DNA from: Brucella haematophila
Lineage (GTDB): Bacteria > Pseudomonadota > Alphaproteobacteria > Rhizobiales > Rhizobiaceae
Direction of reading: 5' to 3'
Assembly (NCBI RefSeq): GCF_005938105.1
Contig: NZ_VCPE01000009.1
Location: forward strand, 1-64,000
Length of the DNA stretch: 64,000 bases
Position numbers and translations under genes: made by a program. Positions 1 through 64,000 of the stretch are shown piece after piece. Numbering within the stretch: position 1 is the first letter of the stretch; each line of letters begins with the position of its first letter. Under the pieces are notes generated by a model. The model had not been told where the DNA came from. It did not search any database and was given only the letters and a program-made list of their open reading frames with translations.

Positions 1-1
1 C

Positions 2-46
2 GACAAGGCTTCCGACCATGCCGACCTTTTTAAGGGCTCTTACTAA
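2..46 (+). CDS. Possible 3' end of an upstream gene (partial)
   Basis: An open frame enters from the left edge and ends at a TAA after 14 codons, with the C-terminus DKASDHADLFKGSY. Two short hairpins follow at once, as expected after the end of a gene. The fragment is too short to name a product, and the frame could be open by chance. Confidence 0.3.
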   Translation, partial: DKASDHADLFKGSY

Positions 47-56
47 CACATAACAA

Positions 57-111
57 AACCACTTCTAGTGGTTCAAGCGTAGCGTCCCAAACCTCCACCT
101 CTGGTGGAGGT
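57..111. terminator. Two tandem hairpins, possible terminators
   Basis: The first hairpin has perfect 7-bp arms (57-63 and 67-73) with a 3-nt loop. The second has perfect 9-bp arms (91-99 and 103-111) with a 3-nt loop and is followed within a few bases by a run of T. They fit the end of transcription of a gene lying mostly left of the window. The second is the better intrinsic terminator candidate. Confidence 0.5.
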
Positions 112-233
112 CATGACTTTTTCAGATTTTGAAATAGTTATGAGTAATATATTGGTTAGACCTAATTATTATATAAAAAATATTAGATATATGGAAAAAT
201 TTATTTGTAAATAAACATTGGGAGTTCTTTATT

Positions 234-422
234 TTGAATAAGGTTTTGGCATTTGCATGCATTATTGCTTCGCTTGCAGCGAGCCCTTCTTACGCCTGCG
301 TCATGATGGGGATGTCCGATGGTGGTGGAAGCTGTCTGAAGGATTGCGAGGATTATGCAACTTGGGTGTGGCTTTGCCGGATTGGGCAATCAGCGCCACA
401 GCCAGTCTCTGAAAATAAATAA
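234..422 (+). CDS. Small exported Cys-containing peptide, unknown function
   Basis: This 62-residue protein starts with TTG, chosen because GGGAG at 220-224 lies 9 nt upstream. The N-terminus is a short signal-peptide-like hydrophobic stretch with a likely cleavage after Ser-Tyr-Ala. The mature part is about 40 residues, Gly-rich, with four cysteines, one of them right at the predicted cleavage site. That site is not a good lipobox because Tyr stands at -2, so a soluble periplasmic or secreted peptide is likelier than a lipoprotein. About 100 bp of very AT-rich DNA lies upstream, unlike the rest of the window. A hairpin at 467-490 follows it. I do not recognise the family. Confidence 0.55.
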   Translation: MNKVLAFACIIASLAASPSYACVMMGMSDGGGSCLKDCEDYATWVWLCRIGQSAPQPVSENK

Positions 423-466
423 TTGACGCTGAGGTGCGGGGGCATCTTGGCATAAAAGTATAGATG

Positions 467-490
467 GACACTCCGTTTCGGCGGAGTGTC
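467..490 (+). terminator. Hairpin after the small exported peptide gene
   Basis: Perfect 9-bp inverted repeat (467-475 and 482-490) with a 6-nt loop containing TTCG, 45 nt after the stop codon of the preceding gene. There is no long T run, so it may terminate poorly or protect the 3' end. The rest of 423-673 shows no gene. Confidence 0.5.
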
Positions 491-673
491 TTGAAGAATA
501 GTAATTAACTCATGTTTTTCACGTTATCGTGATGTAAATGTATAAATCTCCGTAAAGAACACGTTTTACTTTCCGCAAGGGCGATATGTTCGATCCGATC
601 ATTGCAATGGCAGGAATTGTATCGGATATTTGGCCAAGGGATGAGTTTTGTTCACTTAAATGCGGAGGACTAC

Positions 674-1120
674 ATGCGTTTGTTTTTTCTTACGGTTGGT
701 TCTGCGGCAGTTCTCGTCGCCAATATGGGACTGGCTCAGGCCGACGCGATTGCTGATCGTCAGGCTATCATGAAAGATCTGGGTCGTTCGGTGGGCGCAA
801 TCGCGCCGGTGGTCAAAGGCGAAAAGCCGTTCGAAGCTGCTGCTGTTCTGGCTGCGCTTGAAAAGATCGACGCCGACGCCAAGAAGCTCGATGTCGATAC
901 GCTGTTTCCTGCTGGTTCGGATAAGGGTGATACGGAAGCATCGCCGAAAATCTGGGAAAACAAGGACGATTTCGTCAAGCATGTCGAAAAATTCCGCGAC
1001 GATGCAGCCGCTGCTGTAGCGGCCAAGCCGCAGGATGTCGATACGCTCAAAACGGCATTCCAGCAGGTTGCCGCCAATTGCGGTTCCTGCCATCAGGCCT
1101 TCCGCGTCAAGAAAAACTGA
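674..1120 (+). CDS. Cytochrome c' (class II, c-556 type)
   Basis: This is a periplasmic monoheme cytochrome of the four-helix-bundle cytochrome c' family, 148 residues. The ATG at 674 is preferred over an in-frame ATG at 602 because GGAGG lies 5 nt upstream and the protein then starts directly with a signal peptide ending near Leu-Ala-Gln-Ala. The heme site CGSCH (C136, C139, H140) is close to the C-terminus, the hallmark of class II cytochromes. A diheme cytochrome gene begins 54 nt downstream on the same strand, so the two probably form an operon. Electron transfer or NO/CO binding is usual for the family; the partner here is not evident. Confidence 0.88.
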   Translation: MRLFFLTVGSAAVLVANMGLAQADAIADRQAIMKDLGRSVGAIAPVVKGEKPFEAAAVLAALEKIDADAKKLDVDTLFPAGSDKGDTEASPKIWENKDDFVKHVEKFRDDAAAAVAAKPQDVDTLKTAFQQVAANCGSCHQAFRVKKN

Positions 1121-1174
1121 TAGGCTTCGATAAAATCGGCAGTTTCGCCTGATGGGTGAGGCTGCCGCAATGGA

Positions 1175-2122
1175 ATGGGTAGGATGGTCCGCAAACTGGC
1201 ATATGCCGCGGGCGCTGTGCTTGTCATCGGCGCTGCCGCCTTCTGGATTCTGACCACGCCGCAAAAGGTGGACAGCGCGGTTCTGACTTCAATGAAGCCC
1301 GGCGATGCTGTCAAAGGCGAGCAGGTTTTCTGGGCGGGTGGTTGCGCATCCTGCCACGCCGCACCCGGCGCTGCGGGCGATGCGCGCAAGGTGCTTGCCG
1401 GCGGCTACGAACTGGTCTCGGATTTTGGCACCTTCGTCGTGCCGAATATCTCGCCCTCCGAGCAGGGGATCGGCACCTGGACCATTCAGGATTTTGCCAA
1501 TGCGATGCTGAAAGGCGTGGGCAAGCAGGGCGAGCACCTCTACCCGTCCTTTCCTTACACCTCCTACGCCCGAATGAAGCCGCAGGATGTAGCTGATCTC
1601 TATGCCTATATGAAAACACTGCCCGCATCGGACAATGTCGCAGCACCCCATAAACTCGGCTTTCCGTTTAATATCCGCCGCAGTCTCGGCTTATGGAAGC
1701 ATCTTTACCTGTCGGATGCCCCGGCAGTTGCCATTGCCGACGCATCGGATCTCGTGAAGCGCGGACAATATCTGACCGAAGCGCTCGGTCATTGCAGCGA
1801 GTGCCATACGCCGCGCAATATCATTGGCGGGTTGCAAACCGACCAATGGCTGGCGGGCGCATTGTCGGCGGAGACGGGCAGCGATGGCAAAAAGAGCGTC
1901 GTCCCGAATATCACGACGGGCGAAGGCGGCATCGGCGACTGGAGCGAAAAAGACATCGCCTATGCGCTGCAAAGCGGCTTCACACCGGACTTCGATTCGC
2001 TTGGCGGATCAATGACCGATGTAGTGTCCAATATGGCGCATCTGACCGAAGCAGACCGCAATGCTATCGCAGCCTATCTGAAAAGCATTCCCCCACATGC
2101 GAATGGCTATAAAGCTCAATAG
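1175..2122 (+). CDS. Diheme c-type cytochrome
   Basis: The 315-residue protein has an uncleaved or signal-type N-terminal hydrophobic segment (about residues 8-26) and two cytochrome c class I domains. The heme sites are CASCH (C57, C60, H61) and CSECH (C207, C210, H211). The layout resembles the membrane-bound cytochrome c subunits that take electrons from periplasmic alcohol, aldehyde or gluconate dehydrogenases, but no dehydrogenase subunit lies beside it. An alternative ATG at 1184 is equally plausible; neither start has a clear ribosome binding site. The gene probably shares a transcript with the cytochrome c' gene upstream. A Bru-RS-like repeat follows the stop codon. Confidence 0.85.
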   Translation: MGRMVRKLAYAAGAVLVIGAAAFWILTTPQKVDSAVLTSMKPGDAVKGEQVFWAGGCASCHAAPGAAGDARKVLAGGYELVSDFGTFVVPNISPSEQGIGTWTIQDFANAMLKGVGKQGEHLYPSFPYTSYARMKPQDVADLYAYMKTLPASDNVAAPHKLGFPFNIRRSLGLWKHLYLSDAPAVAIADASDLVKRGQYLTEALGHCSECHTPRNIIGGLQTDQWLAGALSAETGSDGKKSVVPNITTGEGGIGDWSEKDIAYALQSGFTPDFDSLGGSMTDVVSNMAHLTEADRNAIAAYLKSIPPHANGYKAQ

Positions 2123-2130
2123 CTGGGTTT

Positions 2131-2276
2131 AGAGCGCGTTTCGATCTGATTGAATCAGATCGGCGCTCTAATTCTTTGTTTTAACGCGCATCTTTTCTGA
2201 TCGAAGCAGGATCAGAAATCAGTCCAGTGGACTGATTTTCCTGCGGAGACGTTTCACACTTTTCGGGATGCGCTCT
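2131..2276 (+). repeat. Bru-RS-like palindromic repeat, extended copy
   Basis: The left end is a near-perfect palindrome (2131-2169, arms AGAGCGC and GCGCTCT). The right end carries the segment CACACTTTTCGGGATGCGCTCT shared by all copies in the window. This copy holds an extra internal hairpin (2213-2238) that is also found in the truncated copy at 7805-7882. The right edge provides the TAG stop of the acyl-CoA synthetase gene on the minus strand. Related copies lie at 24219-24318, 31232-31332 and 48113-48210. Naming it after the Brucella Bru-RS elements is from memory. Confidence 0.75.
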
Positions 2277-3963
2277 ATGCGGTCTTTATTTCTTCCAGCT
2301 CCAGTTCTTCGATCATGGTCTGCCGCATGACGAATTTCTGGATTTTTCCGGTAACTGTCATGGGGAATTGATCGACAAAGCGGATATGCGCCGGGATTTT
2401 GTAATGGGCGATCCGCTGCTGGCAGAAGCTGACCAGTTCCGCTTCATTCAGACGTCCGTCCTGACTGAGCTTGATCCAGGCGCAGATGACTTCGCCAAAC
2501 CGGCGGTCAGGGATGCCGAAAATCTGCACATCACTGATGGCTGGATGGGTGAACAGGAACTCTTCAATCTCGCGCGGGTAGATATTCTCGCCGCCGCGAA
2601 TAATCAGATCCTTGATGCGCCCGACTATGTTGCAATAGCCTTCCGCATCGATGGTGGCGAGATCACCGGTATGCATCCAGCCTGCGTCATCGACAGCGCC
2701 TGCCGAGCTTTGCGGATCGTTCCAGTAGCCGCGCATGACACTGTAGCCCCGCGTCAACAGCTCGCCCTTTTCGCCACGTGGCACGATCCGGCCATCTGCA
2801 TCGACAATCTTGACTTCGAGATGCGGGTGAATGCGGCCAACAGTTGAAACACGCCGTTCCAGCGGGTCGTTGGTAGAACTCTGGAAACTGACGGGGCTCG
2901 TTTCCGTCATGCCATAAGCGATGGTGATTTCGCTCTGGTGCATTTCGCTGATCACCCGGCGCATGACTTCGACCGGGCAGGGCGATCCGGCCATAATACC
3001 GGTGCGCAGGCTCTGAAGATCGAACTTTGCGAATTCCGGGTGCTCCAGTATGGCGATGAACATGGTCGGCACGCCATGCAGGCCCGTGCATTGTTCATCC
3101 TGCACAGTCTGTAAGGTCAGGAGCGGATCGAAACTTTCATTCGGGATCACCATGCAGGCGGCATGGGTCATGCAGGCAAGATTGCCAAGCACCATGCCGA
3201 AGCAATGATAGAACGGCACCGGAATGCACAGCCGATCCTGTTCGGTCAGGCGCATGGCTTCGCCAACGAAGAAGCCGTTATTCAGAATATTGTGGTGGGA
3301 GAGGGTGGCGCCCTTGGGGCTGCCCGTGGTGCCGCTGGTAAACTGGATATTGATCGGGTCGTCGAATTGCAGATCTTCCGAGAGCTGTTGCAGTTCGTCA
3401 CGCGCCGCCTCATCGCCCGCAGCGGCAACCGCGTCGAAGTTCATCATGCCATCGGTCTGTTCGTCGCCAAGGCGGATCACGCAGCGCAAGGCTGGCAGGC
3501 GCTGCGACACAAGATGGCCGGGTCGGGCGCTATCCAGTTCTGGCACGATAGAGCGCAATATATCGAGATAATTGCTGGTCTTGAGCGATGGCGCGAGGAT
3601 GAGCGCCGAGCATTCGACCTTGGCAAGCACATATTCCAGTTCATGCGCCCGGTAGGCGGGATTGATATTGACGAGGATCAGGCCCGCTTTGGCCGTGGCA
3701 AATTGCGTCAGTATCCATTCGAGATTGTTCGGCGACCAGATGCCAACCCGCTCGCCGGGACGCAGGCCGATGGCGAGAAGACCTGCCGCAAGGGCGTCAA
3801 CGCGGGCGTTCAGTTCTGCATAGGTCAGGCGGATATTCTGGTGGCGCACGACCACAGCTGGCCGGTCAGGGTGCTGTTCTGCGATGCGGTCGAGATGATT
3901 GCCAATCGTATCGCCGATCAGAAACCGGTCACTCGCGCCATGAACATAGCTCGCCTGCTGCAT
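2275..3963 (-). CDS. AMP-binding acyl-CoA synthetase (FadD-like)
   Basis: This enzyme of 562 residues would activate a carboxylic acid to its acyl-adenylate and then to the CoA thioester. It has the ANL-superfamily P-loop [11 protein letters not shown], the downstream YGMTE motif, the hinge-region [14 protein letters not shown] and the C-terminal lysine motif in [10 protein letters not shown]. The ATG at 3963 is chosen because GGGAGGA lies just upstream; a TTG five codons earlier would place that site inside the gene. The length and motifs fit medium- or long-chain fatty acid ligases; the substrate cannot be read from the sequence. The TAG stop lies in the edge of a Bru-RS-like repeat. Confidence 0.9.
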
Positions 3964-4098
3964 ATTCGATCCTCCCAAATCGATTTCAGCCCCCCGATAG
4001 TGTTCCGCTCTTTCCCGTTACGCGGCCCGCGTTTATCCTCCGACAATCATATTGCCATTTTATGGTGCTGCCAAAAATTGCAGTTTTTTGGGCGGGAT

Positions 4099-4431
4099 TT
4101 ATCGCTTGATGCAGCGCGCAACCGTTGCCGGACCGGCATTGGTATATTTGCTCTGCATCGTATAGAGCCAGCCCTTGCACTCGGATATGTTTGTGAAGCA
4201 GCGCATGCGATCGACTGGAACGATGCCGTCCATGCTGACCATGGGAGAATCGTCCACACCGCTGAACTGACCGAGAATAATGCCGCTGCCCTTCGGTGGC
4301 GCGCTGCAACGCCGCCCCGCATATTCGCTTACATCTTTCCGCACTTGCGCATTCGCGCCCGTGGTGGCGGGCACAAGGGCTGGAAGCGCCAGTGCCAGGC
4401 TTGCCAGAAAGGTCACGCATCCGGTTTTCAT
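4099..4431 (-). CDS. Small secreted protein, unknown function
   Basis: A 110-residue protein with a clear signal peptide of about 28 residues ending in Ala-Asn-Ala. The mature part is basic and holds four cysteines, compatible with two disulfide bonds. The ATG at 4431 is preferred to an upstream ATG at 4464 because GGAG lies 9 nt before it and the signal peptide then begins at residue 1. It stands alone between the acyl-CoA synthetase and oligopeptidase B genes, all on the minus strand. I do not recognise a family. Confidence 0.65.
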   Translation of the reverse strand: MKTGCVTFLASLALALPALVPATTGANAQVRKDVSEYAGRRCSAPPKGSGIILGQFSGVDDSPMVSMDGIVPVDRMRCFTNISECKGWLYTMQSKYTNAGPATVARCIKR

Positions 4432-4524
4432 GGTCCAATCTCCGTGACGATATTCAATATGCAATAGTATAAGTCAGCAATAGTATAGGGCCTTGAAGGC
4501 CGAACGTGTAGCTTATTTTAACTT

Positions 4525-4551
4525 GCTCCAGCGAGGTAAACCCGCTGGAGC
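4525..4551 (-). terminator. Hairpin after oligopeptidase B gene
   Basis: Perfect 9-bp arms (4525-4533 and 4543-4551) with a 9-nt loop lie 12 nt beyond the stop codon of the minus-strand peptidase gene. No T run follows, so the termination strength is uncertain. Confidence 0.5.
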
Positions 4552-4563
4552 GTGATATGCGCT

Positions 4564-6672
4564 TCAGCTTTCGAAGCCTGAAACCTTGCCAACGACTTTC
4601 AGTGCAAAAGCCTGCGTATAGGCGACTTCTTCCAGCCGCGAGAAACGGCCCGAAGCACCCGCATGGCCCGCATCCATATTGATGCGGAACAGCACCGGAT
4701 GGTCATCCGTTTTCAACTCGCGCAGCTTGGCAACCCATTTCGCTGGTTCCCAATAGGTGACACGGGGATCGGTGAGGCCTGCGACAGCCAGAATGGCCGG
4801 ATAGGCTTGCGCTTTCACATTGTCGTAAGGCGAATAGGCGGCGATGGTGCGGTAATCCGCTTCCGAGGCAATCGGGTTGCCCCATTCCGGCCACTCCGGC
4901 GGGGTGAGCGGCAGCGTATCGTCGAGCATGGTGTTTAGCACATCGACAAACGGCACTTCCGCGATGATCCCACCGAAGGCTTCCGGCGCGAGATTGGCAA
5001 TCGCACCCATCAGCATGCCGCCTGCCGAGCCGCCATGGGCGACGATGCGGTCATGGCTGGTGAAGCCTTCACCGACCAGATGCTTCGCGGCTGCGATGAA
5101 GTCGGTGAAGGTGTTCGTCTTCTTGTCGCGCTTGCCGTTTTCATACCAGGCGAAGCCCTTGTCCTTGCCGCCGCGAATATGCGCGATCGCGTAGACGAAA
5201 CCGCGATCCACCAGCGACAGGCGCGATGTGCTGAAGCTTGCCGGAATGGTGATGCCATAGGAACCATAGCCGTAGAGCAGGCACGGGGCCGAGCCGTCCA
5301 GCTTTGTATCCTTGTGATAGAGGATCGAGACCGGCACCAGTTCGCCGTCGGCTGCGGGCGCGAGGATACGGCGCGTCACATAATCGTCAATGACATGGCC
5401 CGATGGCACTTCCTGCGTCTTCAAAAGCGTCCGCTCGCGGGTCCGCATATTGTAGTCGAAAAGCTGTTCCGGCGTCGTCATGGACGAGTAAGAGAAGCGG
5501 ATGACGTCGGTGTCATATTCGGCGCTGCCATGCAGGCCAAGCGAATAGGCTTCCTCATCGAAGGCAATGGCGTGTTCTTCACCGGTCTTGCGATCCCGGA
5601 TGACGATCCGCGGCAGGCCGTTATCGCGCTCGATCCAGACGAGGTGATGCTTGTAGGCGGAATGGGACAGGATCAGTCGGCCCGGCTTTTCCGCCACCAC
5701 TTCCACCCAGTTTTCCGGCTGAGGCGCGGCGGCTGGTGCTTTGCAGATCTTGAAATCCTTGGCGCCATCGGCATTGGTCAGAATGAAGAATTCGTCGCCG
5801 CCCGGCGCGATATCGTATTCCGTGCCTGTTTTGCGGGCCATAACGAGTTGCGGCTTGGCCGCCGGATCATTGGCGGGCAGCAGCCAGCATTCCGATGTTT
5901 CGTGGTCGTGAATATCGATGAAGATATAGTCGTCCAGCGCGGAGCCGCCGACGCCGAGGAAGAAGCCAGGATCCTGTTCTTCAAAGATCAGCTGGTCCTC
6001 GGACTGGTCGCTGCCGATGCGGTGATAAAAGACCTTCGACGGGCGATGGTTTTCATCGAGGCGTGTATAGAAAAAGCCAGCGCTTGCCGCATCCCACGTG
6101 CCGCCGCCATTGGTATCGGTGATAATATCCGAAAGCTCGGCCATGGTCGTGAGATCACGAACCTTCAGCTTGTAGAATTCCGATCCCTTGTCGTCATATC
6201 CCCAGATCAACAGATTGTGATTGGGGGCGTGGTCCGCCGAAGCAAGCCGGAAATAGGCCTTGCCTTCGCCTTCCTTGTCGCCGTCGAGCAGGATCGTCTC
6301 GGTACCGCCGTCGCGCGGCGTGCGGATGAAATAGGGCTGCTCGCCGCCGGTGCGGTAGGAGACGCCATAGGCGTAAGGCCCATCTTTTGAGGGGACGGAG
6401 GAATCATCCTCCTTGATACGCCCGCGCATTTCCGCGAAAAGCTCTTTCTGGAGCGCTTCGGTGTTCTGCATCAGGCTTGTCTGATAGGCGTTCTCTGCAT
6501 CGAGATGCGTGCGGATTTCCGGCGCCAGAACCGACGGGTCCTTGAATACTTCCTGCCAGTTGTCTGCACGAAGCCAGGCGTAGTCGTCTGTGCGGGTAAT
6601 GCCGTGACGGGTATCCTTATGCGGATGTTTCGGGGCGTGCGGAGGCTGTGGCAGGGAAGAGTTCTCAGGCAT
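4564..6672 (-). CDS. ptrB: Oligopeptidase B (protease II), S9A family
   Basis: The protein of 702 residues matches the usual length of oligopeptidase B, a cytoplasmic serine peptidase that cleaves short peptides after Arg and Lys. An N-terminal seven-bladed propeller region is followed by an alpha/beta-hydrolase domain with the GGSAGG nucleophile elbow (Ser549) and a C-terminal DAGHAG motif carrying the catalytic His. The N-terminus contains the family signature around TRTDDYAWLR. The start is an ATG with a weak GGA 8 nt upstream. It is a single-gene unit with a hairpin 12 nt after the stop. Confidence 0.92.
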   Translation of the reverse strand: MPENSSLPQPPHAPKHPHKDTRHGITRTDDYAWLRADNWQEVFKDPSVLAPEIRTHLDAENAYQTSLMQNTEALQKELFAEMRGRIKEDDSSVPSKDGPYAYGVSYRTGGEQPYFIRTPRDGGTETILLDGDKEGEGKAYFRLASADHAPNHNLLIWGYDDKGSEFYKLKVRDLTTMAELSDIITDTNGGGTWDAASAGFFYTRLDENHRPSKVFYHRIGSDQSEDQLIFEEQDPGFFLGVGGSALDDYIFIDIHDHETSECWLLPANDPAAKPQLVMARKTGTEYDIAPGGDEFFILTNADGAKDFKICKAPAAAPQPENWVEVVAEKPGRLILSHSAYKHHLVWIERDNGLPRIVIRDRKTGEEHAIAFDEEAYSLGLHGSAEYDTDVIRFSYSSMTTPEQLFDYNMRTRERTLLKTQEVPSGHVIDDYVTRRILAPAADGELVPVSILYHKDTKLDGSAPCLLYGYGSYGITIPASFSTSRLSLVDRGFVYAIAHIRGGKDKGFAWYENGKRDKKTNTFTDFIAAAKHLVGEGFTSHDRIVAHGGSAGGMLMGAIANLAPEAFGGIIAEVPFVDVLNTMLDDTLPLTPPEWPEWGNPIASEADYRTIAAYSPYDNVKAQAYPAILAVAGLTDPRVTYWEPAKWVAKLRELKTDDHPVLFRINMDAGHAGASGRFSRLEEVAYTQAFALKVVGKVSGFES

Positions 6673-7249
6673 TCAAAAATCCAACGAACATTGTTTCAAA
6701 TTGTTGCGGGTCGCTTTAATGACCCTTTTTAAGGCGGATATTGATGCATATATAGTTTCGAGCACAGCCGAAAGCGAGTTGATTTCAATGAAATATATTT
6801 AACTTATGCCTTTTTCACGCCCGATTTCAGAGGCAGTGCTGCAATTGGTGAAATGTGTTTGTTTCGACTCGTCAGAACATAGCAACAAGCAAAAAGCGGT
6901 TGTTGAATTTGGTCATACAAATTATGCGTGCCGTACCGAAAGACTATATACGGTTGCTTTATCGGTAATAAACGATGCGCGTCATGATTGAACCAATGAA
7001 ATTGCCGAGGGCGGACTTCCATGGAAAGGCTTTGTTTTCACTCTTTTTATTTGTGGCGTGAAGAATAATAGGCTATTATTAATGTAGTTTCGCGCAACAA
7101 TTCTATTGCAAAAGACGATAGCAGTTGTTAAGTGCGGTCATAAATGAGCTAGGCAGAGTTCTGAGATACGCAATCACGACTTCAGATGTGTCATCGATGC
7201 CGAAAGTTGCGGAAAAACAAAACGATAAGAAGTAATAAAAGGAAAACCG
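6673..7249. other. AT-rich intergenic region upstream of mucR
   Basis: No supported gene lies here. The region is distinctly AT-rich and contains a perfect 17-bp palindrome at 7064-7080 (8-bp arms around one base), about 170 bp before the mucR start. Two short open frames on opposite strands around 6804-7022 lack ribosome binding sites and recognisable protein features. The region must hold the divergent promoters of ptrB and mucR. Confidence 0.6.
7064..7080. promoter_or_regulatory. Perfect AT-rich palindrome upstream of mucR
   Basis: The arms AATAATAG and CTATTATT surround a single G. MucR/Ros proteins bind AT-rich DNA and are known to repress their own genes, so this is a candidate operator. 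It could equally be bound by another factor. Confidence 0.4.
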
Positions 7250-7678
7250 ATGGAAAATCTGGATACGCACGACGAAAGCGCAGAACTGCTTCTGAGCCTG
7301 ACCGCGGATGTTGTCGCTGCTTATGTTGGCAATAATTCGATTCGTGCGGGCGAGTTGCCGCTGTTGATCGCCGATGTTCATGCCGCCTTCAAGCGTCACG
7401 TTGAACGCGAAGAAGCGCCGGTTGTCGTTGAGAAGCCGAAGCCAGCCGTCAATCCGAAGAAGTCGGTTCATGACGACTACATCATCTGCCTCGAAGACGG
7501 CAAGAAGTTCAAGTCGCTCAAGCGTCACCTGATGACCCATTACAACATGACCCCGGAACAGTACCGCGAAAAGTGGGATCTCGATCCTAACTATCCGATG
7601 GTTGCTCCGAACTATGCCGCCGCTCGTTCGCGTCTGGCAAAGAAGATGGGCCTCGGCCGCAAGCCGAAGGGCGCTTAA
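7250..7678 (+). CDS. mucR: MucR/Ros-family zinc-finger transcriptional regulator
   Basis: At 142 residues this is the standard length of MucR, a global regulator of surface polysaccharide, virulence and cell-cycle-linked genes in Rhizobiales. The C-terminal prokaryotic zinc finger has ligands Cys80, Asp83, His93 and His97. Asp replaces the second Cys of Ros, as in the Brucella and Mesorhizobium MucR proteins. The N-terminal region (about 1-50) is the oligomerisation part. AAAAGGA precedes the ATG. A hairpin and a strong terminator follow. A palindrome in the long AT-rich leader may serve autoregulation. Confidence 0.95.
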   Translation: MENLDTHDESAELLLSLTADVVAAYVGNNSIRAGELPLLIADVHAAFKRHVEREEAPVVVEKPKPAVNPKKSVHDDYIICLEDGKKFKSLKRHLMTHYNMTPEQYREKWDLDPNYPMVAPNYAAARSRLAKKMGLGRKPKGA

Positions 7679-7701
7679 TCAGCGATCCTCACGGCGCATC
7701 G

Positions 7702-7724
7702 CGAGAACTGTGAAACGGTTCTCG
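7702..7724 (+). terminator. Small hairpin after mucR
   Basis: The 7-bp arms CGAGAAC (7702-7708) and GTTCTCG (7718-7724) lie 23 nt after the mucR stop, upstream of the stronger terminator at 7752-7794. Confidence 0.4.
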
Positions 7725-7751
7725 TATAACGATGTGCCGGACTGAAAAATC

Positions 7752-7796
7752 AGAGCGTGCCCCGATCTGCTACCGGCAGGACAGGGCACGCTCTTT
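7752..7796 (+). terminator. Strong stem-loop terminator of mucR
   Basis: Perfect 11-bp arms, AGAGCGTGCCC (7752-7762) and GGGCACGCTCT (7784-7794), end in a short T run. The loop contains its own small inverted repeat. Confidence 0.65.
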
Positions 7797-7804
7797 GCGT
7801 TTCC

Positions 7805-7882
7805 GGAGCACATCCCGAAAAGTGTGGAACGCCGCCACCGGGAAGTCAGTCCACCGGACTGATTTCTGATCCTGCTTTGATG
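7805..7882 (-). repeat. Truncated Bru-RS-like repeat
   Basis: Read on the minus strand, this segment holds the internal hairpin block and the conserved end CACACTTTTCGGGATG of the repeat at 2131-2276. It lacks the large palindromic left end. It lies between mucR and the convergent small gene. Confidence 0.6.
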
Positions 7883-7905
7883 AGTTTTCTGTCGCACGAT
7901 TTATC

Positions 7906-8295
7906 TTATCCAATCTCGATCCTTTGCTTGTGATTACCGTTTGACGCTGTTGTATGCATGCGTCTTCTTTGACGGTCACTTTTTCGTGTCCCACGCGCCG
8001 CGTCGCAAGCGCTGCGCTGGTCTTTGCCTTCAAGCCTGTCGAGTGCCTGTTTCAAGGCGATATGGCGATTGAGATCGTAGCTCCAGTGGCCATTGGTACC
8101 CTTGAGGCGCTCACGTTCGATCAGTCGCGTGAGGCGACGTGCAGCGTGCTGTTTTTCCGGCTCTGATGCATGCATCATTCGGTCAATATCGATTCCCGCC
8201 ATGATTTGCAGGGCCACGCGCTGCATGGCGCTCATCCGGTCTCGCTCCCGTTTGGCGAGAAAGGTTTTGCGGGCCTGTTCCAGCGCTGTTTTCAT
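7906..8295 (-). CDS. Basic hypothetical cytoplasmic protein
   Basis: This 129-residue, highly charged, Arg/Lys-rich protein has a long helical region (about residues 5-100) and no signal peptide or membrane segment. ATG 8295 is preferred because AGGA lies 8 nt upstream; an ATG at 8304 is an alternative. Codon use favours this strand over the overlapping frames. It converges on mucR and diverges from the DnaA-like gene. I recall similar unnamed proteins in Brucella, but I cannot assign a function. The DNA at 8296-8631 between it and the next gene shows no further gene. Confidence 0.55.
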   Translation of the reverse strand: MKTALEQARKTFLAKRERDRMSAMQRVALQIMAGIDIDRMMHASEPEKQHAARRLTRLIERERLKGTNGHWSYDLNRHIALKQALDRLEGKDQRSACDAARGTRKSDRQRRRMHTTASNGNHKQRIEIG

Positions 8296-8631
8296 AAGGC
8301 TCATCCTTGTTTGTTGGTGCAAACAGGATGGGCGAATTCCGAATGATGTGGATAATATTCCTACAACCTGAGAACTATGTTTGACGGGCATGCAGGCATT
8401 CCGCGTATCATTTGCCTTGGTGAACAGGTTTACGGTTAGGGGAATTCTCTATCGAAAGCAAACACATAGGGGATAGTAGCGGGCTGGCTGTCCTGTCTCC
8501 AGAGTCTGAATAGTGAAAAGCGTTCTTTAGCAGCGCCGCTTTGGTCATCCCAAAGTCTATCCCGCAAACTTATCCTCCCTTGCAATTTCCTCATTATAAG
8601 AAGATATTCCTATTCAGATGAGGGAAGATGA

Positions 8632-9084
8632 ATGTCTTTGGAACTATCGGATGTCATTCATACACGGGCAGATGCTTTTGAAGCATTGCGGTTGATCGCG
8701 GCCCGGCACGGGAGGCCCCTTCTTCTCGACCCGGTTGAAGGAACGACGGATCGCAAGCGGGAGGAGTACAGTGTGCAATTGTGCGAGACGCTGATCGACC
8801 TTCTGGTGGCGTCGTTCGGTGTGGATGGCAAGGAGTTGCGTGCGCCAACGCGCTGCCGGCGCAATGTGGCACGTATCCGGCAGATCGGAATGTATGTGGC
8901 GCATACATCGTTTGGTCTGGCGATGCGGGAGGTGGCGCTGGGTTTCGCGCGGGATCGCACGACGGTCATGCATGCCTGCCATCTCGTGGAGGATATGCGT
9001 GACGATGTCGATTTTGACGCCATCGTGACTGCCTTTGAACGCATTGTGAATTCGGCTTTTTCAACCTGGAGGATGGCGGCATGA
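8632..9084 (+). CDS. DnaA domain-IV-like DNA-binding protein
   Basis: The 150-residue protein matches the C-terminal DNA-binding domain of DnaA (Bac_DnaA_C fold) at about residues 80-130. It contains the pattern RQIGMYVAHTSFGL and the helix-turn-helix segment GFARDRTTVMHACH that in DnaA recognises the DnaA box. No AAA+ ATPase domain is present, so it cannot be the replication initiator. GAGGGAAG precedes the ATG at 8632. Its stop overlaps the next start (ATGA), so it is translationally coupled to the DUF6456 gene. Pairs of this kind recur in Rhizobiales. It is probably a transcriptional or replication-linked regulator. Confidence 0.8.
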   Translation: MSLELSDVIHTRADAFEALRLIAARHGRPLLLDPVEGTTDRKREEYSVQLCETLIDLLVASFGVDGKELRAPTRCRRNVARIRQIGMYVAHTSFGLAMREVALGFARDRTTVMHACHLVEDMRDDVDFDAIVTAFERIVNSAFSTWRMAA

Positions 9085-9875
9085 CCACACAGTTTTCGGC
9101 CTCGGAAATGAGAGTGCTGCGCTTCCTGAAGACAGGGGCCTGCGAGATGCAAGACTCGGTTCGTGACACGCATATGCTGCTCGTTGGCGAGCAGGGGTCG
9201 ATTGCTGTCGCGCGGAGCGAAATAACAGCCATGTGCGGCAAGGGACTGTTGCAGATTGACGGTCAGAAGCTGGCACTTTCCGGCAAGGGGCGCGGGAGCG
9301 CGAAATCCATCAGAAAGGCGTCGCACGAACCGGCGCGTATTACCGCTTCCGTCGAAATGGCTCCCGGCGAGACGGTTGAGGTCAATCTGGCGGAATCGCC
9401 GCTGGCTATGCTCTATCGGCGCAAGGGCGCGGATGGGAACGCTTTCATTTCGGAGGATGAGTTTCATGCCGGGGAACGCTTGCGGGCTGATTTTACACGG
9501 GGTTCGCTGATGCCGTCGATCACATCGCGCTGGGATATCGGCGTTGGTGGCGGTGGACGCGGCGGGGCAGGCGGCATGGCGGAATTGACCGATATTGCGC
9601 TTGCCAGCCGGATGCGGGTTGAGCGGGCGCTGGAAGCAGTCGGGCCGGAATTGAACGGTGTGCTGGTTGATGTCTGCTGTTTCCTGAAAGGGCTGGAGCG
9701 CGTGGAGCGCGAGCGGCAATGGCCGGTGCGCTCTGGCAAGGTCGTGCTGAAGACGGCCCTTGCCATGCTGCACCGGCATTATAATCCGCCGCGCGAAAGC
9801 GACCGCCGCCGGGGCGTGGTGCTGCATTGGGGGGTGGATGGTTACCGCCCGGCAGCGCGGCCTCAAATGCGCTGA
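9081..9875 (+). CDS. DUF6456 domain protein
   Basis: The protein has 264 residues. Its N-terminal 90 residues look like a winged-helix or MarR-like module. The C-terminal 150 residues contain the DUF6456 core, recognisable by the pattern SPLAMLYRRK...ISEDEFHAGERLRADF. A flexible Gly-rich loop at about 153-166 interrupts the core. The start overlaps the stop of the DnaA-domain gene, which suggests the two products act together, probably on DNA. The function of DUF6456 is unknown to me. Confidence 0.75.
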   Translation: MTTQFSASEMRVLRFLKTGACEMQDSVRDTHMLLVGEQGSIAVARSEITAMCGKGLLQIDGQKLALSGKGRGSAKSIRKASHEPARITASVEMAPGETVEVNLAESPLAMLYRRKGADGNAFISEDEFHAGERLRADFTRGSLMPSITSRWDIGVGGGGRGGAGGMAELTDIALASRMRVERALEAVGPELNGVLVDVCCFLKGLERVERERQWPVRSGKVVLKTALAMLHRHYNPPRESDRRRGVVLHWGVDGYRPAARPQMR

Positions 9876-9892
9876 GGCCGCACGCGGATCGA

Positions 9893-11056
9893 TCAAACCG
9901 CCTTGCCTTTCTTTGCGAGGGAACCTGCGATAATCAGCTTCTGAATATCGCTGGTTCCCTCGTAAATGCGGCAGATGCGGGCATCGCGATAGATGCGTTC
10001 GACGGCGAAATCCTTGAGATAACCATAGCCGCCATGAACCTGAATCGCTTCCGAGGCGACTTTTTCGGCAATCTCGGAGGCGAAGAGTTTCGCCATTGCG
10101 GCTTCTGTCTTGCAAGGCTGGCCTGCATCGCGCAGCCGGGCGACATAGTGCAGATAGTTGCGCGCTACCTCAATCTGTGTCTGCATTTCCGCCAGCCGGA
10201 AGCCAACGGCCTGATGCTCGATGATGGGTTTGCCGAAAGTCTGCCGCTCCAGCGCATAGGCATGAGCGTGGTCGAAGGCCGCCTGCGCCAGCCCAAGCGA
10301 TTGTGCCGCAATGCCAAGGCGACCGAGTTCCAGCGTGCTCATCGCCAGAGCATAGCCGCCGCCGACTTCGCCCAGCACATGATCATCGGCGACAAACACA
10401 TCGTCGAGCTGCACCTGGCAGGTTTCCGACGCGGCGAGGCCGAGCTTGTCTTCGATGCGCACGCAGACATAGCCCGGTGCTGTCGGGGAGACCAGAAATG
10501 CGGTGATGCGGCGGCGGGGATCGTCGCTCTCGGTTGCCGCAAAAATAATGGCGATATCGGCAGATTTGCCATTCGACATGAACTGTTTTGCGCCGGTGAG
10601 ACGAAAGCCACCATCGACCCTGACAGCCTTGGTGCGGATCGCAAAGGCATTGGATCCGGCTTCCGGCTCGGTCAGGCCGAAAGCACCGTTAAACCGGCCT
10701 TCCGCCAGCGGACGAAGATAAAGTTCCTTCTGCCGGTCGCTCCCATGCACGCGCAAGGGTGTCGAAATGAGACCGTTGTGCAGCGCCATCATCGCGCCGA
10801 TACTGCCATCAGCGGCGGCGACTTCTTCCAGCGCCAGCACATAGCTCAGATGGTCGGTTGCAACGCCGCCCCATTCCTCGGCAACAAGCATGCCGAGAAA
10901 GCCCAACGCCCCCAGTTCCTGCATCTCGGTGCGCGGGAAATAGTGGTGCTCACGGTCGCGCATGGCTGCGGTCGGGGCCAGTTTTTCACGGGCGTAGCTG
11001 CGCGCACTGTCGCGGATCATCCGTTGTTCGTCGGTCAGCAGGCAATCATGCGTCAT
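9893..11056 (-). CDS. Acyl-CoA dehydrogenase
   Basis: This 387-residue flavoenzyme is of typical length for the family and would oxidise an acyl-CoA to the enoyl-CoA, passing electrons to ETF. It shows the FAD-binding motif FGLTEPEAGSNA, the MSNGKSADI segment, and the C-terminal IQVHGGYGYL and RIYEGTSDIQ motifs with the likely catalytic base Glu366. It overlaps the CoA-transferase gene by 11 nt and is its downstream operon partner, so the pair probably activates and then oxidises one organic acid. A good ribosome binding site (AAGGAA) precedes the ATG. Confidence 0.92.
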   Translation of the reverse strand: MTHDCLLTDEQRMIRDSARSYAREKLAPTAAMRDREHHYFPRTEMQELGALGFLGMLVAEEWGGVATDHLSYVLALEEVAAADGSIGAMMALHNGLISTPLRVHGSDRQKELYLRPLAEGRFNGAFGLTEPEAGSNAFAIRTKAVRVDGGFRLTGAKQFMSNGKSADIAIIFAATESDDPRRRITAFLVSPTAPGYVCVRIEDKLGLAASETCQVQLDDVFVADDHVLGEVGGGYALAMSTLELGRLGIAAQSLGLAQAAFDHAHAYALERQTFGKPIIEHQAVGFRLAEMQTQIEVARNYLHYVARLRDAGQPCKTEAAMAKLFASEIAEKVASEAIQVHGGYGYLKDFAVERIYRDARICRIYEGTSDIQKLIIAGSLAKKGKAV

Positions 11057-12293
11057 GGTTGGTTTCCTTCAAAAGCGGCTGCGGTTGCAGTGTCAGGCCG
11101 TGCAACACGCCGTCGCGCACAAGGCTTTCGATATCCGCGGCAGAGAGTTCCAGTTTTTCATGCAATATTTCAGCAGCATGCGCTCCCAGCGCGGGCGGCG
11201 GTGTCGGGGCGGGGCAATCCATGCCGGAGAACTTGGCCGGCTGGCGCAGAACGCGAACCGGGCCGTTCGGAGAGGTGACTTCCGGCAACAGCCCACGTGC
11301 ACGCACCTGTTCGCTGCCGGTCGCATCGGAAACGGAAAGCACCGGCGAGCATGGCACGTCATGAGCCTGCAAGGCGTCGATCACCTGTTCGACATGCAGG
11401 GCCGTGCTCCACGTCTCGATGATGGTCTTCAGTTCGGCGTGGTTGTCGTTGCGCGCGGTCGCCGTGGAAAAACGGTCGTCGGTCGCAAGCAGCGGTTGGC
11501 CGAGAGCCTCCGCCAGACCGGCAAACTGTTTCGCACTCAAAACGGCAATCGTCAGATATCCGTCCGCTGCCGCAAAGACGCCGAAAGGCGCGCTCAGCGG
11601 ATGGCGGTTTCCTACCCGCTTCGGCGACTTACTGCCATAAAGCTGCTGGGTCAGTGCCGCAGGCAGAAGATTGAACAGGCAATCATACATGGCCACATCG
11701 ACAAACTGGCCCTTGCCGGTGCGTTCGCGGGCAAGAAGTGCGGCCAGCGCCGACCAGGACGCAAAAAGCCCGGCTGTCAGGTCAGCAACGGATTCGCCGG
11801 TCATCATCGGCGGTCCATCCGGTTCACCGGAAATATCCATGAAACCGGTCACAGCCTGCACGACGAGATCATATGCAGGCAGATTGCCCATCGGGCTTTG
11901 CTGGCCGAAGCCGGAAATCGCGACATGGATCAGTCGCGGATTGTCTTTGGCAAGCTCGGCATACCCGAGCCCCAGCCGGTCCATCACGCCGGGGCGGAAA
12001 TTTTCCACGATGATATCGGCATTCCTTGCCAGCTCGCGAACGATGTGCCGCCCGCGTTCCTTGCGCAGATCAATGGAGATGCTTTTCTTGTTGCGGTTCA
12101 TCAGCAGGAACAGCCCGCCGCCATCGGCTGTGCCGGGCGTGATATGGCGATAGTCGTCGCCTTCCGGGCTTTCGATCTTGATGACTTCCGCACCAAGGTC
12201 GCCAAGCAAGGCAGTGCAGAACGGCCCGGCCAGAACGCGCGTGAAGTCCAGAACGCGAATTCCGTCGAGGCACGGAGCCCTTTCGTTGAACAT
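11046..12293 (-). CDS. Class III (CaiB/BaiF) CoA-transferase
   Basis: The protein of 415 residues belongs to the formyl-CoA transferase/CaiB/BaiF family, which moves CoA between carboxylic acids via an aspartyl-CoA mixed anhydride. The likely catalytic Asp171 lies in the TGESVADLTAG segment. The N-terminal Rossmann part contains RVLDFTRVLAGPF and GAEVIKIESP. GGGGA lies 8 nt before the start. It leads an operon with an acyl-CoA dehydrogenase and is divergent from a LysR gene, which likely controls it. Succinyl-CoA:glutarate-type or branched-chain substrates are possible, but not decidable from sequence. Confidence 0.9.
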   Translation of the reverse strand: MFNERAPCLDGIRVLDFTRVLAGPFCTALLGDLGAEVIKIESPEGDDYRHITPGTADGGGLFLLMNRNKKSISIDLRKERGRHIVRELARNADIIVENFRPGVMDRLGLGYAELAKDNPRLIHVAISGFGQQSPMGNLPAYDLVVQAVTGFMDISGEPDGPPMMTGESVADLTAGLFASWSALAALLARERTGKGQFVDVAMYDCLFNLLPAALTQQLYGSKSPKRVGNRHPLSAPFGVFAAADGYLTIAVLSAKQFAGLAEALGQPLLATDDRFSTATARNDNHAELKTIIETWSTALHVEQVIDALQAHDVPCSPVLSVSDATGSEQVRARGLLPEVTSPNGPVRVLRQPAKFSGMDCPAPTPPPALGAHAAEILHEKLELSAADIESLVRDGVLHGLTLQPQPLLKETNHDA

Positions 12294-12392
12294 GTTCTTA
12301 TCCCCTTATTGTTTAATTTGAGGGGAGGCTAAACGCAGTTCAGTATCGGAAAAAGAATTGAAATCGAGCAGTCATTATAGGAAAATCCTTTA
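12294..12392. promoter_or_regulatory. Divergent LysR/CoA-transferase promoter region
   Basis: The 99 bp between the divergent starts must hold both promoters and probably the LysR operator. It is AT-richer than the flanking genes. A short inverted repeat, AGGA-AAA-TCCT, lies about 10 nt before the LysR start. I do not see a convincing T-N11-A palindrome. Confidence 0.45.
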
Positions 12393-13310
12393 ATGATATC
12401 GTTTCGCCAACTCCACTATTTCGTCACTTCCGCCGAGGCTGGCAGCGCGACGGGTGCTGCCGAAAAGCTCAATGTTTCTCAGCCCTCCATATCGGCGGCA
12501 ATCCGCGATCTGGAACACGATCTGGGACAACCGCTTTTCGAGCGGCGGCAGGCCAAGGGACTGGAACTGACGCCTTTCGGCAGCCGCAAGCTGCAAGAGG
12601 CGCGGCTCCTTCTGGCTGGCGCTGAAGACTTCGCCGTATCGGGTAAGGGCGAGGGCGCGGCGCGGCTGACGCTTGGCTATTTCAGCACGCTGGGGCCGGT
12701 TTGTATTCCGGGGATATTGGGCCATTTGAAACAGGTGTTTCCCGATATGCGCGTAAAGCTGCGCGAGTTCGATCTTGAGGGCATGGCGCGGGCGCTGGAT
12801 AAAGGCATCGTCGATCTCGGCATCACCTATGATGTGGGTCTGACGGAGACGGTCGCATGGGAAACCATGCTGTCTTATGCGCCGCATGCGGTGGTGCCGC
12901 CGGACAGTCCGCTGGCTGCAAAGAAGAGCGTGACCCTGGCCGAACTTGCGCGCTATCCGTTCATCCTTGTCGATCTGCCGCTCAGCCGCGAATTTCTGCT
13001 GGTGCCGTTCTGGCAGCAGGGTCTGTCGCCAAATATCGCGCTGCGAACCACATCCGTGGAGATGGTGCGCGGTATGGTGGCGAATGGCCTCGGCGTGTCG
13101 CTGCTTTTCACGCGGCCCGGCCATGATTTCAGCCATGACGGGCGAAAAGTCGTGTGCCTGCCCATCGAAGATGAAACGCTGCGCCAGCGTCTGGTGCTGG
13201 CCTATCCGTCCGGTGGGCCAGCCACGCTAACGGCGCAAGAGGCCATGCCCGTAATCCGCGACTGTTTTGCCGCACGATCATTTCAGGCGGGGCCGGATAG
13301 CTCCGATTGA
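12393..13310 (+). CDS. LysR-family transcriptional regulator
   Basis: This 305-residue protein has the LysR N-terminal winged helix-turn-helix (about 1-60, with FVTSAEAGSATGAAEKLNVSQPSISAAIRDLE) and a C-terminal substrate-binding-like effector domain (about 90-295). It is divergent from the CoA-transferase/acyl-CoA dehydrogenase operon and is followed after 72 nt by an amidase on its own strand. By the usual LysR arrangement it likely regulates the divergent operon, and perhaps itself. No strong ribosome binding site is visible at the ATG. Confidence 0.9.
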   Translation: MISFRQLHYFVTSAEAGSATGAAEKLNVSQPSISAAIRDLEHDLGQPLFERRQAKGLELTPFGSRKLQEARLLLAGAEDFAVSGKGEGAARLTLGYFSTLGPVCIPGILGHLKQVFPDMRVKLREFDLEGMARALDKGIVDLGITYDVGLTETVAWETMLSYAPHAVVPPDSPLAAKKSVTLAELARYPFILVDLPLSREFLLVPFWQQGLSPNIALRTTSVEMVRGMVANGLGVSLLFTRPGHDFSHDGRKVVCLPIEDETLRQRLVLAYPSGGPATLTAQEAMPVIRDCFAARSFQAGPDSSD

Positions 13311-13382
13311 CAGTGACTGGATGCCACCTTATCGCAAGGGCAAAGCCGGTGCGATCTGGTGGAAAAATTGGGGAGAATTTGC

Positions 13383-14678
13383 ATGTCGTCGAATGTCCGG
13401 GATCGGCTGGAAACTGTGCTGGCGCGGCTTGAAGCCCGCAGCGATCGTGAGCATGTTTTCAGCAAGATTTATGCGGAGCGGGCGCGGGCGGAAGCAGATG
13501 CTGCCGATGCGCGCCTTCGGACGGGGCAGGCCCTTGGTCCGCTGGATGGCCGCATTGTTTCCATCAAGGATCTCTTCGACGTTGCAGGCGAGCCGACGCT
13601 GTCCGGGTCGGTGGTTCGGCGCACCGCCGCGCCTGCGGTCAGGGATGCGACGATCGTGCAACGCCTGCGCGATGCGGGCGCGGTGATCGACGGCAAAACG
13701 CATATGACCGAATTTGCGTTCACGCCGGTTGGTCTCAATCCGCATTATGGCGAGCCGGGCAATGCCGTCGATCCGACGCGCATTCCGGGCGGTTCGTCGT
13801 CCGGCGCGGCGGTTTCGGCGGCTGAAGGCACCAGCGAAATCGCCATCGGGTCGGATACGGGCGGTTCGGTGCGCATTCCAGCCGCATTGAACGGCATTGT
13901 CGGTTTCAAGCCGACGGCGCGGCGCATTCCGCTGGATGGTGCATTTCCACTGGCGCCGTCGCTCGATTCCATTGGGCCGCTCACCAGGACGGTTGCAGAT
14001 GCCATTTTGACCGATGCCGTAATGGCGGGCGAAGCACCGGTCCTGCCGGATGCGGTGCCGCTGTCCAATCTGCGGATCGCCGTGCCGAGGGGCTATCTTC
14101 TGGACGCGATGGAACCGGATGTGGCTGCGCATTTTCAAGCGTCGCTGGCAACGCTTGAAAAGGCAGGCGTGACGCTTGTCGATATCATGCTGGATGATCT
14201 GATCCAGCGCTGGCGTGAGGCAAGCACGTCCGGATCGATTGTCGGCATTGAGGCAAGCCGCATCCATGCCGACACATGGCTGCGCGACCCCGACGCCAAT
14301 GTCGATCTGCGCGTGAAGCGTCCGCTATCGGTGCGCCTGCAAGTGCCGGACGAGACCTATCAAGCCATGGTGGCAACCCGAAATCAGCTGATCCGCGAGA
14401 TGGATGAGCGGTTGCGCGGCTTCGATGCATTCGCCACGCCTGCCACGCCGATCGTTGCGCCGACGATTGCTTCGGTCAGCCACGACGAAGATGAATATGA
14501 CCGTGTGGAAGGATTGACGCTGCGCGATACACAGGTCGGCAACCAGTTCGACCTGTGCAGCATCACGCTGCCGATGCCGGGCATGAAGCTGCCAACAGGC
14601 CTGATGCTGACCGCACGCGGCGGCACCGACAAGCATCTGCTCGCACTCGCTCTGTCGGTGGAAGCTTTGTTAAGCTGA
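13383..14678 (+). CDS. Amidase (amidase signature family)
   Basis: The 431-residue hydrolase carries the amidase-signature Ser-cisSer-Lys triad: Lys62 in SIKDLFDVAG, the cis-Ser in GGSSSGAA (138-139) and the nucleophile Ser162 in GSDTGGSVRIP. The ATG at 13383 is chosen because GGGGAG lies 7 nt upstream; a GTG at 13359 would precede that site. Relatives include GatA, indoleacetamide hydrolases and allophanate-type amidases; no GatB/C genes are nearby, so it is not GatA. It may serve the same catabolic pathway as the CoA-transferase operon. Its last 9 nt overlap the convergent sufE gene. Confidence 0.88.
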   Translation: MSSNVRDRLETVLARLEARSDREHVFSKIYAERARAEADAADARLRTGQALGPLDGRIVSIKDLFDVAGEPTLSGSVVRRTAAPAVRDATIVQRLRDAGAVIDGKTHMTEFAFTPVGLNPHYGEPGNAVDPTRIPGGSSSGAAVSAAEGTSEIAIGSDTGGSVRIPAALNGIVGFKPTARRIPLDGAFPLAPSLDSIGPLTRTVADAILTDAVMAGEAPVLPDAVPLSNLRIAVPRGYLLDAMEPDVAAHFQASLATLEKAGVTLVDIMLDDLIQRWREASTSGSIVGIEASRIHADTWLRDPDANVDLRVKRPLSVRLQVPDETYQAMVATRNQLIREMDERLRGFDAFATPATPIVAPTIASVSHDEDEYDRVEGLTLRDTQVGNQFDLCSITLPMPGMKLPTGLMLTARGGTDKHLLALALSVEALLS

Positions 14679-15095
14679 GAGTTTCGCCGCTTCCGCTTCG
14701 CGGCGGATGCGGGCGACCATGGCACGCAGGCCGTTTGAACGCTGCGGCGTGAGATGTTCGTCGAGGCCGAGCGTCTTCAACACACTTTCCGGTTCAATGG
14801 CGAGGATTTCCGAAGCGCGTTTGCCGGAATAGAGCGCGAGGACGATTGCAACGAGACCGCGCACGATATGGGCATCGGAATCACCCAGAAATTCGATCAC
14901 CGGGTCCGTGCCGGTCTGCGGCATCGTCTTGAGCCACACCTGACTGACGCAGCCCTGAACCTTATGTTCCGCATCGCGGGCATCGTCGGGATAGGGTGAC
15001 AATTCCTTGCCGAGATCGATGACATAGCGATAGCGATCTTCCCAGTCGTCGAGAAATTCGAAGTCGGACATGATGCTATCGATTGTGGTCGTCAT
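14670..15095 (-). CDS. sufE: SufE family cysteine desulfuration protein
   Basis: At 141 residues this is a normal-length SufE. SufE accepts persulfide sulfur from the cysteine desulfurase SufS for Fe-S cluster assembly. The sulfur-accepting Cys49 sits in HKVQGCVSQVW, and the sequence keeps the family's DWEDRYRYVIDLG start and the GDSDAHIVRGL segment. The gene is monocistronic here and not beside the other suf genes. Its 3' end overlaps the convergent amidase gene by 9 nt. Confidence 0.92.
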   Translation of the reverse strand: MTTTIDSIMSDFEFLDDWEDRYRYVIDLGKELSPYPDDARDAEHKVQGCVSQVWLKTMPQTGTDPVIEFLGDSDAHIVRGLVAIVLALYSGKRASEILAIEPESVLKTLGLDEHLTPQRSNGLRAMVARIRREAEAAKLSA

Positions 15096-15173
15096 GATAC
15101 TCGCCTGAAATGCCGTCTTTGCGGTGTTGTGCCGCTTATATAGTCATGAATGGCGGCAAGGTCACGGGAAAGA

Positions 15174-15701
15174 TCACTGTTTTGCAGGGATCGCGCCTGT
15201 GGTCCGGCGATCCAGCGCCCGCAAGGCTGCCGCACGCGAGGTCGGGATCGGGATGTTGCTCAAACCGGCGGGTTGAGGGGCGCTCTGCCCGGACAGAATT
15301 TCGGAGACCGTCATTTCGGGCTTTTCAACTTCGGCTTTGGGCTGTGCATCAACAGGCGTTTCCTTTTTGTTGCCGAAACGCTGGCTCAGATAATCGAGCA
15401 TCTGGCCGCTGCCCTTGAGCAAACCGCTGCCAGCACTGGAAATCAGCGATGTGCCATTCTCGCAGAAACTTGGATTGTCCACGCAAAGCTTGCCGATCTC
15501 AATGGCCGTTTTGCCATTGGCCAAAAGCTGATCCACGGTGCTCCGCTCACCATTCGCAGCGCCTTGCGCCTCGCCACGTGTCTGGGACACTGCGGCAGGC
15601 TTGTCGGCGCTGTTATTTTCCTGTTCCGCTGGGAAAAAGCGCGGCATCACAATGAATGCCAGCGATAGCCAGAATACGGATTTGATGAGGAAACGGATCA
15701 T
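15174..15701 (-). CDS. DUF5330 family membrane-anchored protein
   Basis: This 175-residue protein has an N-terminal hydrophobic anchor (about residues 2-20), then a charged, low-complexity periplasmic region and a central block with two cysteines (CVDNPSFCENG). I recognise it as the rhizobial DUF5330 family, of unknown function. It lies between sufE and a divergent histidine kinase gene. An envelope role is plausible only from its topology. Confidence 0.7.
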   Translation of the reverse strand: MIRFLIKSVFWLSLAFIVMPRFFPAEQENNSADKPAAVSQTRGEAQGAANGERSTVDQLLANGKTAIEIGKLCVDNPSFCENGTSLISSAGSGLLKGSGQMLDYLSQRFGNKKETPVDAQPKAEVEKPEMTVSEILSGQSAPQPAGLSNIPIPTSRAAALRALDRRTTGAIPAKQ

Positions 15702-16036
15702 GGCCTTGTTGCTGTGGCGCGCCTTTAATTAATCGAACAATGTCGCCAATGTCCGATGAAATCGAAAAGATTCCGTAACCGCGCGATTCGCAATTCTGTG
15801 ATCTGCGGGACGAGAGGCGGAAGATTGTGCCATCTTCGCGCTTTCGTACAAGCAATCGCTACCCTCTGTTTACCATAGGTCGAAAAGCACGGCCCTGATG
15901 ATGCTTATCTGCATTCAAGGGCATCGTTTTATCGTTTCCTTAAAGCCTCACCTGCAATCTGAACATCGTCGGGAATGTTCCTCTCGGATGTTCCGGGCCG
16001 ATGAGTATGTGTATGAGTTTGAGTGAGTAGGGCACG
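15702..16036. promoter_or_regulatory. Divergent promoter region upstream of the histidine kinase
   Basis: No gene is supported in these 335 bp. Two GATTC (GANTC) sites, the recognition sequence of the CcrM cell-cycle methylase, lie 16 bp apart at 15769-15773 and 15785-15789. The region must hold the promoters of the DUF5330 gene and the kinase. Confidence 0.4.
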
Positions 16037-17881
16037 TTGAACGCCATTCTTTTGAAAGCAGCTAAGACCGTTCGCACTGGCGTGCAGACGCTCGGCCGTT
16101 TTTACGAACGTTTCTGCCGCCGCTGGGTGATCAAGCCCGATGCGACGGCCATGCGCGTTGTCGGCTCGGTCATTGCCGTGCCGGTGCTGCTTATCGCTGC
16201 CGTGCTGGCTTCCGGCCTTGCGTCTGGCCCGACCGAATTTGCCATTCTCGCTGCCAGCTTTGCCGGTGTGGCGATGATTTTCTGCGCTCTCTCACTGATG
16301 GGATTGAGCGCTGCCATCCTCGGAACATTGAATTTCGCCGCCTATGGCGCTGGACTTGCCACGATTGGCATGGTCTCCAGCAGCGATGCCGCCTTGTGGC
16401 TGATGGCGGCTGCCTTGCCGCTGGAAATCTGGCTTGTCAGCCGCAAGCCAGCCGCCGCAATCGCTGGTGCCGCTGCGGCCCTTGCCATTGTCAGCGCTTT
16501 TGCGATGACGAGCGGCGGTGTGATTGCCGGTGGTTCGCTGGCATCCGTCACAGTGCTGGTTCTTTATGCCGCAAGCCTTGTTGCACGCAGCGTCGGTCTG
16601 GCCGTGAAGCCGCAGCATAGCGAAGCGGTAGTACGCCAAGTCGCTGTTGCCGAAGGCGACGTGCAGTTCGTGCTCGATGCAGAAGGCGTCATCGCATCTG
16701 TGGGCAACAAGACTGCAAAGCTTCTTGGCATGCAGCCAAAAATGCTGGAGGCGACCGCGCTGGTCGATCGCGTCCATGTGGCCGACCGCGTGCACTATCT
16801 TTCGCTTCTGGCTGATCTGCGTTCGGGCATTGCGTCTCGTTGTGTCGATATCCGTTTGCGCTCCATCGAAGCTGGCAACCCGGTTTTCCGCGCCTATCGT
16901 CTGGAAGGCCTGACTGCCGCTGGCGTAATCACGCTGGTGGGTCGGTCACTGGAAGGCGAACAGAAGCTTCTGGATGAAATCGCAACCTTGAAGGCCGAAC
17001 TGGAATCGGAGCGCGTGGGCAAGGGCCGTCTGCTTGCTTCGGTCAGCCATGAACTGCGCACACCGCTCAATTCCATTATCGGTTTCTCCGACATGCTTTC
17101 GCATGGGGTGGGTGGTCAGCTCGCCAATGAAAAGCATCGTGAATATGCCGGTCTGATCCATCAGTCGGGGCATTATCTGCTGGAACTGGTAAATGCGGTT
17201 CTCGACAGTTCGCGTCTGGAGACCGGCACTTACGGTATTGCGCCGCAGAGCTTTGTCTTCCGCGACGCGGTAGAAATGTGCACCTCCGTGCTGCTGCCGC
17301 AGGCGGAAAAGAAGGGCGTTGCCTTCTGCCACCGCGTTGGCGCTGGCGTTGGCGAACTGACGGCTGACCGCCGCGCAGTGCAGCAGATTCTTCTCAATCT
17401 GGCAGCCAATGCCGTGAAGTTCACCGAGACCGGCGGTTGCGTCACCATCGACGCAGCGCGGGTGGTGGCTGACGGTCGCGCCATGCTGGAAATTAGCGTT
17501 TCGGACACCGGCATCGGCATCGAGCCGGAAGACTTGCAGCGCATCGGCATGCCTTTTGTGCGCGCCGACAACAGTTATACGCGCGCGCAGGAAGGAAGCG
17601 GCCTTGGACTATCCGTGGTCAAGGGCCTTGTGGAATTGCATCAGGGATCGATGAACCTCAAGAGCTGTCCCGGCGAAGGCACGGTCGTCACGATCCGCCT
17701 TCCGGTGGCAGGGCCGCAATATCTCGCGGGAGATGACGAACAACAGGAACTTGGCACGGTGATCGATATGCACCGTCACCAGGGAGAAAGGCGCAATGAC
17801 TGGCAGAACGACGAAGACCGGGAGCAGAACCCAGAGCGGGTCGCAGAGCAGATCCACACGCAGACCCGCAAAACAGCGTAG
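16037..17881 (+). CDS. Multi-TM PAS sensor histidine kinase (DivJ/PleC type)
   Basis: The 614-residue kinase has about five or more N-terminal membrane segments (residues 38-190), a degenerate PAS domain (about 205-310), a short coiled coil, a HisKA domain with His338 in [18 protein letters not shown] and a HATPase domain (about 435-575). The HisKA pattern resembles the PleC/DivJ/PdhS group that acts on DivK, and the membrane layout fits DivJ better than PleC. That is inference. The start is TTG at 16037 with a weak purine-rich site. The last 86 nt overlap the next gene in another frame, and the C-terminal tail there is unusually rich in Gln, Asn, Arg and Glu. Confidence 0.8.
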   Translation: MNAILLKAAKTVRTGVQTLGRFYERFCRRWVIKPDATAMRVVGSVIAVPVLLIAAVLASGLASGPTEFAILAASFAGVAMIFCALSLMGLSAAILGTLNFAAYGAGLATIGMVSSSDAALWLMAAALPLEIWLVSRKPAAAIAGAAAALAIVSAFAMTSGGVIAGGSLASVTVLVLYAASLVARSVGLAVKPQHSEAVVRQVAVAEGDVQFVLDAEGVIASVGNKTAKLLGMQPKMLEATALVDRVHVADRVHYLSLLADLRSGIASRCVDIRLRSIEAGNPVFRAYRLEGLTAAGVITLVGRSLEGEQKLLDEIATLKAELESERVGKGRLLASVSHELRTPLNSIIGFSDMLSHGVGGQLANEKHREYAGLIHQSGHYLLELVNAVLDSSRLETGTYGIAPQSFVFRDAVEMCTSVLLPQAEKKGVAFCHRVGAGVGELTADRRAVQQILLNLAANAVKFTETGGCVTIDAARVVADGRAMLEISVSDTGIGIEPEDLQRIGMPFVRADNSYTRAQEGSGLGLSVVKGLVELHQGSMNLKSCPGEGTVVTIRLPVAGPQYLAGDDEQQELGTVIDMHRHQGERRNDWQNDEDREQNPERVAEQIHTQTRKTA

Positions 17882-18851
17882 TCTGGGGGCGCGGCTCCTT
17901 AAATTCTTCTTCAACTCGGCCTCGGCACTGGCCATCGTTGCCGGTGACTTTGTCGTGCGCAATCCGGTTCTGACTGGTGGGGCGACGGCTTTTCTCGTGG
18001 TGATGAGTTTCGTTTCCGCAAATGCGCTCTGGTATCAGCCAGAGGCGCACAATGCCGTTTTCTTCCGCACAAGACCTGATTTCGTTTTCAAGCCGACGCC
18101 GCGCGCGGTTCTGCCCGGCAGCGCTGCCGCCAGTCAGCCGGAAGCAAAGCCCGTCGAAACGGCAACGGTCGAACCGCAGCCTGCCGGCAATACGACCGCG
18201 CAAGGCGTGAACGATGCCGACCTGTCGGCAGATCGCATGCATGTCACTGCAACAGACGACATGCTGCCCGCACTTGCGCCGAATGCCGATCTGGAGATCG
18301 CCCGCCTGCAGCAGCGTCTTTCCATGCTGGGCGTCTATAAAGGTCCTGTCGATGGCTTTACCGGCCCGCAGACCCGCGAGGCTGTGGATCGCTGGCGCGC
18401 TTTGCAGCAGAAGCTCGGCGTGCAGCAGGCCAGTGTTCCAGCACAGGTCGAAAGCCCGGCGCCTGCGCAACAGGATGATGTCGCCAAGGCTATCGAAGTG
18501 GTGGCTGTGCCGACGCCGCGTCCGCAATTATCTGCGCAACCGGCTGTGTTGAAAAACGAGACGCCTGCAAAGACGAAGCCTGATCTTGCCGCCTATCAAA
18601 AGCCGGTTCAGAAGAAGGAACCGGCTGGCGCACCGGCAGGCCCGGCAGAAAAAGTCTCATCGCAGGATATCATCCGCGTGCAGGCCGGGTTGAAGGCTTT
18701 CGGCAATGATATGGTGCCGGTCAATGGTCAGCCGGGCAAGGCGACGGAATCCGCGATTCGTGAGTTCCAGAAACTGTTCGGCATGCGTCAGACCGGCGAA
18801 ATCGATTCCACGCTCATCGCCAAGATGCGTGAAATCGGGCTCATCAGCTAG
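17796..18851 (+). CDS. Peptidoglycan-binding domain membrane protein
   Basis: The 351-residue protein starts with a very basic cytoplasmic tail (1-35), one membrane segment (about 50-70) and a long Pro/Ala-rich periplasmic linker. It carries two PG_binding_1 domains: one around 165-200 (LQQRLSMLGVYKGPVDGFTGPQTREAV) and one at the C-terminus (about 285-345). GGGAGAAAGG precedes the ATG, so the start inside the kinase gene is well supported. The overlap and shared strand suggest co-expression with the kinase. It is probably anchored in the inner membrane and touches the cell wall. Confidence 0.82.
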   Translation: MTGRTTKTGSRTQSGSQSRSTRRPAKQRSLGARLLKFFFNSASALAIVAGDFVVRNPVLTGGATAFLVVMSFVSANALWYQPEAHNAVFFRTRPDFVFKPTPRAVLPGSAAASQPEAKPVETATVEPQPAGNTTAQGVNDADLSADRMHVTATDDMLPALAPNADLEIARLQQRLSMLGVYKGPVDGFTGPQTREAVDRWRALQQKLGVQQASVPAQVESPAPAQQDDVAKAIEVVAVPTPRPQLSAQPAVLKNETPAKTKPDLAAYQKPVQKKEPAGAPAGPAEKVSSQDIIRVQAGLKAFGNDMVPVNGQPGKATESAIREFQKLFGMRQTGEIDSTLIAKMREIGLIS

Positions 18852-18852
18852 A

Positions 18853-18911
18853 AGCATTTCCAGCAAAAGTGCGAAGCGGTTTTGCGTCGGATAATGCGTA
18901 AGAAAAAAGTA
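18853..18911 (+). repeat. Short dispersed repeat, family 2
   Basis: This stretch is almost identical to 59816-59871: AGCATTTCCAGCAAAAGTGC continues through GCGGTTTTGCGTCGGATAATGCG. A diverged copy lies in reverse at 41488-41538. It follows the stop codon of the peptidoglycan-binding gene and reaches the start of the DUF1491 gene. It could work as a bidirectional terminator or RNA-processing site. Confidence 0.7.
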
Positions 18912-18922
18912 TTTACGCGACC

Positions 18923-19279
18923 ATGCGACTGACATCGGATTTCTGGGTTTCAGCATTGATCCGCCGGGTGCAGGGTGAGGGCGGCTTTGCCTATCTTGCC
19001 CGCCGCGGATCGACGGAAGCGGGCGCGATCTTCATCAAGGTCAGCTCGCGTTTCGGCACGTGCGATCTCTATTCGCCTGCGCCGCAGACGTCCTATGAGG
19101 AAGACAATGATGGCGAGCGCAAGTTCTTGCGCATTCTGCACGATGCCGATGACATGACAGCTGGTGACAGGATGCAGCGGGAAATCCGCTTTGATCCTGA
19201 CCTGTGGCTGGTCGAACTGGAAGATGTGGCTGATGCGTCTCTGTTCTTCGCCATCGCGCAGGACGGCGAGACTTTCTAA
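18923..19279 (+). CDS. DUF1491 family protein
   Basis: This 118-residue soluble protein matches the alphaproteobacterial DUF1491 family, recognisable from its N-terminus (SDFWVSALIRRVQGEGGFA) and the DPDLWLVELED motif near the C-terminus. The family is small and widespread in Rhizobiales; its function is unknown. The gene begins a few bases after a dispersed repeat and ends 2 nt from the convergent DUF2336 gene. Confidence 0.8.
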   Translation: MRLTSDFWVSALIRRVQGEGGFAYLARRGSTEAGAIFIKVSSRFGTCDLYSPAPQTSYEEDNDGERKFLRILHDADDMTAGDRMQREIRFDPDLWLVELEDVADASLFFAIAQDGETF

Positions 19280-19281
19280 CT

Positions 19282-20316
19282 TTACTTGACGATCCTGTTA
19301 TCCGCAGCCGGTGCATCGCTATTGGCGGCATCCGCCAGCGGTTCGTCATCATCGGCCATTTCGCGCAGTTTGCTGCGCAGCATGGCCGACATGTCTTCGG
19401 CTTTCCAGCGGCGCACGAGCGCCATGGCTTTTTCCCGATCGATGGACCGGTAGATATGCACAAACTCGCGCAGGCCGTCGCGGTCTGTGTCAATGGTGCC
19501 AAGAACGGCGGTCATCACCAGAAAGCATTCGGCGGCTGGAAGGCCAAGCGCCTTCAGCGCGATAGGCAGGTGTGATTCCGGCCATTTTCCGATAACGGCA
19601 TCGGCGCGCTCAAACGACAGATCAAGCGCATCGGCAAGCGCGTTGCGGAAAAACTGGCTGTCGATCAAAAGCGAGGTTTCGATCAGCCGGTCGGAACCGA
19701 GCAGCGTTCCCGCATTGAAGAATGGCTGTTGCAGCGCACGCGCCAGACGTTCCGAACTGCCGCCGCTCATCAAAGGCGCTTTGGCTGCCGACAGATCGGG
19801 TATTTGCGGCTTTTCAAGCGGCTCGGCTTCGATGTTCGCGAGGTTGTCTTGCAGCGTCAGTGTGCGGTCGATCACCGGATCGGCAAAGCTGCGCAGCACA
19901 CCTTGCAGCAGAATATCGCCGGACTGGCGACGGGCAATGGCGCGGGCATGGGCAAGCCCATGTTGGCCGATGAGATCGATCAGGTCGCCCGGACGCAGCA
20001 ACGGCGAGCGCAAGAGAATGGGGGCGGAGATTTCCACCGGCTCGGCGGCAAGTGCCAGCACGACGCGGCGCGGCGCTTCTTCCAGCTGGGCGAGGGCATT
20101 GGCCGCGTGACGTTTGCCGCGCGTGGTCGCGCATTGCAGTAGCGGCATCACCAGATCTTCGAGCTGCTGCATGTCCTGACGACCGGGGCGCGTGATACCG
20201 GCAAACGCAGAAATAGCGGCCGCCAAAAGGTCGTCCGCCTTGCTCCCCGCTTTTGAATTCGACGGGCTCCGGTTGCCTGAAATTTCCTCCAGGGCGCGGA
20301 ACTGATCATTTGTCAC
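19282..20316 (-). CDS. DUF2336 domain protein
   Basis: An all-helical soluble protein of about 344 residues with DUF2336-type repeats across most of its length (for example LLRSPLLRPGDLIDLI). I prefer the GTG at 20316 because GGAG lies 8 nt upstream; ATG codons at 20337 and 20376 are possible longer starts. The protein has no signal peptide or catalytic motif that I can see. The family is common in alphaproteobacteria and is uncharacterised to my knowledge. Confidence 0.72.
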   Translation of the reverse strand: MTNDQFRALEEISGNRSPSNSKAGSKADDLLAAAISAFAGITRPGRQDMQQLEDLVMPLLQCATTRGKRHAANALAQLEEAPRRVVLALAAEPVEISAPILLRSPLLRPGDLIDLIGQHGLAHARAIARRQSGDILLQGVLRSFADPVIDRTLTLQDNLANIEAEPLEKPQIPDLSAAKAPLMSGGSSERLARALQQPFFNAGTLLGSDRLIETSLLIDSQFFRNALADALDLSFERADAVIGKWPESHLPIALKALGLPAAECFLVMTAVLGTIDTDRDGLREFVHIYRSIDREKAMALVRRWKAEDMSAMLRSKLREMADDDEPLADAANSDAPAADNRIVK

Positions 20317-20450
20317 GCAGAATACTCCGGTAGGCATACACTCGCTGCCATCAAAGGTCCCCGCAATGGCCAGCACACCGGATAATAGGCACGAAGCCTT
20401 AGCAACTCATTAACCGTGCCGTAGAAGATTTGGGATCGCCGGAGGCGTGT

Positions 20451-21002
20451 TCAGTTGCCCTCGAAGGGCGTGCACTGGGCATCGTCGAAGAAGCGTTGCA
20501 CTTCTGCCTTCCAGGTCGCATCCGGCATGAAGACACGCAGAACAGCGGCACCCTCGCCAATATTCTGCTCGACCGCCAGAGACTGCGCATCGATCTGCGA
20601 ACCGTCCGCCTTGAGGCTCGCCATGCCGACAGGGTCAGCGATGATGAGATCAAGCTTGCGCTCATTGGAGACGTTATCGTTGATGCTGTAGAGATTGTCG
20701 CCATTCGGCGCATAAATCGACAAGGACCAGTAGGGTACAATGCCGGTGGTGGTCATATGAACCGGACCGTCGGCGAGATCGAAGCGGCAGGTGGCTTCCT
20801 TGACCAACGGGTCCCGATCGCTGACCGGGCCTTTCTTTTCATCAAGCGCGAAAAAGCGATAGGGTGTCGTCGCATTTTCGATGCGCGCCCAGGCATTCGT
20901 ATCCGAGTAAACCGGAACGAGGAACAGCACGCAGATGTGGACGATGGCCGCGCCGACGAGACCAAGCAGGATGAGGCGGAGGAAACTACCCATGATTGTC
21001 AT
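20451..21002 (-). CDS. DUF1254-type membrane-anchored protein
   Basis: The protein has 183 residues with an N-terminal membrane anchor (about 5-28) and a periplasmic domain that resembles the DUF1254 half of DUF1254/DUF1214 proteins (GIVPYWSLSIYAPNGDNLYSI). Its start overlaps the stop of the upstream DUF1214 gene (ATGA), so the two halves that are often fused elsewhere are translated here as a coupled pair. Function unknown. Confidence 0.75.
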   Translation of the reverse strand: MTIMGSFLRLILLGLVGAAIVHICVLFLVPVYSDTNAWARIENATTPYRFFALDEKKGPVSDRDPLVKEATCRFDLADGPVHMTTTGIVPYWSLSIYAPNGDNLYSINDNVSNERKLDLIIADPVGMASLKADGSQIDAQSLAVEQNIGEGAAVLRVFMPDATWKAEVQRFFDDAQCTPFEGN

Positions 21003-21589
21003 CCATGGCAGTCGTCCCCTGTGCGAACAAGGGCAGGCATGACGAGATCGGACAGGCCGGACGAGCTTGCGGCGGGCGTGTCATAGAGTGTCATGACGAG
21101 AACCAGCCCGCCTTGGCCCTCCACCGGCAGCCAGTTGCCTGTGCGGGCATCGGGACCGATGGTGATGGAAACGCTGCCGTCGCTATCATATAGGGCTTCC
21201 TGTGAATGAAGCGCTGCCTGCAGGCCATCACGCGGCTTGATCGGGTTGAGGTTAGGTGTCGCCGGATAGACAGTCCAGAACCGGGCTGGCGGCGTGGCTC
21301 CCGTCAGGCGATAGGTGCAGCCGCGCCGCAAGTCGCGCCCGCTGCTGTCGCGGCGCGCATAGAAAGGCAGGCCTTCGGCTGTGCCAAGCGCCAGATAGGC
21401 CTTGCGGGCGGCGCGAGCGCGGGAATAGGGATCGGCATCGGCAGTTCCATCGTCGGGGAATGCCGTCCATGCGCCGACCTGCAATTCTCCGAAACCGTTG
21501 AAACGGTCGAGGATGAAATGGACGCTGAAAATGCCCCCGCCGAGCGCAAGCGCCAGTACAAAAGCAGCTTTGAGAATGTTTTTAAGCAT
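20999..21589 (-). CDS. DUF1214 domain protein
   Basis: This 196-residue protein has an N-terminal anchor (about 5-27), then a DUF1214-like domain with WTVYPATPNL, SQEALYDSDGSVSITIGPD and the C-terminal NWLPVEGQGGLVLVMTLYD pattern. The ATG at 21589 is preferred because it puts the anchor at the N-terminus; the open frame extends further upstream into a neighbouring gene. It lies 19 nt downstream of the PBP gene on the same strand, so PBP, DUF1214 and DUF1254 are probably one operon. Confidence 0.8.
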   Translation of the reverse strand: MLKNILKAAFVLALALGGGIFSVHFILDRFNGFGELQVGAWTAFPDDGTADADPYSRARAARKAYLALGTAEGLPFYARRDSSGRDLRRGCTYRLTGATPPARFWTVYPATPNLNPIKPRDGLQAALHSQEALYDSDGSVSITIGPDARTGNWLPVEGQGGLVLVMTLYDTPAASSSGLSDLVMPALVRTGDDCHG

Positions 21590-21608
21590 GGGTTGCGCGC
21601 TTATATCC

Positions 21609-23765
21609 TCAAAGTACCGAAATCTTGGTCCGCTCGGCAATCTTTGGCAGAGGCGGTGCGGCCATGAAACGCTCATGCAACTCCTTGAGAACCTTTGTTG
21701 CCATTGGTGAAAGAACCCGTGGCGGCGCGGCCATGGTTTCTTCCGGCTTGGCATTGGCCACCTGTGGCGCCGGGTTTTTCGGTGGCGCGGGGAAGGGTGG
21801 CGTCACGCCGGGGATCGGCTTCAGTTCGACGTTTTGATGCGCATAGGACATCATGCGCTGCCAAGCCATCGCAGGCAGAATACCGCCGGTCATTTCCTTC
21901 ATCGGCGTGAAATTATCGTTGCCGAACCAGACCGCCGCCGTGAAATTGCCGGTGAAGCCGACAAACCATGCATCGCGATAGTTCTGCGTCGTTCCGGTCT
22001 TGCCACCAACACGCGTCATGGGCAGTGCGGCGCGACGGCCCGTGCCGCGTTCCGGCACCTGAACCAGCATCGAATTCATTTCAAAGGCGGCTTTTTCCGA
22101 CAAAGCGCGGTGCGGTTTGGGTGCGTCACGGGTGAAATCCCACAACACGCGACCGTCTGAAGAAACGATCTGCGTGAAGGCATGGCGATTGCCTGCCATG
22201 CCTGCATTTGGAAAGACATTGAAACCGGTGGCCTGATCCATCACCGTCATTTCGGATGTGCCGAGCACCATCGTCTTGTGCGATGAAATCGGCGATTCCA
22301 CACCCATCGCCTTGGTCAGCGCCACGACCGGCGCGGTAGTCAGATAGTCTTTCGCAAGACGCACAGGCACGCTGTTCAGCGAACGCACGAGCGCCGTCGT
22401 CAGATCGACCCGGCCCGCAAAACTGCGGCCATAGTTGCGCGGTGACCAGTTGCCCCAGCTGACCGGCGCATCGGAAACGATGGTGTTGGGCGTCAGGCCC
22501 TTTTCCATCGCGGCTGCATAGACATAGGGCTTGAAGGACGACCCCGCCTGACGCAAAGCCCGGGTGGCACGGTTGAACTGGCTTTCGCCATAATCGCGCC
22601 CGCCGACAAGCGCCCGCACCGAGCCGTCATTGGCGAGAACGACTGTTGCGGCTTCCGCAACATTATATTCCTTGCCGAACTGGCGCAGGTGATATTCGAG
22701 CGATTCCTCCGCCGCCCGCTGGATATTGCTATCCAGTGTGGTGCGAACGATCAGCGTGTGCTGCGGCATGTGCCCCGCAACCCGCTTGACCTCGTCGAAG
22801 GCCCAGTCGAGGAAATAATCGGGGCTTTCATTCTTGGCGCGGTCGATAACGCTTGCCGGATGGCGGCGCGCAACGGCGACCTGACCTTCGCTCAGGAAAC
22901 CGCTTTCAACCATATTGGACAAGACGACATTGGCCCGGGCACGCGCGGCAGGCAGATTGACATGCGGCGCGAATTTGGCAGGCGCCTTGAACAGGCCTGC
23001 CAGCATGGCGGCTTCGGCGAGCGAGACATCCTTGATGTTCTTGCCGAAATAGAATTCGGACGCGGCTGCAATGCCGAATGTGCCGCCGCCCATATAGGCG
23101 CGGTCGAGATAGAGCTGCAGGATTTCCTTCTTGCTCAGATTGCTTTCCAGCCACAGGGCCAGAAAGGCTTCCTTGATCTTGCGTTCGAGCGTTCGTTCGT
23201 TGGAAAGAAACAGGTTCTTTGCAAGCTGCTGGGTGATGGTCGAGCCGCCCTGCACAACGCCATTGGCGCGCATATTCTGGCTGAGCGCGCGGCTCAGGCC
23301 CCAGAAATCGATGCCGTAATGGTCGAAGAAGCGGCGGTCTTCGGTGCCCAGAACCGCCTTGATGACATGATCCGGCAATTCGTCGATGGGAACGGCCTGA
23401 CGGTGCAAAATGCCGCGCTGGCCAATTTCATTGCCGTAGCGGTCGAGGAAAGTGACGGCGTAATCGTCCTGCGCGCGCCAGTCTTTCTTGGTTTCCTCAA
23501 AAGCGGGAAGCGCCAGCATGAGGAGCACCACGGAACCCGCAACGCCGAGCGTGAAACCTTCGTCCAGAACTTCTACGACAAAGCGCCGGAAGCCACGCAC
23601 GCGAAAGCGGCGCGAAAAGATGGTGATGTTTTCCCACCATTCGCCCAGACGGAAATGCAGATTGTACAAGCCTGAATCAATCCAGGCGTCGAGTCCAATC
23701 AGGCGTGAAACCCGGAAGGGTTTCCGCTGCTTCTTTCCGGGATCTTTGTCTGCCGTATGACGCAT
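21609..23765 (-). CDS. Class A penicillin-binding protein (PBP1-type)
   Basis: This bifunctional peptidoglycan synthase of 718 residues has a cytoplasmic basic N-terminus, one membrane segment (about 70-88), a GT51 glycosyltransferase domain (catalytic Glu about 142 in GTEDRRFFDHYGID; QGGSTITQQLAKN) and a transpeptidase domain with SSFK (Ser about 409), SLN and KTGTT motifs. The tail is Pro-rich. ATG 23765 is chosen; a GTG six codons earlier lacks a ribosome binding site. It leads the DUF1214/DUF1254 operon, which suggests an envelope role for those two proteins. Confidence 0.92.
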   Translation of the reverse strand: MRHTADKDPGKKQRKPFRVSRLIGLDAWIDSGLYNLHFRLGEWWENITIFSRRFRVRGFRRFVVEVLDEGFTLGVAGSVVLLMLALPAFEETKKDWRAQDDYAVTFLDRYGNEIGQRGILHRQAVPIDELPDHVIKAVLGTEDRRFFDHYGIDFWGLSRALSQNMRANGVVQGGSTITQQLAKNLFLSNERTLERKIKEAFLALWLESNLSKKEILQLYLDRAYMGGGTFGIAAASEFYFGKNIKDVSLAEAAMLAGLFKAPAKFAPHVNLPAARARANVVLSNMVESGFLSEGQVAVARRHPASVIDRAKNESPDYFLDWAFDEVKRVAGHMPQHTLIVRTTLDSNIQRAAEESLEYHLRQFGKEYNVAEAATVVLANDGSVRALVGGRDYGESQFNRATRALRQAGSSFKPYVYAAAMEKGLTPNTIVSDAPVSWGNWSPRNYGRSFAGRVDLTTALVRSLNSVPVRLAKDYLTTAPVVALTKAMGVESPISSHKTMVLGTSEMTVMDQATGFNVFPNAGMAGNRHAFTQIVSSDGRVLWDFTRDAPKPHRALSEKAAFEMNSMLVQVPERGTGRRAALPMTRVGGKTGTTQNYRDAWFVGFTGNFTAAVWFGNDNFTPMKEMTGGILPAMAWQRMMSYAHQNVELKPIPGVTPPFPAPPKNPAPQVANAKPEETMAAPPRVLSPMATKVLKELHERFMAAPPLPKIAERTKISVL

Positions 23766-24111
23766 AAACTCTGACTTCGGCACTAGAGGATCGGGAAATA
23801 CAATGAACTTGCTCTTATATTATAGCAAACTAATAGGCCACGAGCCTAGTGGGTGGAAGTTGACGTTTGGTTGCCAACCGACAGATGAGCAAAAATTTAA
23901 TGGCAATCGTGAAAGGCCAGCAGAAACATAAAGTTGCCATCTATTTTATATTGACCGTGGGTGCCTTGAGGGTGCCGCACCCGCTCTGGGTACGCTGATT
24001 GCTTAAGTATCAGCTAAAATAATGGAATGAGCCGCAATAACACAAAATAGGAAAATATTCGCTTAATAGGAAAAAAGTCATTGACTGCGTAACGGTGCTT
24101 TGGTAGTCATT
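23766..24111. other. Intergenic region between PBP gene and GTA cluster
   Basis: No gene is supported. The stretch is AT-rich, holds small inverted repeats (TAGGC/GCCTA at 23834-23848), and a CtrA-like box at 24003-24017 (TTAA, 7 bp, CTAA; one mismatch). It should contain the PBP promoter on the minus strand. Confidence 0.45.
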
Positions 24112-24216
24112 AGCTACGGTCGAAGAAGTGTAGCCGCAGTCACTGATTGCGGGAATAACTTGTCGAGCCAAACATGTTCATAACCCCGCAGGCGTTCGCG
24201 CTTCCGGGGTTTTTTA
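24112..24216 (+). ncRNA. Candidate structured small RNA upstream of the GTA cluster
   Basis: Three successive hairpins lie in about 105 nt. The first has arms GCTAC (24113-24117) and GTAGC (24130-24134). The second has CCGCA (24134-24138) and TGCGG (24148-24152). The third is a strong intrinsic terminator at 24182-24216. A TTGACT at 24081-24086 could be a -35 element, though the -10 spaced 17 bp away is poor. No open frame or ribosome binding site is present. It could be a trans-acting sRNA or a leader of the downstream cluster. I do not recognise an Rfam family. Confidence 0.4.
24182..24216 (+). terminator. Intrinsic terminator upstream of the GTA cluster
   Basis: AACCCCG (24182-24188) pairs with CGGGGTT (24205-24211) around an inner GCG-TTCG-CGC stem-loop, followed directly by T6ATT. 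This is the best textbook terminator in the window. No protein-coding gene on this strand ends before it, which implies a non-coding transcript. Confidence 0.75.
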
Positions 24217-24218
24217 TT

Positions 24219-24318
24219 GAGCGCATCCCGAAAAGTGTGAAGCTGTTTTAGGAATAGATGCGCGATAAAACAAAGGATTGGAGCGCCGATCTGATCCAAT
24301 CAGATCGCAACGCGCTCC
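24219..24318 (-). repeat. Bru-RS-like repeat overlapping the GTA small terminase start
   Basis: In minus orientation this copy runs from the palindromic end (GGAGCGCG...GGCGCTCC, 24280-24318) to the conserved CACACTTTTCGGGATGCGCTC end (24219-24238). The open frame of the first GTA gene starts inside it at 24258, so the repeat supplies the start codon and about 20 codons. Confidence 0.75.
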
Positions 24319-24854
24319 AAGCGCAGGTGCCGCAGTTGGACATCACAACAAGACAGGCGCGCAGCGAGGCGCGTATCCGGCTTGCGTATGGTTTGCAGAC
24401 GACCCACGGCATCGACACTGCCGAAATGGCCGAGGTGCTGGGTTATTCGCTGGATAATTATCTGGTGCGGTTGCGCCGGTTGCAGCTGGTCGGGGCATCC
24501 GGCGCGGCGCTCAAACCACAGGCAAATGCCGATCCGGCGCTGGAACGTTTGCAGACAGAATTGAAGCGGTTGCTCGATGCGGAAGAACTGCCGGACAAAA
24601 GCAAGGCTGAAGCCTTGATGGCGCTGGCGAGGGCCGTGAAGACAGTGGGTGAACTCTCTGCCGAAGCAGCCGTCCCGATACGTTCGGAGGAAAATTCCAC
24701 GGTCAGCGTCAACGAGGCGAGGCAGGCTTTGGTTCGAATAGACAGGAGAATTGAGGAACTTGCAAAAAGGCGCGCAAGGGAAATCCTGGGGCGCGGGCTT
24801 GACGCGAATGCAGGTGATGGCGGCGGTGGAGGAGTGGCTTCTCCGGGCGCGTGA
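24258..24854 (+). CDS. GTA small terminase-like protein (g1 position)
   Basis: The protein has 198 residues with a helix-turn-helix-like segment (about 38-75, ARIRLAYGLQTTHGIDTAEMAEVLGYS) and a C-terminal helical region with Ser/Glu-rich charge. Position and size fit the small terminase subunit g1 of RcGTA. The first about 20 residues are encoded by a Bru-RS-like repeat, which also offers AGGA just before the ATG. A start after the repeat (GTG 24327 or TTG 24336) is possible but lacks a clear ribosome binding site. It overlaps the large terminase gene by up to 104 nt. Confidence 0.6.
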   Translation: MRDKTKDWSADLIQSDRNALQAQVPQLDITTRQARSEARIRLAYGLQTTHGIDTAEMAEVLGYSLDNYLVRLRRLQLVGASGAALKPQANADPALERLQTELKRLLDAEELPDKSKAEALMALARAVKTVGELSAEAAVPIRSEENSTVSVNEARQALVRIDRRIEELAKRRAREILGRGLDANAGDGGGGGVASPGA

Positions 24855-26052
24855 CGCGCAATTACCGCCTGCCGATGACTGGCGGGTCTGGCTCATTCTT
24901 GGCGGGCGTGGTTCCGGCAAGACGCGGGCGGGCGCGGAATGGGTTTCCGGCATGGCGCTTGGCCTGCCGCCTTTTGGCCAGAAGCCATGCGGTCATATCG
25001 CGCTGGTTGGTGAAACATTCAACGATGCGCGGGAGGTTATGGTCGATGGGCCATCGGGGATTTTGTCGGTGTCGCGGCTCAGCCGCCCGCGCTACGAGGC
25101 GACACGCCGCCGCCTGATCTGGGACAATGGCGCGACGGCGACGCTGTTCTCTTCGGAAGATCCGGACAGCTTGCGCGGGCCGCAATTTGCCGCCGCATGG
25201 TGTGACGAGCTGGCGAAATGGAAGCATCCGCAGGAAACCTGGGACATGCTGCAATTCGGCCTGCGTCTGGGGACGTCGCCACGGCAGGTAGTCACGACGA
25301 CACCGCGCGCGGTGCCTCTGCTGAAAACGCTGATGGCGGATGACGGTGTTTCGATGACGCATATGCGCACCGATGAAAACGCCGCCAATCTGGCCGATGG
25401 TTTCATCGCGACCATCAACCGTCGCTATGCGGGCACGCGCCTTGGGCGACAGGAACTTGACGGCGAACTGATCGAGGAGCGCCCCGGTGCGCTGTGGTCA
25501 CGCGATCTGATCGAGCGCGGTTTCGAGGAACGCGCACCGCCAATGGTCCGCATTGTTGTCGCGGTCGATCCACCGGCCTCGTCGGGCAAGGCGTCCGATG
25601 CATGCGGCATTGTCGCGGCAGGTATCGATGCGGAGGGGATCGGCCATGTGCTCGTCGATGACAGCATGTCCATGGCCAAACCGCATCAATGGGCACGCAA
25701 GGCCATCGCGCTTTATCACCGTCTGGAGGCCGACACGATTGTCGCCGAGGTTAATCAGGGCGGCGAGATGGTGGCTGCGGTGCTGGCGGCGGAAGATCCT
25801 TCCGTGCCGGTGCTGAAGCGCCACGCAACACGGGGCAAATGGTTGCGGGCCGAACCTGTCGCAGCCCTGTACGAGCAGGGGCGGGTGCGGCATGCCGGTC
25901 GGTTTCAGGCGCTGGAAGACGAGATGTGCGATTTCGCGCCGGAAGGGCTTTCCAGTGGTCGGTCGCCCGATCGTCTCGACGCGATGGTCTGGGCCTTGGG
26001 CGAGTTGATGCTGGGCACGGATTTGAAGCCCCGCATCCGGCGGTTTGGCTAA
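24751..26052 (+). CDS. GTA large terminase (TerL, g2)
   Basis: The DNA-packaging motor subunit, 433 residues. It has a Walker A motif GGRGSGKT (51-58), a Walker B-like AAAWCDELAKW with Asp152-Glu153, the coupling motif VVTTTPRA and a C-terminal RNaseH-like nuclease domain beginning with VAVDPPASSG. The start is uncertain. The TTG at 24751 follows AGGAG closely; ATG 24808 is an alternative with no site. Together with the portal and protease genes it heads a headful-packaging module of the HK97/RcGTA type. Confidence 0.9.
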   Translation: MRNLQKGAQGKSWGAGLTRMQVMAAVEEWLLRARDAQLPPADDWRVWLILGGRGSGKTRAGAEWVSGMALGLPPFGQKPCGHIALVGETFNDAREVMVDGPSGILSVSRLSRPRYEATRRRLIWDNGATATLFSSEDPDSLRGPQFAAAWCDELAKWKHPQETWDMLQFGLRLGTSPRQVVTTTPRAVPLLKTLMADDGVSMTHMRTDENAANLADGFIATINRRYAGTRLGRQELDGELIEERPGALWSRDLIERGFEERAPPMVRIVVAVDPPASSGKASDACGIVAAGIDAEGIGHVLVDDSMSMAKPHQWARKAIALYHRLEADTIVAEVNQGGEMVAAVLAAEDPSVPVLKRHATRGKWLRAEPVAALYEQGRVRHAGRFQALEDEMCDFAPEGLSSGRSPDRLDAMVWALGELMLGTDLKPRIRRFG

Positions 26053-26080
26053 ATTTTAGAAAAATTGGAGAGGCCGCTTT

Positions 26081-27289
26081 ATGGCTTGGAACTGGGCTTG
26101 GAAAAGGCCGGGGCGCGAAACTGCGTCGCGACTGCCTGCACCCGTGAACACGGGACGCGAGCGGAAAATGGCAAACGGTTTTGTCGCGCTGCATGTTGAG
26201 CGCAATGCGTCGTGGATTGCGCGGGATTACAGTACGCTGGCGCGCGAGGGCTTCATGCGCAATCCGGTCGCGCATCGCTGTGTGCGCCTGATTGCCGATG
26301 CGGCCAGCAGCGTTCCATGGCTGCTTTATGAAGGCGTCATGGAGCATGACACGCATCCGCTTTTGGAGCTGATCGCATCACCGCAGTCGGGCATGGACGG
26401 GGCAAGCTTTCTGGAAAGGCTCTATGGCCATTTGCTGATTTCCGGCAATGCCTATGTGGAGCGGGTTGATCTGCCGAGCGGGCGGATGGAACTGCATCTG
26501 CTGAAACCGGAGCGGGTCAGCGTCGAAACGGATGCCAATGGCTGGCCGCAGGCGCTGGTCTATCGTTCCGGCTCGACGATACGGCGCATTGCGCTTGGAG
26601 CTGAAACGGCTGCGGGCTTGCACCTGAAACTTTTTCATCCGCTCGATGATATCTATGGTTTCGCGCCGCTTGAGGCCGCTTTGATGGCGCTCGATACGCA
26701 TAATGCTGCGGGCGCATGGAACAAGGCCTTGCTCGACAATTCGGCGCGCCCGTCCGGCGCGCTGGTTTATGCGCCGAAGGACGGCGGCAATCTGACCGAG
26801 GAACAGTTCGAACGGCTGAAGGCCGAACTGGAAGAGGGCTATACAGGCGCGTCGGGCGCCGGGCGTCCGCTGCTTCTGGAAGGCGGGCTCGACTGGAAGG
26901 CGATGGGCTACAGCCCGCAGGATATGGACTTCATCGAAGCCAAGAATGGCGCTGCCCGCGACATTGCGCTGGCTTTCGGTGTGCCGCCCATGCTGCTCGG
27001 CATTCCCGGCGACAATACCTATGCCAATTATGCCGAGGCCAACCGGGCGTTCTACCGGCTGACCGTGCTGCCTTTGATGGGGCGCATGGCCAAGGCGTTC
27101 AGCCATTGGCTGGGACCACTTTTCGGAGAGAATTTACGCCTCGACTACGATGCCGACCGCATTGAAGGGCTTTCCGCCGAGCGTGAAGCGCTGTGGCGGC
27201 GCGTGTCCGACGCGCCTTTTCTCAACGACGACGAGAAGCGCGAAGCCGTCGGCTATCAGCCTCAAACAAAAAGCAGGAGGTCGTTATGA
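26081..27289 (+). CDS. GTA portal protein (HK97 family, g3)
   Basis: This 402-residue phage portal protein has the family hallmarks: an N-terminal RNPVAHRCVRLIADAASSVPW segment, the central HPLDDIYGFAPLEAA, then ALLDNSARPSGAL and the FGVPPMLLGIPGDNTYANYAEA motif. It would form the dodecameric ring through which DNA enters the head. The stop overlaps the next start (ATGA). RcGTA g3 is of similar size and position. Confidence 0.92.
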   Translation: MAWNWAWKRPGRETASRLPAPVNTGRERKMANGFVALHVERNASWIARDYSTLAREGFMRNPVAHRCVRLIADAASSVPWLLYEGVMEHDTHPLLELIASPQSGMDGASFLERLYGHLLISGNAYVERVDLPSGRMELHLLKPERVSVETDANGWPQALVYRSGSTIRRIALGAETAAGLHLKLFHPLDDIYGFAPLEAALMALDTHNAAGAWNKALLDNSARPSGALVYAPKDGGNLTEEQFERLKAELEEGYTGASGAGRPLLLEGGLDWKAMGYSPQDMDFIEAKNGAARDIALAFGVPPMLLGIPGDNTYANYAEANRAFYRLTVLPLMGRMAKAFSHWLGPLFGENLRLDYDADRIEGLSAEREALWRRVSDAPFLNDDEKREAVGYQPQTKSRRSL

Positions 27290-27663
27290 GCAATCTGAAC
27301 GACACGGTTTTTGCATCCGACGCCGCGTGGTTGTGGTTCGCCAAGGTGGCGGGTGCTGTTGCAGGTTCGGCGGTGTCGCTTGCCTATATGCTGCCGCATG
27401 GCAGGCGCGAGGCGGCGGTCCGCTTCGCTGTCGGCATTATCTGCGGCATGGTTTTTGGCGGTGCGGCGGGCGTCAAGATTGCGGAAGCGCTGGCGCTCGA
27501 CGCCGCACTCGGGCGGGCTGAACTGATGCTGATGGGGTCGGCATCAGCCAGCCTTGCGGCATGGTCGGCGCTGGGCGTGTTCAAGCGTTTCAGCGAAAGG
27601 CTCAAACATGCCGCCCTGCCGGGCATTCTTCCTGCCGAAAGGAGCACCGATGGCGAAGCCTGA
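27286..27663 (+). CDS. DUF6107-like small membrane protein in GTA cluster
   Basis: The 125-residue protein has three hydrophobic segments (about 15-35, 45-72, 80-100). GCAGGAGG precedes the ATG and the start overlaps the portal stop. RcGTA-like clusters often have a small open frame between portal and protease (g3.5). I believe rhizobial members are called DUF6107. Its role in particles, if any, is unknown; a membrane protein is unexpected in a mature capsid. Confidence 0.7.
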   Translation: MSNLNDTVFASDAAWLWFAKVAGAVAGSAVSLAYMLPHGRREAAVRFAVGIICGMVFGGAAGVKIAEALALDAALGRAELMLMGSASASLAAWSALGVFKRFSERLKHAALPGILPAERSTDGEA

Positions 27664-28321
27664 TCTGAAGCTTGAAACCAAGCGTGCTTCGCTGGCGCTG
27701 GAAGATGTCGAGATCGACGGCAGCTTTTCCGGCTATGCCAGCATTTTCGGACTGGCTGATCTGGGCAGCGACGTGATTGAGCGCGGCGCTTTCAGCCGTG
27801 CTCTGCGCGAACGCGGCACCTCGGGCATTCGCATGTTGTGGCAGCATGATGCGGCGGAGCCAATCGGTGTCTGGACGCAGATACGGGAAGACGCGCGTGG
27901 GCTCTATGTCGAAGGCAGGCTTGCCAAGGGCGTGGCGCGGGCCCGCGAGGCACTCGATCTGCTGCGCTCCGGCGGGATTGACGGACTGTCCATCGGCTTT
28001 CGCACGGTGAAGGCGCGCAAGGATGCGCGCACCGGTTTACGCCATATTCTGGAAGCCGATCTCTGGGAAATCTCGGTGGTAACCTTTCCGATGTTGCCGC
28101 AGGCGCGCATCGGTCAGGTCAAATCGGATTTGCCCAGCATCAGGGAATTCGAACGCTGGCTCACGCGGGATGCGGGGCTGAGCCGTGCGAGCGCACGAAC
28201 CGTCATAGCCAAGGGCTATGCGGCGCTCGGCGACAACCGGATAGGGCGGGACGCCATCCGGCATGAGGAAGCCGGTCTTGCGCAGCGTATGCGCGATGCC
28301 GCCAAAACAATCTCCAATTAA
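27650..28321 (+). CDS. GTA prohead protease (HK97 family, g4)
   Basis: A serine protease of 223 residues that would mature the procapsid by trimming the major capsid protein. The herpesvirus/HK97 protease fold is recognised from SGYASIFGLADLGSDVIERGAF, the MLWQHD segment with catalytic His, and GLSIGF with catalytic Ser. ATG 27650 follows AAAGGAG and overlaps the upstream gene by 14 nt. The C-terminal part carries a helical extension. Confidence 0.9.
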   Translation: MAKPDLKLETKRASLALEDVEIDGSFSGYASIFGLADLGSDVIERGAFSRALRERGTSGIRMLWQHDAAEPIGVWTQIREDARGLYVEGRLAKGVARAREALDLLRSGGIDGLSIGFRTVKARKDARTGLRHILEADLWEISVVTFPMLPQARIGQVKSDLPSIREFERWLTRDAGLSRASARTVIAKGYAALGDNRIGRDAIRHEEAGLAQRMRDAAKTISN

Positions 28322-28332
28322 ACAGGAACTCC

Positions 28333-29607
28333 ATGGAAAATAACCATAGCATCCCGCTTGAAACCAAGAGCGTGGAAACGAAGTCGCTTGTCTCGAACCC
28401 GCTTCAGAATGGCGATGTCGGCGAGGCTTTCGAAGAATTCATGACGGCGTTTTCGGCCTTCCGCGATGCCAATGACGAGCGGCTCAAGAAGGTTGAGAAA
28501 CATGCGGGCGTGGACGTGCTTCTGACCGAAAAGGTCGAGCGCATCAATCGTGCGCTCGATGAGCAGAAGCACGCACTCGACAGTTACGTGTCGCGGCAGT
28601 CGCGTCCGCAACTGGGCGGGGCTTCTGTTGTTGGCAATGTCGAACACAAGCAGGCCTTTGACGGTTATGTGCGTCGCGGTGACGAGCAGACGTTGCGCGG
28701 CATCGAGCAGAAGGCGCATTCCTATGCTTCGGGTCCGGATGGCGGCTATCTGGTGCCTGCCGAGCTTGAAACCGAAATCGGTCGCAGGCTGGCCGTACTG
28801 TCGCCGATCCGCGGCATTTCCGGCGTGCGTCAGGTCTCCGGCGCTATTCTGAAAAAGCCGTTCTCTATCACCGGTCCGGCAACGGGTTGGGTTGGCGAAA
28901 CGGACGCCCGTCCGCAGACCGCATCGGCTAAACTCGCCGAATTGCAGTTCCCGACCATGGAAATCTACGCCATGCCGGCGGCAACGGGTGCACTCCTCGA
29001 CGATGCGGCGATCAATGTCGAACAGTGGATTGCCGAGGAGGTGGAAACCGCCTTCGCCGAGCAGGAAGGCGCCGCCTTCGTCAATGGCGACGGGGTCAAC
29101 AAGCCACGCGGCTTCCTGAACTACGACAGTGTGGCGGAAAGCGCCTGGGAGTGGGGCAAGCTTGGCCATATTGCCACCGGCGTTGATGGTGCTCTTCCGG
29201 CGACCGATCCTTCGGACAAGCTGATAGAGCTGATTTATGCGCTGAAGGCGGGCTATCGTCAGAACGCCAATTTCGTCATGAACCGCAAGACGCAGAGCGT
29301 GTTGCGCAAGCTGAAGGACAAGGACGGCAACTATCTCTGGCAGCCGCCATCCGCCATTGGCGACAAGGCATCGCTGATGGGCTTCGGACTGGTCGAGGCC
29401 GAGCATATGCCGGACATTGCAGCCGATGTTCCGGCTATCGCATTTGGCGATTTTGGACGCGGCTATCTGGTTGTCGACCGAATCGGTGCGCGCGTGTTGC
29501 GCGATCCATATTCCGCAAAACCCTATGTCCTGTTCTACACCACCAAGCGAGTCGGCGGTGGTGTCCAGGATTTCGACGCGATCAAGCTGCTGACATTCGC
29601 AGCTTAA
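28333..29607 (+). CDS. GTA major capsid protein (HK97 fold, g5)
   Basis: This 424-residue protein has a charged, helical N-terminal scaffold region (about 1-110) that the prohead protease would remove. An HK97-fold domain follows, with GGYLVPAELETEI, TASAKLAELQFPTMEIYAMPAAT and the C-terminal FGDFGRGYLVVDRIG. AGGA lies 6 nt before the ATG. A hairpin at 29649-29675 follows, which separates this abundant structural product from the connector genes. Confidence 0.93.
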   Translation: MENNHSIPLETKSVETKSLVSNPLQNGDVGEAFEEFMTAFSAFRDANDERLKKVEKHAGVDVLLTEKVERINRALDEQKHALDSYVSRQSRPQLGGASVVGNVEHKQAFDGYVRRGDEQTLRGIEQKAHSYASGPDGGYLVPAELETEIGRRLAVLSPIRGISGVRQVSGAILKKPFSITGPATGWVGETDARPQTASAKLAELQFPTMEIYAMPAATGALLDDAAINVEQWIAEEVETAFAEQEGAAFVNGDGVNKPRGFLNYDSVAESAWEWGKLGHIATGVDGALPATDPSDKLIELIYALKAGYRQNANFVMNRKTQSVLRKLKDKDGNYLWQPPSAIGDKASLMGFGLVEAEHMPDIAADVPAIAFGDFGRGYLVVDRIGARVLRDPYSAKPYVLFYTTKRVGGGVQDFDAIKLLTFAA

Positions 29608-29648
29608 GTCTTAGACCGGCTGGTATTTTTTGCAGGTCTTTTGAAGCC

Positions 29649-29675
29649 CCACTGCCGGTTTTGGCAGGTGGTTTT
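29649..29675 (+). terminator. Hairpin with T run after the GTA capsid gene
   Basis: CCACTGCC (29649-29656) pairs with GGCAGGTGG (29663-29671) with one bulged base, followed by TTTT. It lies in the only sizeable non-repeat gap (29608-29754) inside the cluster. It could partially terminate transcription after the capsid gene. Confidence 0.45.
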
Positions 29676-29754
29676 GCGCTCGCGAGAGGTGAAACTTGTA
29701 GAGGGCGTTATGTGTAACTGACTGATTTGAAAGTTATCGTTTAGGGGAAATTCC

Positions 29755-30321
29755 ATGACAATGTTTCTTGTCACGCCGCCGGCAGTCGAGCCGGTGACGA
29801 TCGAAGACGCACGCACATTTTTGCGTATCTCGACACAAAGCGAAGACACCATTCTGGAGCGGCTGATCAAGACGGCGCGGGAATTGGTGGAAGCTGAAAC
29901 CGGCCTCGCGCTGATTGACCAGATGTGGCGGCTGCGCGTGGATCGCTGGCCCCGCTCGGGCCGTCTGGCCCTGTTCAAGTATCCGGTTTCAGCCGTGACT
30001 GAAGTGGTCGCCTATCGTGCCGATGGCACGGCGATCAGCTTTGCGCCGGAGGAGTTCGAGCTGCAGCTTGGGCGTCGTCCGCAGCGCCTCTACATGGCGC
30101 CTTATCCTGACGCCCCAACCTTCAATGGTATCGAGGTGGATTTCGTGGCGGGCTTCGGCGCTACCGCCGATCTGGTGCCCGAGATGCTGAAGCAGGCCAT
30201 ATTGAGCCTCGTCGCCCATCTCTATGAATCGCGCGCAGGCGTCGATGCTGGTTCTGCGGCGGTGTCTTTTCCGCCGATGGTCAACCAGATGGTCGATGGC
30301 TGGCGACGGATTTCTCTATGA
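29755..30321 (+). CDS. GTA head-tail connector (gp6-like)
   Basis: The 188-residue protein has the N-terminal pattern of phage gp6 connectors (VTIEDARTFLRISTQSEDTILERLIKTARE.VEAETG), a helical adaptor that stacks below the portal. GGGGA precedes the ATG. Its stop overlaps the next start by 4 nt. It corresponds to RcGTA g6. Confidence 0.88.
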   Translation: MTMFLVTPPAVEPVTIEDARTFLRISTQSEDTILERLIKTARELVEAETGLALIDQMWRLRVDRWPRSGRLALFKYPVSAVTEVVAYRADGTAISFAPEEFELQLGRRPQRLYMAPYPDAPTFNGIEVDFVAGFGATADLVPEMLKQAILSLVAHLYESRAGVDAGSAAVSFPPMVNQMVDGWRRISL

Positions 30322-30656
30322 ACAATGTGCTCTTCATCGATCCGGGCCAGCTCACTGCCGAGCTGGCTCTGGAAATGTTGCAGCCGGTGGCCGACGGGAT
30401 GGGCGGTTATGCTGAAACATGGGTGGAAATCGCGACGGTCTGGGGACGGATTGAACCCGTTTCCGTGGCGCAGCGCGATTTCGGCACACGACCGCAGCCA
30501 CAGGTGACGCACCGCATCCTGCTGCGGTTTCGCGACGATATTTCAACCGCCATGCGGCTGCGCAAGGGTGCACGTCTGTTCCGGCTCAGTGCGGTGCACG
30601 ATCCGGACGAGACCGGGCGCTATCTCGTCTGCCTGGCGGTCGAGGAGGGACGATGA
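30318..30656 (+). CDS. GTA head closure/head-tail adaptor (g7)
   Basis: A 112-residue beta-rich protein of the SPP1 gp16 / HK97 gp7 head-closure type, shown by the ETWVEIATVWGRIEPVSVAQRDFG segment and the THRILLRFRDDISTAMRLRKG core. It is coupled by ATGA overlaps to both neighbours. It would seal the head and link it to the tail. Confidence 0.85.
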   Translation: MNNVLFIDPGQLTAELALEMLQPVADGMGGYAETWVEIATVWGRIEPVSVAQRDFGTRPQPQVTHRILLRFRDDISTAMRLRKGARLFRLSAVHDPDETGRYLVCLAVEEGR

Positions 30657-30859
30657 ATATTGCCATGAAACTGACGGCAGACGGTCTGGTGCGGGCGCTG
30701 CGCTGGAAGGCTTTGGCGGTCAGCGATGATCTGATTTTTGACAGACAGGCGCAAGCGCGCAGCGCTGGCGCGGAGACGATCTCAAATACCGGAACGGTAA
30801 CTTCCAGCGGGGGCCCGGATGGAACTTGGAGCGGCAGCATTACAGAGGGCGCTCTTTGA
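30653..30859 (+). CDS. Small hypothetical protein in GTA cluster
   Basis: A 68-residue protein starts by ATGA overlap with the head-closure gene and overlaps the next gene by 41 nt in another frame. The N-terminal half is helical and basic (LTADGLVRALRWKALAVSDDL), the C-terminal half Gly/Ser/Thr-rich. HK97-like phages often encode an HK97 gp10-like tail protein here; this is much shorter. It may be a remnant or a small GTA-specific gene. Confidence 0.5.
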   Translation: MNIAMKLTADGLVRALRWKALAVSDDLIFDRQAQARSAGAETISNTGTVTSSGGPDGTWSGSITEGAL

Positions 30860-31250
30860 CGCCCTGAAAGATGACGACGGATTGAAAGAAACACTCGGCG
30901 GCGAGCGGATCTATGATCATGTGCCACCGAAAACACCCTTTCCCTATGTCACGCTTGGCGAGACATCCAGCCGCGACTGGAGCACCGCCAGCGAAAAGGG
31001 CGACGAGCATTTCGTCAACATACAGATATGGGCGAAGGAAAGCGGGCGTAAGCGCGTTCTGGACATCGCTGCCAGGATCGCAAGCCGCCTCGACGAGGGA
31101 CCGCCGGTTACGGTGGACGGGCATCATCTCGTCAATCTCATGCTGACCGAAGTGATCGCTCGTAACACGGACGGTCTTGGCAGCTATCTCGGTACGATGC
31201 GCTATCGCGCGGTGACCGAGCCTTTGATTATAGAGCGCGTTTCGATCTGA
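30819..31250 (+). CDS. GTA tail terminator/DUF3168 protein (g8)
   Basis: The 143-residue protein matches the DUF3168 family of tail-completion proteins: an N-terminal helix LQRALFDALKDDDGL, then VPPKTPFPYVTLGE, then VNIQIWAKESG. It corresponds to RcGTA g8. The last five codons (ERVSI) and the TGA stop lie in a Bru-RS-like repeat, so the insertion has replaced the original C-terminus or the gene has adapted to it. Confidence 0.85.
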   Translation: MELGAAALQRALFDALKDDDGLKETLGGERIYDHVPPKTPFPYVTLGETSSRDWSTASEKGDEHFVNIQIWAKESGRKRVLDIAARIASRLDEGPPVTVDGHHLVNLMLTEVIARNTDGLGSYLGTMRYRAVTEPLIIERVSI

Positions 31251-31332
31251 TTTTATCAGATCGGCGCTCTATCCATCTGTTTTAACGCACATCTTTTCCG
31301 AAAACCGTTTCACACTTTTCGGGATGTGCTCT
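31232..31332 (+). repeat. Bru-RS-like repeat between GTA g8 and g9
   Basis: A full-length copy of about 101 bp has the palindromic left end (31232-31270) and the conserved CACACTTTTCGGGATGTGCTCT right end. It gives the stop codon of g8 and ends just before the ribosome binding site of g9 (AGGAG at about 31339). As RNA it would fold into a long hairpin in the middle of the structural operon. Confidence 0.8.
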
Positions 31333-31348
31333 CATCCAGGAGAAATGA

Positions 31349-31762
31349 ATGGCGGCTCAAAGAGGCAAGGATATCTTGCTCAAGACAGTGCGCAGCGATG
31401 GCAGCTTTGAAACATGCGCGGGTCTGCGCACCAAGCGGATTGCCTTCAATGCGGAAACCGTCGATGTGACCGACGCAGATTCCACCGGGCGCTGGCGTCA
31501 GCTTCTGGCGGGCAGTGGTGTACAGCGCGTTTCGGTCAGCGGATCGGGTATTTTCAAGGATGCCGGATCGGATGCGTTGGTGCGTGACCTGTTCTTCGAC
31601 GGCGAGATACGCGACTGGCAAATTGTGCTGCCGGACTTCGGCTCCGTCAGTGGGCCGTTTCAAATCACGGCGCTTGAATATGGCGGCGATCACGACGCCG
31701 AAATGACCTTCGAGATTGCACTGGAATCGGCGGGCTATATGGCCTTCGGTGCCGCCCTATGA
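31349..31762 (+). CDS. GTA major tail tube protein (g9)
   Basis: A 137-residue TP901-1-type major tail protein, recognisable from the N-terminal RGKDILLKTVRSDGSFETCAGLR, the VDVTDADSTGRWRQLL segment and the C-terminal EMTFEIALESAG. AGGAG lies upstream. The stop overlaps the g10 start. It would form the hexameric tail tube rings. Confidence 0.9.
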   Translation: MAAQRGKDILLKTVRSDGSFETCAGLRTKRIAFNAETVDVTDADSTGRWRQLLAGSGVQRVSVSGSGIFKDAGSDALVRDLFFDGEIRDWQIVLPDFGSVSGPFQITALEYGGDHDAEMTFEIALESAGYMAFGAAL

Positions 31763-32106
31763 TGGCCAACCGCCATCGCGGCGAAGTCGCCGCAAAGCTC
31801 AATGGTCGTGACTGGATTCTCTGTCTCACTTTGGGCGCGCTTGCCGAGCTGGAAACAGCTTTCGAAGCGGATAATCTTTCCGAATTGATCGCGCGGTTTT
31901 CGACAGGGCGGCTGTCGGCCCGCGATATGTTGCGTATTCTTTGCGCGGGCCTGCGTGGTGGTGGCCATGTCGTAAGCGAGGAAGATGTCGCTGATATGCG
32001 CGCCGAAGGCGGTGCAGCCGGTTTCGCTAGCGTCGTCGCGTCGCTTTTGACCGCCACTTTTGGCACATCTGAAAAGCTGGAAAGCGATTCTTCGTCAAAC
32101 CCTTGA
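31759..32106 (+). CDS. GTA tail protein, g10 (tail assembly chaperone-like)
   Basis: The 115-residue protein matches the alphaproteobacterial GTA family, found in the same place as RcGTA g10: RHRGEVAAKLNGRDWILCLTLGALAELETAF, then LSARDMLRILCAGLRGGG. It is probably a tail assembly chaperone. Its stop overlaps the next start (TTGA). Confidence 0.85.
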   Translation: MMANRHRGEVAAKLNGRDWILCLTLGALAELETAFEADNLSELIARFSTGRLSARDMLRILCAGLRGGGHVVSEEDVADMRAEGGAAGFASVVASLLTATFGTSEKLESDSSSNP

Positions 32107-32318
32107 GAGCCGCAGTTGAATCGGAATCTTCGCCAAAACCTTTTCCATGGGATGAGGTCATGCGGGCGGGTTTCGGTTTGCTGCGGCTTTCCTCACAGGC
32201 TTTCTGGTCCATGACCCCGCGTGAACTGGCGGCAGCTCTCGGACCCATTGCGCCACAACGCGATGCGCCCACGCGCCATGCGCTTGATGCGCTGATGCGC
32301 ACTTTCCCGGACGGGTAA
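32103..32318 (+). CDS. Small GTA tail assembly chaperone (g10.1, rcc01693-like)
   Basis: A 71-residue protein with the pattern FPWDEVMRAGFGLLRLSSQAFWSMTPRELAAAL, typical of the small open frame after g10 in RcGTA-like clusters. The start is TTG, overlapping the g10 stop. By analogy with phage G/GT pairs, the two small proteins may chaperone the tape measure. Confidence 0.82.
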   Translation: MRAAVESESSPKPFPWDEVMRAGFGLLRLSSQAFWSMTPRELAAALGPIAPQRDAPTRHALDALMRTFPDG

Positions 32319-32335
32319 TCTCAACAGGTAATCTC

Positions 32336-32881
32336 ATGACTGACGAAACCGTAACCGTATCTGTCGATGCGGATACAAGCGCGTTCGACCGCGCCTTGAC
32401 TGATCTTGAAAAGCGCTCGTCGAGCTTTGGCCGAAGCCTGACTTCGGCGCTGAAAGGAGCGATCACCTCCGGCCAGGGGCTGGAGGATGTGTTGCGCAGC
32501 CTCGCGGGCAGTCTGGCCGGTTCGGCCTTGTCGGCAGGTTTGCAGCCGCTGCAAAGCCTCGCCTCATCGGCAATTGGCGGGCTGACGAGCGGCATCAGTT
32601 CGATCATGCCTTTTGCCAAGGGCGGGGTCGTGTCCAGCCCGACCTATTTCGGCATGGGGTCCGGCTCGCTTGGCCTGACGGGTGAAGCCGGTGCGGAAGC
32701 GATCCTGCCGCTGGCACGGGGGGCTGATGGCCGCCTTGGCGTGGCCACGGGCGGCGGCGGCAGTCCGGTGCAGGTCGTGTTCAACATGACATCGCCGGAT
32801 GCATCGTCGTTCAGGAAATCCGAAGCGCAGGTTTCGACCATGCTGGCGGGTGCGGTGCGTCGTGGCGCAAGGAGATTGTGA
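32336..32881 (+). CDS. GTA tape measure protein (g11), very short
   Basis: The 181-residue protein begins with VTVSVDADTSAFDRALTDLEKR and has a helical Ala/Ser/Gly-rich centre with a hydrophobic stretch. The C-terminal part carries the tape-measure motif FAKGGVVSSPTYFGMGS...GEAGAEAILPLARG. Tape measure length sets tail length, so this size predicts a short tail, as in RcGTA. AAGGAG for the next gene lies in its 3' end. Confidence 0.85.
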   Translation: MTDETVTVSVDADTSAFDRALTDLEKRSSSFGRSLTSALKGAITSGQGLEDVLRSLAGSLAGSALSAGLQPLQSLASSAIGGLTSGISSIMPFAKGGVVSSPTYFGMGSGSLGLTGEAGAEAILPLARGADGRLGVATGGGGSPVQVVFNMTSPDASSFRKSEAQVSTMLAGAVRRGARRL

Positions 32882-32883
32882 GT

Positions 32884-33516
32884 ATGACGGACGCCTTCCA
32901 TGATGTGCGCTTTCCGCTCGGCGTTTCCTTCGGGGCAACGGGCGGGCCGGAATGGCGCAACGAGATTGTCGCGCTCACCTCGGGTCTGGAAAAGCGCAAT
33001 GCGCGCTGGGCGCATTCACGCCGCCATTTCGATGTCGGCACGGGTCTGCGTTCGCTGGACGATCTGAAAACCGTGCTCGCCTTTTTCGAGGCGCGGCGCG
33101 GGTCGCTTTATGCTTTCCGGTTCCGCGATCCTTTAGACTATTCGTCAGCGCCGGGCAATATTCCGCCGACCTATCTCGATCAGAAATTGGGCGTCGGCGA
33201 CGGCGCGACGACGGGCTTCCAGCTGATCAAAAGCTACGAGACCTATGACCGGCCTGTGACGCGCCCAGTCGCCGGTTCGGTGACGGTCGGGGTCAATGGC
33301 GTGCATATGCAGGAAGGCGAGGCCTTCACGGTCGATCTTGCAACGGGGCAGATCACATTTTCACCGAGCTATGTGCCGGGTGTCAGTGCGGTGGTGACGG
33401 CTGGCTTTCTGTTTGATGTGGCCGTGCGCTTCGACACCGACCGCCTGACAGCCAGCATAGCTTCGTTTCGCGCTGGCGAAATCCCGTCCATTCCGATCAT
33501 CGAGGTGAAGTCATGA
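32884..33516 (+). CDS. GTA distal tail/baseplate protein, DUF2460 (g12)
   Basis: This 210-residue DUF2460 protein has FHDVRFPLGVSFGATGGPEWRNEIV at the N-terminus, the RRHFDVGTGLRSLDDL and FRFRDPLDYSS segments, and a beta-rich C-terminus. I prefer ATG 32884, 9 nt after AGGAG; GTG 32878 overlapping the previous stop is an alternative. RcGTA g12 is the distal tail protein that caps the tube and carries the baseplate. Confidence 0.88.
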   Translation: MTDAFHDVRFPLGVSFGATGGPEWRNEIVALTSGLEKRNARWAHSRRHFDVGTGLRSLDDLKTVLAFFEARRGSLYAFRFRDPLDYSSAPGNIPPTYLDQKLGVGDGATTGFQLIKSYETYDRPVTRPVAGSVTVGVNGVHMQEGEAFTVDLATGQITFSPSYVPGVSAVVTAGFLFDVAVRFDTDRLTASIASFRAGEIPSIPIIEVKS

Positions 33517-34388
33517 TCCCGGTTCCGGCAGCGCTTGAATCACATTTGCAGGGCGAGGTGACAACCCATTGCTTCGCCTGGATTATCCGCCGTCAGGACG
33601 GCTTGGTTCAGGGTTTCACCGATCATGACCGCACGCTCTCGATCAATGGCGTTGCCTGTGAACCGCAGACCGGAATGAACAGTTCCGAAGCCTCGACCAC
33701 GCTCGGCCTTTCCATCGCAGGCGGTGAGGTTGAAGGCGCGCTGTCATCCGCCAAAATCAGTGACGCGGATATTGAAAACGGACGCTATGACGGGGCGGCC
33801 ATAGAGGTCTATCTGGTGAACTGGTCAGCGCCCGATCAGTTCATGCTGTTGCGCCGCTGGACGGCAGCAAAGATCAGCCGTTCGGGCACAAGCTTCGTCA
33901 TGGAGCTGAAAGGCGTTGCCGCCCTGTTCGACGCGGTGCGCGGCAGGCGGATCATGCGCCTTTGCGATGCAAGTCTGGGGGATGGGCGCTGCGGGGTGAA
34001 CCTTGACGACCCGCTTTATTTTGCGGGCGGCGTTGTCGTCACGGCGGGCAGCACGGAACTGACGGCGACGGAACTTACCGCCTTTGCATCGGGCTGGTTT
34101 GCGAACGGTTATCTCACCTGGACAAGCGGTAGCAATGTCGGCGCGAAAATACGTGTGCTGGATCACAGCGGCACCACATTGCGCCTCAGCGAACCGCCGG
34201 TTTCGCCTATTGCGGCAGGCGACAATTTTCGCGTGGTCGCGGGTTGCGACAAGAGCTTTGCCACCTGCAAGGCAAAGTTTGCCAATGGTGTCAATTTTCG
34301 TGGCTTCCCGCATCTGCCGGGCAATGATGCCGCTTACACTTATGTCAGCGGTGATCAGGAATATGACGGGAGCGCGTTGGTCCAATGA
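33513..34388 (+). CDS. GTA baseplate hub protein, DUF2163 (g13)
   Basis: The 291-residue protein has an N-terminal FAWIIRRQDGLVQGFTDHDR region and a C-terminal phage BR0599-type domain (NFRGFPHLPGND). Four cysteines, C151, C160, C245 and C252, are set as C-x8-C and C-x6-C. As I recall, the RcGTA hub binds an Fe-S cluster and these would be its ligands. ATGA-type overlaps couple it to both neighbours. Confidence 0.87.
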   Translation: MIPVPAALESHLQGEVTTHCFAWIIRRQDGLVQGFTDHDRTLSINGVACEPQTGMNSSEASTTLGLSIAGGEVEGALSSAKISDADIENGRYDGAAIEVYLVNWSAPDQFMLLRRWTAAKISRSGTSFVMELKGVAALFDAVRGRRIMRLCDASLGDGRCGVNLDDPLYFAGGVVVTAGSTELTATELTAFASGWFANGYLTWTSGSNVGAKIRVLDHSGTTLRLSEPPVSPIAAGDNFRVVAGCDKSFATCKAKFANGVNFRGFPHLPGNDAAYTYVSGDQEYDGSALVQ

Positions 34389-34819
34389 CGATGGCCGAAC
34401 GGATTCTCATCGAGGCCGAACGCTGGCTCGGCACACCCTACCGACACGGTGCATCGACGCTTGGCGTGAGCTGCGACTGTCTTGGTCTGGTGCGCGGCAT
34501 CTGGCGGGCGCTGTATGGCCGCGAGCCGGAAGATGCTGGCGCCTATGCGCCCGACTGGGGCGAGGTGACAGCCACAGACCGGCTGCTCGACGCCGCGTCC
34601 CGGCACATGGCCCGGCGCGAGACCGGTGAGCCGCTGCCGGGCGACCTGATCGTCTTCCGCTGGCGGGTCGATGTGGCGGCGAAACATCTTGGCATTATGA
34701 GCCGCGAGAACCGCTTCATCCATGCCTATGAGGGGCATGGCGTTCTGGCCTCAGCGCTGGTGCCGCAATGGCGCAGGCGCGTGGCTGGCATTTTCATTTT
34801 CCCCGAAAGGACAGACTGA
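34385..34819 (+). CDS. GTA NlpC/P60 cell-wall peptidase (g14)
   Basis: This 144-residue peptidase would sit in the tail tip and cut peptidoglycan cross-bridges during DNA delivery. The NlpC/P60 nucleophile is Cys32 in SCDCLGLVRG, and the likely catalytic His101 is in AAKHLGIMS. The N-terminus RWLGTPYRHGAS is typical. It overlaps g13 and is 3 nt from the tail-tip gene. Confidence 0.9.
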   Translation: MTMAERILIEAERWLGTPYRHGASTLGVSCDCLGLVRGIWRALYGREPEDAGAYAPDWGEVTATDRLLDAASRHMARRETGEPLPGDLIVFRWRVDVAAKHLGIMSRENRFIHAYEGHGVLASALVPQWRRRVAGIFIFPERTD

Positions 34820-34822
34820 CCC

Positions 34823-37800
34823 ATGGCGACAATCGTTCTGCAAGCCGCAGGTGCTGCCATCGGCGGCATATTCGGCCCGGTTGGCGCGGCGCTTGGCGCG
34901 GGCCTTGGTGCCATGGCCGGCTATAGCATCGACACGGCGCTGATCAATTCCACCCGCCACAGCGAAGGCGCAAGACTTTCCAGCGGTCGTGTCGTGACAG
35001 CAGAAGAAGGTGCCAGCCTGCCTTTCATCTACGGCACGGCGCGCGTTTCCGGCACGTTGATCTGGGCGACCCGTTTCGAGGAAAGTGCTACCACGGAACG
35101 GCAGGGCGGCAAGGGCGGGGCGAAGGTTACGAGTTACAGCTATTTCGGCAATGCCGCTTATGCGGTGGCCGAAGGTGAGATCGCGTTCATTCGTCGGGTC
35201 TGGGCCGATGGACAGGAACTTGATCTCACCGAAATTGAAATGCGTGTCTATCGCGGTGATGCAACGCAGCAGCCCGATCCGCTGATCGAGGCCAAGCAGG
35301 GCACCGGCAATGCGCCTGCCTATCGCGGTACGGCCTATGTGGTGTTCGAGCGCATCCCGCTCGACACTTATGGCAACCGGCTGCCGCAATTCGAGTTCGA
35401 AGTGGTGCGCCCGGTCGGCAAGGTCGCGCGAGACCTGCGTGCGGTGGCGCTCATTCCCGGTTCGACGGAATTCGGACTGATGCCCGATCCTGTTACCGAC
35501 GAACCGACACCGGGAACCACGCGATCATTGAACCGCAATGCGGTGCGCGCCCGCAGCGACTGGACAGCGGCGCTTGATGAATTGCAGGCGCTTTGTCCCG
35601 GCCTGCGCCATGTCGCAATTGTGGTGCCATGGTTTGGCGACGATCTCAGGGCGGGCTTCTGCCATATTCGACCCGGCGTGACTGAACTTTCGGTGCGCAA
35701 GCCGAGCCACGTCTGGAAGGTGGAAAATGTTGCGCGATCAGCCGCGCATCTGATCTCTACTAATGGCAGCGGCTCGGCCTATGGTGGCACGCCATCCGAC
35801 GAAAGCGTCGTCGCGGCGATTCTCGATGCCAAGGCACGGGGCCTAAGCGTGACGCTCTATCCGTTCATCATGATGGATGTTCCGGCAGGCAATACGCTGC
35901 CTTCGCCCTATGACGGGGTCGGGCAGCCGGTCTATCCGTGGCGCGGACGCATAACCTGTCACCCCGCAATCGGTTTCGTCGGTACACCGGACAAGACGCC
36001 AGAGGCGGCAAATCAGGTGACAGCGTTCGTCGAAGGCGAATGGGGTTATCGACGGTTCCTGCGTCATTGTGCTGATCTGGCGATGCAGGCGGGCGGTGTC
36101 GATACATTCCTGATCGGTTCGGAATTGCGCGGCCTCACCAGCATTCGTGACGGGCGGACAAGCTTTCCATTCGTGACGAGCCTTTGTTCGCTTGCGGCAG
36201 AAATGCGTGAGCTTCTGGGCAGCGCCTGCCACATCACCTATGGCGCGGACTGGACGGAATATTTCGGCTATCAGGCGCAGGACGGGACCGGCGATCTGTT
36301 CTTCAATCTCGATCCGCTCTGGTCGCACCCGGCCATCAACGCCATTGGCATCGATAATTACATGCCGCTTGCCGATTGGCGCGATGGCGATCTCGACGGT
36401 GGCAATCCGGACGGTTTCGACGGGCCGTATGATTTCGCCGGGCTGACCAGCCAAATCGAGGCTGGCGAGGGCTATGACTGGTATTATGCCAGCTACAGCA
36501 ATCGCAGTGCGCGACAGCGCACGCCGATCACCGATGGGCTGGCAGGAAAGCCCTGGGTCTATCGCTACAAGGATATTCGCGCCTGGTGGAGCAATCCGCA
36601 TTTCAACCGAATTGACGGGGTTGAAGCGACAAGCCCGACCGGCTGGATACCGCAGTCGAAGCCGATCTGGTTTACGGAGCTTGGGTGTCCGGCGGTGGAC
36701 AAGGGGCCGAACCAGCCGAATGTCTTTCCAGATCCGAAGTCGTCGGAAAATGCCACGCCCTATTTCTCGAATGGATCACGCTCCGATGCCGCCATGGAGC
36801 GGTTTCTGCGCGCCCATTACCAACACTGGCCAACGGCCAATGCTGTGTCGCCCGTCTATGGCGGACCGATGCTGGATATGGACCGCATCTATCTCTGGGC
36901 GTGGGACACGCGACCTTTTCCGGAATTCCCGCTCGCCAGCAGTACCTGGGGCGATACCGCCAACTGGCGTCTCGGCCATTGGCTGAACGGGCGTCTGAGC
37001 GGTGTCGCGCTGGACGAGTTGATTGCGGCGATTCTTACCGATTTCGGTCTGCCGCAGGCCGATTGTTCTAGCGCGCATGGCTATCTCGCTGGTTTCACCA
37101 TTTCGGAATCATCGACAGCACGGGGTGTGCTGGAGCCGCTTCTGAACGTCTTCGGCGTGCATGGCTTCGAGCAGGCGGGTCAGTTCGTGTTCAGGAGCAT
37201 AGCGCGGGCATCGTCAGCCATTTCGATCAACGACATGCTGGTACAGCCCGATGAAGGCGAAGCGTTTACGGCCGAACTGGAAGACCTTGGCACATTGCCC
37301 GCGACGGTGGAGTTTTACTGTAGCGATCCGCTGCGGGACTTTCAGGTGGTCGGTGCGGCGGTGCGTCGGGACGAGGGGCAAGGCAGCGAGAGCATCAGCC
37401 TGTCAGGAGCAATGGAGCAGGGGCAAGCGGCGGCACTGGCTGAAACCTGGATGGCGCGCCGCTATGCCGAACGGCGAACAGCGTCCTTCTCACTGCCATG
37501 GTCGGCGGCGTCGCTTCATGTTGGAGACCGGCTGCGCGTCGATATGCTGGGCGGCGGGCGTGACTATGTCATAACCGGCCTTGATGACGGTTCGGTTCGC
37601 ACAGTCAAAACGACGGCGCTTGCCCCGAATATCGTCTTTGCGGATCGGGGCGAGACGCCGCAGGCAGTGCCCGGCGGACCGGCCATCGACATGAAACCGG
37701 CTTTTCATCTCGTCGACCTGCCGCTCTGGCCGGGGGCGGAAGAACCCGCAGGGCAGTTTCGCATTGCAGCCCATGCCAAGCCATGGCGCGGTGTGGCGGT

Positions 37801-38629
37801 CTATGCCTCACCGACCGACGAGGGTTTTGCCGAGCGGGCGAGGATTACGGAACGGGCAGTGATGGGCGAACTTGCCGAGCCGCTTGCCGGTGGTCCAAGC
37901 GGGCGTTTACAGGAGGGGCACTCCGTCGAGGTCACGCTCTATGCCGGTGAACTGCAATCGCGTCCGCTGGCCCAGATTCTGAACGGGGCCAATACCGGGC
38001 TGTTGCAGGCGTCCAATGGCGACTGGGAAATATTCCAGTTTCTCGATGCGGAGGAAGTCGGCACCAATCGCTGGCGTTTGTCACGACTGTTGCGCGGGCA
38101 ACTTGGCACGGAAGCAGCGGCGCTTGTCGACAAGCCGGTTGAAACGCCATTCATCTTGCTGGATTTGGCGGTGAGCGGGGTGGGCCTCTCGGCATCCGAG
38201 CTGGGGCTTCAACTCAACTGGCGCGTCGGAACTACGGGTAAAACCTTCTCCGATGCCTATTTCGACACGGTTCAACAGAGCGGCGGTCTGCGTGGGCTGA
38301 CGCCGTTGAGCCCGGTTCATCTGAAAGTTGACCGTGCGGCCAATGGCGATCTCGCTTTTATCTGGACCCGGCGCGGGCGGATCGACGCTGACAGCTGGCT
38401 GGGTGAAGACATTCCGCTGGGCGAGGAGCGCGAGCTTTATACGGTCGAGGTCTGGCAAAATGGTGCTGTCGTACGGCGCGAACAGGCCACTTCGCCCTCG
38501 TGGACTTATGCCAAAGCGATTCGCACCGCTGACGTGGGTGTCGGTGCGTTTGATCTGCGCGTTGCGATGGTCAGTACGAAAATCGGTGCGGGTGATATGG
38601 CTGTACTCAATCTGGCGGCTGGCCTATAA
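34823..38629 (+). CDS. GTA tail-tip megatron protein (g15)
   Basis: At 1268 residues this is the largest gene in the window. It starts with a hydrophobic Ala/Gly-rich helix (about 3-32) and contains a GTA TIM-barrel-like domain (about 250-700, with CHITYGADWTEYFGYQ and NAIGIDNYMPLADW). A phage-tail domain follows (about 780-1000, QPDEGEAFTAELEDLGTLPATVEFYC), then a fibronectin-like C-terminus. RcGTA g15 forms the tail-tip spike. The hydrophobic N-terminus could enter the recipient membrane. Confidence 0.92.
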   Translation: MATIVLQAAGAAIGGIFGPVGAALGAGLGAMAGYSIDTALINSTRHSEGARLSSGRVVTAEEGASLPFIYGTARVSGTLIWATRFEESATTERQGGKGGAKVTSYSYFGNAAYAVAEGEIAFIRRVWADGQELDLTEIEMRVYRGDATQQPDPLIEAKQGTGNAPAYRGTAYVVFERIPLDTYGNRLPQFEFEVVRPVGKVARDLRAVALIPGSTEFGLMPDPVTDEPTPGTTRSLNRNAVRARSDWTAALDELQALCPGLRHVAIVVPWFGDDLRAGFCHIRPGVTELSVRKPSHVWKVENVARSAAHLISTNGSGSAYGGTPSDESVVAAILDAKARGLSVTLYPFIMMDVPAGNTLPSPYDGVGQPVYPWRGRITCHPAIGFVGTPDKTPEAANQVTAFVEGEWGYRRFLRHCADLAMQAGGVDTFLIGSELRGLTSIRDGRTSFPFVTSLCSLAAEMRELLGSACHITYGADWTEYFGYQAQDGTGDLFFNLDPLWSHPAINAIGIDNYMPLADWRDGDLDGGNPDGFDGPYDFAGLTSQIEAGEGYDWYYASYSNRSARQRTPITDGLAGKPWVYRYKDIRAWWSNPHFNRIDGVEATSPTGWIPQSKPIWFTELGCPAVDKGPNQPNVFPDPKSSENATPYFSNGSRSDAAMERFLRAHYQHWPTANAVSPVYGGPMLDMDRIYLWAWDTRPFPEFPLASSTWGDTANWRLGHWLNGRLSGVALDELIAAILTDFGLPQADCSSAHGYLAGFTISESSTARGVLEPLLNVFGVHGFEQAGQFVFRSIARASSAISINDMLVQPDEGEAFTAELEDLGTLPATVEFYCSDPLRDFQVVGAAVRRDEGQGSESISLSGAMEQGQAAALAETWMARRYAERRTASFSLPWSAASLHVGDRLRVDMLGGGRDYVITGLDDGSVRTVKTTALAPNIVFADRGETPQAVPGGPAIDMKPAFHLVDLPLWPGAEEPAGQFRIAAHAKPWRGVAVYASPTDEGFAERARITERAVMGELAEPLAGGPSGRLQEGHSVEVTLYAGELQSRPLAQILNGANTGLLQASNGDWEIFQFLDAEEVGTNRWRLSRLLRGQLGTEAAALVDKPVETPFILLDLAVSGVGLSASELGLQLNWRVGTTGKTFSDAYFDTVQQSGGLRGLTPLSPVHLKVDRAANGDLAFIWTRRGRIDADSWLGEDIPLGEERELYTVEVWQNGAVVRREQATSPSWTYAKAIRTADVGVGAFDLRVAMVSTKIGAGDMAVLNLAAGL

Positions 38630-38646
38630 TTTCCTGGAGAAACGAC

Positions 38647-38853
38647 ATGACAGACGACAAAGCCTGGTATCTTTCCCGCACCGTTTGGGCGGGGCTAGCC
38701 TCGATTATTCTAGGGCTGGCGGGGGCTTTCGGGGTCGCAGACAGCGCTATCGATCAAGTTGCGCTAACGGATGTTTTACTGCAACTAGCCGCTGCAATTG
38801 CTGGAATTGTTACGATATTCGGTCGCATCAGGGCAACTTCGCGCATTTCATAA
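38647..38853 (+). CDS. Holin-like small membrane protein after the GTA cluster
   Basis: A 68-residue protein with the N-terminal pattern KAWYLSRTVWAGLASIILGLAG. It has two hydrophobic segments (about 13-30 and 43-60) and a basic C-terminus. This layout recalls small phage holins of rhizobial prophages that follow tail genes. GGAG lies 9 nt before the ATG. It begins 17 nt after the tail-tip gene, so it is likely part of the same transcript. No endolysin gene is next to it. Confidence 0.6.
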   Translation: MTDDKAWYLSRTVWAGLASIILGLAGAFGVADSAIDQVALTDVLLQLAAAIAGIVTIFGRIRATSRIS

Positions 38854-38954
38854 TTTCACAAAGCGTGATAGCAAAGGGAAATTATCCTTTAAGGTCTATA
38901 GCGAGAACAGCCTGTTCATGCATCGTTCAGCTGTCGTGCGCTATACAAGGCGGC

Positions 38955-39266
38955 ATGATGAAAAAGAACTCTGCACTCAAAGTTTTCGCGCTTCTCGCGG
39001 TGAGTTTTGGCTTGTTGCCCATCGGCGGCATTGTCGATGCTGGCGCCATGCCGATTGCTGCGCCGCAGACCTCCAATCTTCTGATCGCCGCTGCCGGTGA
39101 CTGTGCCGCCGTGGGCGAACAGGTTGCCGCCAAACAAGGCGGGCAACTTGCCAAGGCCACGCCTTCTACTCAGAACGGCGCGCCGGTCTGTGTTGTCGTC
39201 GTGCTCGTTCCGGGCCGCGACGGCGAACGTCCGCGCCGCGTCGAAGTGGCTGTGCCCAATCGATAA
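38955..39266 (+). CDS. feuN: Small periplasmic protein upstream of feuPQ, FeuN-like
   Basis: The 103-residue protein has a signal peptide (about 1-31, ending near Ala-Gly-Ala-Met) and a small mature domain with two cysteines (C50 and C79). Position, size and export match FeuN of Sinorhizobium meliloti, a periplasmic inhibitor of the FeuPQ two-component system encoded just upstream of feuP. The assignment rests on synteny more than on sequence. The start is ATG 38955 or 38958 after AAGG. Confidence 0.62.
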   Translation: MMKKNSALKVFALLAVSFGLLPIGGIVDAGAMPIAAPQTSNLLIAAAGDCAAVGEQVAAKQGGQLAKATPSTQNGAPVCVVVVLVPGRDGERPRRVEVAVPNR

Positions 39267-39376
39267 AATTCCCGGTATGGGTTTTGAAGCCGGTTTGCCC
39301 GGTATGTCTGGTTTGCATTGTCACAGGCAGGCCAGCTTTTCCGTTGCATATGATCCGTTGAAGGGAGACAGCCCGC

Positions 39377-40066
39377 TTGCGTATCCTGATTGTTGAGGAC
39401 GACAAGGACCTGAACCGGCAACTTTCCGATGCGATGGTTGCCGCAGGTTACGTGGTCGATAGCGCCTATGATGGTGAAGAAGGCCACTTTCTGGGTGATA
39501 CGGAACCGTATGATGCGGTGATTCTCGATATAGGCCTGCCGCGTATCGACGGCATCAGCGTTGTGGAACGCTGGCGTCGCAACGGGCGCGCCATGCCCGT
39601 CCTCATGTTGACCGCCCGTGATCGCTGGAGCGACAAGGTTGCCGGTATCGATGCCGGTGCGGACGATTATGTCGCCAAGCCTTTTCATATTGAGGAAGTT
39701 CTGGCCCGGCTTCGTGCGCTCATCCGCCGTGCTGCCGGACATGCCTCGTCGGAGATGGTCTGCGGCCCGCTGCATCTCGACACCAAGACCTCCAAGGCCA
39801 GTATCGATGGCGTGTCGCTGAAGCTGACGTCGCATGAATATCGGCTTCTGTCCTACCTCATGCATCATATGGATGAAGTGGTTTCCCGCACGGAACTGGT
39901 GGAGCATCTCTACGATCAGGATTTCGATCGCGATTCCAATACGATTGAAGTTTTCGTCGGGCGCCTCCGCAAGAAGATGGGCGTCGATCTCATCGAGACC
40001 GTGCGTGGCATGGGCTATCGTATGCGCTCCGATGCCGGAACTGATCCAAAGGGGAACGACAACTGA
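39377..40066 (+). CDS. feuP: FeuP response regulator (OmpR/PhoB family)
   Basis: The 229-residue regulator has a receiver domain (1-115, phosphoacceptor Asp51 in VILDIGLP, Lys101 in YVAKPF) and an OmpR-type winged helix (about 125-220). Codon 1 is TTG, supported by AAGGGAG 9 nt upstream. FeuP controls cyclic glucan export and osmoadaptation genes in rhizobia and was first linked to iron uptake. Its stop overlaps the start of feuQ. Confidence 0.85.
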   Translation: MRILIVEDDKDLNRQLSDAMVAAGYVVDSAYDGEEGHFLGDTEPYDAVILDIGLPRIDGISVVERWRRNGRAMPVLMLTARDRWSDKVAGIDAGADDYVAKPFHIEEVLARLRALIRRAAGHASSEMVCGPLHLDTKTSKASIDGVSLKLTSHEYRLLSYLMHHMDEVVSRTELVEHLYDQDFDRDSNTIEVFVGRLRKKMGVDLIETVRGMGYRMRSDAGTDPKGNDN

Positions 40067-41451
40067 AGCGTTTTCGCGTCATCCCATCGCTCCGCTCTCT
40101 CGCCGTTCGCGTTGTCACATTGTCGACGCTGTGGGTGATTGCGGCGCTGGTGGTGGTCGCTACCCTCATCGGCTCGCTTTATAGTGATGCCGCGCGCAGC
40201 AATTTCGAACGGCTTCTCACCGCGCATCTGTTCAGCCTCGTCGGCGCTGTCAGCGTTTCGGCGGAAGGCGTGCTTCAGGGACGACCGGAGCTGGGCGAGT
40301 TACGCTATTCCAGCCCGCTTTCCGGCTGGTACTGGTCGGTGGACCCGATCGCACCCAATATGAGCGGCAAGCTGGAATCGCCATCGCTGATTGGACGCAT
40401 CGTCCCGGAAATGCCGATAACACAGGCGCCTTTCGACAGTTCCTTCATGCGCAGCTATTCCTTGCCGGGGCTTAACGGCGAAGAGCTTTTCATCGTCGAA
40501 ACGGAAGTCGTGCTGGATAATTCTGGCCGCGTGGCCCGCTTCCGCGTGATGGGCAATCTCAGCGAAGTCATGAATGAGATTTCCGATTTCAGGACAAAGC
40601 TTGCCGCCTATCTTGCCGTGTTCGGCATCGGCAGCATCCTGATCAATGCGGCAATCATCCTGTTCGGCTTGCGCCCGCTGGATAAAGTGCGTCAAGCGCT
40701 TGCCGATATTCGCGAGGGACGCTCATCGAAGCTCGATGCCTCGCTGCCGATGGAAATCGCGCCGCTTGCCCGCGAAATGAATGCGCTGATCGAAAACAAT
40801 CGCCGAATCGTCGAGCGTTCCCGAACGCAGGTTGGCAATCTCGCCCATTCGCTGAAGACACCGCTCTCTGTGCTGGTCAATGAAGGCCGTGCCATTGGCG
40901 GCGATCAGGGGCGCGTCGTGCAGGAGCAGAGCGAGGCGATGCAGGTGCAGATCCAGCACTATCTGCAACGCGCGCGCATTGCCGCGCAGCGGGACAGCGT
41001 GGTTTTCCGCACGTCTGTCGCGCCGGTGATGGAGCGCATGCACCGGGTAACCGCCAAGCTCAACCCTGCGCTCCATGTCAGCTTGCGCAATGATCTCCCG
41101 CACGCGATCTTCGCTGGCGAAAAGGAAGACCTCGAGGAAATCATTGGCAACCTTCTCGAAAATGCAGGGAAATGGGCGAGCCGTCGTGTGAGCATCACCG
41201 TGGGGGCCGCCCTGGATGGGCAAAGGCTATTCGAAATCGTAATCGAGGATGATGGGCCGGGGCTTGCGGCTGACAAGATTGAAGCGGCGTTGAAACGCGG
41301 CAGCCGTGTGGACGAAACCAAGCCGGGCACTGGTCTGGGCCTTGCCATCGTGCAGGATACGGTTCGCGAATATGGTGGGCAGCTGCATCTGGACAAAAGT
41401 CCGATGGGAGGCTTGCGCGTTCGTACCGTGTTGCCGCTTGCGGAAGATTAA
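40063..41451 (+). CDS. feuQ: FeuQ sensor histidine kinase, probable CTG start
   Basis: This sensor has two membrane segments (about 25-42 and 182-204) around a periplasmic domain, a HAMP region, HisKA with His262 in LAHSLKTPLSVL and a HATPase domain. The first ATG/GTG/TTG-type start with a full N-terminus is lacking: the TTG at 40120 falls right at the first membrane segment. CTG 40063 overlaps the feuP stop as CTGA, is preceded by GGGGA at 8 nt, and adds a basic 19-residue cytoplasmic lead (KRFRVIPSLRSLAVRVV). The kinase partners FeuP and is probably restrained by FeuN. Confidence 0.82.
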   Translation: MKRFRVIPSLRSLAVRVVTLSTLWVIAALVVVATLIGSLYSDAARSNFERLLTAHLFSLVGAVSVSAEGVLQGRPELGELRYSSPLSGWYWSVDPIAPNMSGKLESPSLIGRIVPEMPITQAPFDSSFMRSYSLPGLNGEELFIVETEVVLDNSGRVARFRVMGNLSEVMNEISDFRTKLAAYLAVFGIGSILINAAIILFGLRPLDKVRQALADIREGRSSKLDASLPMEIAPLAREMNALIENNRRIVERSRTQVGNLAHSLKTPLSVLVNEGRAIGGDQGRVVQEQSEAMQVQIQHYLQRARIAAQRDSVVFRTSVAPVMERMHRVTAKLNPALHVSLRNDLPHAIFAGEKEDLEEIIGNLLENAGKWASRRVSITVGAALDGQRLFEIVIEDDGPGLAADKIEAALKRGSRVDETKPGTGLGLAIVQDTVREYGGQLHLDKSPMGGLRVRTVLPLAED

Positions 41452-41487
41452 GGTTGCGATTTAAGCTAAAGCGATGTCTTTGCTTTT

Positions 41488-41538
41488 TAGCATTTACGCA
41501 TGCAAAACGCTTTCGCACTTTTGCTGAGAATGCTCTAA
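41488..41538 (-). repeat. Short dispersed repeat, family 2, diverged copy
   Basis: Read on the minus strand, this matches the copies at 18853-18911 and 59816-59871 (AGCATTCTCAGCAAAAGTGCG, then GCGTTTTGC and GCGTAAA), with several substitutions. It lies after feuQ. Confidence 0.55.
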
Positions 41539-41608
41539 GACGCTGACATTTAAGGATCGCATGATGCGATCATATGCAAGCTCATTGGTTCATGAGGGCC
41601 GGTTTGTT

Positions 41609-42058
41609 ATGATGATGAAATTCAGGTTTTCTTCTCCGGCTCTGGTCGTCCCAGCCTTGGTCGCTCTGTCGATGGTCTTGTCGGCATGCGGAACATCGGG
41701 CGGTGGCAGAGGGCTGACGTCGCTTGGCGGATCGTCATCATCAGCCAAACTGGAATCGAGCCTGCTCTCGTCACTGGGCAACGGCTTGCTTGGCAATACG
41801 GCAAACCAGCTCAGCCCGACCGATCGGAGAAAGGCGCTGGAAGCCGAGTATCGCGCGCTCGAATATTCTCCGGCGGGCAAAGCCGTTTCCTGGAGCGCCG
41901 GATCGAATTCCGGTGATGTGACTGCTGCCCAGCCTTATCAGGTCGGCTCACAGAACTGCCGCCAATATTCGCATACTTTCGATATTGGCGGTTCGCAGCA
42001 AACCGTGCGTGGTACCGCCTGCCGCAATACGGACGGCAGCTGGACGCCGCTGACCTGA
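41609..42058 (+). CDS. Surface lipoprotein, 17 kDa antigen/RT0821 family
   Basis: The 149-residue protein has a lipoprotein signal peptide with lipobox LSAC (lipidated Cys about residue 27 from the first of three tandem ATGs). The mature part starts with a Gly/Ser-rich linker, then LSPTDRRKALEAEYRALEYSPAG...VSWS and a C-terminal YSHTFDIGG...RGTACRNTDGSW motif. That pattern matches the RT0821/Lpp0805 surface antigen family (COG4520). GAGGG precedes the ATG at 41609. It is likely in the outer membrane facing the periplasm. Confidence 0.82.
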   Translation: MMMKFRFSSPALVVPALVALSMVLSACGTSGGGRGLTSLGGSSSSAKLESSLLSSLGNGLLGNTANQLSPTDRRKALEAEYRALEYSPAGKAVSWSAGSNSGDVTAAQPYQVGSQNCRQYSHTFDIGGSQQTVRGTACRNTDGSWTPLT

Positions 42059-42174
42059 TCTGTCGCAAACAGGCCATTGGAACCGCGAGCGCGCCTTTGC
42101 GGCGAATTGCCCTAGGCGGCCAGTTGTGACAGGTATTGGTTGGTTTTTCCCATGCCTACGCTTAAGTCGTAGCC

Positions 42175-43308
42175 ATGGGATTTTGGTTGATTGCAGCATT
42201 ACTGACGTTAGCAGCCACTTTGGCTGTCTTGTTGCCTCTCACGCGGCGCAAGCAGGCTTTTTTGCCTGCCGAAAAGAATGATCTCGAGGTTTATCGTGAT
42301 CAGCTGCGCGAAGTCGAAGCAGATGCCGCCCGTGGCATGATTGATGCGCAGAGCGCCGAACAGGCGCGGATTGAAATTTCCCGCCGTATTCTGAGTGCCG
42401 AAAAAGAGAGTCAGGACGCCGCAAACGCAGCAGCACAATCTACGGGATCTGGCCGTGTGCTGGCACTGGTCGCCGTGCTGGCCGTGCCGCTGATCGCATG
42501 GGGCGTCTATCCGCTTTTCGGCAAGCCGGACGTGCCGTCCATGCCGCTTGCCGGGCGTCTCTCCGACAATCCTGATCGCGGCTCTGTCGATGAACTCGTG
42601 GCGCGGGCGGAAGCGCATCTGGCGAAAAATCCCGATGATGCGCGCGGCTGGGATGTGCTTGCGCCGATCTACATGCGTCTTGGTCGCCCGGCCGATGCGG
42701 TAAATGCCTATCGTTCTTCCATCCGCATTGACGGTGAAAATTTCCCGCGCTTGTTGGGTCTGGCGGAAGGGCTTGCCGCCGTTTCGGGCGGCACGATCAC
42801 TGCCGAGGCAGAGTCGTTCCTGAACAAGGCAGTTGAACTTGATCCGAACGATCCGCGTCCGCAATTCTATCTTGCGCAAGGCGAGATGCAGGATGGTCGC
42901 CCGGATGCAGCGATTGCCCGTCTCAAGACGCTTCTGGACAAGGCCCCAGCCGATGCTCCCTGGCGCGGTCAGGTCGAGCAGGCCATTGCGCGGTTGAGCA
43001 ATCCTTCGGACAATCAGCCGACCCAGCAAAAAGGCCCGTCATCTGATGATATCGAGGCGGCTTCGTCCCTATCGACGGAAGATCGTCAGGCGATGATTGA
43101 GGGCATGGTTCAACGTCTGGATGAAAGTCTTCGCCAGAATAGCGGGGATGTCGAAGACTGGAAGCGTCTCGTGCGCTCCTATATGATCCTGCATCGCCGC
43201 GATGCGGCGCTTGATGCCCTGAACCGGGGCATGACTGCCCTTGCGGATGAGCAGCGGGCCGAGCTTCGCAGCTTCGCATCCGGCTTGGGCCTAGAGGCAC
43301 AAAAATGA
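42175..43308 (+). CDS. ccmI: Cytochrome c maturation protein CcmI
   Basis: A 377-residue apocytochrome chaperone (CycH). It has two membrane segments (about 3-20 and 98-118) flanking a cytoplasmic loop with the family's [18 protein letters not shown], and a periplasmic TPR domain (about 140-265) that holds the apocytochrome C-terminus. It is first in a tightly overlapping ccmI-ccmE-ccmF-ccmH operon. The window's cytochromes at 674-2122 are potential clients. Confidence 0.92.
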
Positions 43309-43802
43309 GCGCGACCGCAGAAGAAAACACACGTAAGCCGAAGCCGGCCAGCAGCCTTGCCCGGACAATTGGCCAGAGAAAACGCAAGCGCCTGATGCTG
43401 ATCGGCGGCGCGCTGGCGGTTCTGGCCGTGGCGGTGGGGCTGATGCTGATGGCCTTCAATCAGGACATCCGGTTCTTCCGCACGCCCGCCGACCTGACGG
43501 AACAGGAATTGACCTCGGGCTCGCGCTTCCGCCTTGGCGGTCTGGTCGAGGAAGGCTCGGTCAGCCGCGAGGGCAGCGAGCTGCGCTTTACGGTCACTGA
43601 TACGATCAAGACCGTGAAAGTCGTGTTCGAGGGCATTCCGCCAGACCTTTTCCGTGAAGGGCAGGGCGTGGTGGCCGAAGGGCGTTTCGGACAGGACGGC
43701 GTGTTCCGCGCCGACAACGTGCTTGCCAAGCACGACGAAAATTATGTTCCAAAAGACCTTGCCGACAGCCTGAAAGCCAAAGGCGTCTGGGAGGGGAAAT
43801 AA
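43305..43802 (+). CDS. ccmE: Heme chaperone CcmE
   Basis: This 165-residue heme chaperone has one membrane anchor (about 30-50) and an OB-fold periplasmic domain. His143 in [11 protein letters not shown] is the residue that binds heme covalently. It overlaps the ccmI stop by 4 nt. CcmE receives heme from CcmC, which is not encoded in this window, and hands it to CcmF/H. Confidence 0.95.
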
Positions 43803-43839
43803 CCATGCGTGTGTGGCTGGACAAATCGGGAGACTGCCT

Positions 43840-45831
43840 ATGAGTGTCGAGATCGGCCATTTCGCGCTGGTGCTGGCGCTGGCTCTGTCGATTGTTCAGT
43901 CGGTCGTGCCGGTTATCGGTGCCCGCCGACGCGACACGCATCTCATGTCGGTGGCGGTGCCAACGGCGATTGCAGTCTTCGCGCTTGTCTGCCTGTCTTC
44001 AGCGGTTCTGGTTCACGCTTATGTCGTGTCGGATTTCTCTGTGCTGAATGTCGTCGAAAACTCGCATTCGCAAAAGCCGCTCCTCTACAAGATCACCGGC
44101 GTTTGGGGAAACCACGAAGGCTCCATGCTGTTGTGGGTGTTCATCCTGACGCTTTTCAGCGCGCTGGTCGCAGCATTTTCCGGCAATCTGCCTGAAACTT
44201 TGCGCGCCAATGTTCTGGCCGTTCAGGGCTGGATCGGCGTGGCCTTTCTGGCCTTCATCATCTTCACGTCGAACCCGTTTACGCGCATCCTTCCGGCTCC
44301 GATGGAAGGCGGCGATCTCAATCCGATCTTGCAGGATATCGGCCTCGCCATTCATCCGCCGCTGCTTTATCTCGGCTATGTCGGCTTTTCGGTCTGCTTC
44401 TCCTTTGCGGTTGCGGCACTTCTGGAAGGGCGTCTTGATGCGGCCTGGGCGCGCTGGGTGCGCCCGTGGACGCTGGTGGCATGGATGTTCCTCACCGGCG
44501 GTATCGCGATGGGTTCCTACTGGGCCTATTACGAGCTTGGCTGGGGCGGCTGGTGGTTCTGGGACCCGGTCGAAAACGCATCCTTCATGCCCTGGCTGGT
44601 TGGCACTGCCTTGCTGCATTCCGCACTGGTCATGGAAAAGCGCTCGGCGCTCAAAATCTGGACAGTCCTGCTGGCGATCCTGACTTTTTCGCTGTCGCTG
44701 CTCGGAACTTTCCTCGTGCGCTCCGGCGTACTGACCTCGGTACACAGTTTTGCGACCGATCCCGGTCGCGGGCTGTTCATTCTCGCTATTCTCGCCATTT
44801 TCATCGGTGGTTCTCTGTCGCTCTTCGCGCTTCGCGTGCAAAGCCTGACGGCAGGCGGCATTTTCCATCCGATCTCGCGGGAAGGGGCGCTGGTCTTCAA
44901 CAACCTGTTCCTGACCACTGCCGCCGCGACGGTTCTGATTGGCACGCTTTATCCGCTGCTGCTCGAAGTCATGACCGGCGAAAAGATTTCCGTCGGCGCA
45001 CCATTCTTCAACATGACATTCGGTCCGCTGATGATCCCGCTTTTGTGTGCGGTGCCGTTCGGTCCGCTTCTCGCATGGAAACGCGGCGATCTTTACGGCG
45101 TTTCCCAGCGTTTGATGACAGCTTTCGCTCTGGCGCTGGTGGCCGCCGGTATCGTGCTGTGGACCACTTCGGCAAAATCGTTACTGGCTGCTTGCGGCGT
45201 CGGTCTGGCTGCCTGGCTGATTTTCGGTAGCCTCACCGATCTGGTGCAGAAGGCCGGTATCGGCAAGGTTTCGGCAACGAAAGCACGGGCCCGTTTCAAG
45301 GGCCTGCCGCGCTCGGTGTTCGGAACGGCTCTGGCGCATATTGGCCTTGGCGTGACACTGCTCGGCATTGTCAGCGTGACGACCTTCGGCACCGAAAATG
45401 TGCTCATCATGCGTGCAGGCGACACGGTGAAGGTTCAGGATTACACATTGCGGTTCGAAGGGCTTCGGCCTTTGACCGGTCCGAACTTCACGGAGAATCG
45501 CGGCACGTTCACGCTGCTCGATTCCAGTGCGCGCGATCTTGGCCGGATAGAGCCATCCAAGCGCTTTTTCCCGGCGCGCCAGATGCCGACGACAGAATCG
45601 GGCATTCGCACGCTCTGGTTCAGTCAGGTCTATGTGGCGCTTGGCGACGAGCCGGGTGACGGTTCGGTGGTTGTCCGTATCTGGTGGAAGCCGCAGGTGA
45701 CGCTGATCTGGTATGGCGCATTGGTCATGATGCTGGGCGGCCTGTTTTCGCTCGCCGACCGCCGTTTGCGTGTCGGCGCACCTGCGTCCAAGCGCAAGGC
45801 CGCGCCGCAGGAAGCGGAGGCCGCAGCATGA
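43840..45831 (+). CDS. ccmF: Heme lyase subunit CcmF
   Basis: A 663-residue integral membrane protein with about 14-15 membrane helices. The WWD motif ([19 protein letters not shown]) binds heme, and conserved His residues flank it. ATG 43840 is chosen because GGGAG lies 7 nt upstream; a GTG nine codons earlier is in the same frame. It ligates heme to apocytochromes with CcmH and CcmI and overlaps ccmH by 4 nt. Confidence 0.95.
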
Positions 45832-46304
45832 AGATGCGCAAACTCTTCGCCATGTGTGCCCTCGCTATTGCTCTGGTATTTCAGGGCACGGCAGCCTTTG
45901 CCGTCAATCCCGATGAGGTTCTGCCCGATCCGGCGCTTGAAAAGCGCGCCCGCACCATTTCCGGTGAGTTGCGCTGCATGGTCTGCCAGAACGAATCCAT
46001 CGATGATTCGAATGCGGAGCTTGCCCGCGACCTGCGTCTTCTTGTCCGAGATCGTTTGAAAACAGGCGATACGGACGCTCAGGTACTGGATTTTGTCGTC
46101 GCCCGTTATGGTGAGTTCGTGCTGTTGAAGCCACGCCTGTCGGCTCGTACTATATTGCTCTGGGGTTTCCCGGTTATCGTGCTTGTCATCGGTGCGGTTG
46201 CGCTTGTCTTCGCGTTTCGCGGGCGACGCAGGCTCGGCGAAGCAGCGCAGCCGCTTTCTGAAAGCGAAAAAGCCGAGCTCGCCCGTCTTCTGAATAATAA
46301 ATAG
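45828..46304 (+). CDS. ccmH: Cytochrome c maturation thiol protein CcmH
   Basis: The 158-residue protein has a signal peptide (about 1-25), the [11 protein letters not shown] redox motif (Cys50, Cys53) and a C-terminal membrane anchor (about 105-125). It reduces apocytochrome disulfides for heme attachment. The start lies in the ccmF stop (ATGA). A hairpin follows at 46318-46340, which closes the operon. Confidence 0.93.
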
Positions 46305-46317
46305 TTATCTATATTTA

Positions 46318-46340
46318 CGAGCGATTTTCTTCCTCGCTCG
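46318..46340 (+). terminator. Hairpin after ccmH
   Basis: Perfect 7-bp arms, CGAGCGA (46318-46324) and TCGCTCG (46334-46340), start 13 nt after the ccmH stop. No T run follows. The remaining 46341-46482 holds another inverted repeat (GTAAGGTAG and CTATCTTAC) and must include the degP promoter. Confidence 0.5.
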
Positions 46341-46482
46341 CGGTGAACCTTACGAAACTTTCATCTTGCGGAAATTGAGCGGTAAGGTAGCTCTAACTAT
46401 CTTACGCTCTATAAAGGAATTACAGGGCCTCGTTTCCCAAGACGAGAGCGAAGGCCGGATTACCGCTCGTAAGGAGAAATAG

Positions 46483-48045
46483 ATGTCCAGAGCTAGCACT
46501 TCCCATTATCGCAAGAGCGTTGCAGCTGTCGCAGTTTGCGCTGCCCTTGCTGGCGCGTTCGTTGCGACTGGCCCGCTCGGCGCACTCAATGATGCCCGTG
46601 CAGAAGCCGTTCAGGTGACGCCGCCGCAGCAGACCGTCGGCTTCGCCGATCTGGTGGCAAAGGTACGTCCGGCTGTCGTCAGCGTGACCGTGAAGAAGAA
46701 TGTGCAGGAAGCAGACAATGGCGGCGGTGGCCAGAATTTCGGATCGCGCGGTTTCGACCAGCTTCCCGACGACCATCCGTTGAAGCGCTTCTTCCGTGAT
46801 TTCGGCATGGAACCGCCACGCGGCGATGCGCGTCCGGGTGCACGTCCTGATCGCGGTCCCGGCAAGCGTCCTGGCCGTCCGGGTCATGAACGCCCCTATG
46901 CACAGGGCTCCGGCTTCTTCATCTCTGAAGACGGTTATGTCGTCACCAACAACCACGTCGTTTCCGATGGTGACGCCTATAGCGTCGTGATGGATGACGG
47001 CACCGAACTCGACGCCAAGCTGATCGGTACCGATCCGCGCACCGACCTCGCCGTTCTGAAGGTCGATGATGCCAAGCGCAAGTTCACCTATGTCGCCTTC
47101 GGCGATGACAATCAGGTTCGCGTTGGCGACTGGGTTGTTGCAGTCGGCAATCCGTTCGGTCTCGGCGGCACGGTGACTTCGGGTATCGTTTCGGCCCGTG
47201 GCCGTGACATCGGCGCCGGTCCTTACGACGACTTCATCCAGATCGATGCGGCCGTCAACAAGGGCAATTCGGGTGGTCCCGCTTTCAACCTGTCCGGTCA
47301 GGTCGTTGGTATCAACACCGCTATCTTCTCGCCTTCGGGCGGCAGCGTCGGTATCGCCTTCGCAATCCCGTCGGGCACCGCGAAGCAGGTTGTTGATCAG
47401 CTCATCAAGAAGGGCTCGGTTGAACGCGGCTGGATCGGTGTACAGATACAGCCGGTGACGAAGGATATCGCCGCTTCGCTGGGTCTGGCCGAAGAAAAGG
47501 GTGCAATCGTCGCTTCGCCGCAGAAGGATGGTCCTGCAGCCAAGGCTGGCATTCAGTCCGGTGACGTGATCACCGCCGTGAATGGTGAGCCGGTTCAGGA
47601 TCCACGTGATCTGGCCCGTAAGGTTGCCGGTATCAATCCGGGCGAAAAGGCTGCACTCAGCGTCTGGCGCAAGAACAAGGCTGAAGAGATCAGCATCACC
47701 ATCGAAGCCATGCCGCAGGATCTCAAGCAGGCCGGTGGCGCGACTGATGAAGGCAAGAGTGGCCAGCAGAGCGAAACGCTCGACAGCTACGGCCTGACCG
47801 TCACGCCTTCGGAAGATGGAACCGGTGTTGTGGTCACTGACGTTGATCCTGATAGCGATGCCGCTGATCGCGGTGTGCGCTCCGGCGATGTCATCGTCAG
47901 CGTCAACAATCAGGTTGTGAAGACTGCCAAGGACATCAACAACGCCATTAGCGAAGCCTCCAAGTCGGGTCGCAAGGCTGTGCTGCTGCAACTGCAGAGC
48001 AACGATCAGAGCCGTTTCGTGGCCCTGCCGATCGATCAGGGTTGA
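46483..48045 (+). CDS. degP: DegP/HtrA periplasmic serine protease (Do family)
   Basis: This 520-residue periplasmic quality-control protease/chaperone has a signal peptide (about 1-38) and a trypsin-like domain with His158, Asp188 and Ser263 (GNSGGP). Two PDZ domains follow (about 310-400 and 430-510). The insertion rich in Arg/Pro/Gly at about 105-138 corresponds to the LA-loop region. AAGGAGAAA precedes the ATG. A terminator and a Bru-RS-like repeat follow; the next gene is a two-component pair, as in other Rhizobiales. Confidence 0.94.
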   Translation: MSRASTSHYRKSVAAVAVCAALAGAFVATGPLGALNDARAEAVQVTPPQQTVGFADLVAKVRPAVVSVTVKKNVQEADNGGGGQNFGSRGFDQLPDDHPLKRFFRDFGMEPPRGDARPGARPDRGPGKRPGRPGHERPYAQGSGFFISEDGYVVTNNHVVSDGDAYSVVMDDGTELDAKLIGTDPRTDLAVLKVDDAKRKFTYVAFGDDNQVRVGDWVVAVGNPFGLGGTVTSGIVSARGRDIGAGPYDDFIQIDAAVNKGNSGGPAFNLSGQVVGINTAIFSPSGGSVGIAFAIPSGTAKQVVDQLIKKGSVERGWIGVQIQPVTKDIAASLGLAEEKGAIVASPQKDGPAAKAGIQSGDVITAVNGEPVQDPRDLARKVAGINPGEKAALSVWRKNKAEEISITIEAMPQDLKQAGGATDEGKSGQQSETLDSYGLTVTPSEDGTGVVVTDVDPDSDAADRGVRSGDVIVSVNNQVVKTAKDINNAISEASKSGRKAVLLQLQSNDQSRFVALPIDQG

Positions 48046-48080
48046 TGACCGGCATCCGCGATAACCTTTGAAAGAATCAG

Positions 48081-48106
48081 ATGCCAGGCGGGTAACTGCC
48101 TGGCAT
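48081..48106 (+). terminator. Terminator of degP
   Basis: Perfect 9-bp arms, ATGCCAGGC (48081-48089) and GCCTGGCAT (48098-48106), lie 35 nt after the degP stop and are followed by CATCTT. Confidence 0.6.
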
Positions 48107-48112
48107 CATCTT

Positions 48113-48210
48113 AGAGCGCGTTTCGATCTGATTGTATCAGATCTGCGCTCTAAGTTTTTGTTTGCGCACATCTTATCCGAAAGCCGTCTTACACTTTTCG
48201 GGATGTGCTT
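48113..48210 (+). repeat. Bru-RS-like repeat between degP and a response regulator
   Basis: A full copy of about 98 bp: palindromic left end (AGAGCGC...GCGCTCT, 48113-48151) and the ACACTTTTCGGGATGTGCTT right end. It lies just 30 bp before the response regulator start, so it makes up much of that promoter region. Confidence 0.78.
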
Positions 48211-48240
48211 TATCTCCGAATGTAATTTATAAGTGACGCC

Positions 48241-48945
48241 ATGAAAATTCTCGTAATTGAAGATGACCGCGAAGCTGCTCGTTATCTGGAGAAAGCTTTC
48301 AGCGAAGCCGGACATTCGGCAGATATCGCCGGTGACGGCGAGACCGGCTATGCGCTGGCGGAAAACGGCACTTACGACGTGCTGGTCGTGGATCGCATGC
48401 TGCCGAAGCGCGACGGGCTTTCCGTTGTGGCTGGCCTGCGTGCCAAGGGCATGGAAACGCCGGTGCTGATTCTATCGGCGCTCGGCGAAGTGGATGATCG
48501 CGTGACGGGTCTGCGTGCCGGTGGCGACGACTATCTGACCAAGCCTTATGCGTTTTCGGAGCTTCTGGCGCGCGTGGAAGTGTTGCAGCGCCGTTCCAGC
48601 CCACGTGAGGCCGACACCATCTATCGCGTTGGCGATCTCGAACTTGATCGGCTTGCGCATACGGCGCGCCGTCAGGATGTTGACATCACGCTGCAACCGC
48701 GTGAATTCCGCCTGCTTGAATATCTCATGCGTCATGCCGGTCAGGTTGTGACCCGCACGATGCTGCTTGAAAATGTCTGGGATTATCACTTCGACCCCCA
48801 GACCAATGTGATCGACGTGCATATTTCGCGCTTGCGCTCCAAGATCGAAAAAGGTTTTGACGGCCCGCTGCTGCATACGGTGCGCGGCGCCGGCTACATG
48901 CTGAAGGCCGGGCGTACCAAACAGACCGCTGCCAAGGTGGACTGA
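48241..48945 (+). CDS. OmpR/PhoB-family response regulator
   Basis: The 234-residue regulator has a receiver domain (Asp51 in VLVVDRMLP; Lys100 in YLTKPY) and a C-terminal winged helix (about 130-225, NVIDVHISRLRSKIE). The sequence resembles CzcR/copper-type and other envelope-stress regulators. It overlaps the sensor gene by one base (TGATG). Its position between degP and glnE is conserved in rhizobia as I recall, so an envelope-stress role is plausible. Confidence 0.88.
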   Translation: MKILVIEDDREAARYLEKAFSEAGHSADIAGDGETGYALAENGTYDVLVVDRMLPKRDGLSVVAGLRAKGMETPVLILSALGEVDDRVTGLRAGGDDYLTKPYAFSELLARVEVLQRRSSPREADTIYRVGDLELDRLAHTARRQDVDITLQPREFRLLEYLMRHAGQVVTRTMLLENVWDYHFDPQTNVIDVHISRLRSKIEKGFDGPLLHTVRGAGYMLKAGRTKQTAAKVD

Positions 48946-50348
48946 TGGGCCGGTTTTCTGCGCTTATGCGCACCACGGCGGTGCGTCTGTCGGCTCTTTA
49001 TCTGCTTCTCTTTGTCGTCGGCGCTGTCGCTTTGGTCTTCTATATGACCAATCTGTCCGCTTCGATTCTCACTGCACAGACGCAACAGGCGCTGGGTGAA
49101 GAAGTGGCGAGCATTGGCAAAAGCTATGCGCGCGGCGGCATTCCGCAGCTTGTGCGCAGCATTGACTATCGTTCGCGCCAGCCGGGCGCTTATCTCTATC
49201 TGGTTGCCGATCCATCGGGGCGCATTCTGGCAGGCAATGTCGAAAGCGTAGAGCCCGGCGTGCTGGACACGGACGGCATTGTAGAGCGTGCCTTCGTCTA
49301 TAAGCGTTATGGTGAGCAGGGGACGGAAAGCGACCACCGCGCTGTCGCCGTGGTGATTGCTCTGCCGAATGGCATGCGTCTGCTGGTCGGGCGTGACCTT
49401 GGTGAGCCGGAGCGGTTCCGCGATATCATCCGCAGCTCGTTGATGCTGGCGCTTGGCATCATGGGTGCCGGTGCGCTGCTGATCTGGCTCTTTGTCGGAC
49501 GCCGCGCCTTGAAGCGCATCGATGACGTGTCCAAGGCTTCGCAGCGCATCATGGATGGCGACCTGACCGGGCGTCTGCCGGTGAACGGTTCCGGCGATGA
49601 ATTCGACCGTCTATCAGGTAATCTGAACGTGATGCTCGGGCGCATATTGGAGCTGAACGAAGGGCTGAAACAGGTTTCCGACAATATTGCCCATGACCTC
49701 AAGACGCCGCTCACGCGTCTGCGCAACCGTGCCGAAGAAGCTTTGGCTGGCAAGAAGGCCGGGCCGGAATATCGCGAGGCGCTCGAAGATATTATCAGCG
49801 AGTCGGATCAACTGATCCGCACTTTTAATGCGATTCTGATGATCTCCCGTCTGGAAGCCGGTTATTCGGCGGAAAACCTCGAAGATTTGCCCGTCGCGCC
49901 CATCGTGCGGGATGTGGCGGAAATGTATGAACCGGTTGCCGAAGATGCGAATGTAAAGCTGACGCTTGGTGTCTTGGACGAGGTGGTGCTGCATATCAAC
50001 CGCGAACTGGTTGGTCAGACGGTTTCCAATCTCGTCGACAATGCGATCAAATATGCCGGTGGCGAGGAGCGTGAGGCCAATGTGTCGCTCGCCATGGAGC
50101 GCGACGCCAACTGGGTACGGATCATCGTTGCCGATAACGGGCCGGGCATTCCGGAGGAAAAGCGTGAACAGGCAACCGAACGTTTCGTGCGTCTTGAGGA
50201 AAGCCGCACACAGCCGGGTTCCGGCCTCGGTTTGAGTCTTGCCAAGGCGGTCATGAAGTTGCACGGTGGCGCGCTTCGTCTTGAAAGCAACGAACCGGGA
50301 CTGCGTGCCGTTCTGGAGTTTCCGTTGCCGCATGGCGAGGTGAAATAG
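48945..50348 (+). CDS. Sensor histidine kinase partner
   Basis: The 467-residue kinase has two membrane segments (about 15-36 and 165-187), a periplasmic sensor domain, a HAMP domain (about 187-240), HisKA with His250 in IAHDLKTPLTRL and a C-terminal HATPase domain. AAGGTGG lies upstream of the ATG, which shares a base with the regulator's stop. It is an orthodox sensor for the preceding regulator. The next gene, glnE, follows after 19 nt, so co-transcription is possible. Confidence 0.88.
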   Translation: MGRFSALMRTTAVRLSALYLLLFVVGAVALVFYMTNLSASILTAQTQQALGEEVASIGKSYARGGIPQLVRSIDYRSRQPGAYLYLVADPSGRILAGNVESVEPGVLDTDGIVERAFVYKRYGEQGTESDHRAVAVVIALPNGMRLLVGRDLGEPERFRDIIRSSLMLALGIMGAGALLIWLFVGRRALKRIDDVSKASQRIMDGDLTGRLPVNGSGDEFDRLSGNLNVMLGRILELNEGLKQVSDNIAHDLKTPLTRLRNRAEEALAGKKAGPEYREALEDIISESDQLIRTFNAILMISRLEAGYSAENLEDLPVAPIVRDVAEMYEPVAEDANVKLTLGVLDEVVLHINRELVGQTVSNLVDNAIKYAGGEEREANVSLAMERDANWVRIIVADNGPGIPEEKREQATERFVRLEESRTQPGSGLGLSLAKAVMKLHGGALRLESNEPGLRAVLEFPLPHGEVK

Positions 50349-50367
50349 CAAAATGTAAGAGGGGATC

Positions 50368-53310
50368 ATGGCGGCTGACGATACAAAGGAACTGTTTTTC
50401 GAGAGAGACCTTTGTGCGCTGACGCCGCTCGATCCTGATCGGGCGCGATCCTTTCTTGATGACCTGATAGAACGGTCCCGTGAGGACGAGCTGCCAGATG
50501 TCGCCGCTCTGCTGGAAAAGAAGAAGGCTTCGGCTTTCCTGTCGGCTGTGCTTGATCTGTCGCCGTTCATTCGTGAAGCGCTGACCCGGCACCCCTCTAT
50601 TCTGAGCCGCATTGTTTCTGCTTCGCCTGAAACCGCGTTGCACGATATTCTCGCAACGGTTTCGCTCTGCGGTATGGAGGAGGGCGCGAGCGAAGCTTCG
50701 TTGATGACCGATCTGCGCCGCTTCAAACGCGAAGCGCATGTGCTGATCGCGCTTTGCGATCTGGCCCAAATTTTCAATACGGAAGCCACCACCGGCTGGC
50801 TGACCGATCTGGCTGAAGCCTGCACCGGCGCTGCCGTCCGCTTTTTGCTGCGCGATGCGGATGCTGCGGGAAAAATCAATCTGCCCGACCGCAACAAGCC
50901 CGACAAAGATTCCGGCTGGATCGTGCTGGGCATGGGCAAGTTCGGCGCACGCGAACTGAACTATTCCTCCGATATCGACCTGATCGTCTTCATCGACGAA
51001 ACCAAACCGGCCATCGGCGATCCGTATGAGTGCGTTGACACGTTTTCGCGCCTGACGCGGCGTCTTGTTCGTATCCTTCAGGATCGCACGGCGGACGGTT
51101 ATGTCTTCCGCGTCGATCTTCGCTTGCGTCCTGATCCGGGGTCGACACCGCTTGCGATTCCTGTTGGCGCCGCGCTGCATTATTACGAAGGGCGCGGCCA
51201 GAACTGGGAGCGCGCCGCCATGATCAAGGCGCGACCCGTCGCCGGTGATCGTGCGTCCGGTCGTCAGGTGCTGGCCGAGCTTTCCCCTTATGTCTGGCGC
51301 AAATATCTCGATTATGCGGCGATTGCCGATGTTCATTCGATCAAGCGCCAAATCCACGCCCATAAGGGCCATGGCGACATTGCCGTTCGCGGGCACAATG
51401 TGAAGCTCGGTCGCGGCGGTATCCGCGAGATCGAGTTCTTCGTCCAGACGCAGCAGCTGATCGCTGGCGGACGCTTTCCGGAACTGCGCGGCAATCAGAC
51501 CGTGCCGATGCTGGGCCAGTTGGCGGAGCGCGGCTGGATCACGGAAAAAGCACGCGATGCGCTGGCCAAGGAATATTACTTCCTGCGCGATGTAGAACAC
51601 CGCATCCAGATGATTGCCGACGAACAGACCCATATTCTTCCTGAAGACGATGAAGGCTTTGCCCGTGTCGCCCATATGATGGGCTATGCCGATCCGGCGC
51701 AGTTCTCTGAGGTTTTCCTCGACGCGCTCAAGATTGTTGAAAAGCACTATGCGGCTCTGTTCGAGCAGGCGCCGGAACTCGGCACCTCGACGGGCAATCT
51801 CGTCTTTACCGGCGATGTGGATGATCCGGGTACGCTGGAGACGCTCGCCGCCATGGGCTATGAGCGCCCAAGCGACATCTGCCGTGTCATCCGCACCTGG
51901 CATTTTGGGCGCTATCGCGCCACCCAGTCGGCGGAAGCGCGCGAGCGCTTGACCGAACTGACACCTGCGCTCCTCAACGCCTTTGCCGAGACCAAGCGCG
52001 CCGACGAGTCGCTGTTGCGGTTCGACAGTTTTCTGCAAGGCTTGCCTGCGGGCATCCAGCTTTTCAGCCTGCTTCAATCCAATCCGCGCCTGCTCAATCT
52101 GCTTGTGATGATCATGAGCGCTGCGCCACGGCTGGCCGAAATCATCACGCGCAATCCGCATGTTTTCGATGGTCTGCTTGACCCTGCAATCTTTTCAGAG
52201 ATGCCGACCCGCTCCTATCTGGAAGAACGGCTGCGCGTGTTTCTCGGAGCCGCGACCGACTACGAGGAAGTGCTGGATCGGCTGCGCATCTTTGCGGCAG
52301 AGCATCGTTTCCTCATCGGCATTCGCCTGCTGACAAGCGCGATTGACGGCGTCCGCGCCGGGCGCGCTTTTTCCGATCTGGCTGAGCTGATGATCGGCAA
52401 GGCGTTTGAGGCCGTGGAAGCCGAATTGCAGCGTCGCCACGGCAAAGTCAAAGGCGCTAAATCGGCGCTGTTGGCCATGGGCAAGCTCGGCAGTCGTGAA
52501 CTGACCGCCGGTTCTGATGTCGATCTGATCCTGCTTTATGATCACGACACGGATGCCGATGAATCAGACGGTGAAAAGCCGCTTGCTCCGTCGCAATATT
52601 ATATTCGCCTCACACAACGCCTGATCGCCGCGCTGTCCGCGCCGACGGCGGAAGGTGTGCTTTATGAAGTCGACATGCGTCTGCGCCCCTCGGGAAACAA
52701 GGGGCCTGTCGCAACCCATATCGAATCCTTCGGCAAGTATCAGCGGACCGAGGCTTGGACCTGGGAGCATATGGCGCTTACGCGGGCACGCCCGATCCAT
52801 GGCGACGAGAGCTTTATTACGCATATCACGGCGGAGATCGACGAGGTGCTGTCAGCACCGCGTGACGTGAAGAAGATCGCCAAGGACGTGCGCGAAATGC
52901 GCGACCTGATCTATCAGGAAAAGCCGCCGCGTGATGACTGGGATTTCAAGCTGAAGCCCGGCGGCATTGTCGATCTGGAATTCATCGCGCAATTCGCGGT
53001 TCTGGTTGGGAAAGTTACCAAGAAGCCACGCCCGCTTGGAACGGAAGAGGTTCTTGGCTCGCTGGATCCGGCCTATGCCGAACCTGCCCTTGCCGATAGT
53101 CTGGTCGAAGCGCATCGGCTTTACACGAATTTGAGCCAGACTATTCGCTTATGCCTTGGAAGCGATGCGCCGCGAGACGAGTTCATTCCGGGTATGATCG
53201 ATCTTCTCTGCCGCGCCGCCGATATGCCGGATATCAAGCGCGTCGAACATCATCTGACCGAACTGGCGAAGGACGTCCGCGCAAGCTTTGAGAAACTGGT
53301 CAGCGTCTAA
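50368..53310 (+). CDS. glnE: Bifunctional glutamine synthetase adenylyltransferase/deadenylylase GlnE
   Basis: At 980 residues this is full-length GlnE, which adds or removes AMP from glutamine synthetase in response to PII and glutamine. Both nucleotidyltransferase halves are intact: the N-terminal deadenylylase has GMGKFGARELNYSSDIDLIVF (about 189-209) and the C-terminal adenylylase has AMGKLGSRELTAGSDVDLILLYD (about 705-727). Each has the paired Asp metal ligands. GGGGATC lies upstream of the ATG. The stop is 2 nt from that of the convergent kinase gene. Confidence 0.96.
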   Translation: MAADDTKELFFERDLCALTPLDPDRARSFLDDLIERSREDELPDVAALLEKKKASAFLSAVLDLSPFIREALTRHPSILSRIVSASPETALHDILATVSLCGMEEGASEASLMTDLRRFKREAHVLIALCDLAQIFNTEATTGWLTDLAEACTGAAVRFLLRDADAAGKINLPDRNKPDKDSGWIVLGMGKFGARELNYSSDIDLIVFIDETKPAIGDPYECVDTFSRLTRRLVRILQDRTADGYVFRVDLRLRPDPGSTPLAIPVGAALHYYEGRGQNWERAAMIKARPVAGDRASGRQVLAELSPYVWRKYLDYAAIADVHSIKRQIHAHKGHGDIAVRGHNVKLGRGGIREIEFFVQTQQLIAGGRFPELRGNQTVPMLGQLAERGWITEKARDALAKEYYFLRDVEHRIQMIADEQTHILPEDDEGFARVAHMMGYADPAQFSEVFLDALKIVEKHYAALFEQAPELGTSTGNLVFTGDVDDPGTLETLAAMGYERPSDICRVIRTWHFGRYRATQSAEARERLTELTPALLNAFAETKRADESLLRFDSFLQGLPAGIQLFSLLQSNPRLLNLLVMIMSAAPRLAEIITRNPHVFDGLLDPAIFSEMPTRSYLEERLRVFLGAATDYEEVLDRLRIFAAEHRFLIGIRLLTSAIDGVRAGRAFSDLAELMIGKAFEAVEAELQRRHGKVKGAKSALLAMGKLGSRELTAGSDVDLILLYDHDTDADESDGEKPLAPSQYYIRLTQRLIAALSAPTAEGVLYEVDMRLRPSGNKGPVATHIESFGKYQRTEAWTWEHMALTRARPIHGDESFITHITAEIDEVLSAPRDVKKIAKDVREMRDLIYQEKPPRDDWDFKLKPGGIVDLEFIAQFAVLVGKVTKKPRPLGTEEVLGSLDPAYAEPALADSLVEAHRLYTNLSQTIRLCLGSDAPRDEFIPGMIDLLCRAADMPDIKRVEHHLTELAKDVRASFEKLVSV

Positions 53311-53312
53311 AT

Positions 53313-55667
53313 TTACGCTGCGTGAATTGCGGCGCTGTGCCCGCTGATCTGCACCGGCTTGCGGTCGGGTATGCTGACCGCAACCACCGTGCCGACGCCT
53401 TCGGTCGAGCGAATGCGCAGCCAGCCGCCATGCAGTTCCGCCAGCGAGCGGGTGATGGCGAGACCGAGGCCCGACCCGCTATGGGTTTTGGTGAACTGGT
53501 TTTCGACCTGTTCAAACGGCTGGCCGATCTTTTTCAATGCCGATTTTGGAATGCCGACGCCGGTGTCCTGAATGGTCATGAACAGGGCTGATCCGGTCTT
53601 GCGGGCGCGCACTGTGATATGTCCGTTATGGGAAGTGAACTTGACCGCGTTGGACAGGAGATTGATCAGCACCTGCTTGACTGCGCGGCGGTCGGCATAG
53701 AGCTGCATGGCGTCTTCGATCCGGGTCTCAACCGTGATGTTCTTCTCATCGGCTTGCAGTGAAATCATGCGCACCGTCTCATTGATGAGCGGGCAAAGAT
53801 CGATCTGCTCGCGGTCGAGCGAGAAATGACCAGCTTCGATCTTCGACATGTCGAGAATGTCGTTGATGACGTTCAGCAGGAAGTTACCGCTGGTGTGAAT
53901 GTCGTTGATATATTCCTCATAGCGGTCGGAACCGAGCGGCCCGAAAGTGCCCGCCTGGATCATTTCCGAAAAGCCGATGATCGCGTTGAGTGGTGTGCGC
54001 AGCTCATGGGACATATTGGCGAGGAATTCCGACTTGGCGCGGTTGGCCGCTTCGGCGCGTTCCTTTTCCTGTCCGTATTTACGGGCCAGCTCGGACAGTT
54101 CGCGCACACGGTCGCGCTCACCCTTACGGGCAATCGACAGATCGTGAATGGTCGCCATCAGGCGGCGTTCGCTATCCACCAGACGTTCCTGATGCAGCTT
54201 GAGCTGGGTAATGTCGGTGCCGATAGAGACGAGACCGCCGTCCTGCGTGCGGCGTTCGTTGACCTGTAGCCAGCGACCGTCGCTGAGCTGGCGTTCGAAA
54301 GTCTGACCGCCTGCGCGATTGTGTTCGTTGGCCATGCGGCGCTCGAAGGTGAAGGGACGCGTGTGGGCGTCGACTTCATTGCGTGGCACGCCCGGCTTCA
54401 GCGTCCAGACCGGCAGGCCCGCATATTCGCTGAACTTGGAATTCGCCATCACCAGACGGTTGTTGGAATCCCACAGAATGAAGGCTTCCGAGATGTTCTC
54501 AATGGCTTCACGGATGCGCATATCGGCTTCTGCCGTCGCTTGCGCAAAGCGGTGCTGCTCGCTGACGTCGAAGGCGATGCCGACCAGATGCAAGTCGCCT
54601 TCAGCCGCAATATCGGCACGCACACGCATCCAGACCCACGATCCATCCGCATGACGCATGCGGAACACGCGGTCCACGTGAGAGAAGTCACCAGCCGCCG
54701 CCTGTTCGGCGAGAGAATAAAGATCGCCATCTTCAGGATTGATGATTGCCGCGACATCGCTGAACGGCAGCACTGCGTCCTGCGCTTCATAGCCCAGCAT
54801 TTCATACATGGAGCGCGACCAGTAGATGCGTCCGCGCGCCATGTCCCAGTCCCAGAGGCCGCAGCGCCCGCGCGCCATGGCGAGATCAATCCGGAGCTGG
54901 ATCTGATTGGAAAGATCGTCAGCTTCGCGGGCCCGCGCCGCCTGACTGAAATAGGCGTAAAGAATGGCGAACATGACACCGGTGGTGCCCGCAAAGAGTG
55001 TGACATTCAGCGAGACGGCGCGACGCCACTCGGCAAAGATCGTGTTCTCCGCTTCCGTCGCGATGATGGAATAAGGCGCTGTCAGCGGCTTGGACAAAGC
55101 GCCATAGGCGGCTTCGCCTTGCAAGAGAATTTTCAGCACGCCTGCGCGTTCGGCAAAGAGGAACAGCGGCTGCGCTTCCGACAGGATTGTATCAATCGGC
55201 TTGCCGGGCAAATCGGAGAGCGGGCCGGAAGCTGCGACCACCGACGACTGGCCGTCAACGATGGCAACTGTCATGCCGGACGACGAGAGGCCGCGTGAGC
55301 GAAACTCGGCAATGGTGTCCTGCAAGTCCTTGGCGGAAACCTGCGCGCCTGCGCTGGTGCCATTCGCCACGCGCTCGATCATCTGCGCCAGATTGGCGGT
55401 TGCTGCCGACAGCGAAGCCTTGTGCTGCTGTTCAATGTCGTCATGCCAGGCCAGCATGGAAAACACGCGGGCAACGCCGAGAATGACAAGGAAAATGATG
55501 ATCAGCGCGGGAACGAGGCGGCGCAAAATGGGTTCCATCGAGATAAATTTGCCATAGGCCGGACCCGCGAGAAGACGGACATGGCCCGAGACCTTGCCTT
55601 TCCTTCTCTTCCGACCGGATTCGCAATGCGTCCCCGCCGGCGCGCCATACGCGTCGGTGCTCGCCAT
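53313..55667 (-). CDS. pleC: PAS sensor histidine kinase, PleC-like
   Basis: This 784-residue kinase has membrane segments at about 50-70 and 217-240 around a periplasmic domain, two PAS domains (about 275-375 and 385-490), a coiled coil, HisKA with His554 in [19 protein letters not shown] and a HATPase domain. The HisKA type is that of PleC/DivJ/PdhS. In S. meliloti, as I recall, PleC is encoded by glnE, which supports the name. The ATG at 55667 has GAGGG at 9 nt; ATG 55538 would drop a basic 43-residue lead. Upstream DNA has clustered GANTC sites and a CtrA-like box. Confidence 0.78.
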
Positions 55668-56005
55668 CTGATGGTCCCTCGTGAAATGCCTGCGAGTGAA
55701 GTGATTCGGAATACGCCACCTCCGAATGCATTCAATGAATCAAAAGTGATTCGCGCTGTCCAGCGATTTCGTTAACGAGACGTAAAAAAGACCGTCTGAT
55801 GACGTCGATTTTCTTATGAATCTCAAGCCTTTATCCGGAATCAGTTCCTCAGCCGATGCGCTTAAATCCATGAAAAGACTCATGAAAACTTGGTCGCTTT
55901 CGCAGCGTGCCAGAGCAGGACGAAAACGCATAGCTGTTCACCCTGCCAGCCGCAGAAAGGCGGCTGGCAGGGGCGAATCAGATTGCTTCGATTGTCGCCC
56001 GCGAA
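55668..56005. promoter_or_regulatory. Upstream region of the PleC-like gene: GANTC cluster and CtrA-like box
   Basis: Five GANTC sites lie within 140 bp (55703, 55737, 55748, 55818, 55838; first base given). A TTAA-7 bp-TAAA box, one mismatch from the CtrA consensus on the plus strand and TTTA-7 bp-TTAA on the other, lies at 55772-55786, about 105-119 bp before the kinase start. No gene is supported in the region. CcrM methylation and CtrA binding are the usual meaning of these motifs in alphaproteobacteria. Confidence 0.5.
55941..55972 (-). terminator. Strong hairpin after pepN
   Basis: Perfect 13-bp arms (55941-55953 and 55960-55972) with a 6-nt loop lie 33 nt beyond the pepN stop on the minus strand. 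There is no T run. It separates pepN from the PleC-like gene. Confidence 0.6.
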
Positions 56006-58657
56006 TCAGGCGAGAGTGCGATCCACGATGTCGCGCAGGTCGGTTGAAAGTTTGGGCATGCCCGATATACGGGCGAGAGCCGCACGGGCATGTTCGCGCC
56101 GCGTTTCTTCCAGTGACCGCCAGGACCGCATCGAGGTCAAAAGCCGCGCAGAGAGCTGCGGGTTTTCGGGATCGATAGCGAGGATCGTCTCGGCGAAGAA
56201 CACATAGGCCGCGCCGTCCTTGCGGTTGAAGCCAGTCGGGTTCGAAGCCGAAAAGGAGCCGATCAGCGAGCGCACGCGGTTTGGATTGTCGAGCGAGAAC
56301 AGGCGGTGGACGGCAAGCTGGCGCACGGTTTTCAGTGCGTGTTCGCCGGGGCGGGTCGCCTGAACATTGAACCACTTGTCCATGACAAGTCCGTCGCCGC
56401 CGAAACGCTGTTCGAAGCTGGACAGAGCTTCCCGCGCTTCATCCGTGTCGCCGAAGCGGTGAACGAGAACCGTCAGCGCCGCAAAGCGGTCGGTCATGTT
56501 GTCGGCTCCCGCATATTGCAGGGCGGCACGACGCTGGTTGCCTTCGTGGCGGCTCAGATAATCCAGCAGCGCATTGCGCAAGGTGCGCTTGCCTGCCGCT
56601 TCCGCGTCGGGGGTAAAAGCGCCCGTCTGTTTGAGAGTGTCATATAGCCGGGCGAAATCAGCCGCATAGGTCGATGCGATAGCGGCGATCAGGTGATCGC
56701 GGCTTGCAAGGATAGCGTCGGGATCGACATTATCGCCCATTTCACGCGCCACGTCGCTTTCGCTTGGCAACGTCAGGCAGAGCGCGCGGAACGCCGGATC
56801 AAGTGTCTCGTCGGATGCGACGCGACCGACCAGCTCGACCACCTTGGCATTCAACTCCGGCTTATGGCCGCCACGAACGCGCTTGGCGCCCTCGAGCAGG
56901 GTGCGGGTGAGAATGCTGTTCATGGCCTGCCAGCGCGCAACCGGATCGCTGTCATTCAATGCGAGGAATGTGAGGTCCTCTTCGGAAAGCGGCGAAGTGA
57001 GATTGATCGGAGCGGAAAAGCCGCGCAGCAGCGAAGGAACCGGACGCGCCTTGATGCCGTGGAAGACAATCGTCTCCGATGAGTGGTGCAAGTGAATGAC
57101 ATTGTCATGCACATCGCCGCCTTCAACGGAAGTCGGCTTCATATCCTTACCGTCCGGGCCGATAAGGCCGAATGCGATTGGAATATGCATCGGCTTTTTC
57201 ACCGACTGGCCGGGTGTTGGCGCCAGCGCCTGACGCAGACGGATGGTGAAGGTTTCAGCAGTCGCATTGTAGTCGAAATCCGCATCCACCCGCGGTGTGC
57301 CTGCCTGATCGTACCAGAGTGCGAACTGGGCAAAATCCTGCCCCGAAACATCGGCAAAAACCTTGATGAAATCTTCGATCGTGGCAGCATCGCCGTCATG
57401 ACGCTCGAAATAGAGGTCCATGCCCTTGCGGAACAGGTCCGGCCCGATGATCGTGCGGATCATCCGAACGACTTCCGAGCCTTTTTCATAGACCGTCGCC
57501 GTGTAGAAATTGTTGATCTCGCGATATTCACGCGGACGCACCGGATGGGCGAGGGGGCCGCCATCTTCCGGGAACTGTTGCGCCTTCAGGATCTTCACTT
57601 CGGCGATGCGCTTTACCGGACGCGAGCGCTGATCGGCGGAGAATTCATGATCGCGATAGACGGTCAGACCTTCCTTGAGGCAAAGCTGAAACCAGTCGCG
57701 GCAGGTGATGCGGTTGCCGGTCCAGTTGTGGAAATATTCGTGCGCAATGACAGCCTCGATGCCGGCATAGTCCACATCGGTCGCGGTTTCCGGATCGGCC
57801 AGCACATATTTGTCGTTGAAGACATTGAGGCCCTTGTTCTCCATCGCGCCCATGTTGAAATCCGACACGGCGACGATGTTGAAGACATCGAGATCATATT
57901 CGCGCCCGAACTTCTCCTCATCCCAACGCATAGAGCGCTTCAGCGCATCCATGGCGTAAAGCGCGCGCTGCTCCTTGCCATGTTCGACATAGATGGCGAG
58001 ATCGACCGGGCGACCGGACGCCGTGGTGAAATGATCCTTCACAACGCCGAGCGAACCGGCAACAAGCGCGAAGAGATAGGACGGCTTCGGATGCGGATCG
58101 TGCCACACCGCAAAATGCCGATCAGCATTGTTTTCAGTCGAGCCGTTTTCCACCGGATTGCCATTGGAAAGCAGGACCGGCGCGGCATCACGGTCGGCTT
58201 CGACACGCACCGTATAGACGGAAAGCACGTCAGGGCGGTCATAATAATAGGTGATGCGACGGAAGCCTTCTGCCTCGCATTGCGTGCAATAGACGCTGCT
58301 GGAGCGATAAAGCCCTGAAAGCTGCCGGTTAGTCGTCGGATTGACGGCGGTGACAATTTCCAGCGTAAAGCGCTCGCCTTCCGGCAAATCGCTGATGGTC
58401 AGGAGATCGGGCGTTGCGACATAACTATTATCGGCAAGCGGGGTGCCATTGATGGCGATGCTGACGAGCTTGAGTTCATCGCCGTCGAGGACCAGTGGCG
58501 TGCCGGGCGCAGTGCCCGGACGGCGCTCGATTGTCAGCTCGGCACGGACAATGGTTTTCTCCGGCTCGAGCGTGAAGTCGAGCTTTGTTTCCGGTATCGC
58601 GTAAGGTGTCGGGCGGTAATCTTCGAGACGAAATGTCTGGCCGGTTTCTGTACGCAT
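56006..58657 (-). CDS. pepN: Aminopeptidase N (M1 family)
   Basis: An 883-residue cytoplasmic zinc metallopeptidase that removes N-terminal residues. It has the GAMEN exopeptidase motif (GAMENKGLNVFN) and the zinc site HEYFHNW followed 18 residues later by Glu (LKEGLTVYRD), plus the long alpha-helical C-terminal domain typical of the E. coli PepN type. ATG 58657 starts a normal N-terminus (MRTETGQTFRLEDYRPTPY); the frame stays open 55 codons further upstream without protein-like character. It is monocistronic. Confidence 0.95.
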   Translation of the reverse strand: MRTETGQTFRLEDYRPTPYAIPETKLDFTLEPEKTIVRAELTIERRPGTAPGTPLVLDGDELKLVSIAINGTPLADNSYVATPDLLTISDLPEGERFTLEIVTAVNPTTNRQLSGLYRSSSVYCTQCEAEGFRRITYYYDRPDVLSVYTVRVEADRDAAPVLLSNGNPVENGSTENNADRHFAVWHDPHPKPSYLFALVAGSLGVVKDHFTTASGRPVDLAIYVEHGKEQRALYAMDALKRSMRWDEEKFGREYDLDVFNIVAVSDFNMGAMENKGLNVFNDKYVLADPETATDVDYAGIEAVIAHEYFHNWTGNRITCRDWFQLCLKEGLTVYRDHEFSADQRSRPVKRIAEVKILKAQQFPEDGGPLAHPVRPREYREINNFYTATVYEKGSEVVRMIRTIIGPDLFRKGMDLYFERHDGDAATIEDFIKVFADVSGQDFAQFALWYDQAGTPRVDADFDYNATAETFTIRLRQALAPTPGQSVKKPMHIPIAFGLIGPDGKDMKPTSVEGGDVHDNVIHLHHSSETIVFHGIKARPVPSLLRGFSAPINLTSPLSEEDLTFLALNDSDPVARWQAMNSILTRTLLEGAKRVRGGHKPELNAKVVELVGRVASDETLDPAFRALCLTLPSESDVAREMGDNVDPDAILASRDHLIAAIASTYAADFARLYDTLKQTGAFTPDAEAAGKRTLRNALLDYLSRHEGNQRRAALQYAGADNMTDRFAALTVLVHRFGDTDEAREALSSFEQRFGGDGLVMDKWFNVQATRPGEHALKTVRQLAVHRLFSLDNPNRVRSLIGSFSASNPTGFNRKDGAAYVFFAETILAIDPENPQLSARLLTSMRSWRSLEETRREHARAALARISGMPKLSTDLRDIVDRTLA

Positions 58658-58853
58658 CGCGGAACTCTTTCTGTGAAATCTTGTGCTGGATTCGTAACCG
58701 GCTTTTGCCCAAACGACAAGAAATGAGCGCCGGCAAATAAATTTGCCGGACACAACGCTATGGCTGGCAGTTCGTGGCAAACAGGCATAAGAAAACACTG
58801 TGGTCATACTATTTGGCCGCAAGTTTTACGCGGTATATGTGGGGAATTGCATC

Positions 58854-59813
58854 GTGAACGCTCGTGCGAGCGCAGCTGTTGAGGCGGCAGGGCTAGATTC
58901 AAATCCGATGCTTGGTATCGGTCTCAAGATTGCTTCCGTTGCCGTCTTTGTCGGCATGTCCACGATGCTCAAAGCTGCCGATGGCGTGCCGCTTGGGCAG
59001 CTTATTTTCTTCCGATCCTTTTTCGCAGTCATCGCTGTTCTGCTCTATTTGCAATGGCGTGGGCAACTCTCGGGCGCGTTTCTGACGCAACACGGTTTCA
59101 GCCATTTCTGGCGTGGACTGGTTGGCGTCTGCGCCATGACGATGAGCTTCTTTGCGCTGATGAAACTGCCGCTGCCGGAAGCGATCGCCATCAATTATGC
59201 TTCGCCGCTGATCACTGTGATTCTCGGTGCTGTCATTCTGCACGAAGTGGTGCGGTTTTATCGCTGGAGCGCGGTTCTGGTCGGGCTCTTCGGTGTGCTG
59301 GTCATTATCTGGCCGCGCCTGACGCTGTTTTCCGAAGGCAATGTCGGGCAGAATGAGGCTATCGGTGCGCTGTCTGCGCTGGGGGCAGCCTTTATGTCGG
59401 CTATCGCAATGCTTCTGGTGCGGCGGCTTGTGCAGACCGAGCGCACGGCAACCATCGTGATTTATTTCTCGCTATCGGCCAGCGTCATTGCGCTGGTCAG
59501 CCTGCCTTTTGGCTGGGTCATGCCCAGCTGGACGCAATTGGCGCTGCTCATCGGTGCCGGATTTGCGGGTGGCATCGCCCAGATTCTGCTGACCGAGTGC
59601 TACCGTCATGCGCCGATGTCTACCATTGCGCCATTTGAATATACGTCAATGCTGCTAGGCCTGTTGATCGGCTTTCTGCTGTTTGGCGATGTGCCGACGC
59701 TGGAAATGCTCGTCGGCAGCGTCATCGTCATGGCGGCTGGTGGCTTCATCATCTATCGCGAACACAAGCTTGCGCTCGAACCGCACAAGGTCAACGCGCC
59801 GCAAGGCCAGTAA
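58854..59813 (+). CDS. DMT-family (EamA) transporter
   Basis: The 319-residue protein has ten hydrophobic segments in two EamA repeats (about 20-150 and 165-300), typical of drug/metabolite transporters of the S-adenosylmethionine or RhtA type. The GTG at 58854 is chosen because GGGGA lies 8 nt upstream and gives a short cytoplasmic N-terminus; a GTG at 58800 has no such site. The substrate is unknown. It converges on an MFS gene with a dispersed repeat between the two. Confidence 0.82.
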   Translation: MNARASAAVEAAGLDSNPMLGIGLKIASVAVFVGMSTMLKAADGVPLGQLIFFRSFFAVIAVLLYLQWRGQLSGAFLTQHGFSHFWRGLVGVCAMTMSFFALMKLPLPEAIAINYASPLITVILGAVILHEVVRFYRWSAVLVGLFGVLVIIWPRLTLFSEGNVGQNEAIGALSALGAAFMSAIAMLLVRRLVQTERTATIVIYFSLSASVIALVSLPFGWVMPSWTQLALLIGAGFAGGIAQILLTECYRHAPMSTIAPFEYTSMLLGLLIGFLLFGDVPTLEMLVGSVIVMAAGGFIIYREHKLALEPHKVNAPQGQ

Positions 59814-59815
59814 TT

Positions 59816-59871
59816 AGAGCATTTCCAGCAAAAGTGCGAAGCGGTTTTGCGTCGGATAATGCGTAAAAAAA
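59816..59871 (+). repeat. Short dispersed repeat, family 2
   Basis: About 56 bp nearly identical to 18853-18911. It fills the gap between two convergent genes and could serve as a bidirectional terminator. Confidence 0.7.
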
Positions 59872-59874
59872 TAG

Positions 59875-61131
59875 CTAGCCCGTCGTTTCCTGCGGTCCTT
59901 CCGAGCGTGGATCAAGCTGCATGGTCTCCGGCGTGGACTGACCGTCCGGCGTGTGGAACTTGTATTCGGTCTTCTGTTCGCTGATTGCTGGACGTTGCAG
60001 CCTGCGAATGCGCCAGAAGGCATGCAGGCCGTAAACGCCAAAGGCGATGGCCATGGTCACGAAGAAGCCGGAAGGGCCGATGGCATCCATCAGCGGACCG
60101 GAAAGTGCTGGTCCCACCACGCTGCCCGCGCCATAGATGATCAGCAGCCCGCCGGAGATTTTGACGAATTCGCTGGCATCGGCATAGTCGTTGGCGTGGG
60201 CGACGTTGAGGCTATAGATCGGATAGATTACCGAGCCGAACAGGAACATCATTGCGTAAATCGCATAGGGTGTGCTCGGGTGAAACAGCACCATGACCAG
60301 TGACAGGGCAAAGCCGATGAGGCCTGCCAGCACCATGACATAGCGCCGGTCCACGAAGTCGGATGCGCGGCCAAGCGGATACTGGAAGATTGCGCCGCCG
60401 ATCATGGCGGAGGCCAGCATGGTCGCGATGCCGAGGGTTGAAAGCCCATTCATTTCGCCATAGATGGCGGCAAGAAAGTTCCATGTACCAGCAACGATAC
60501 CGGCGATCAGCGAGCCAACGGCTGCGGCGGGCGAGCGGCGGTAGAGGCCCTTGAGATCCAGCGAAACCTGCGTCAGCGGGTTTGGAGACTGGGCGCTGGA
60601 CAGGGCGGTCGGCAGCAGGGCGCTGGCATAGATGATCGCGCAGATGATAAACAGCGTCTGGGTCATCGCATCGCCGAAGGGCAGAATATACTGTCCGCAC
60701 ATCAGGCCGAGCATGGTGATGATCATATAGATCGAGAAAATGCGCCCGCGCGATTCATTGGTCACGCGCTCGTTCAGCCAGCTTTCGATGATCATGTAAG
60801 CGCCCGCGAGCGAAAAGCCCGCGACGCCGCGAAAGATCATCCAGGCCACCGGGCTGACCACGAGCGCATGAAACAACAGCGCCATCGACAGCAGGGTCAG
60901 CAGAGCGGAAAACACGCGCACATGGCCGACACGCCGCACCAGATGTGGCACCACGATACAGCCGATGGTGAATGCCAGCGAATAGCTCGTGCCCATCCAG
61001 CCGATGGTTGTGGTGGACCAGCCCTCCATTCCGCCGCGCAATGGCAGGAGAATACCCGCGAGGCCACCGGCGAGCAGCATCAGGAACGTGCTTGCAAGCA
61101 GGGCGGCGATGGGCAGCAGCTGGCCAGCCAT
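59875..61131 (-). CDS. MFS transporter
   Basis: This 418-residue major facilitator has twelve predicted membrane segments, with the loop 2-3 motif (VRRVGHVRVFSALL) and the loop 8-9 equivalent (GRASDFVDRRYVMV). It resembles the YcaD group of small MFS proteins. The C-terminal about 45 residues are a hydrophilic tail. ATG 61131 is chosen because GGAG lies 6 nt upstream; a TTG four codons earlier contains that site. The substrate is not predictable. Confidence 0.86.
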   Translation of the reverse strand: MAGQLLPIAALLASTFLMLLAGGLAGILLPLRGGMEGWSTTTIGWMGTSYSLAFTIGCIVVPHLVRRVGHVRVFSALLTLLSMALLFHALVVSPVAWMIFRGVAGFSLAGAYMIIESWLNERVTNESRGRIFSIYMIITMLGLMCGQYILPFGDAMTQTLFIICAIIYASALLPTALSSAQSPNPLTQVSLDLKGLYRRSPAAAVGSLIAGIVAGTWNFLAAIYGEMNGLSTLGIATMLASAMIGGAIFQYPLGRASDFVDRRYVMVLAGLIGFALSLVMVLFHPSTPYAIYAMMFLFGSVIYPIYSLNVAHANDYADASEFVKISGGLLIIYGAGSVVGPALSGPLMDAIGPSGFFVTMAIAFGVYGLHAFWRIRRLQRPAISEQKTEYKFHTPDGQSTPETMQLDPRSEGPQETTG

Positions 61132-61163
61132 GAGGTACTCCAATGAGATGAATTCGGAATCTA

Positions 61164-61306
61164 AGAGCCTGTTCCAAAAGTCGTCCTGTGTGGCTGCAAA
61201 TGTCGATTTTCTACATTCCGGTGCTCACGTACCTTTAGTACGCTCCACTCCGGTACTCGAAAATCACCATTTTCGCACACACAAGCCACTTTTTGATTCA
61301 GGCTCT
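61164..61306. repeat. Long imperfect inverted repeat
   Basis: About 143 bp that fold back on themselves. The ends AGAGCCTG and CAGGCTCT pair, followed by blocks such as CAAAAAGT/ACTTTT, GTGTG/CACAC and GATTTTC/GAAAATC. The centre is ACGTACCTTTAGTACG flanked by GCTC- and CCGG-rich segments. It lies between the MFS gene and the uracil-DNA glycosylase gene. The shape is that of a mobile non-coding palindromic element or a cruciform terminator; I see only this copy in the window. Confidence 0.6.
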
Positions 61307-61423
61307 AAAACTACTTGTCGCCGTCTGGCGCTTTGGCAAGCGGCGAAATAGAACAAGTTTGCGGCATGTTGGTGACAAGCATTGTTCTGATGAACGAGCC
61401 GATGCCACCGAAAGGCCGGAATA

Positions 61424-62314
61424 TCAATTGCGTATTTCGTCTAATTTCAACTTTACGGACAGAAAGTCACGCCAGGCAAAACGCTTCTGTGCCGGTGTGC
61501 GCAGAAGATAGGCCGGATGCAATGTCGGCAGAACCGGAATTTCCATTCCGGACGGCGTGCGATGAATTTTCCAGTTGCCCCGAAGCCGCAATATGCCTTC
61601 GGTTGCCCCTGTCAGCGCCTTGCCTGCGGGGCCGCCGAGCGCGACCAGTATTTTCGGCGCGGCAAGCTCGATCTGCCGCTCGATGAACGGGCGGCAAAGC
61701 TCAGTTTCCAATGGGGTTGGTGTGCGATTGCCCGGCGGACGCCAGGGGATCGTGTTGGCGATATAGACGCTCTCACGCCTGAGGCCGATGGATTCGATCA
61801 TGCGGTTCAGGAGCTGGCCGGATTTGCCGACAAAAGGCAGTCCTTCCATATCCTCATCCCGTCCCGGCGCTTCACCAATGAACATGATATCGGATGAGGG
61901 GTCACCATCGGCAAAGCACAGATTCTTCGCGGTGAATTTCAGATTGCAGCCGTCAAAGGCCGCAAGCTTCTCGCGCAGTTCATCCAGTGTTGCAGCTTGT
62001 GCTGCTGCCTCACGGGCCAGAGCAATCTGGGCCGTATCGGGCACGTCGGCTGCGGCCTGGACAGGTCTGCTTTCGGGCGAAGGTGTTGCGGCGGCTGAGG
62101 GTTGCTGCCAGTTTTGCGCACGGCTTGGCTGATTTTGCTGCTGCTGTGGGCGAGGGCGCTCGGCTGCCTGCATGTCCTGTCGCGGTGCGGCAGGTGCACG
62201 CTGCGGTTCGGCAAAGCGGTCGATAGGCGTGTCGGAGAGCGGCATGTCGACGCCCGCTTCCGCATAGAAGCGAAGCAGGCCTTCCATATCCAGTGTCTCG
62301 CGGCCATCAGTCAT
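61424..62314 (-). CDS. Uracil-DNA glycosylase, family 4-like
   Basis: The 296-residue protein has a disordered Gln/Pro/Ala-rich N-terminus (about 35-95) and a family 4-type UDG domain (about 105-295) with [34 protein letters not shown] and [11 protein letters not shown] (catalytic-loop His266). Canonical members hold four Fe-S cysteines. Here only Cys123 and Cys207 fall at those places, while Phe120 and Trp191 replace the other two. Cys133 is extra. GAGGT precedes the ATG. Confidence 0.87.
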
Positions 62315-62752
62315 CTTTGTACCTCAACAGATGAGGTGGCGAATTTTGGCGGTGAATGCAAGAGCGCGTCGCGCTTTTCACGATCAAACCACGGACTAAC
62401 CACCAGAAGCTTACACTGGGCGCAAGAAATCTTGCCAATCTCCACAGGTCGCGACAAAAAATCCCGACACGCCATTTTCAAACAATTGAAATTGACGTTT
62501 ACGTCAAAGTAAATATCATTAAACGCACTCAGACGCCGATTTTGGACAATTCGACGCATTTGCGACAGTTGCTAACTCTGTAAGAGGATAAAGGCGAATG
62601 ACGGGAACAGGCAAATCCTATTGCATGCTGCCCAGCGCTGGCCAAACAGCCGGTTGATGGGTATTCGCAATGGGATTATGCGTAAAAACAATTGGATGCA
62701 TCATCCACACTATCGTAGTGAAACGGTGATGTCATACCGAACGGAGGGATGA
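62315..62752. promoter_or_regulatory. Divergent region between UDG and ETF-QO genes
   Basis: No gene is supported in these 438 bp; overlapping short frames on both strands lack ribosome binding sites. A perfect palindrome at 62492-62507 stands out, and an AT-rich TAAATATCATT follows it. Confidence 0.45.
62492..62507. promoter_or_regulatory. Candidate operator palindrome TTGACGT-TT-ACGTCAA
   Basis: Perfect 7-bp arms surround a 2-bp centre, 246 bp before the ETF-QO start and 178 bp before the UDG start. The sequence recalls operators of MerR-type regulators of branched-chain and acyl-CoA catabolism (LiuR), whose regulons often include ETF-QO. That link is from memory. Confidence 0.42.
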
Positions 62753-64000
62753 ATGTCCGAAGCCCCAGAACATGCGAACCAGGAGCTTCCCGAACGCGAG
62801 AGCATGGAATTTGACGTTGTGATCGTCGGCGCGGGCCCCGCGGGTCTTGCCGCGGCGATCCGCCTGAAGCAGGTCAATCCAGAGCTTTCAGTCGTGGTCC
62901 TTGAAAAAGGCGGGGAAGTTGGTGCGCATATCCTGTCTGGCGCTGTTGTCGATCCGGTGGGTATCGACCAGCTTTTGCCGGACTGGCGCGACGATGAGGG
63001 GCATCCTTTCAAGACGCCGGTGACGGACGATCATTTCCTGTTGCTGGGGCCTGCGGGTTCAGTGCGTTTGCCGAACTTCGCCATGCCGCCTTTGATGAAC
63101 AATCACGGTAATTACATCGTGTCGCTCGGCAATGTCTGTCGTTGGCTTGGCACGAAGGCCGAAGAGCTTGGCGTCGAAATCTATCCGGGCTTTGCTGCGA
63201 CCGAAGTTCTCTACAATGACGAAGGCGCTGTCATCGGTGTGGCCACAGGCGACATGGGCGTTGAGCGCGACGGCACGCATGGGCCGAACTATACGCGGGG
63301 CATGGCGCTGCTCGGCAAGTATACGCTGATCGGCGAAGGCGCACGCGGTTCGCTGGCCAAGCAATTGATCTCGAAGTTCAAGCTGGATGAAGGCCGCGAG
63401 CCGGGCAAGTTCGGCATCGGCCTCAAGGAATTGTGGCAGGTCGATCCGTCCAAGCACAAGCCGGGTCTGGTACAGCACTCGTTTGGCTGGCCGCTCGACA
63501 TGAAGACCGGCGGCGGTTCGTTCCTCTATCATCTCGAAGACAATATGGTTGCGGTCGGCTTCGTGCTGCATCTCAACTATAAGAACCCGTATCTGTCGCC
63601 GTTTGAAGAATTCCAGCGTTTCAAGACGCATCCGGCCATCAAGGATGTCTTCGAAGGTGGTAAGCGTCTGTCCTATGGCGCACGCGCCATTACCGAAGGC
63701 GGCTTCCAGTCGGTGCCGAAACTGTCCTTCCCGGGCGGTGCGCTGATCGGTTGCTCGGCTGGTTTTGTGAACGTGCCGCGTATCAAGGGCAGCCACAATG
63801 CGGTTCTGTCCGGCATTCTCGCCGCTGACAAGCTGGCGGAAGCCATTGCTGCCGGTCGCGCCAATGACGAGCCGGTCGAGATTGAGAACAGCTGGCGTTC
63901 AAGCCTGATCGGCAAAGACCTGAAGAAGGTTCGCAACGTCAAGCCGCTGTGGTCGAAGTTCGGCACGGTGATCGGCGTCGCTCTGGGCGGCCTCGATATG
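62753..64000 (+). CDS. Electron transfer flavoprotein-ubiquinone oxidoreductase (3' end outside window)
   Basis: The first 416 codons of ETF-QO, the membrane-associated FAD/Fe-S enzyme that passes electrons from ETF to ubiquinone. The FAD-binding GAGPAGLAAAIRL motif is near residue 24-36. The family blocks GAHILSGAVVDP, GIGLKELWQ and the GGSFLYHLED segment follow. The C-terminal Fe-S cysteines would be beyond the window. GGAGGG lies 4 nt before the ATG. It is functionally linked to the acyl-CoA dehydrogenase at 9893-11056, whose electrons would flow through ETF to it. Confidence 0.94.
   Translation, partial: MSEAPEHANQELPERESMEFDVVIVGAGPAGLAAAIRLKQVNPELSVVVLEKGGEVGAHILSGAVVDPVGIDQLLPDWRDDEGHPFKTPVTDDHFLLLGPAGSVRLPNFAMPPLMNNHGNYIVSLGNVCRWLGTKAEELGVEIYPGFAATEVLYNDEGAVIGVATGDMGVERDGTHGPNYTRGMALLGKYTLIGEGARGSLAKQLISKFKLDEGREPGKFGIGLKELWQVDPSKHKPGLVQHSFGWPLDMKTGGGSFLYHLEDNMVAVGFVLHLNYKNPYLSPFEEFQRFKTHPAIKDVFEGGKRLSYGARAITEGGFQSVPKLSFPGGALIGCSAGFVNVPRIKGSHNAVLSGILAADKLAEAIAAGRANDEPVEIENSWRSSLIGKDLKKVRNVKPLWSKFGTVIGVALGGLDM

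What the first reader, a model, noticed from the sequence alone, without database searches (positions are those of the whole stretch)
24258..38853. Complete RcGTA-like gene transfer agent cluster in a Brucella-type genome
About 14.6 kb hold the RcGTA gene order from small terminase to tail-tip protein, all on one strand with mostly 4-nt overlaps and intact frames. There is no integrase, repressor, replication or lysis-control gene, and the DNA composition looks like that of the host. Known: RcGTA-type clusters are inherited vertically in alphaproteobacteria. Inference: selection keeps this cluster, so it may still make DNA-carrying particles.
Basis: partly seen in the sequence, partly recalled or inferred. 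Interest (0 to 1): 0.75.

Follow-up and report, generated by a model that had tools for sequence, protein, structure and literature searches.

The report
Intact RcGTA-type gene transfer agent cluster
This bacterial chromosome carries an intact, ordinary member of a known family of phage-like DNA-carrying particle genes with its switch nearby; in related species that lost the particle genes, the switch and one small membrane-protein gene often remain and appear to be under selection, which is unexplained.

Summary
Window 24258-38629 is a full RcGTA-type head-tail cluster, all frames open, between a penicillin-binding protein and a two-component system. It is inherited with its neighbour (Mantel r 0.97, 59 of 81 loci) and under strong purifying selection (dN/dS 0.07 over 4678 codons against the nearest intact relative). 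Such clusters are known in this order, Brucella included.

Corrections: 7 of 17 junctions are 4-nt overlaps; a 68-aa holin-like ORF follows g15, and g3.5 (DUF6107) is a weakly holin-like membrane protein; the GafA-type activator, split as gafY-gafZ, lies in this window at 8632-9875.

Found here: a conserved promoter block upstream of g1 (68 of 73 loci) whose operator-like repeat resembles one upstream of gafY and the Caulobacter RogA site. The cluster is also repeatedly lost in the genus: 9 of 34 same-genus genomes are convincingly reduced, including three of the four closest sisters. In all nine the promoter and gafY remain, and in seven g3.5 is full length; lone g3.5 evolves under purifying selection.

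So the particle is maintained in this lineage but not across the genus. Particle production is untested.

The parts
8349..8363 (-). distal operator-like site upstream of gafY (TAGGAA-W4/5-TCC), approximate coordinates
   Evidence: in 13 of 21 upstream regions examined, namely the window and the 12 same-genus regions; none of the 8 from other genera
8597..8612 (+). proximal operator-like palindrome TAAGAA-N4-TTCCTA upstream of gafY
   Evidence: the only match of TARGAA-N4-TTCCTA in the 5.5 Mb genome (the reversed control pattern has 3); RGAA-N4-TTCCTA in 20 of 21 gafY upstream regions
8632..9084 (+). gafY: DnaA-C-like DNA-binding protein, corresponds to the N-terminal half of GafA
   Evidence: PF08299 49.5 bits; adjacent to DUF6456; mucR upstream as described for Hyphomicrobiales (PMC9638019 section 10)
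9081..9875 (+). gafZ: DUF6456 protein, corresponds to the C-terminal half of GafA
   Evidence: PF20057 160.8 bits; of 14 control genomes the family rings only in Caulobacter
24065..24121 (+). conserved GTA promoter block: operator-like GGA-N6-TC, -35 TTGAC (24081-24085), palindrome-like spacer, -10 TAGTCA (24104-24109); a further operator-like copy lies just upstream (about 24046-24060, seen by eye)
   Evidence: PWM over 26 bits in 68 of 73 loci, 33 of them training rows; background maximum -15.7 apart from one motif copy in L072
24258..24854 (+). g1, presumed small terminase
   Evidence: position and conservation only
24808..26052 (+). g2 large terminase (start codon uncertain)
   Evidence: PF03237, PF17289
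26081..27289 (+). g3 portal
   Evidence: PF04860, TIGR01537
27286..27663 (+). g3.5, DUF6107, small membrane protein with three predicted helices, weakly holin-like
   Evidence: PF19602; 22 of 45 homologues hit PHROG holin family 198 at E <= 0.1 (best 8e-6), the window's own copy does not; AlphaFold2 model, mean pLDDT 77
27650..28321 (+). g4 prohead protease
   Evidence: PF04586, TIGR01543
28333..29607 (+). g5 major capsid protein
   Evidence: PF05065, TIGR01554
29755..30321 (+). g6 head-tail connector
   Evidence: TIGR02215
30318..30656 (+). g7 head completion/stopper
   Evidence: PF05521
30819..31250 (+). g8 tail terminator
   Evidence: PF11367
31349..31762 (+). g9 tail tube
   Evidence: PF06199
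31759..32106 (+). g10 GTA-gp10 tail protein
   Evidence: PF11836
32103..32318 (+). g10.1 tail assembly chaperone
   Evidence: PF09550
32336..32881 (+). g11 tape measure
   Evidence: NF058675 140 bits, below the cut-off of 220
32878..33516 (+). g12 distal tail protein, DUF2460
   Evidence: PF09343
33513..34388 (+). g13 baseplate hub
   Evidence: PF09931, PF09356
34385..34819 (+). g14 NlpC/P60 peptidase
   Evidence: TIGR02219
34823..38629 (+). g15 megatron
   Evidence: NF048004 1647.6 bits; PF13547, PF13550, PF23666
38647..38853 (+). 68-aa holin-like ORF at the 3' end of the cluster
   Evidence: phrog_34682 holin, E 3.5e-5; 32 of 34 homologues at E <= 0.01, best 1.3e-12; open homologous frames extracted from 58 of 82 loci searched; no Pfam hit

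Best explanation
A vertically inherited, probably still functional RcGTA-like (alphaproteobacterial type I) gene transfer agent. Stress or stationary phase would relieve an XRE/RogA-type repressor sitting on operators at both gafYZ and the cluster promoter; GafY with the main sigma factor, and GafZ as anti-terminator, would then drive one transcript from 24.1 kb through g15 and the 68-aa ORF. The products would make a small siphovirus-like particle that packages host DNA by TerS/TerL; the holin-like proteins, perhaps with an endolysin encoded elsewhere, would help lyse the producer. Shown: gene content, open frames, location, vertical inheritance, purifying selection, presence of gafYZ, conserved promoter and operator-like sequences. 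Inferred: repressor identity, GafY/GafZ action (from Caulobacter), holin function, particle production. In sister lineages the particle genes have repeatedly been lost while gafY, the promoter and usually g3.5 stayed, so g3.5 under this promoter may have a use of its own.
For: Profiles in RcGTA order. dN/dS 0.07 (dN 0.028, dS 0.41, 4678 codons) against L004; per gene 0.01-0.12, TerS 0.17. Mantel r 0.966 between distances in five cluster genes and in the flanking PBP, 59 of 81 loci, 0 of 2000 permutations as high. gafY/gafZ in the window; gafY matched in 34 of 34 other same-genus genomes, in two pieces in the suspect assembly G006. DUF6456 and megatron co-occur: 98 both, 4 megatron only, 8 DUF6456 only, 10 neither of 120, Fisher 2.9e-7, not corrected for phylogeny and counting remnants and weak megatron matches such as G009 as present; on one contig in 67 of 98, within 70 kb in 65 of those 67 (coordinates typed). 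Promoter block in 68 of 73 loci. Operator-like site upstream of gafY: only match of its pattern in the genome, related form in 20 of 21 upstream regions; Caulobacter RogA site GGAA-N4-TTCC (PMC9632790, passages).
Against: No particle, transcript or packaging data. 9 of 34 same-genus genomes are convincingly reduced, including three of the four closest sisters. TerS has no profile hit and the tape measure scores below its cut-off. In this genus the GH108 endolysin does not track the cluster: it is missing in seven genomes with intact clusters (G002, G004, G019, G025, G029, G032, G034) and kept in those that lost it. gafYZ also survives where the cluster is lost, so gafYZ does not prove GTA production. 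RogA could not be identified: L121 is only a candidate. Head-spike and tail-fibre genes were not sought. The window's own promoter operator is degenerate (GTCATTG where most loci have GTCCTTG). The holin reading of g3.5 is weak.
Confidence: 0.8

Rival explanations
1. A domesticated cluster already on its way out: still intact here by chance, but no longer making particles, as in its sister species.
For: G016 keeps only pieces of g3.5, the end of g15 and a broken 68-aa ORF; G024 and G030 hold larger remnants; 9 of 34 same-genus genomes reduced. Hub and tail-tip genes evolve faster than head genes.
Against: dN/dS 0.07 with every gene intact at dS 0.41 to L004; the decaying sister L046 (the same contig as G024 by length) shows higher ratios in the pieces that remain (0.13 overall over 1314 codons, g4 0.21, capsid 0.09; but g3.5 0.03).
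Confidence: 0.15
2. An ordinary prophage that happens to resemble a GTA.
For: Three records of the phage collection match the DNA: MW091529 (81% of the query at 76.5%), MW462191 (8%) and MT836403 (1%).
Against: No flanking direct repeats or tRNA; flanks are host genes by profile; same flanks in most relatives and a vertical signal; MW091529 and MW462191 contain the whole cluster together with PBP, response regulator and kinase, so they look like misfiled chromosome.
Confidence: 0.03
3. Tailocin-like or other non-DNA use of the particle.
For: None specific.
Against: Complete head, terminase and portal genes, under purifying selection.
Confidence: 0.02

Closest known systems
RcGTA (Rhodobacter capsulatus, alphaproteobacterial type I GTA)
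   Same: Gene order g1-g15 (order recalled; names from the profiles), megatron with GTA TIM barrel, GTA gp10, tape measure family, GafA-type activator.
   Different: gafA is split in two and lies about 14 kb upstream of g1; the g3.5 slot holds a three-helix membrane protein (DUF6107), whereas a head-locus gene of unknown function in RcGTA, Rcc01685, is described as a 75-residue helix (PMC7296036, passages; that Rcc01685 is g3.5 is recalled); a 68-aa holin-like ORF follows g15.
CcGTA of Caulobacter crescentus
   Same: Split gafY/gafZ; RogA site GGAA-N4-TTCC resembles the operators here; the palindrome-like spacer between -35 and -10 sits where the putative GafZ element lies in Caulobacter (PMC11150451, passages and section 13).
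   Different: Operator-like sites here also sit at the cluster promoter itself, while in Caulobacter RogA was enriched only at gafYZ and CCNA_02002 (PMC9632790, passages). No terminator comparable to terGTA is conserved before g1.
Hyphomicrobiales RcGTA-like clusters, with Brucella suis 1330 as the reference organism for the order in PMC9836097 (passages)
   Same: Same family; split gafA preceded by a DnaA-like gene and a mucR already described for the order (PMC9638019 section 10).
   Different: I saw no description of the shared promoter/operator or of promoter plus g3.5 surviving loss in the search listings or in the passages read.

Membership tests
RcGTA-like (type I) gene transfer agent | Homologues of the RcGTA head-tail genes in conserved order | tested here: met
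   g1 by position only
RcGTA-like (type I) gene transfer agent | Vertical inheritance at a fixed chromosomal site | tested here: met
   PBP found in 65 of 74 loci with TerL and the response regulator in 53 of 73 loci with megatron (many loci end early)
RcGTA-like (type I) gene transfer agent | No integrase or att sites beside the cluster | tested here: met
   for the flanking genes scanned (19-24 kb and 39-44 kb)
RcGTA-like (type I) gene transfer agent | GafA or GafYZ activator in the genome | tested here: met
RcGTA-like (type I) gene transfer agent | Purifying selection on the genes | tested here: met
   one intact pair with usable dS over the whole cluster; the others approach saturation
RcGTA-like (type I) gene transfer agent | Particles that carry random host DNA | not testable with these tools
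   no experiment
RcGTA-like (type I) gene transfer agent | Dispersed genes: head spikes, tail spike/fibres, CtrA control | not tested
   no query sequences on hand
RcGTA-like (type I) gene transfer agent | Holin/endolysin release genes | tested here: inconclusive
   one clear and one weak holin-like gene; GH108 endolysin elsewhere but not tied to the cluster in this genus
RogA regulon | RogA orthologue that binds the operator | tested here: inconclusive
   operator-like sites found; five S24 matches in the genome, L121 only a candidate

The most novel reading that the evidence does not exclude
GafYZ, the GTA promoter and g3.5 form a unit that outlives the particle: in lineages that deleted the capsid, tail and terminase genes, selection keeps the activator, the promoter and one small membrane protein. 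The GTA switch would then control a particle-independent trait, for example programmed lysis that releases DNA or nutrients, or protection of the cell from incoming particles or phage.
Probability: 0.33. Interest if true: 0.75.

Novelty: new member of a known kind. Interest (0 to 1): 0.45.

Why it matters
GTAs are usually argued to persist because particle-mediated transfer pays. A genus in which the particle is repeatedly lost, while its activator, promoter and one small membrane-protein gene tend to stay under selection, would let one ask what part of a GTA is really being selected. The conserved promoter and operator-like sites give a sequence handle for predicting GTA regulation across the order.

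Tried and rejected
Terminator before g1 as a GafZ target: a hairpin with a T-run at about 24183-24214 looked like the Caulobacter terGTA arrangement, but it is not conserved; the script found comparably placed strong hairpins in only a few other loci, such as L010 and L028/L029. Dropped.

Co-loss of gafYZ with the cluster: the expected result was loss together. Across the order presence is associated, but within the genus all 34 genomes keep a DUF6456 match and gafY, including those without the cluster; gafZ is in two frames in G001 and shortened in G006, both poor assemblies. This counts against gafYZ being dedicated to particle production.

GH108 endolysin as dedicated GTA endolysin in this genus: not supported, although in G072, G076, G077, G087, G089, G095, G096, G103, G109 and G116 it lies within about 2 kb downstream of megatron sequence (coordinates compared by eye).

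RogA orthologue: five S24 matches found, none could be assigned.

g3.5 in G016: at first noted as truncated; one search shows it in two diverged pieces (57% and 49% identity) at the ends of two contigs, so it is broken there.

Dropped rows: G006 was left out of the decay counts because its flanking kinase and regulator genes are also in many pieces. G001 shows similar frame problems but was kept, because its remnant DNA between promoter and g3.5 aligns with that of G009 and G017. Of 81 loci, 73 could be examined for the promoter (no TerL hit, or odd spacing, in the rest); its 33 training rows are included in the 68 of 73, so 35 of 40 untrained rows score. The exact spacer palindrome (CCGT..ACGG) fits only 23 of 68 sites, and another expression for it in the same script returned 0.

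Fold search for g3.5: never ran, the machine was busy at each try.
Full report
What is there. The window (contig C55 of a 5.5 Mb, 55-contig genome) carries at 24258-38629 a head-tail cluster whose genes match RcGTA genes in order. The strongest identifications are the megatron (NF048004, 1648 bits, cut-off 800), the major capsid protein (TIGR01554), the connector (TIGR02215) and the GTA-gp10 protein (PF11836). The tape measure hits the RcGTA tape model below its cut-off. The first gene, presumed TerS, has no significant profile hit; it is placed by position and by conservation in relatives. Seven of 17 junctions are 4-nt overlaps (from the coordinates and the start codons chosen), so 'mostly' overstates it.

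Surroundings. Upstream, on the other strand, lie a class A penicillin-binding protein and DUF1214/DUF1254/DUF2336 genes; downstream a response regulator, a histidine kinase and cytochrome c biogenesis genes. There is no tRNA in the window and no long direct repeat around the cluster. Of 80 relatives fetched, the PBP is found in 65 of 74 loci with TerL and the regulator in 53 of 73 loci with megatron; many loci end before reaching them. Over 59 of 81 loci with all genes long enough, distances in five cluster genes follow those in the PBP (Mantel r 0.966, 0 of 2000 permutations). Three phage records match the DNA; the two that hold the cluster also hold PBP, regulator and kinase and look like misfiled chromosome.

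Selection. Against L004 the cluster has dN 0.028, dS 0.41, ratio 0.07 over 4678 codons; single genes range 0.01-0.12, TerS 0.17, and the PBP 0.02. In the other relatives with intact clusters dS is about 1 or more over the cluster, so those ratios are only supportive. In the decayed sister L046 the remaining pieces give 0.13 over 1314 codons. NG86 counting was used.

Regulator. A search for the DnaA C-terminal domain found DnaA itself, a 150-aa gene in this window at 8632-9084, and one sub-threshold hit. The 150-aa gene overlaps by 4 nt a 264-aa DUF6456 gene; a MucR gene lies upstream. This is the split gafA arrangement already described for the order (PMC9638019, section 10). Among 120 genomes, DUF6456 and megatron go together (98 both, 4 and 8 with one only, 10 neither; Fisher 2.9e-7, not corrected for relatedness; remnants and weak matches count as present). 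Of 98 with both, 67 have them on one contig, and 65 of these within 70 kb; the other 31 have them on different contigs, some in assemblies of few contigs.

Promoter. Upstream of g1 a block is conserved: a GGA-N6-TCC-like inverted repeat, TTGAC, a palindrome-like spacer, TAG and a short tail. A weight matrix trained on 33 loci scores above 26 bits in 68 of 73 loci (35 of 40 untrained). In 146 scans of the remaining sequence the best score is -15.7, apart from one copy at 39.9 in L072. TTGAC is in 66 of 68, the repeat (GGA-N6-TC) in 67 of 68. Upstream of gafY a related palindrome, RGAA-N4-TTCCTA, is in 20 of 21 regions (20 fetched plus the window); TARGAA-N4-TTCCTA occurs once in this genome, there, while the reversed control pattern occurs three times. 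The Caulobacter repressor RogA binds a gafYZ promoter with two GGAA-N4-TTCC repeats (PMC9632790, passages). I infer a RogA-type repressor acting on both promoters here; its gene is not identified.

Lysis genes. The 68-aa ORF after g15 has open homologues in 58 of 82 loci searched, and 32 of 34 homologues hit a PHROG holin family. g3.5 (DUF6107) matches were listed only in the window's own family (58 of 120 genomes); 41 of 45 homologues hit a PHROG family of unknown function and 22 of 45 a holin family (best 8e-6, E limit 0.1), but the window's own copy does not hit the holin family. An AlphaFold2 model has three long helices (mean pLDDT 77.4; the other four models 61-71). A GH108 endolysin is at C45 but does not follow the cluster within the genus (27 of 34 have it).

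Loss in the genus. Among 34 other same-genus genomes, 21 have full-length stop-free megatron and full-length capsid, 3 are uncertain and 10 reduced; G006 is set aside as a poor assembly. In the nine others no full-length TerL, capsid or megatron was found, nor g7, g10 or g10.1, which are somewhat smaller than g3.5; g6 is full length in G023 and TerS nearly so in G030. g3.5 is full length in seven (G001, G009, G010, G012, G017, G023, G024), in two diverged pieces at contig ends in G016, and deleted in G030. The 68-aa ORF is full length in four (G012, G023, G024, G030). In G001, G009, G010 and G017 g3.5 is the only full-length cluster gene found. The promoter block is retained in all nine, and gafY is matched over its length in all nine. 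G001, G009 and G017 share alignable remnant DNA, so one ancestral loss is likely; G010 looks different.

Selection after loss. Lone g3.5 has dN/dS 0.24-0.26 between G001 and G009 or G017 (P of neutrality 9e-5 and 3e-5) and 0.26 between G009 and G017 (P 0.006); a different alignment gives 0.29-0.34. These pairs share branches and are not independent. In five cluster-bearing pairs g3.5 is at 0.01-0.12, so constraint is weaker after loss but not gone. gafY is at 0.20 and 0.18 between G001 and G009 or G017; between G009 and G017 gafY and gafZ have too few changes to tell (P 0.36 and 0.44). gafZ of G001 is broken, and only 99 residues could be compared. gafY and gafZ between G009 and G010 are at 0.07 and 0.14, but those two may not share one loss. 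Independence of the loss events was not tested on a species tree, and G001 is a low-quality assembly.

Verdict. The finding is a true, intact member of a known kind. Two readings remain open: a particle-independent function of g3.5 and gafYZ, or losses too recent for these to decay. The dN/dS values favour the first for the G001/G009/G017 group but rest on a gene of about 125 codons; G016 and G030 show that g3.5 can be lost.

Literature seen: passages of PMC6363796, PMC9632790, PMC9836097, PMC6821227, PMC7363004, PMC9765227, PMC13236601, PMC7296036, PMC10883770 and PMC9662315; passages and section 13 of PMC11150451; passages and section 10 of PMC9638019; other papers only as search listings.

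Noticed in passing
G000:C1:117811-120743 (L002) and G000:C36:1322-4431 (L003, L123): Other phage portal, capsid-like and S24 repressor genes elsewhere in the same genome: likely one or two ordinary prophages.
   Followed up: no
L148 (MW091529) and L149 (MW462191): Two records filed as bacteriophage are chromosomal stretches with a GTA cluster and host flanks; in MW091529 the flanking regulator and kinase are labelled antibiotic efflux proteins.
   Followed up: yes
L028: A genome record titled Bacillus subtilis SK6B4 carries a locus like that of Pseudochrobactrum: probably mislabelled or contaminated.
   Followed up: no
G072, G076, G077, G087, G089, G095, G096, G103, G109, G116: In these genomes of other families of the order a GH108 endolysin lies within about 2 kb downstream of megatron sequence.
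   Followed up: partly
G060: Three megatron copies in one genome.
   Followed up: no
L072:7315-7371: A second copy of the GTA promoter motif outside the interval scanned upstream of TerL.
   Followed up: no
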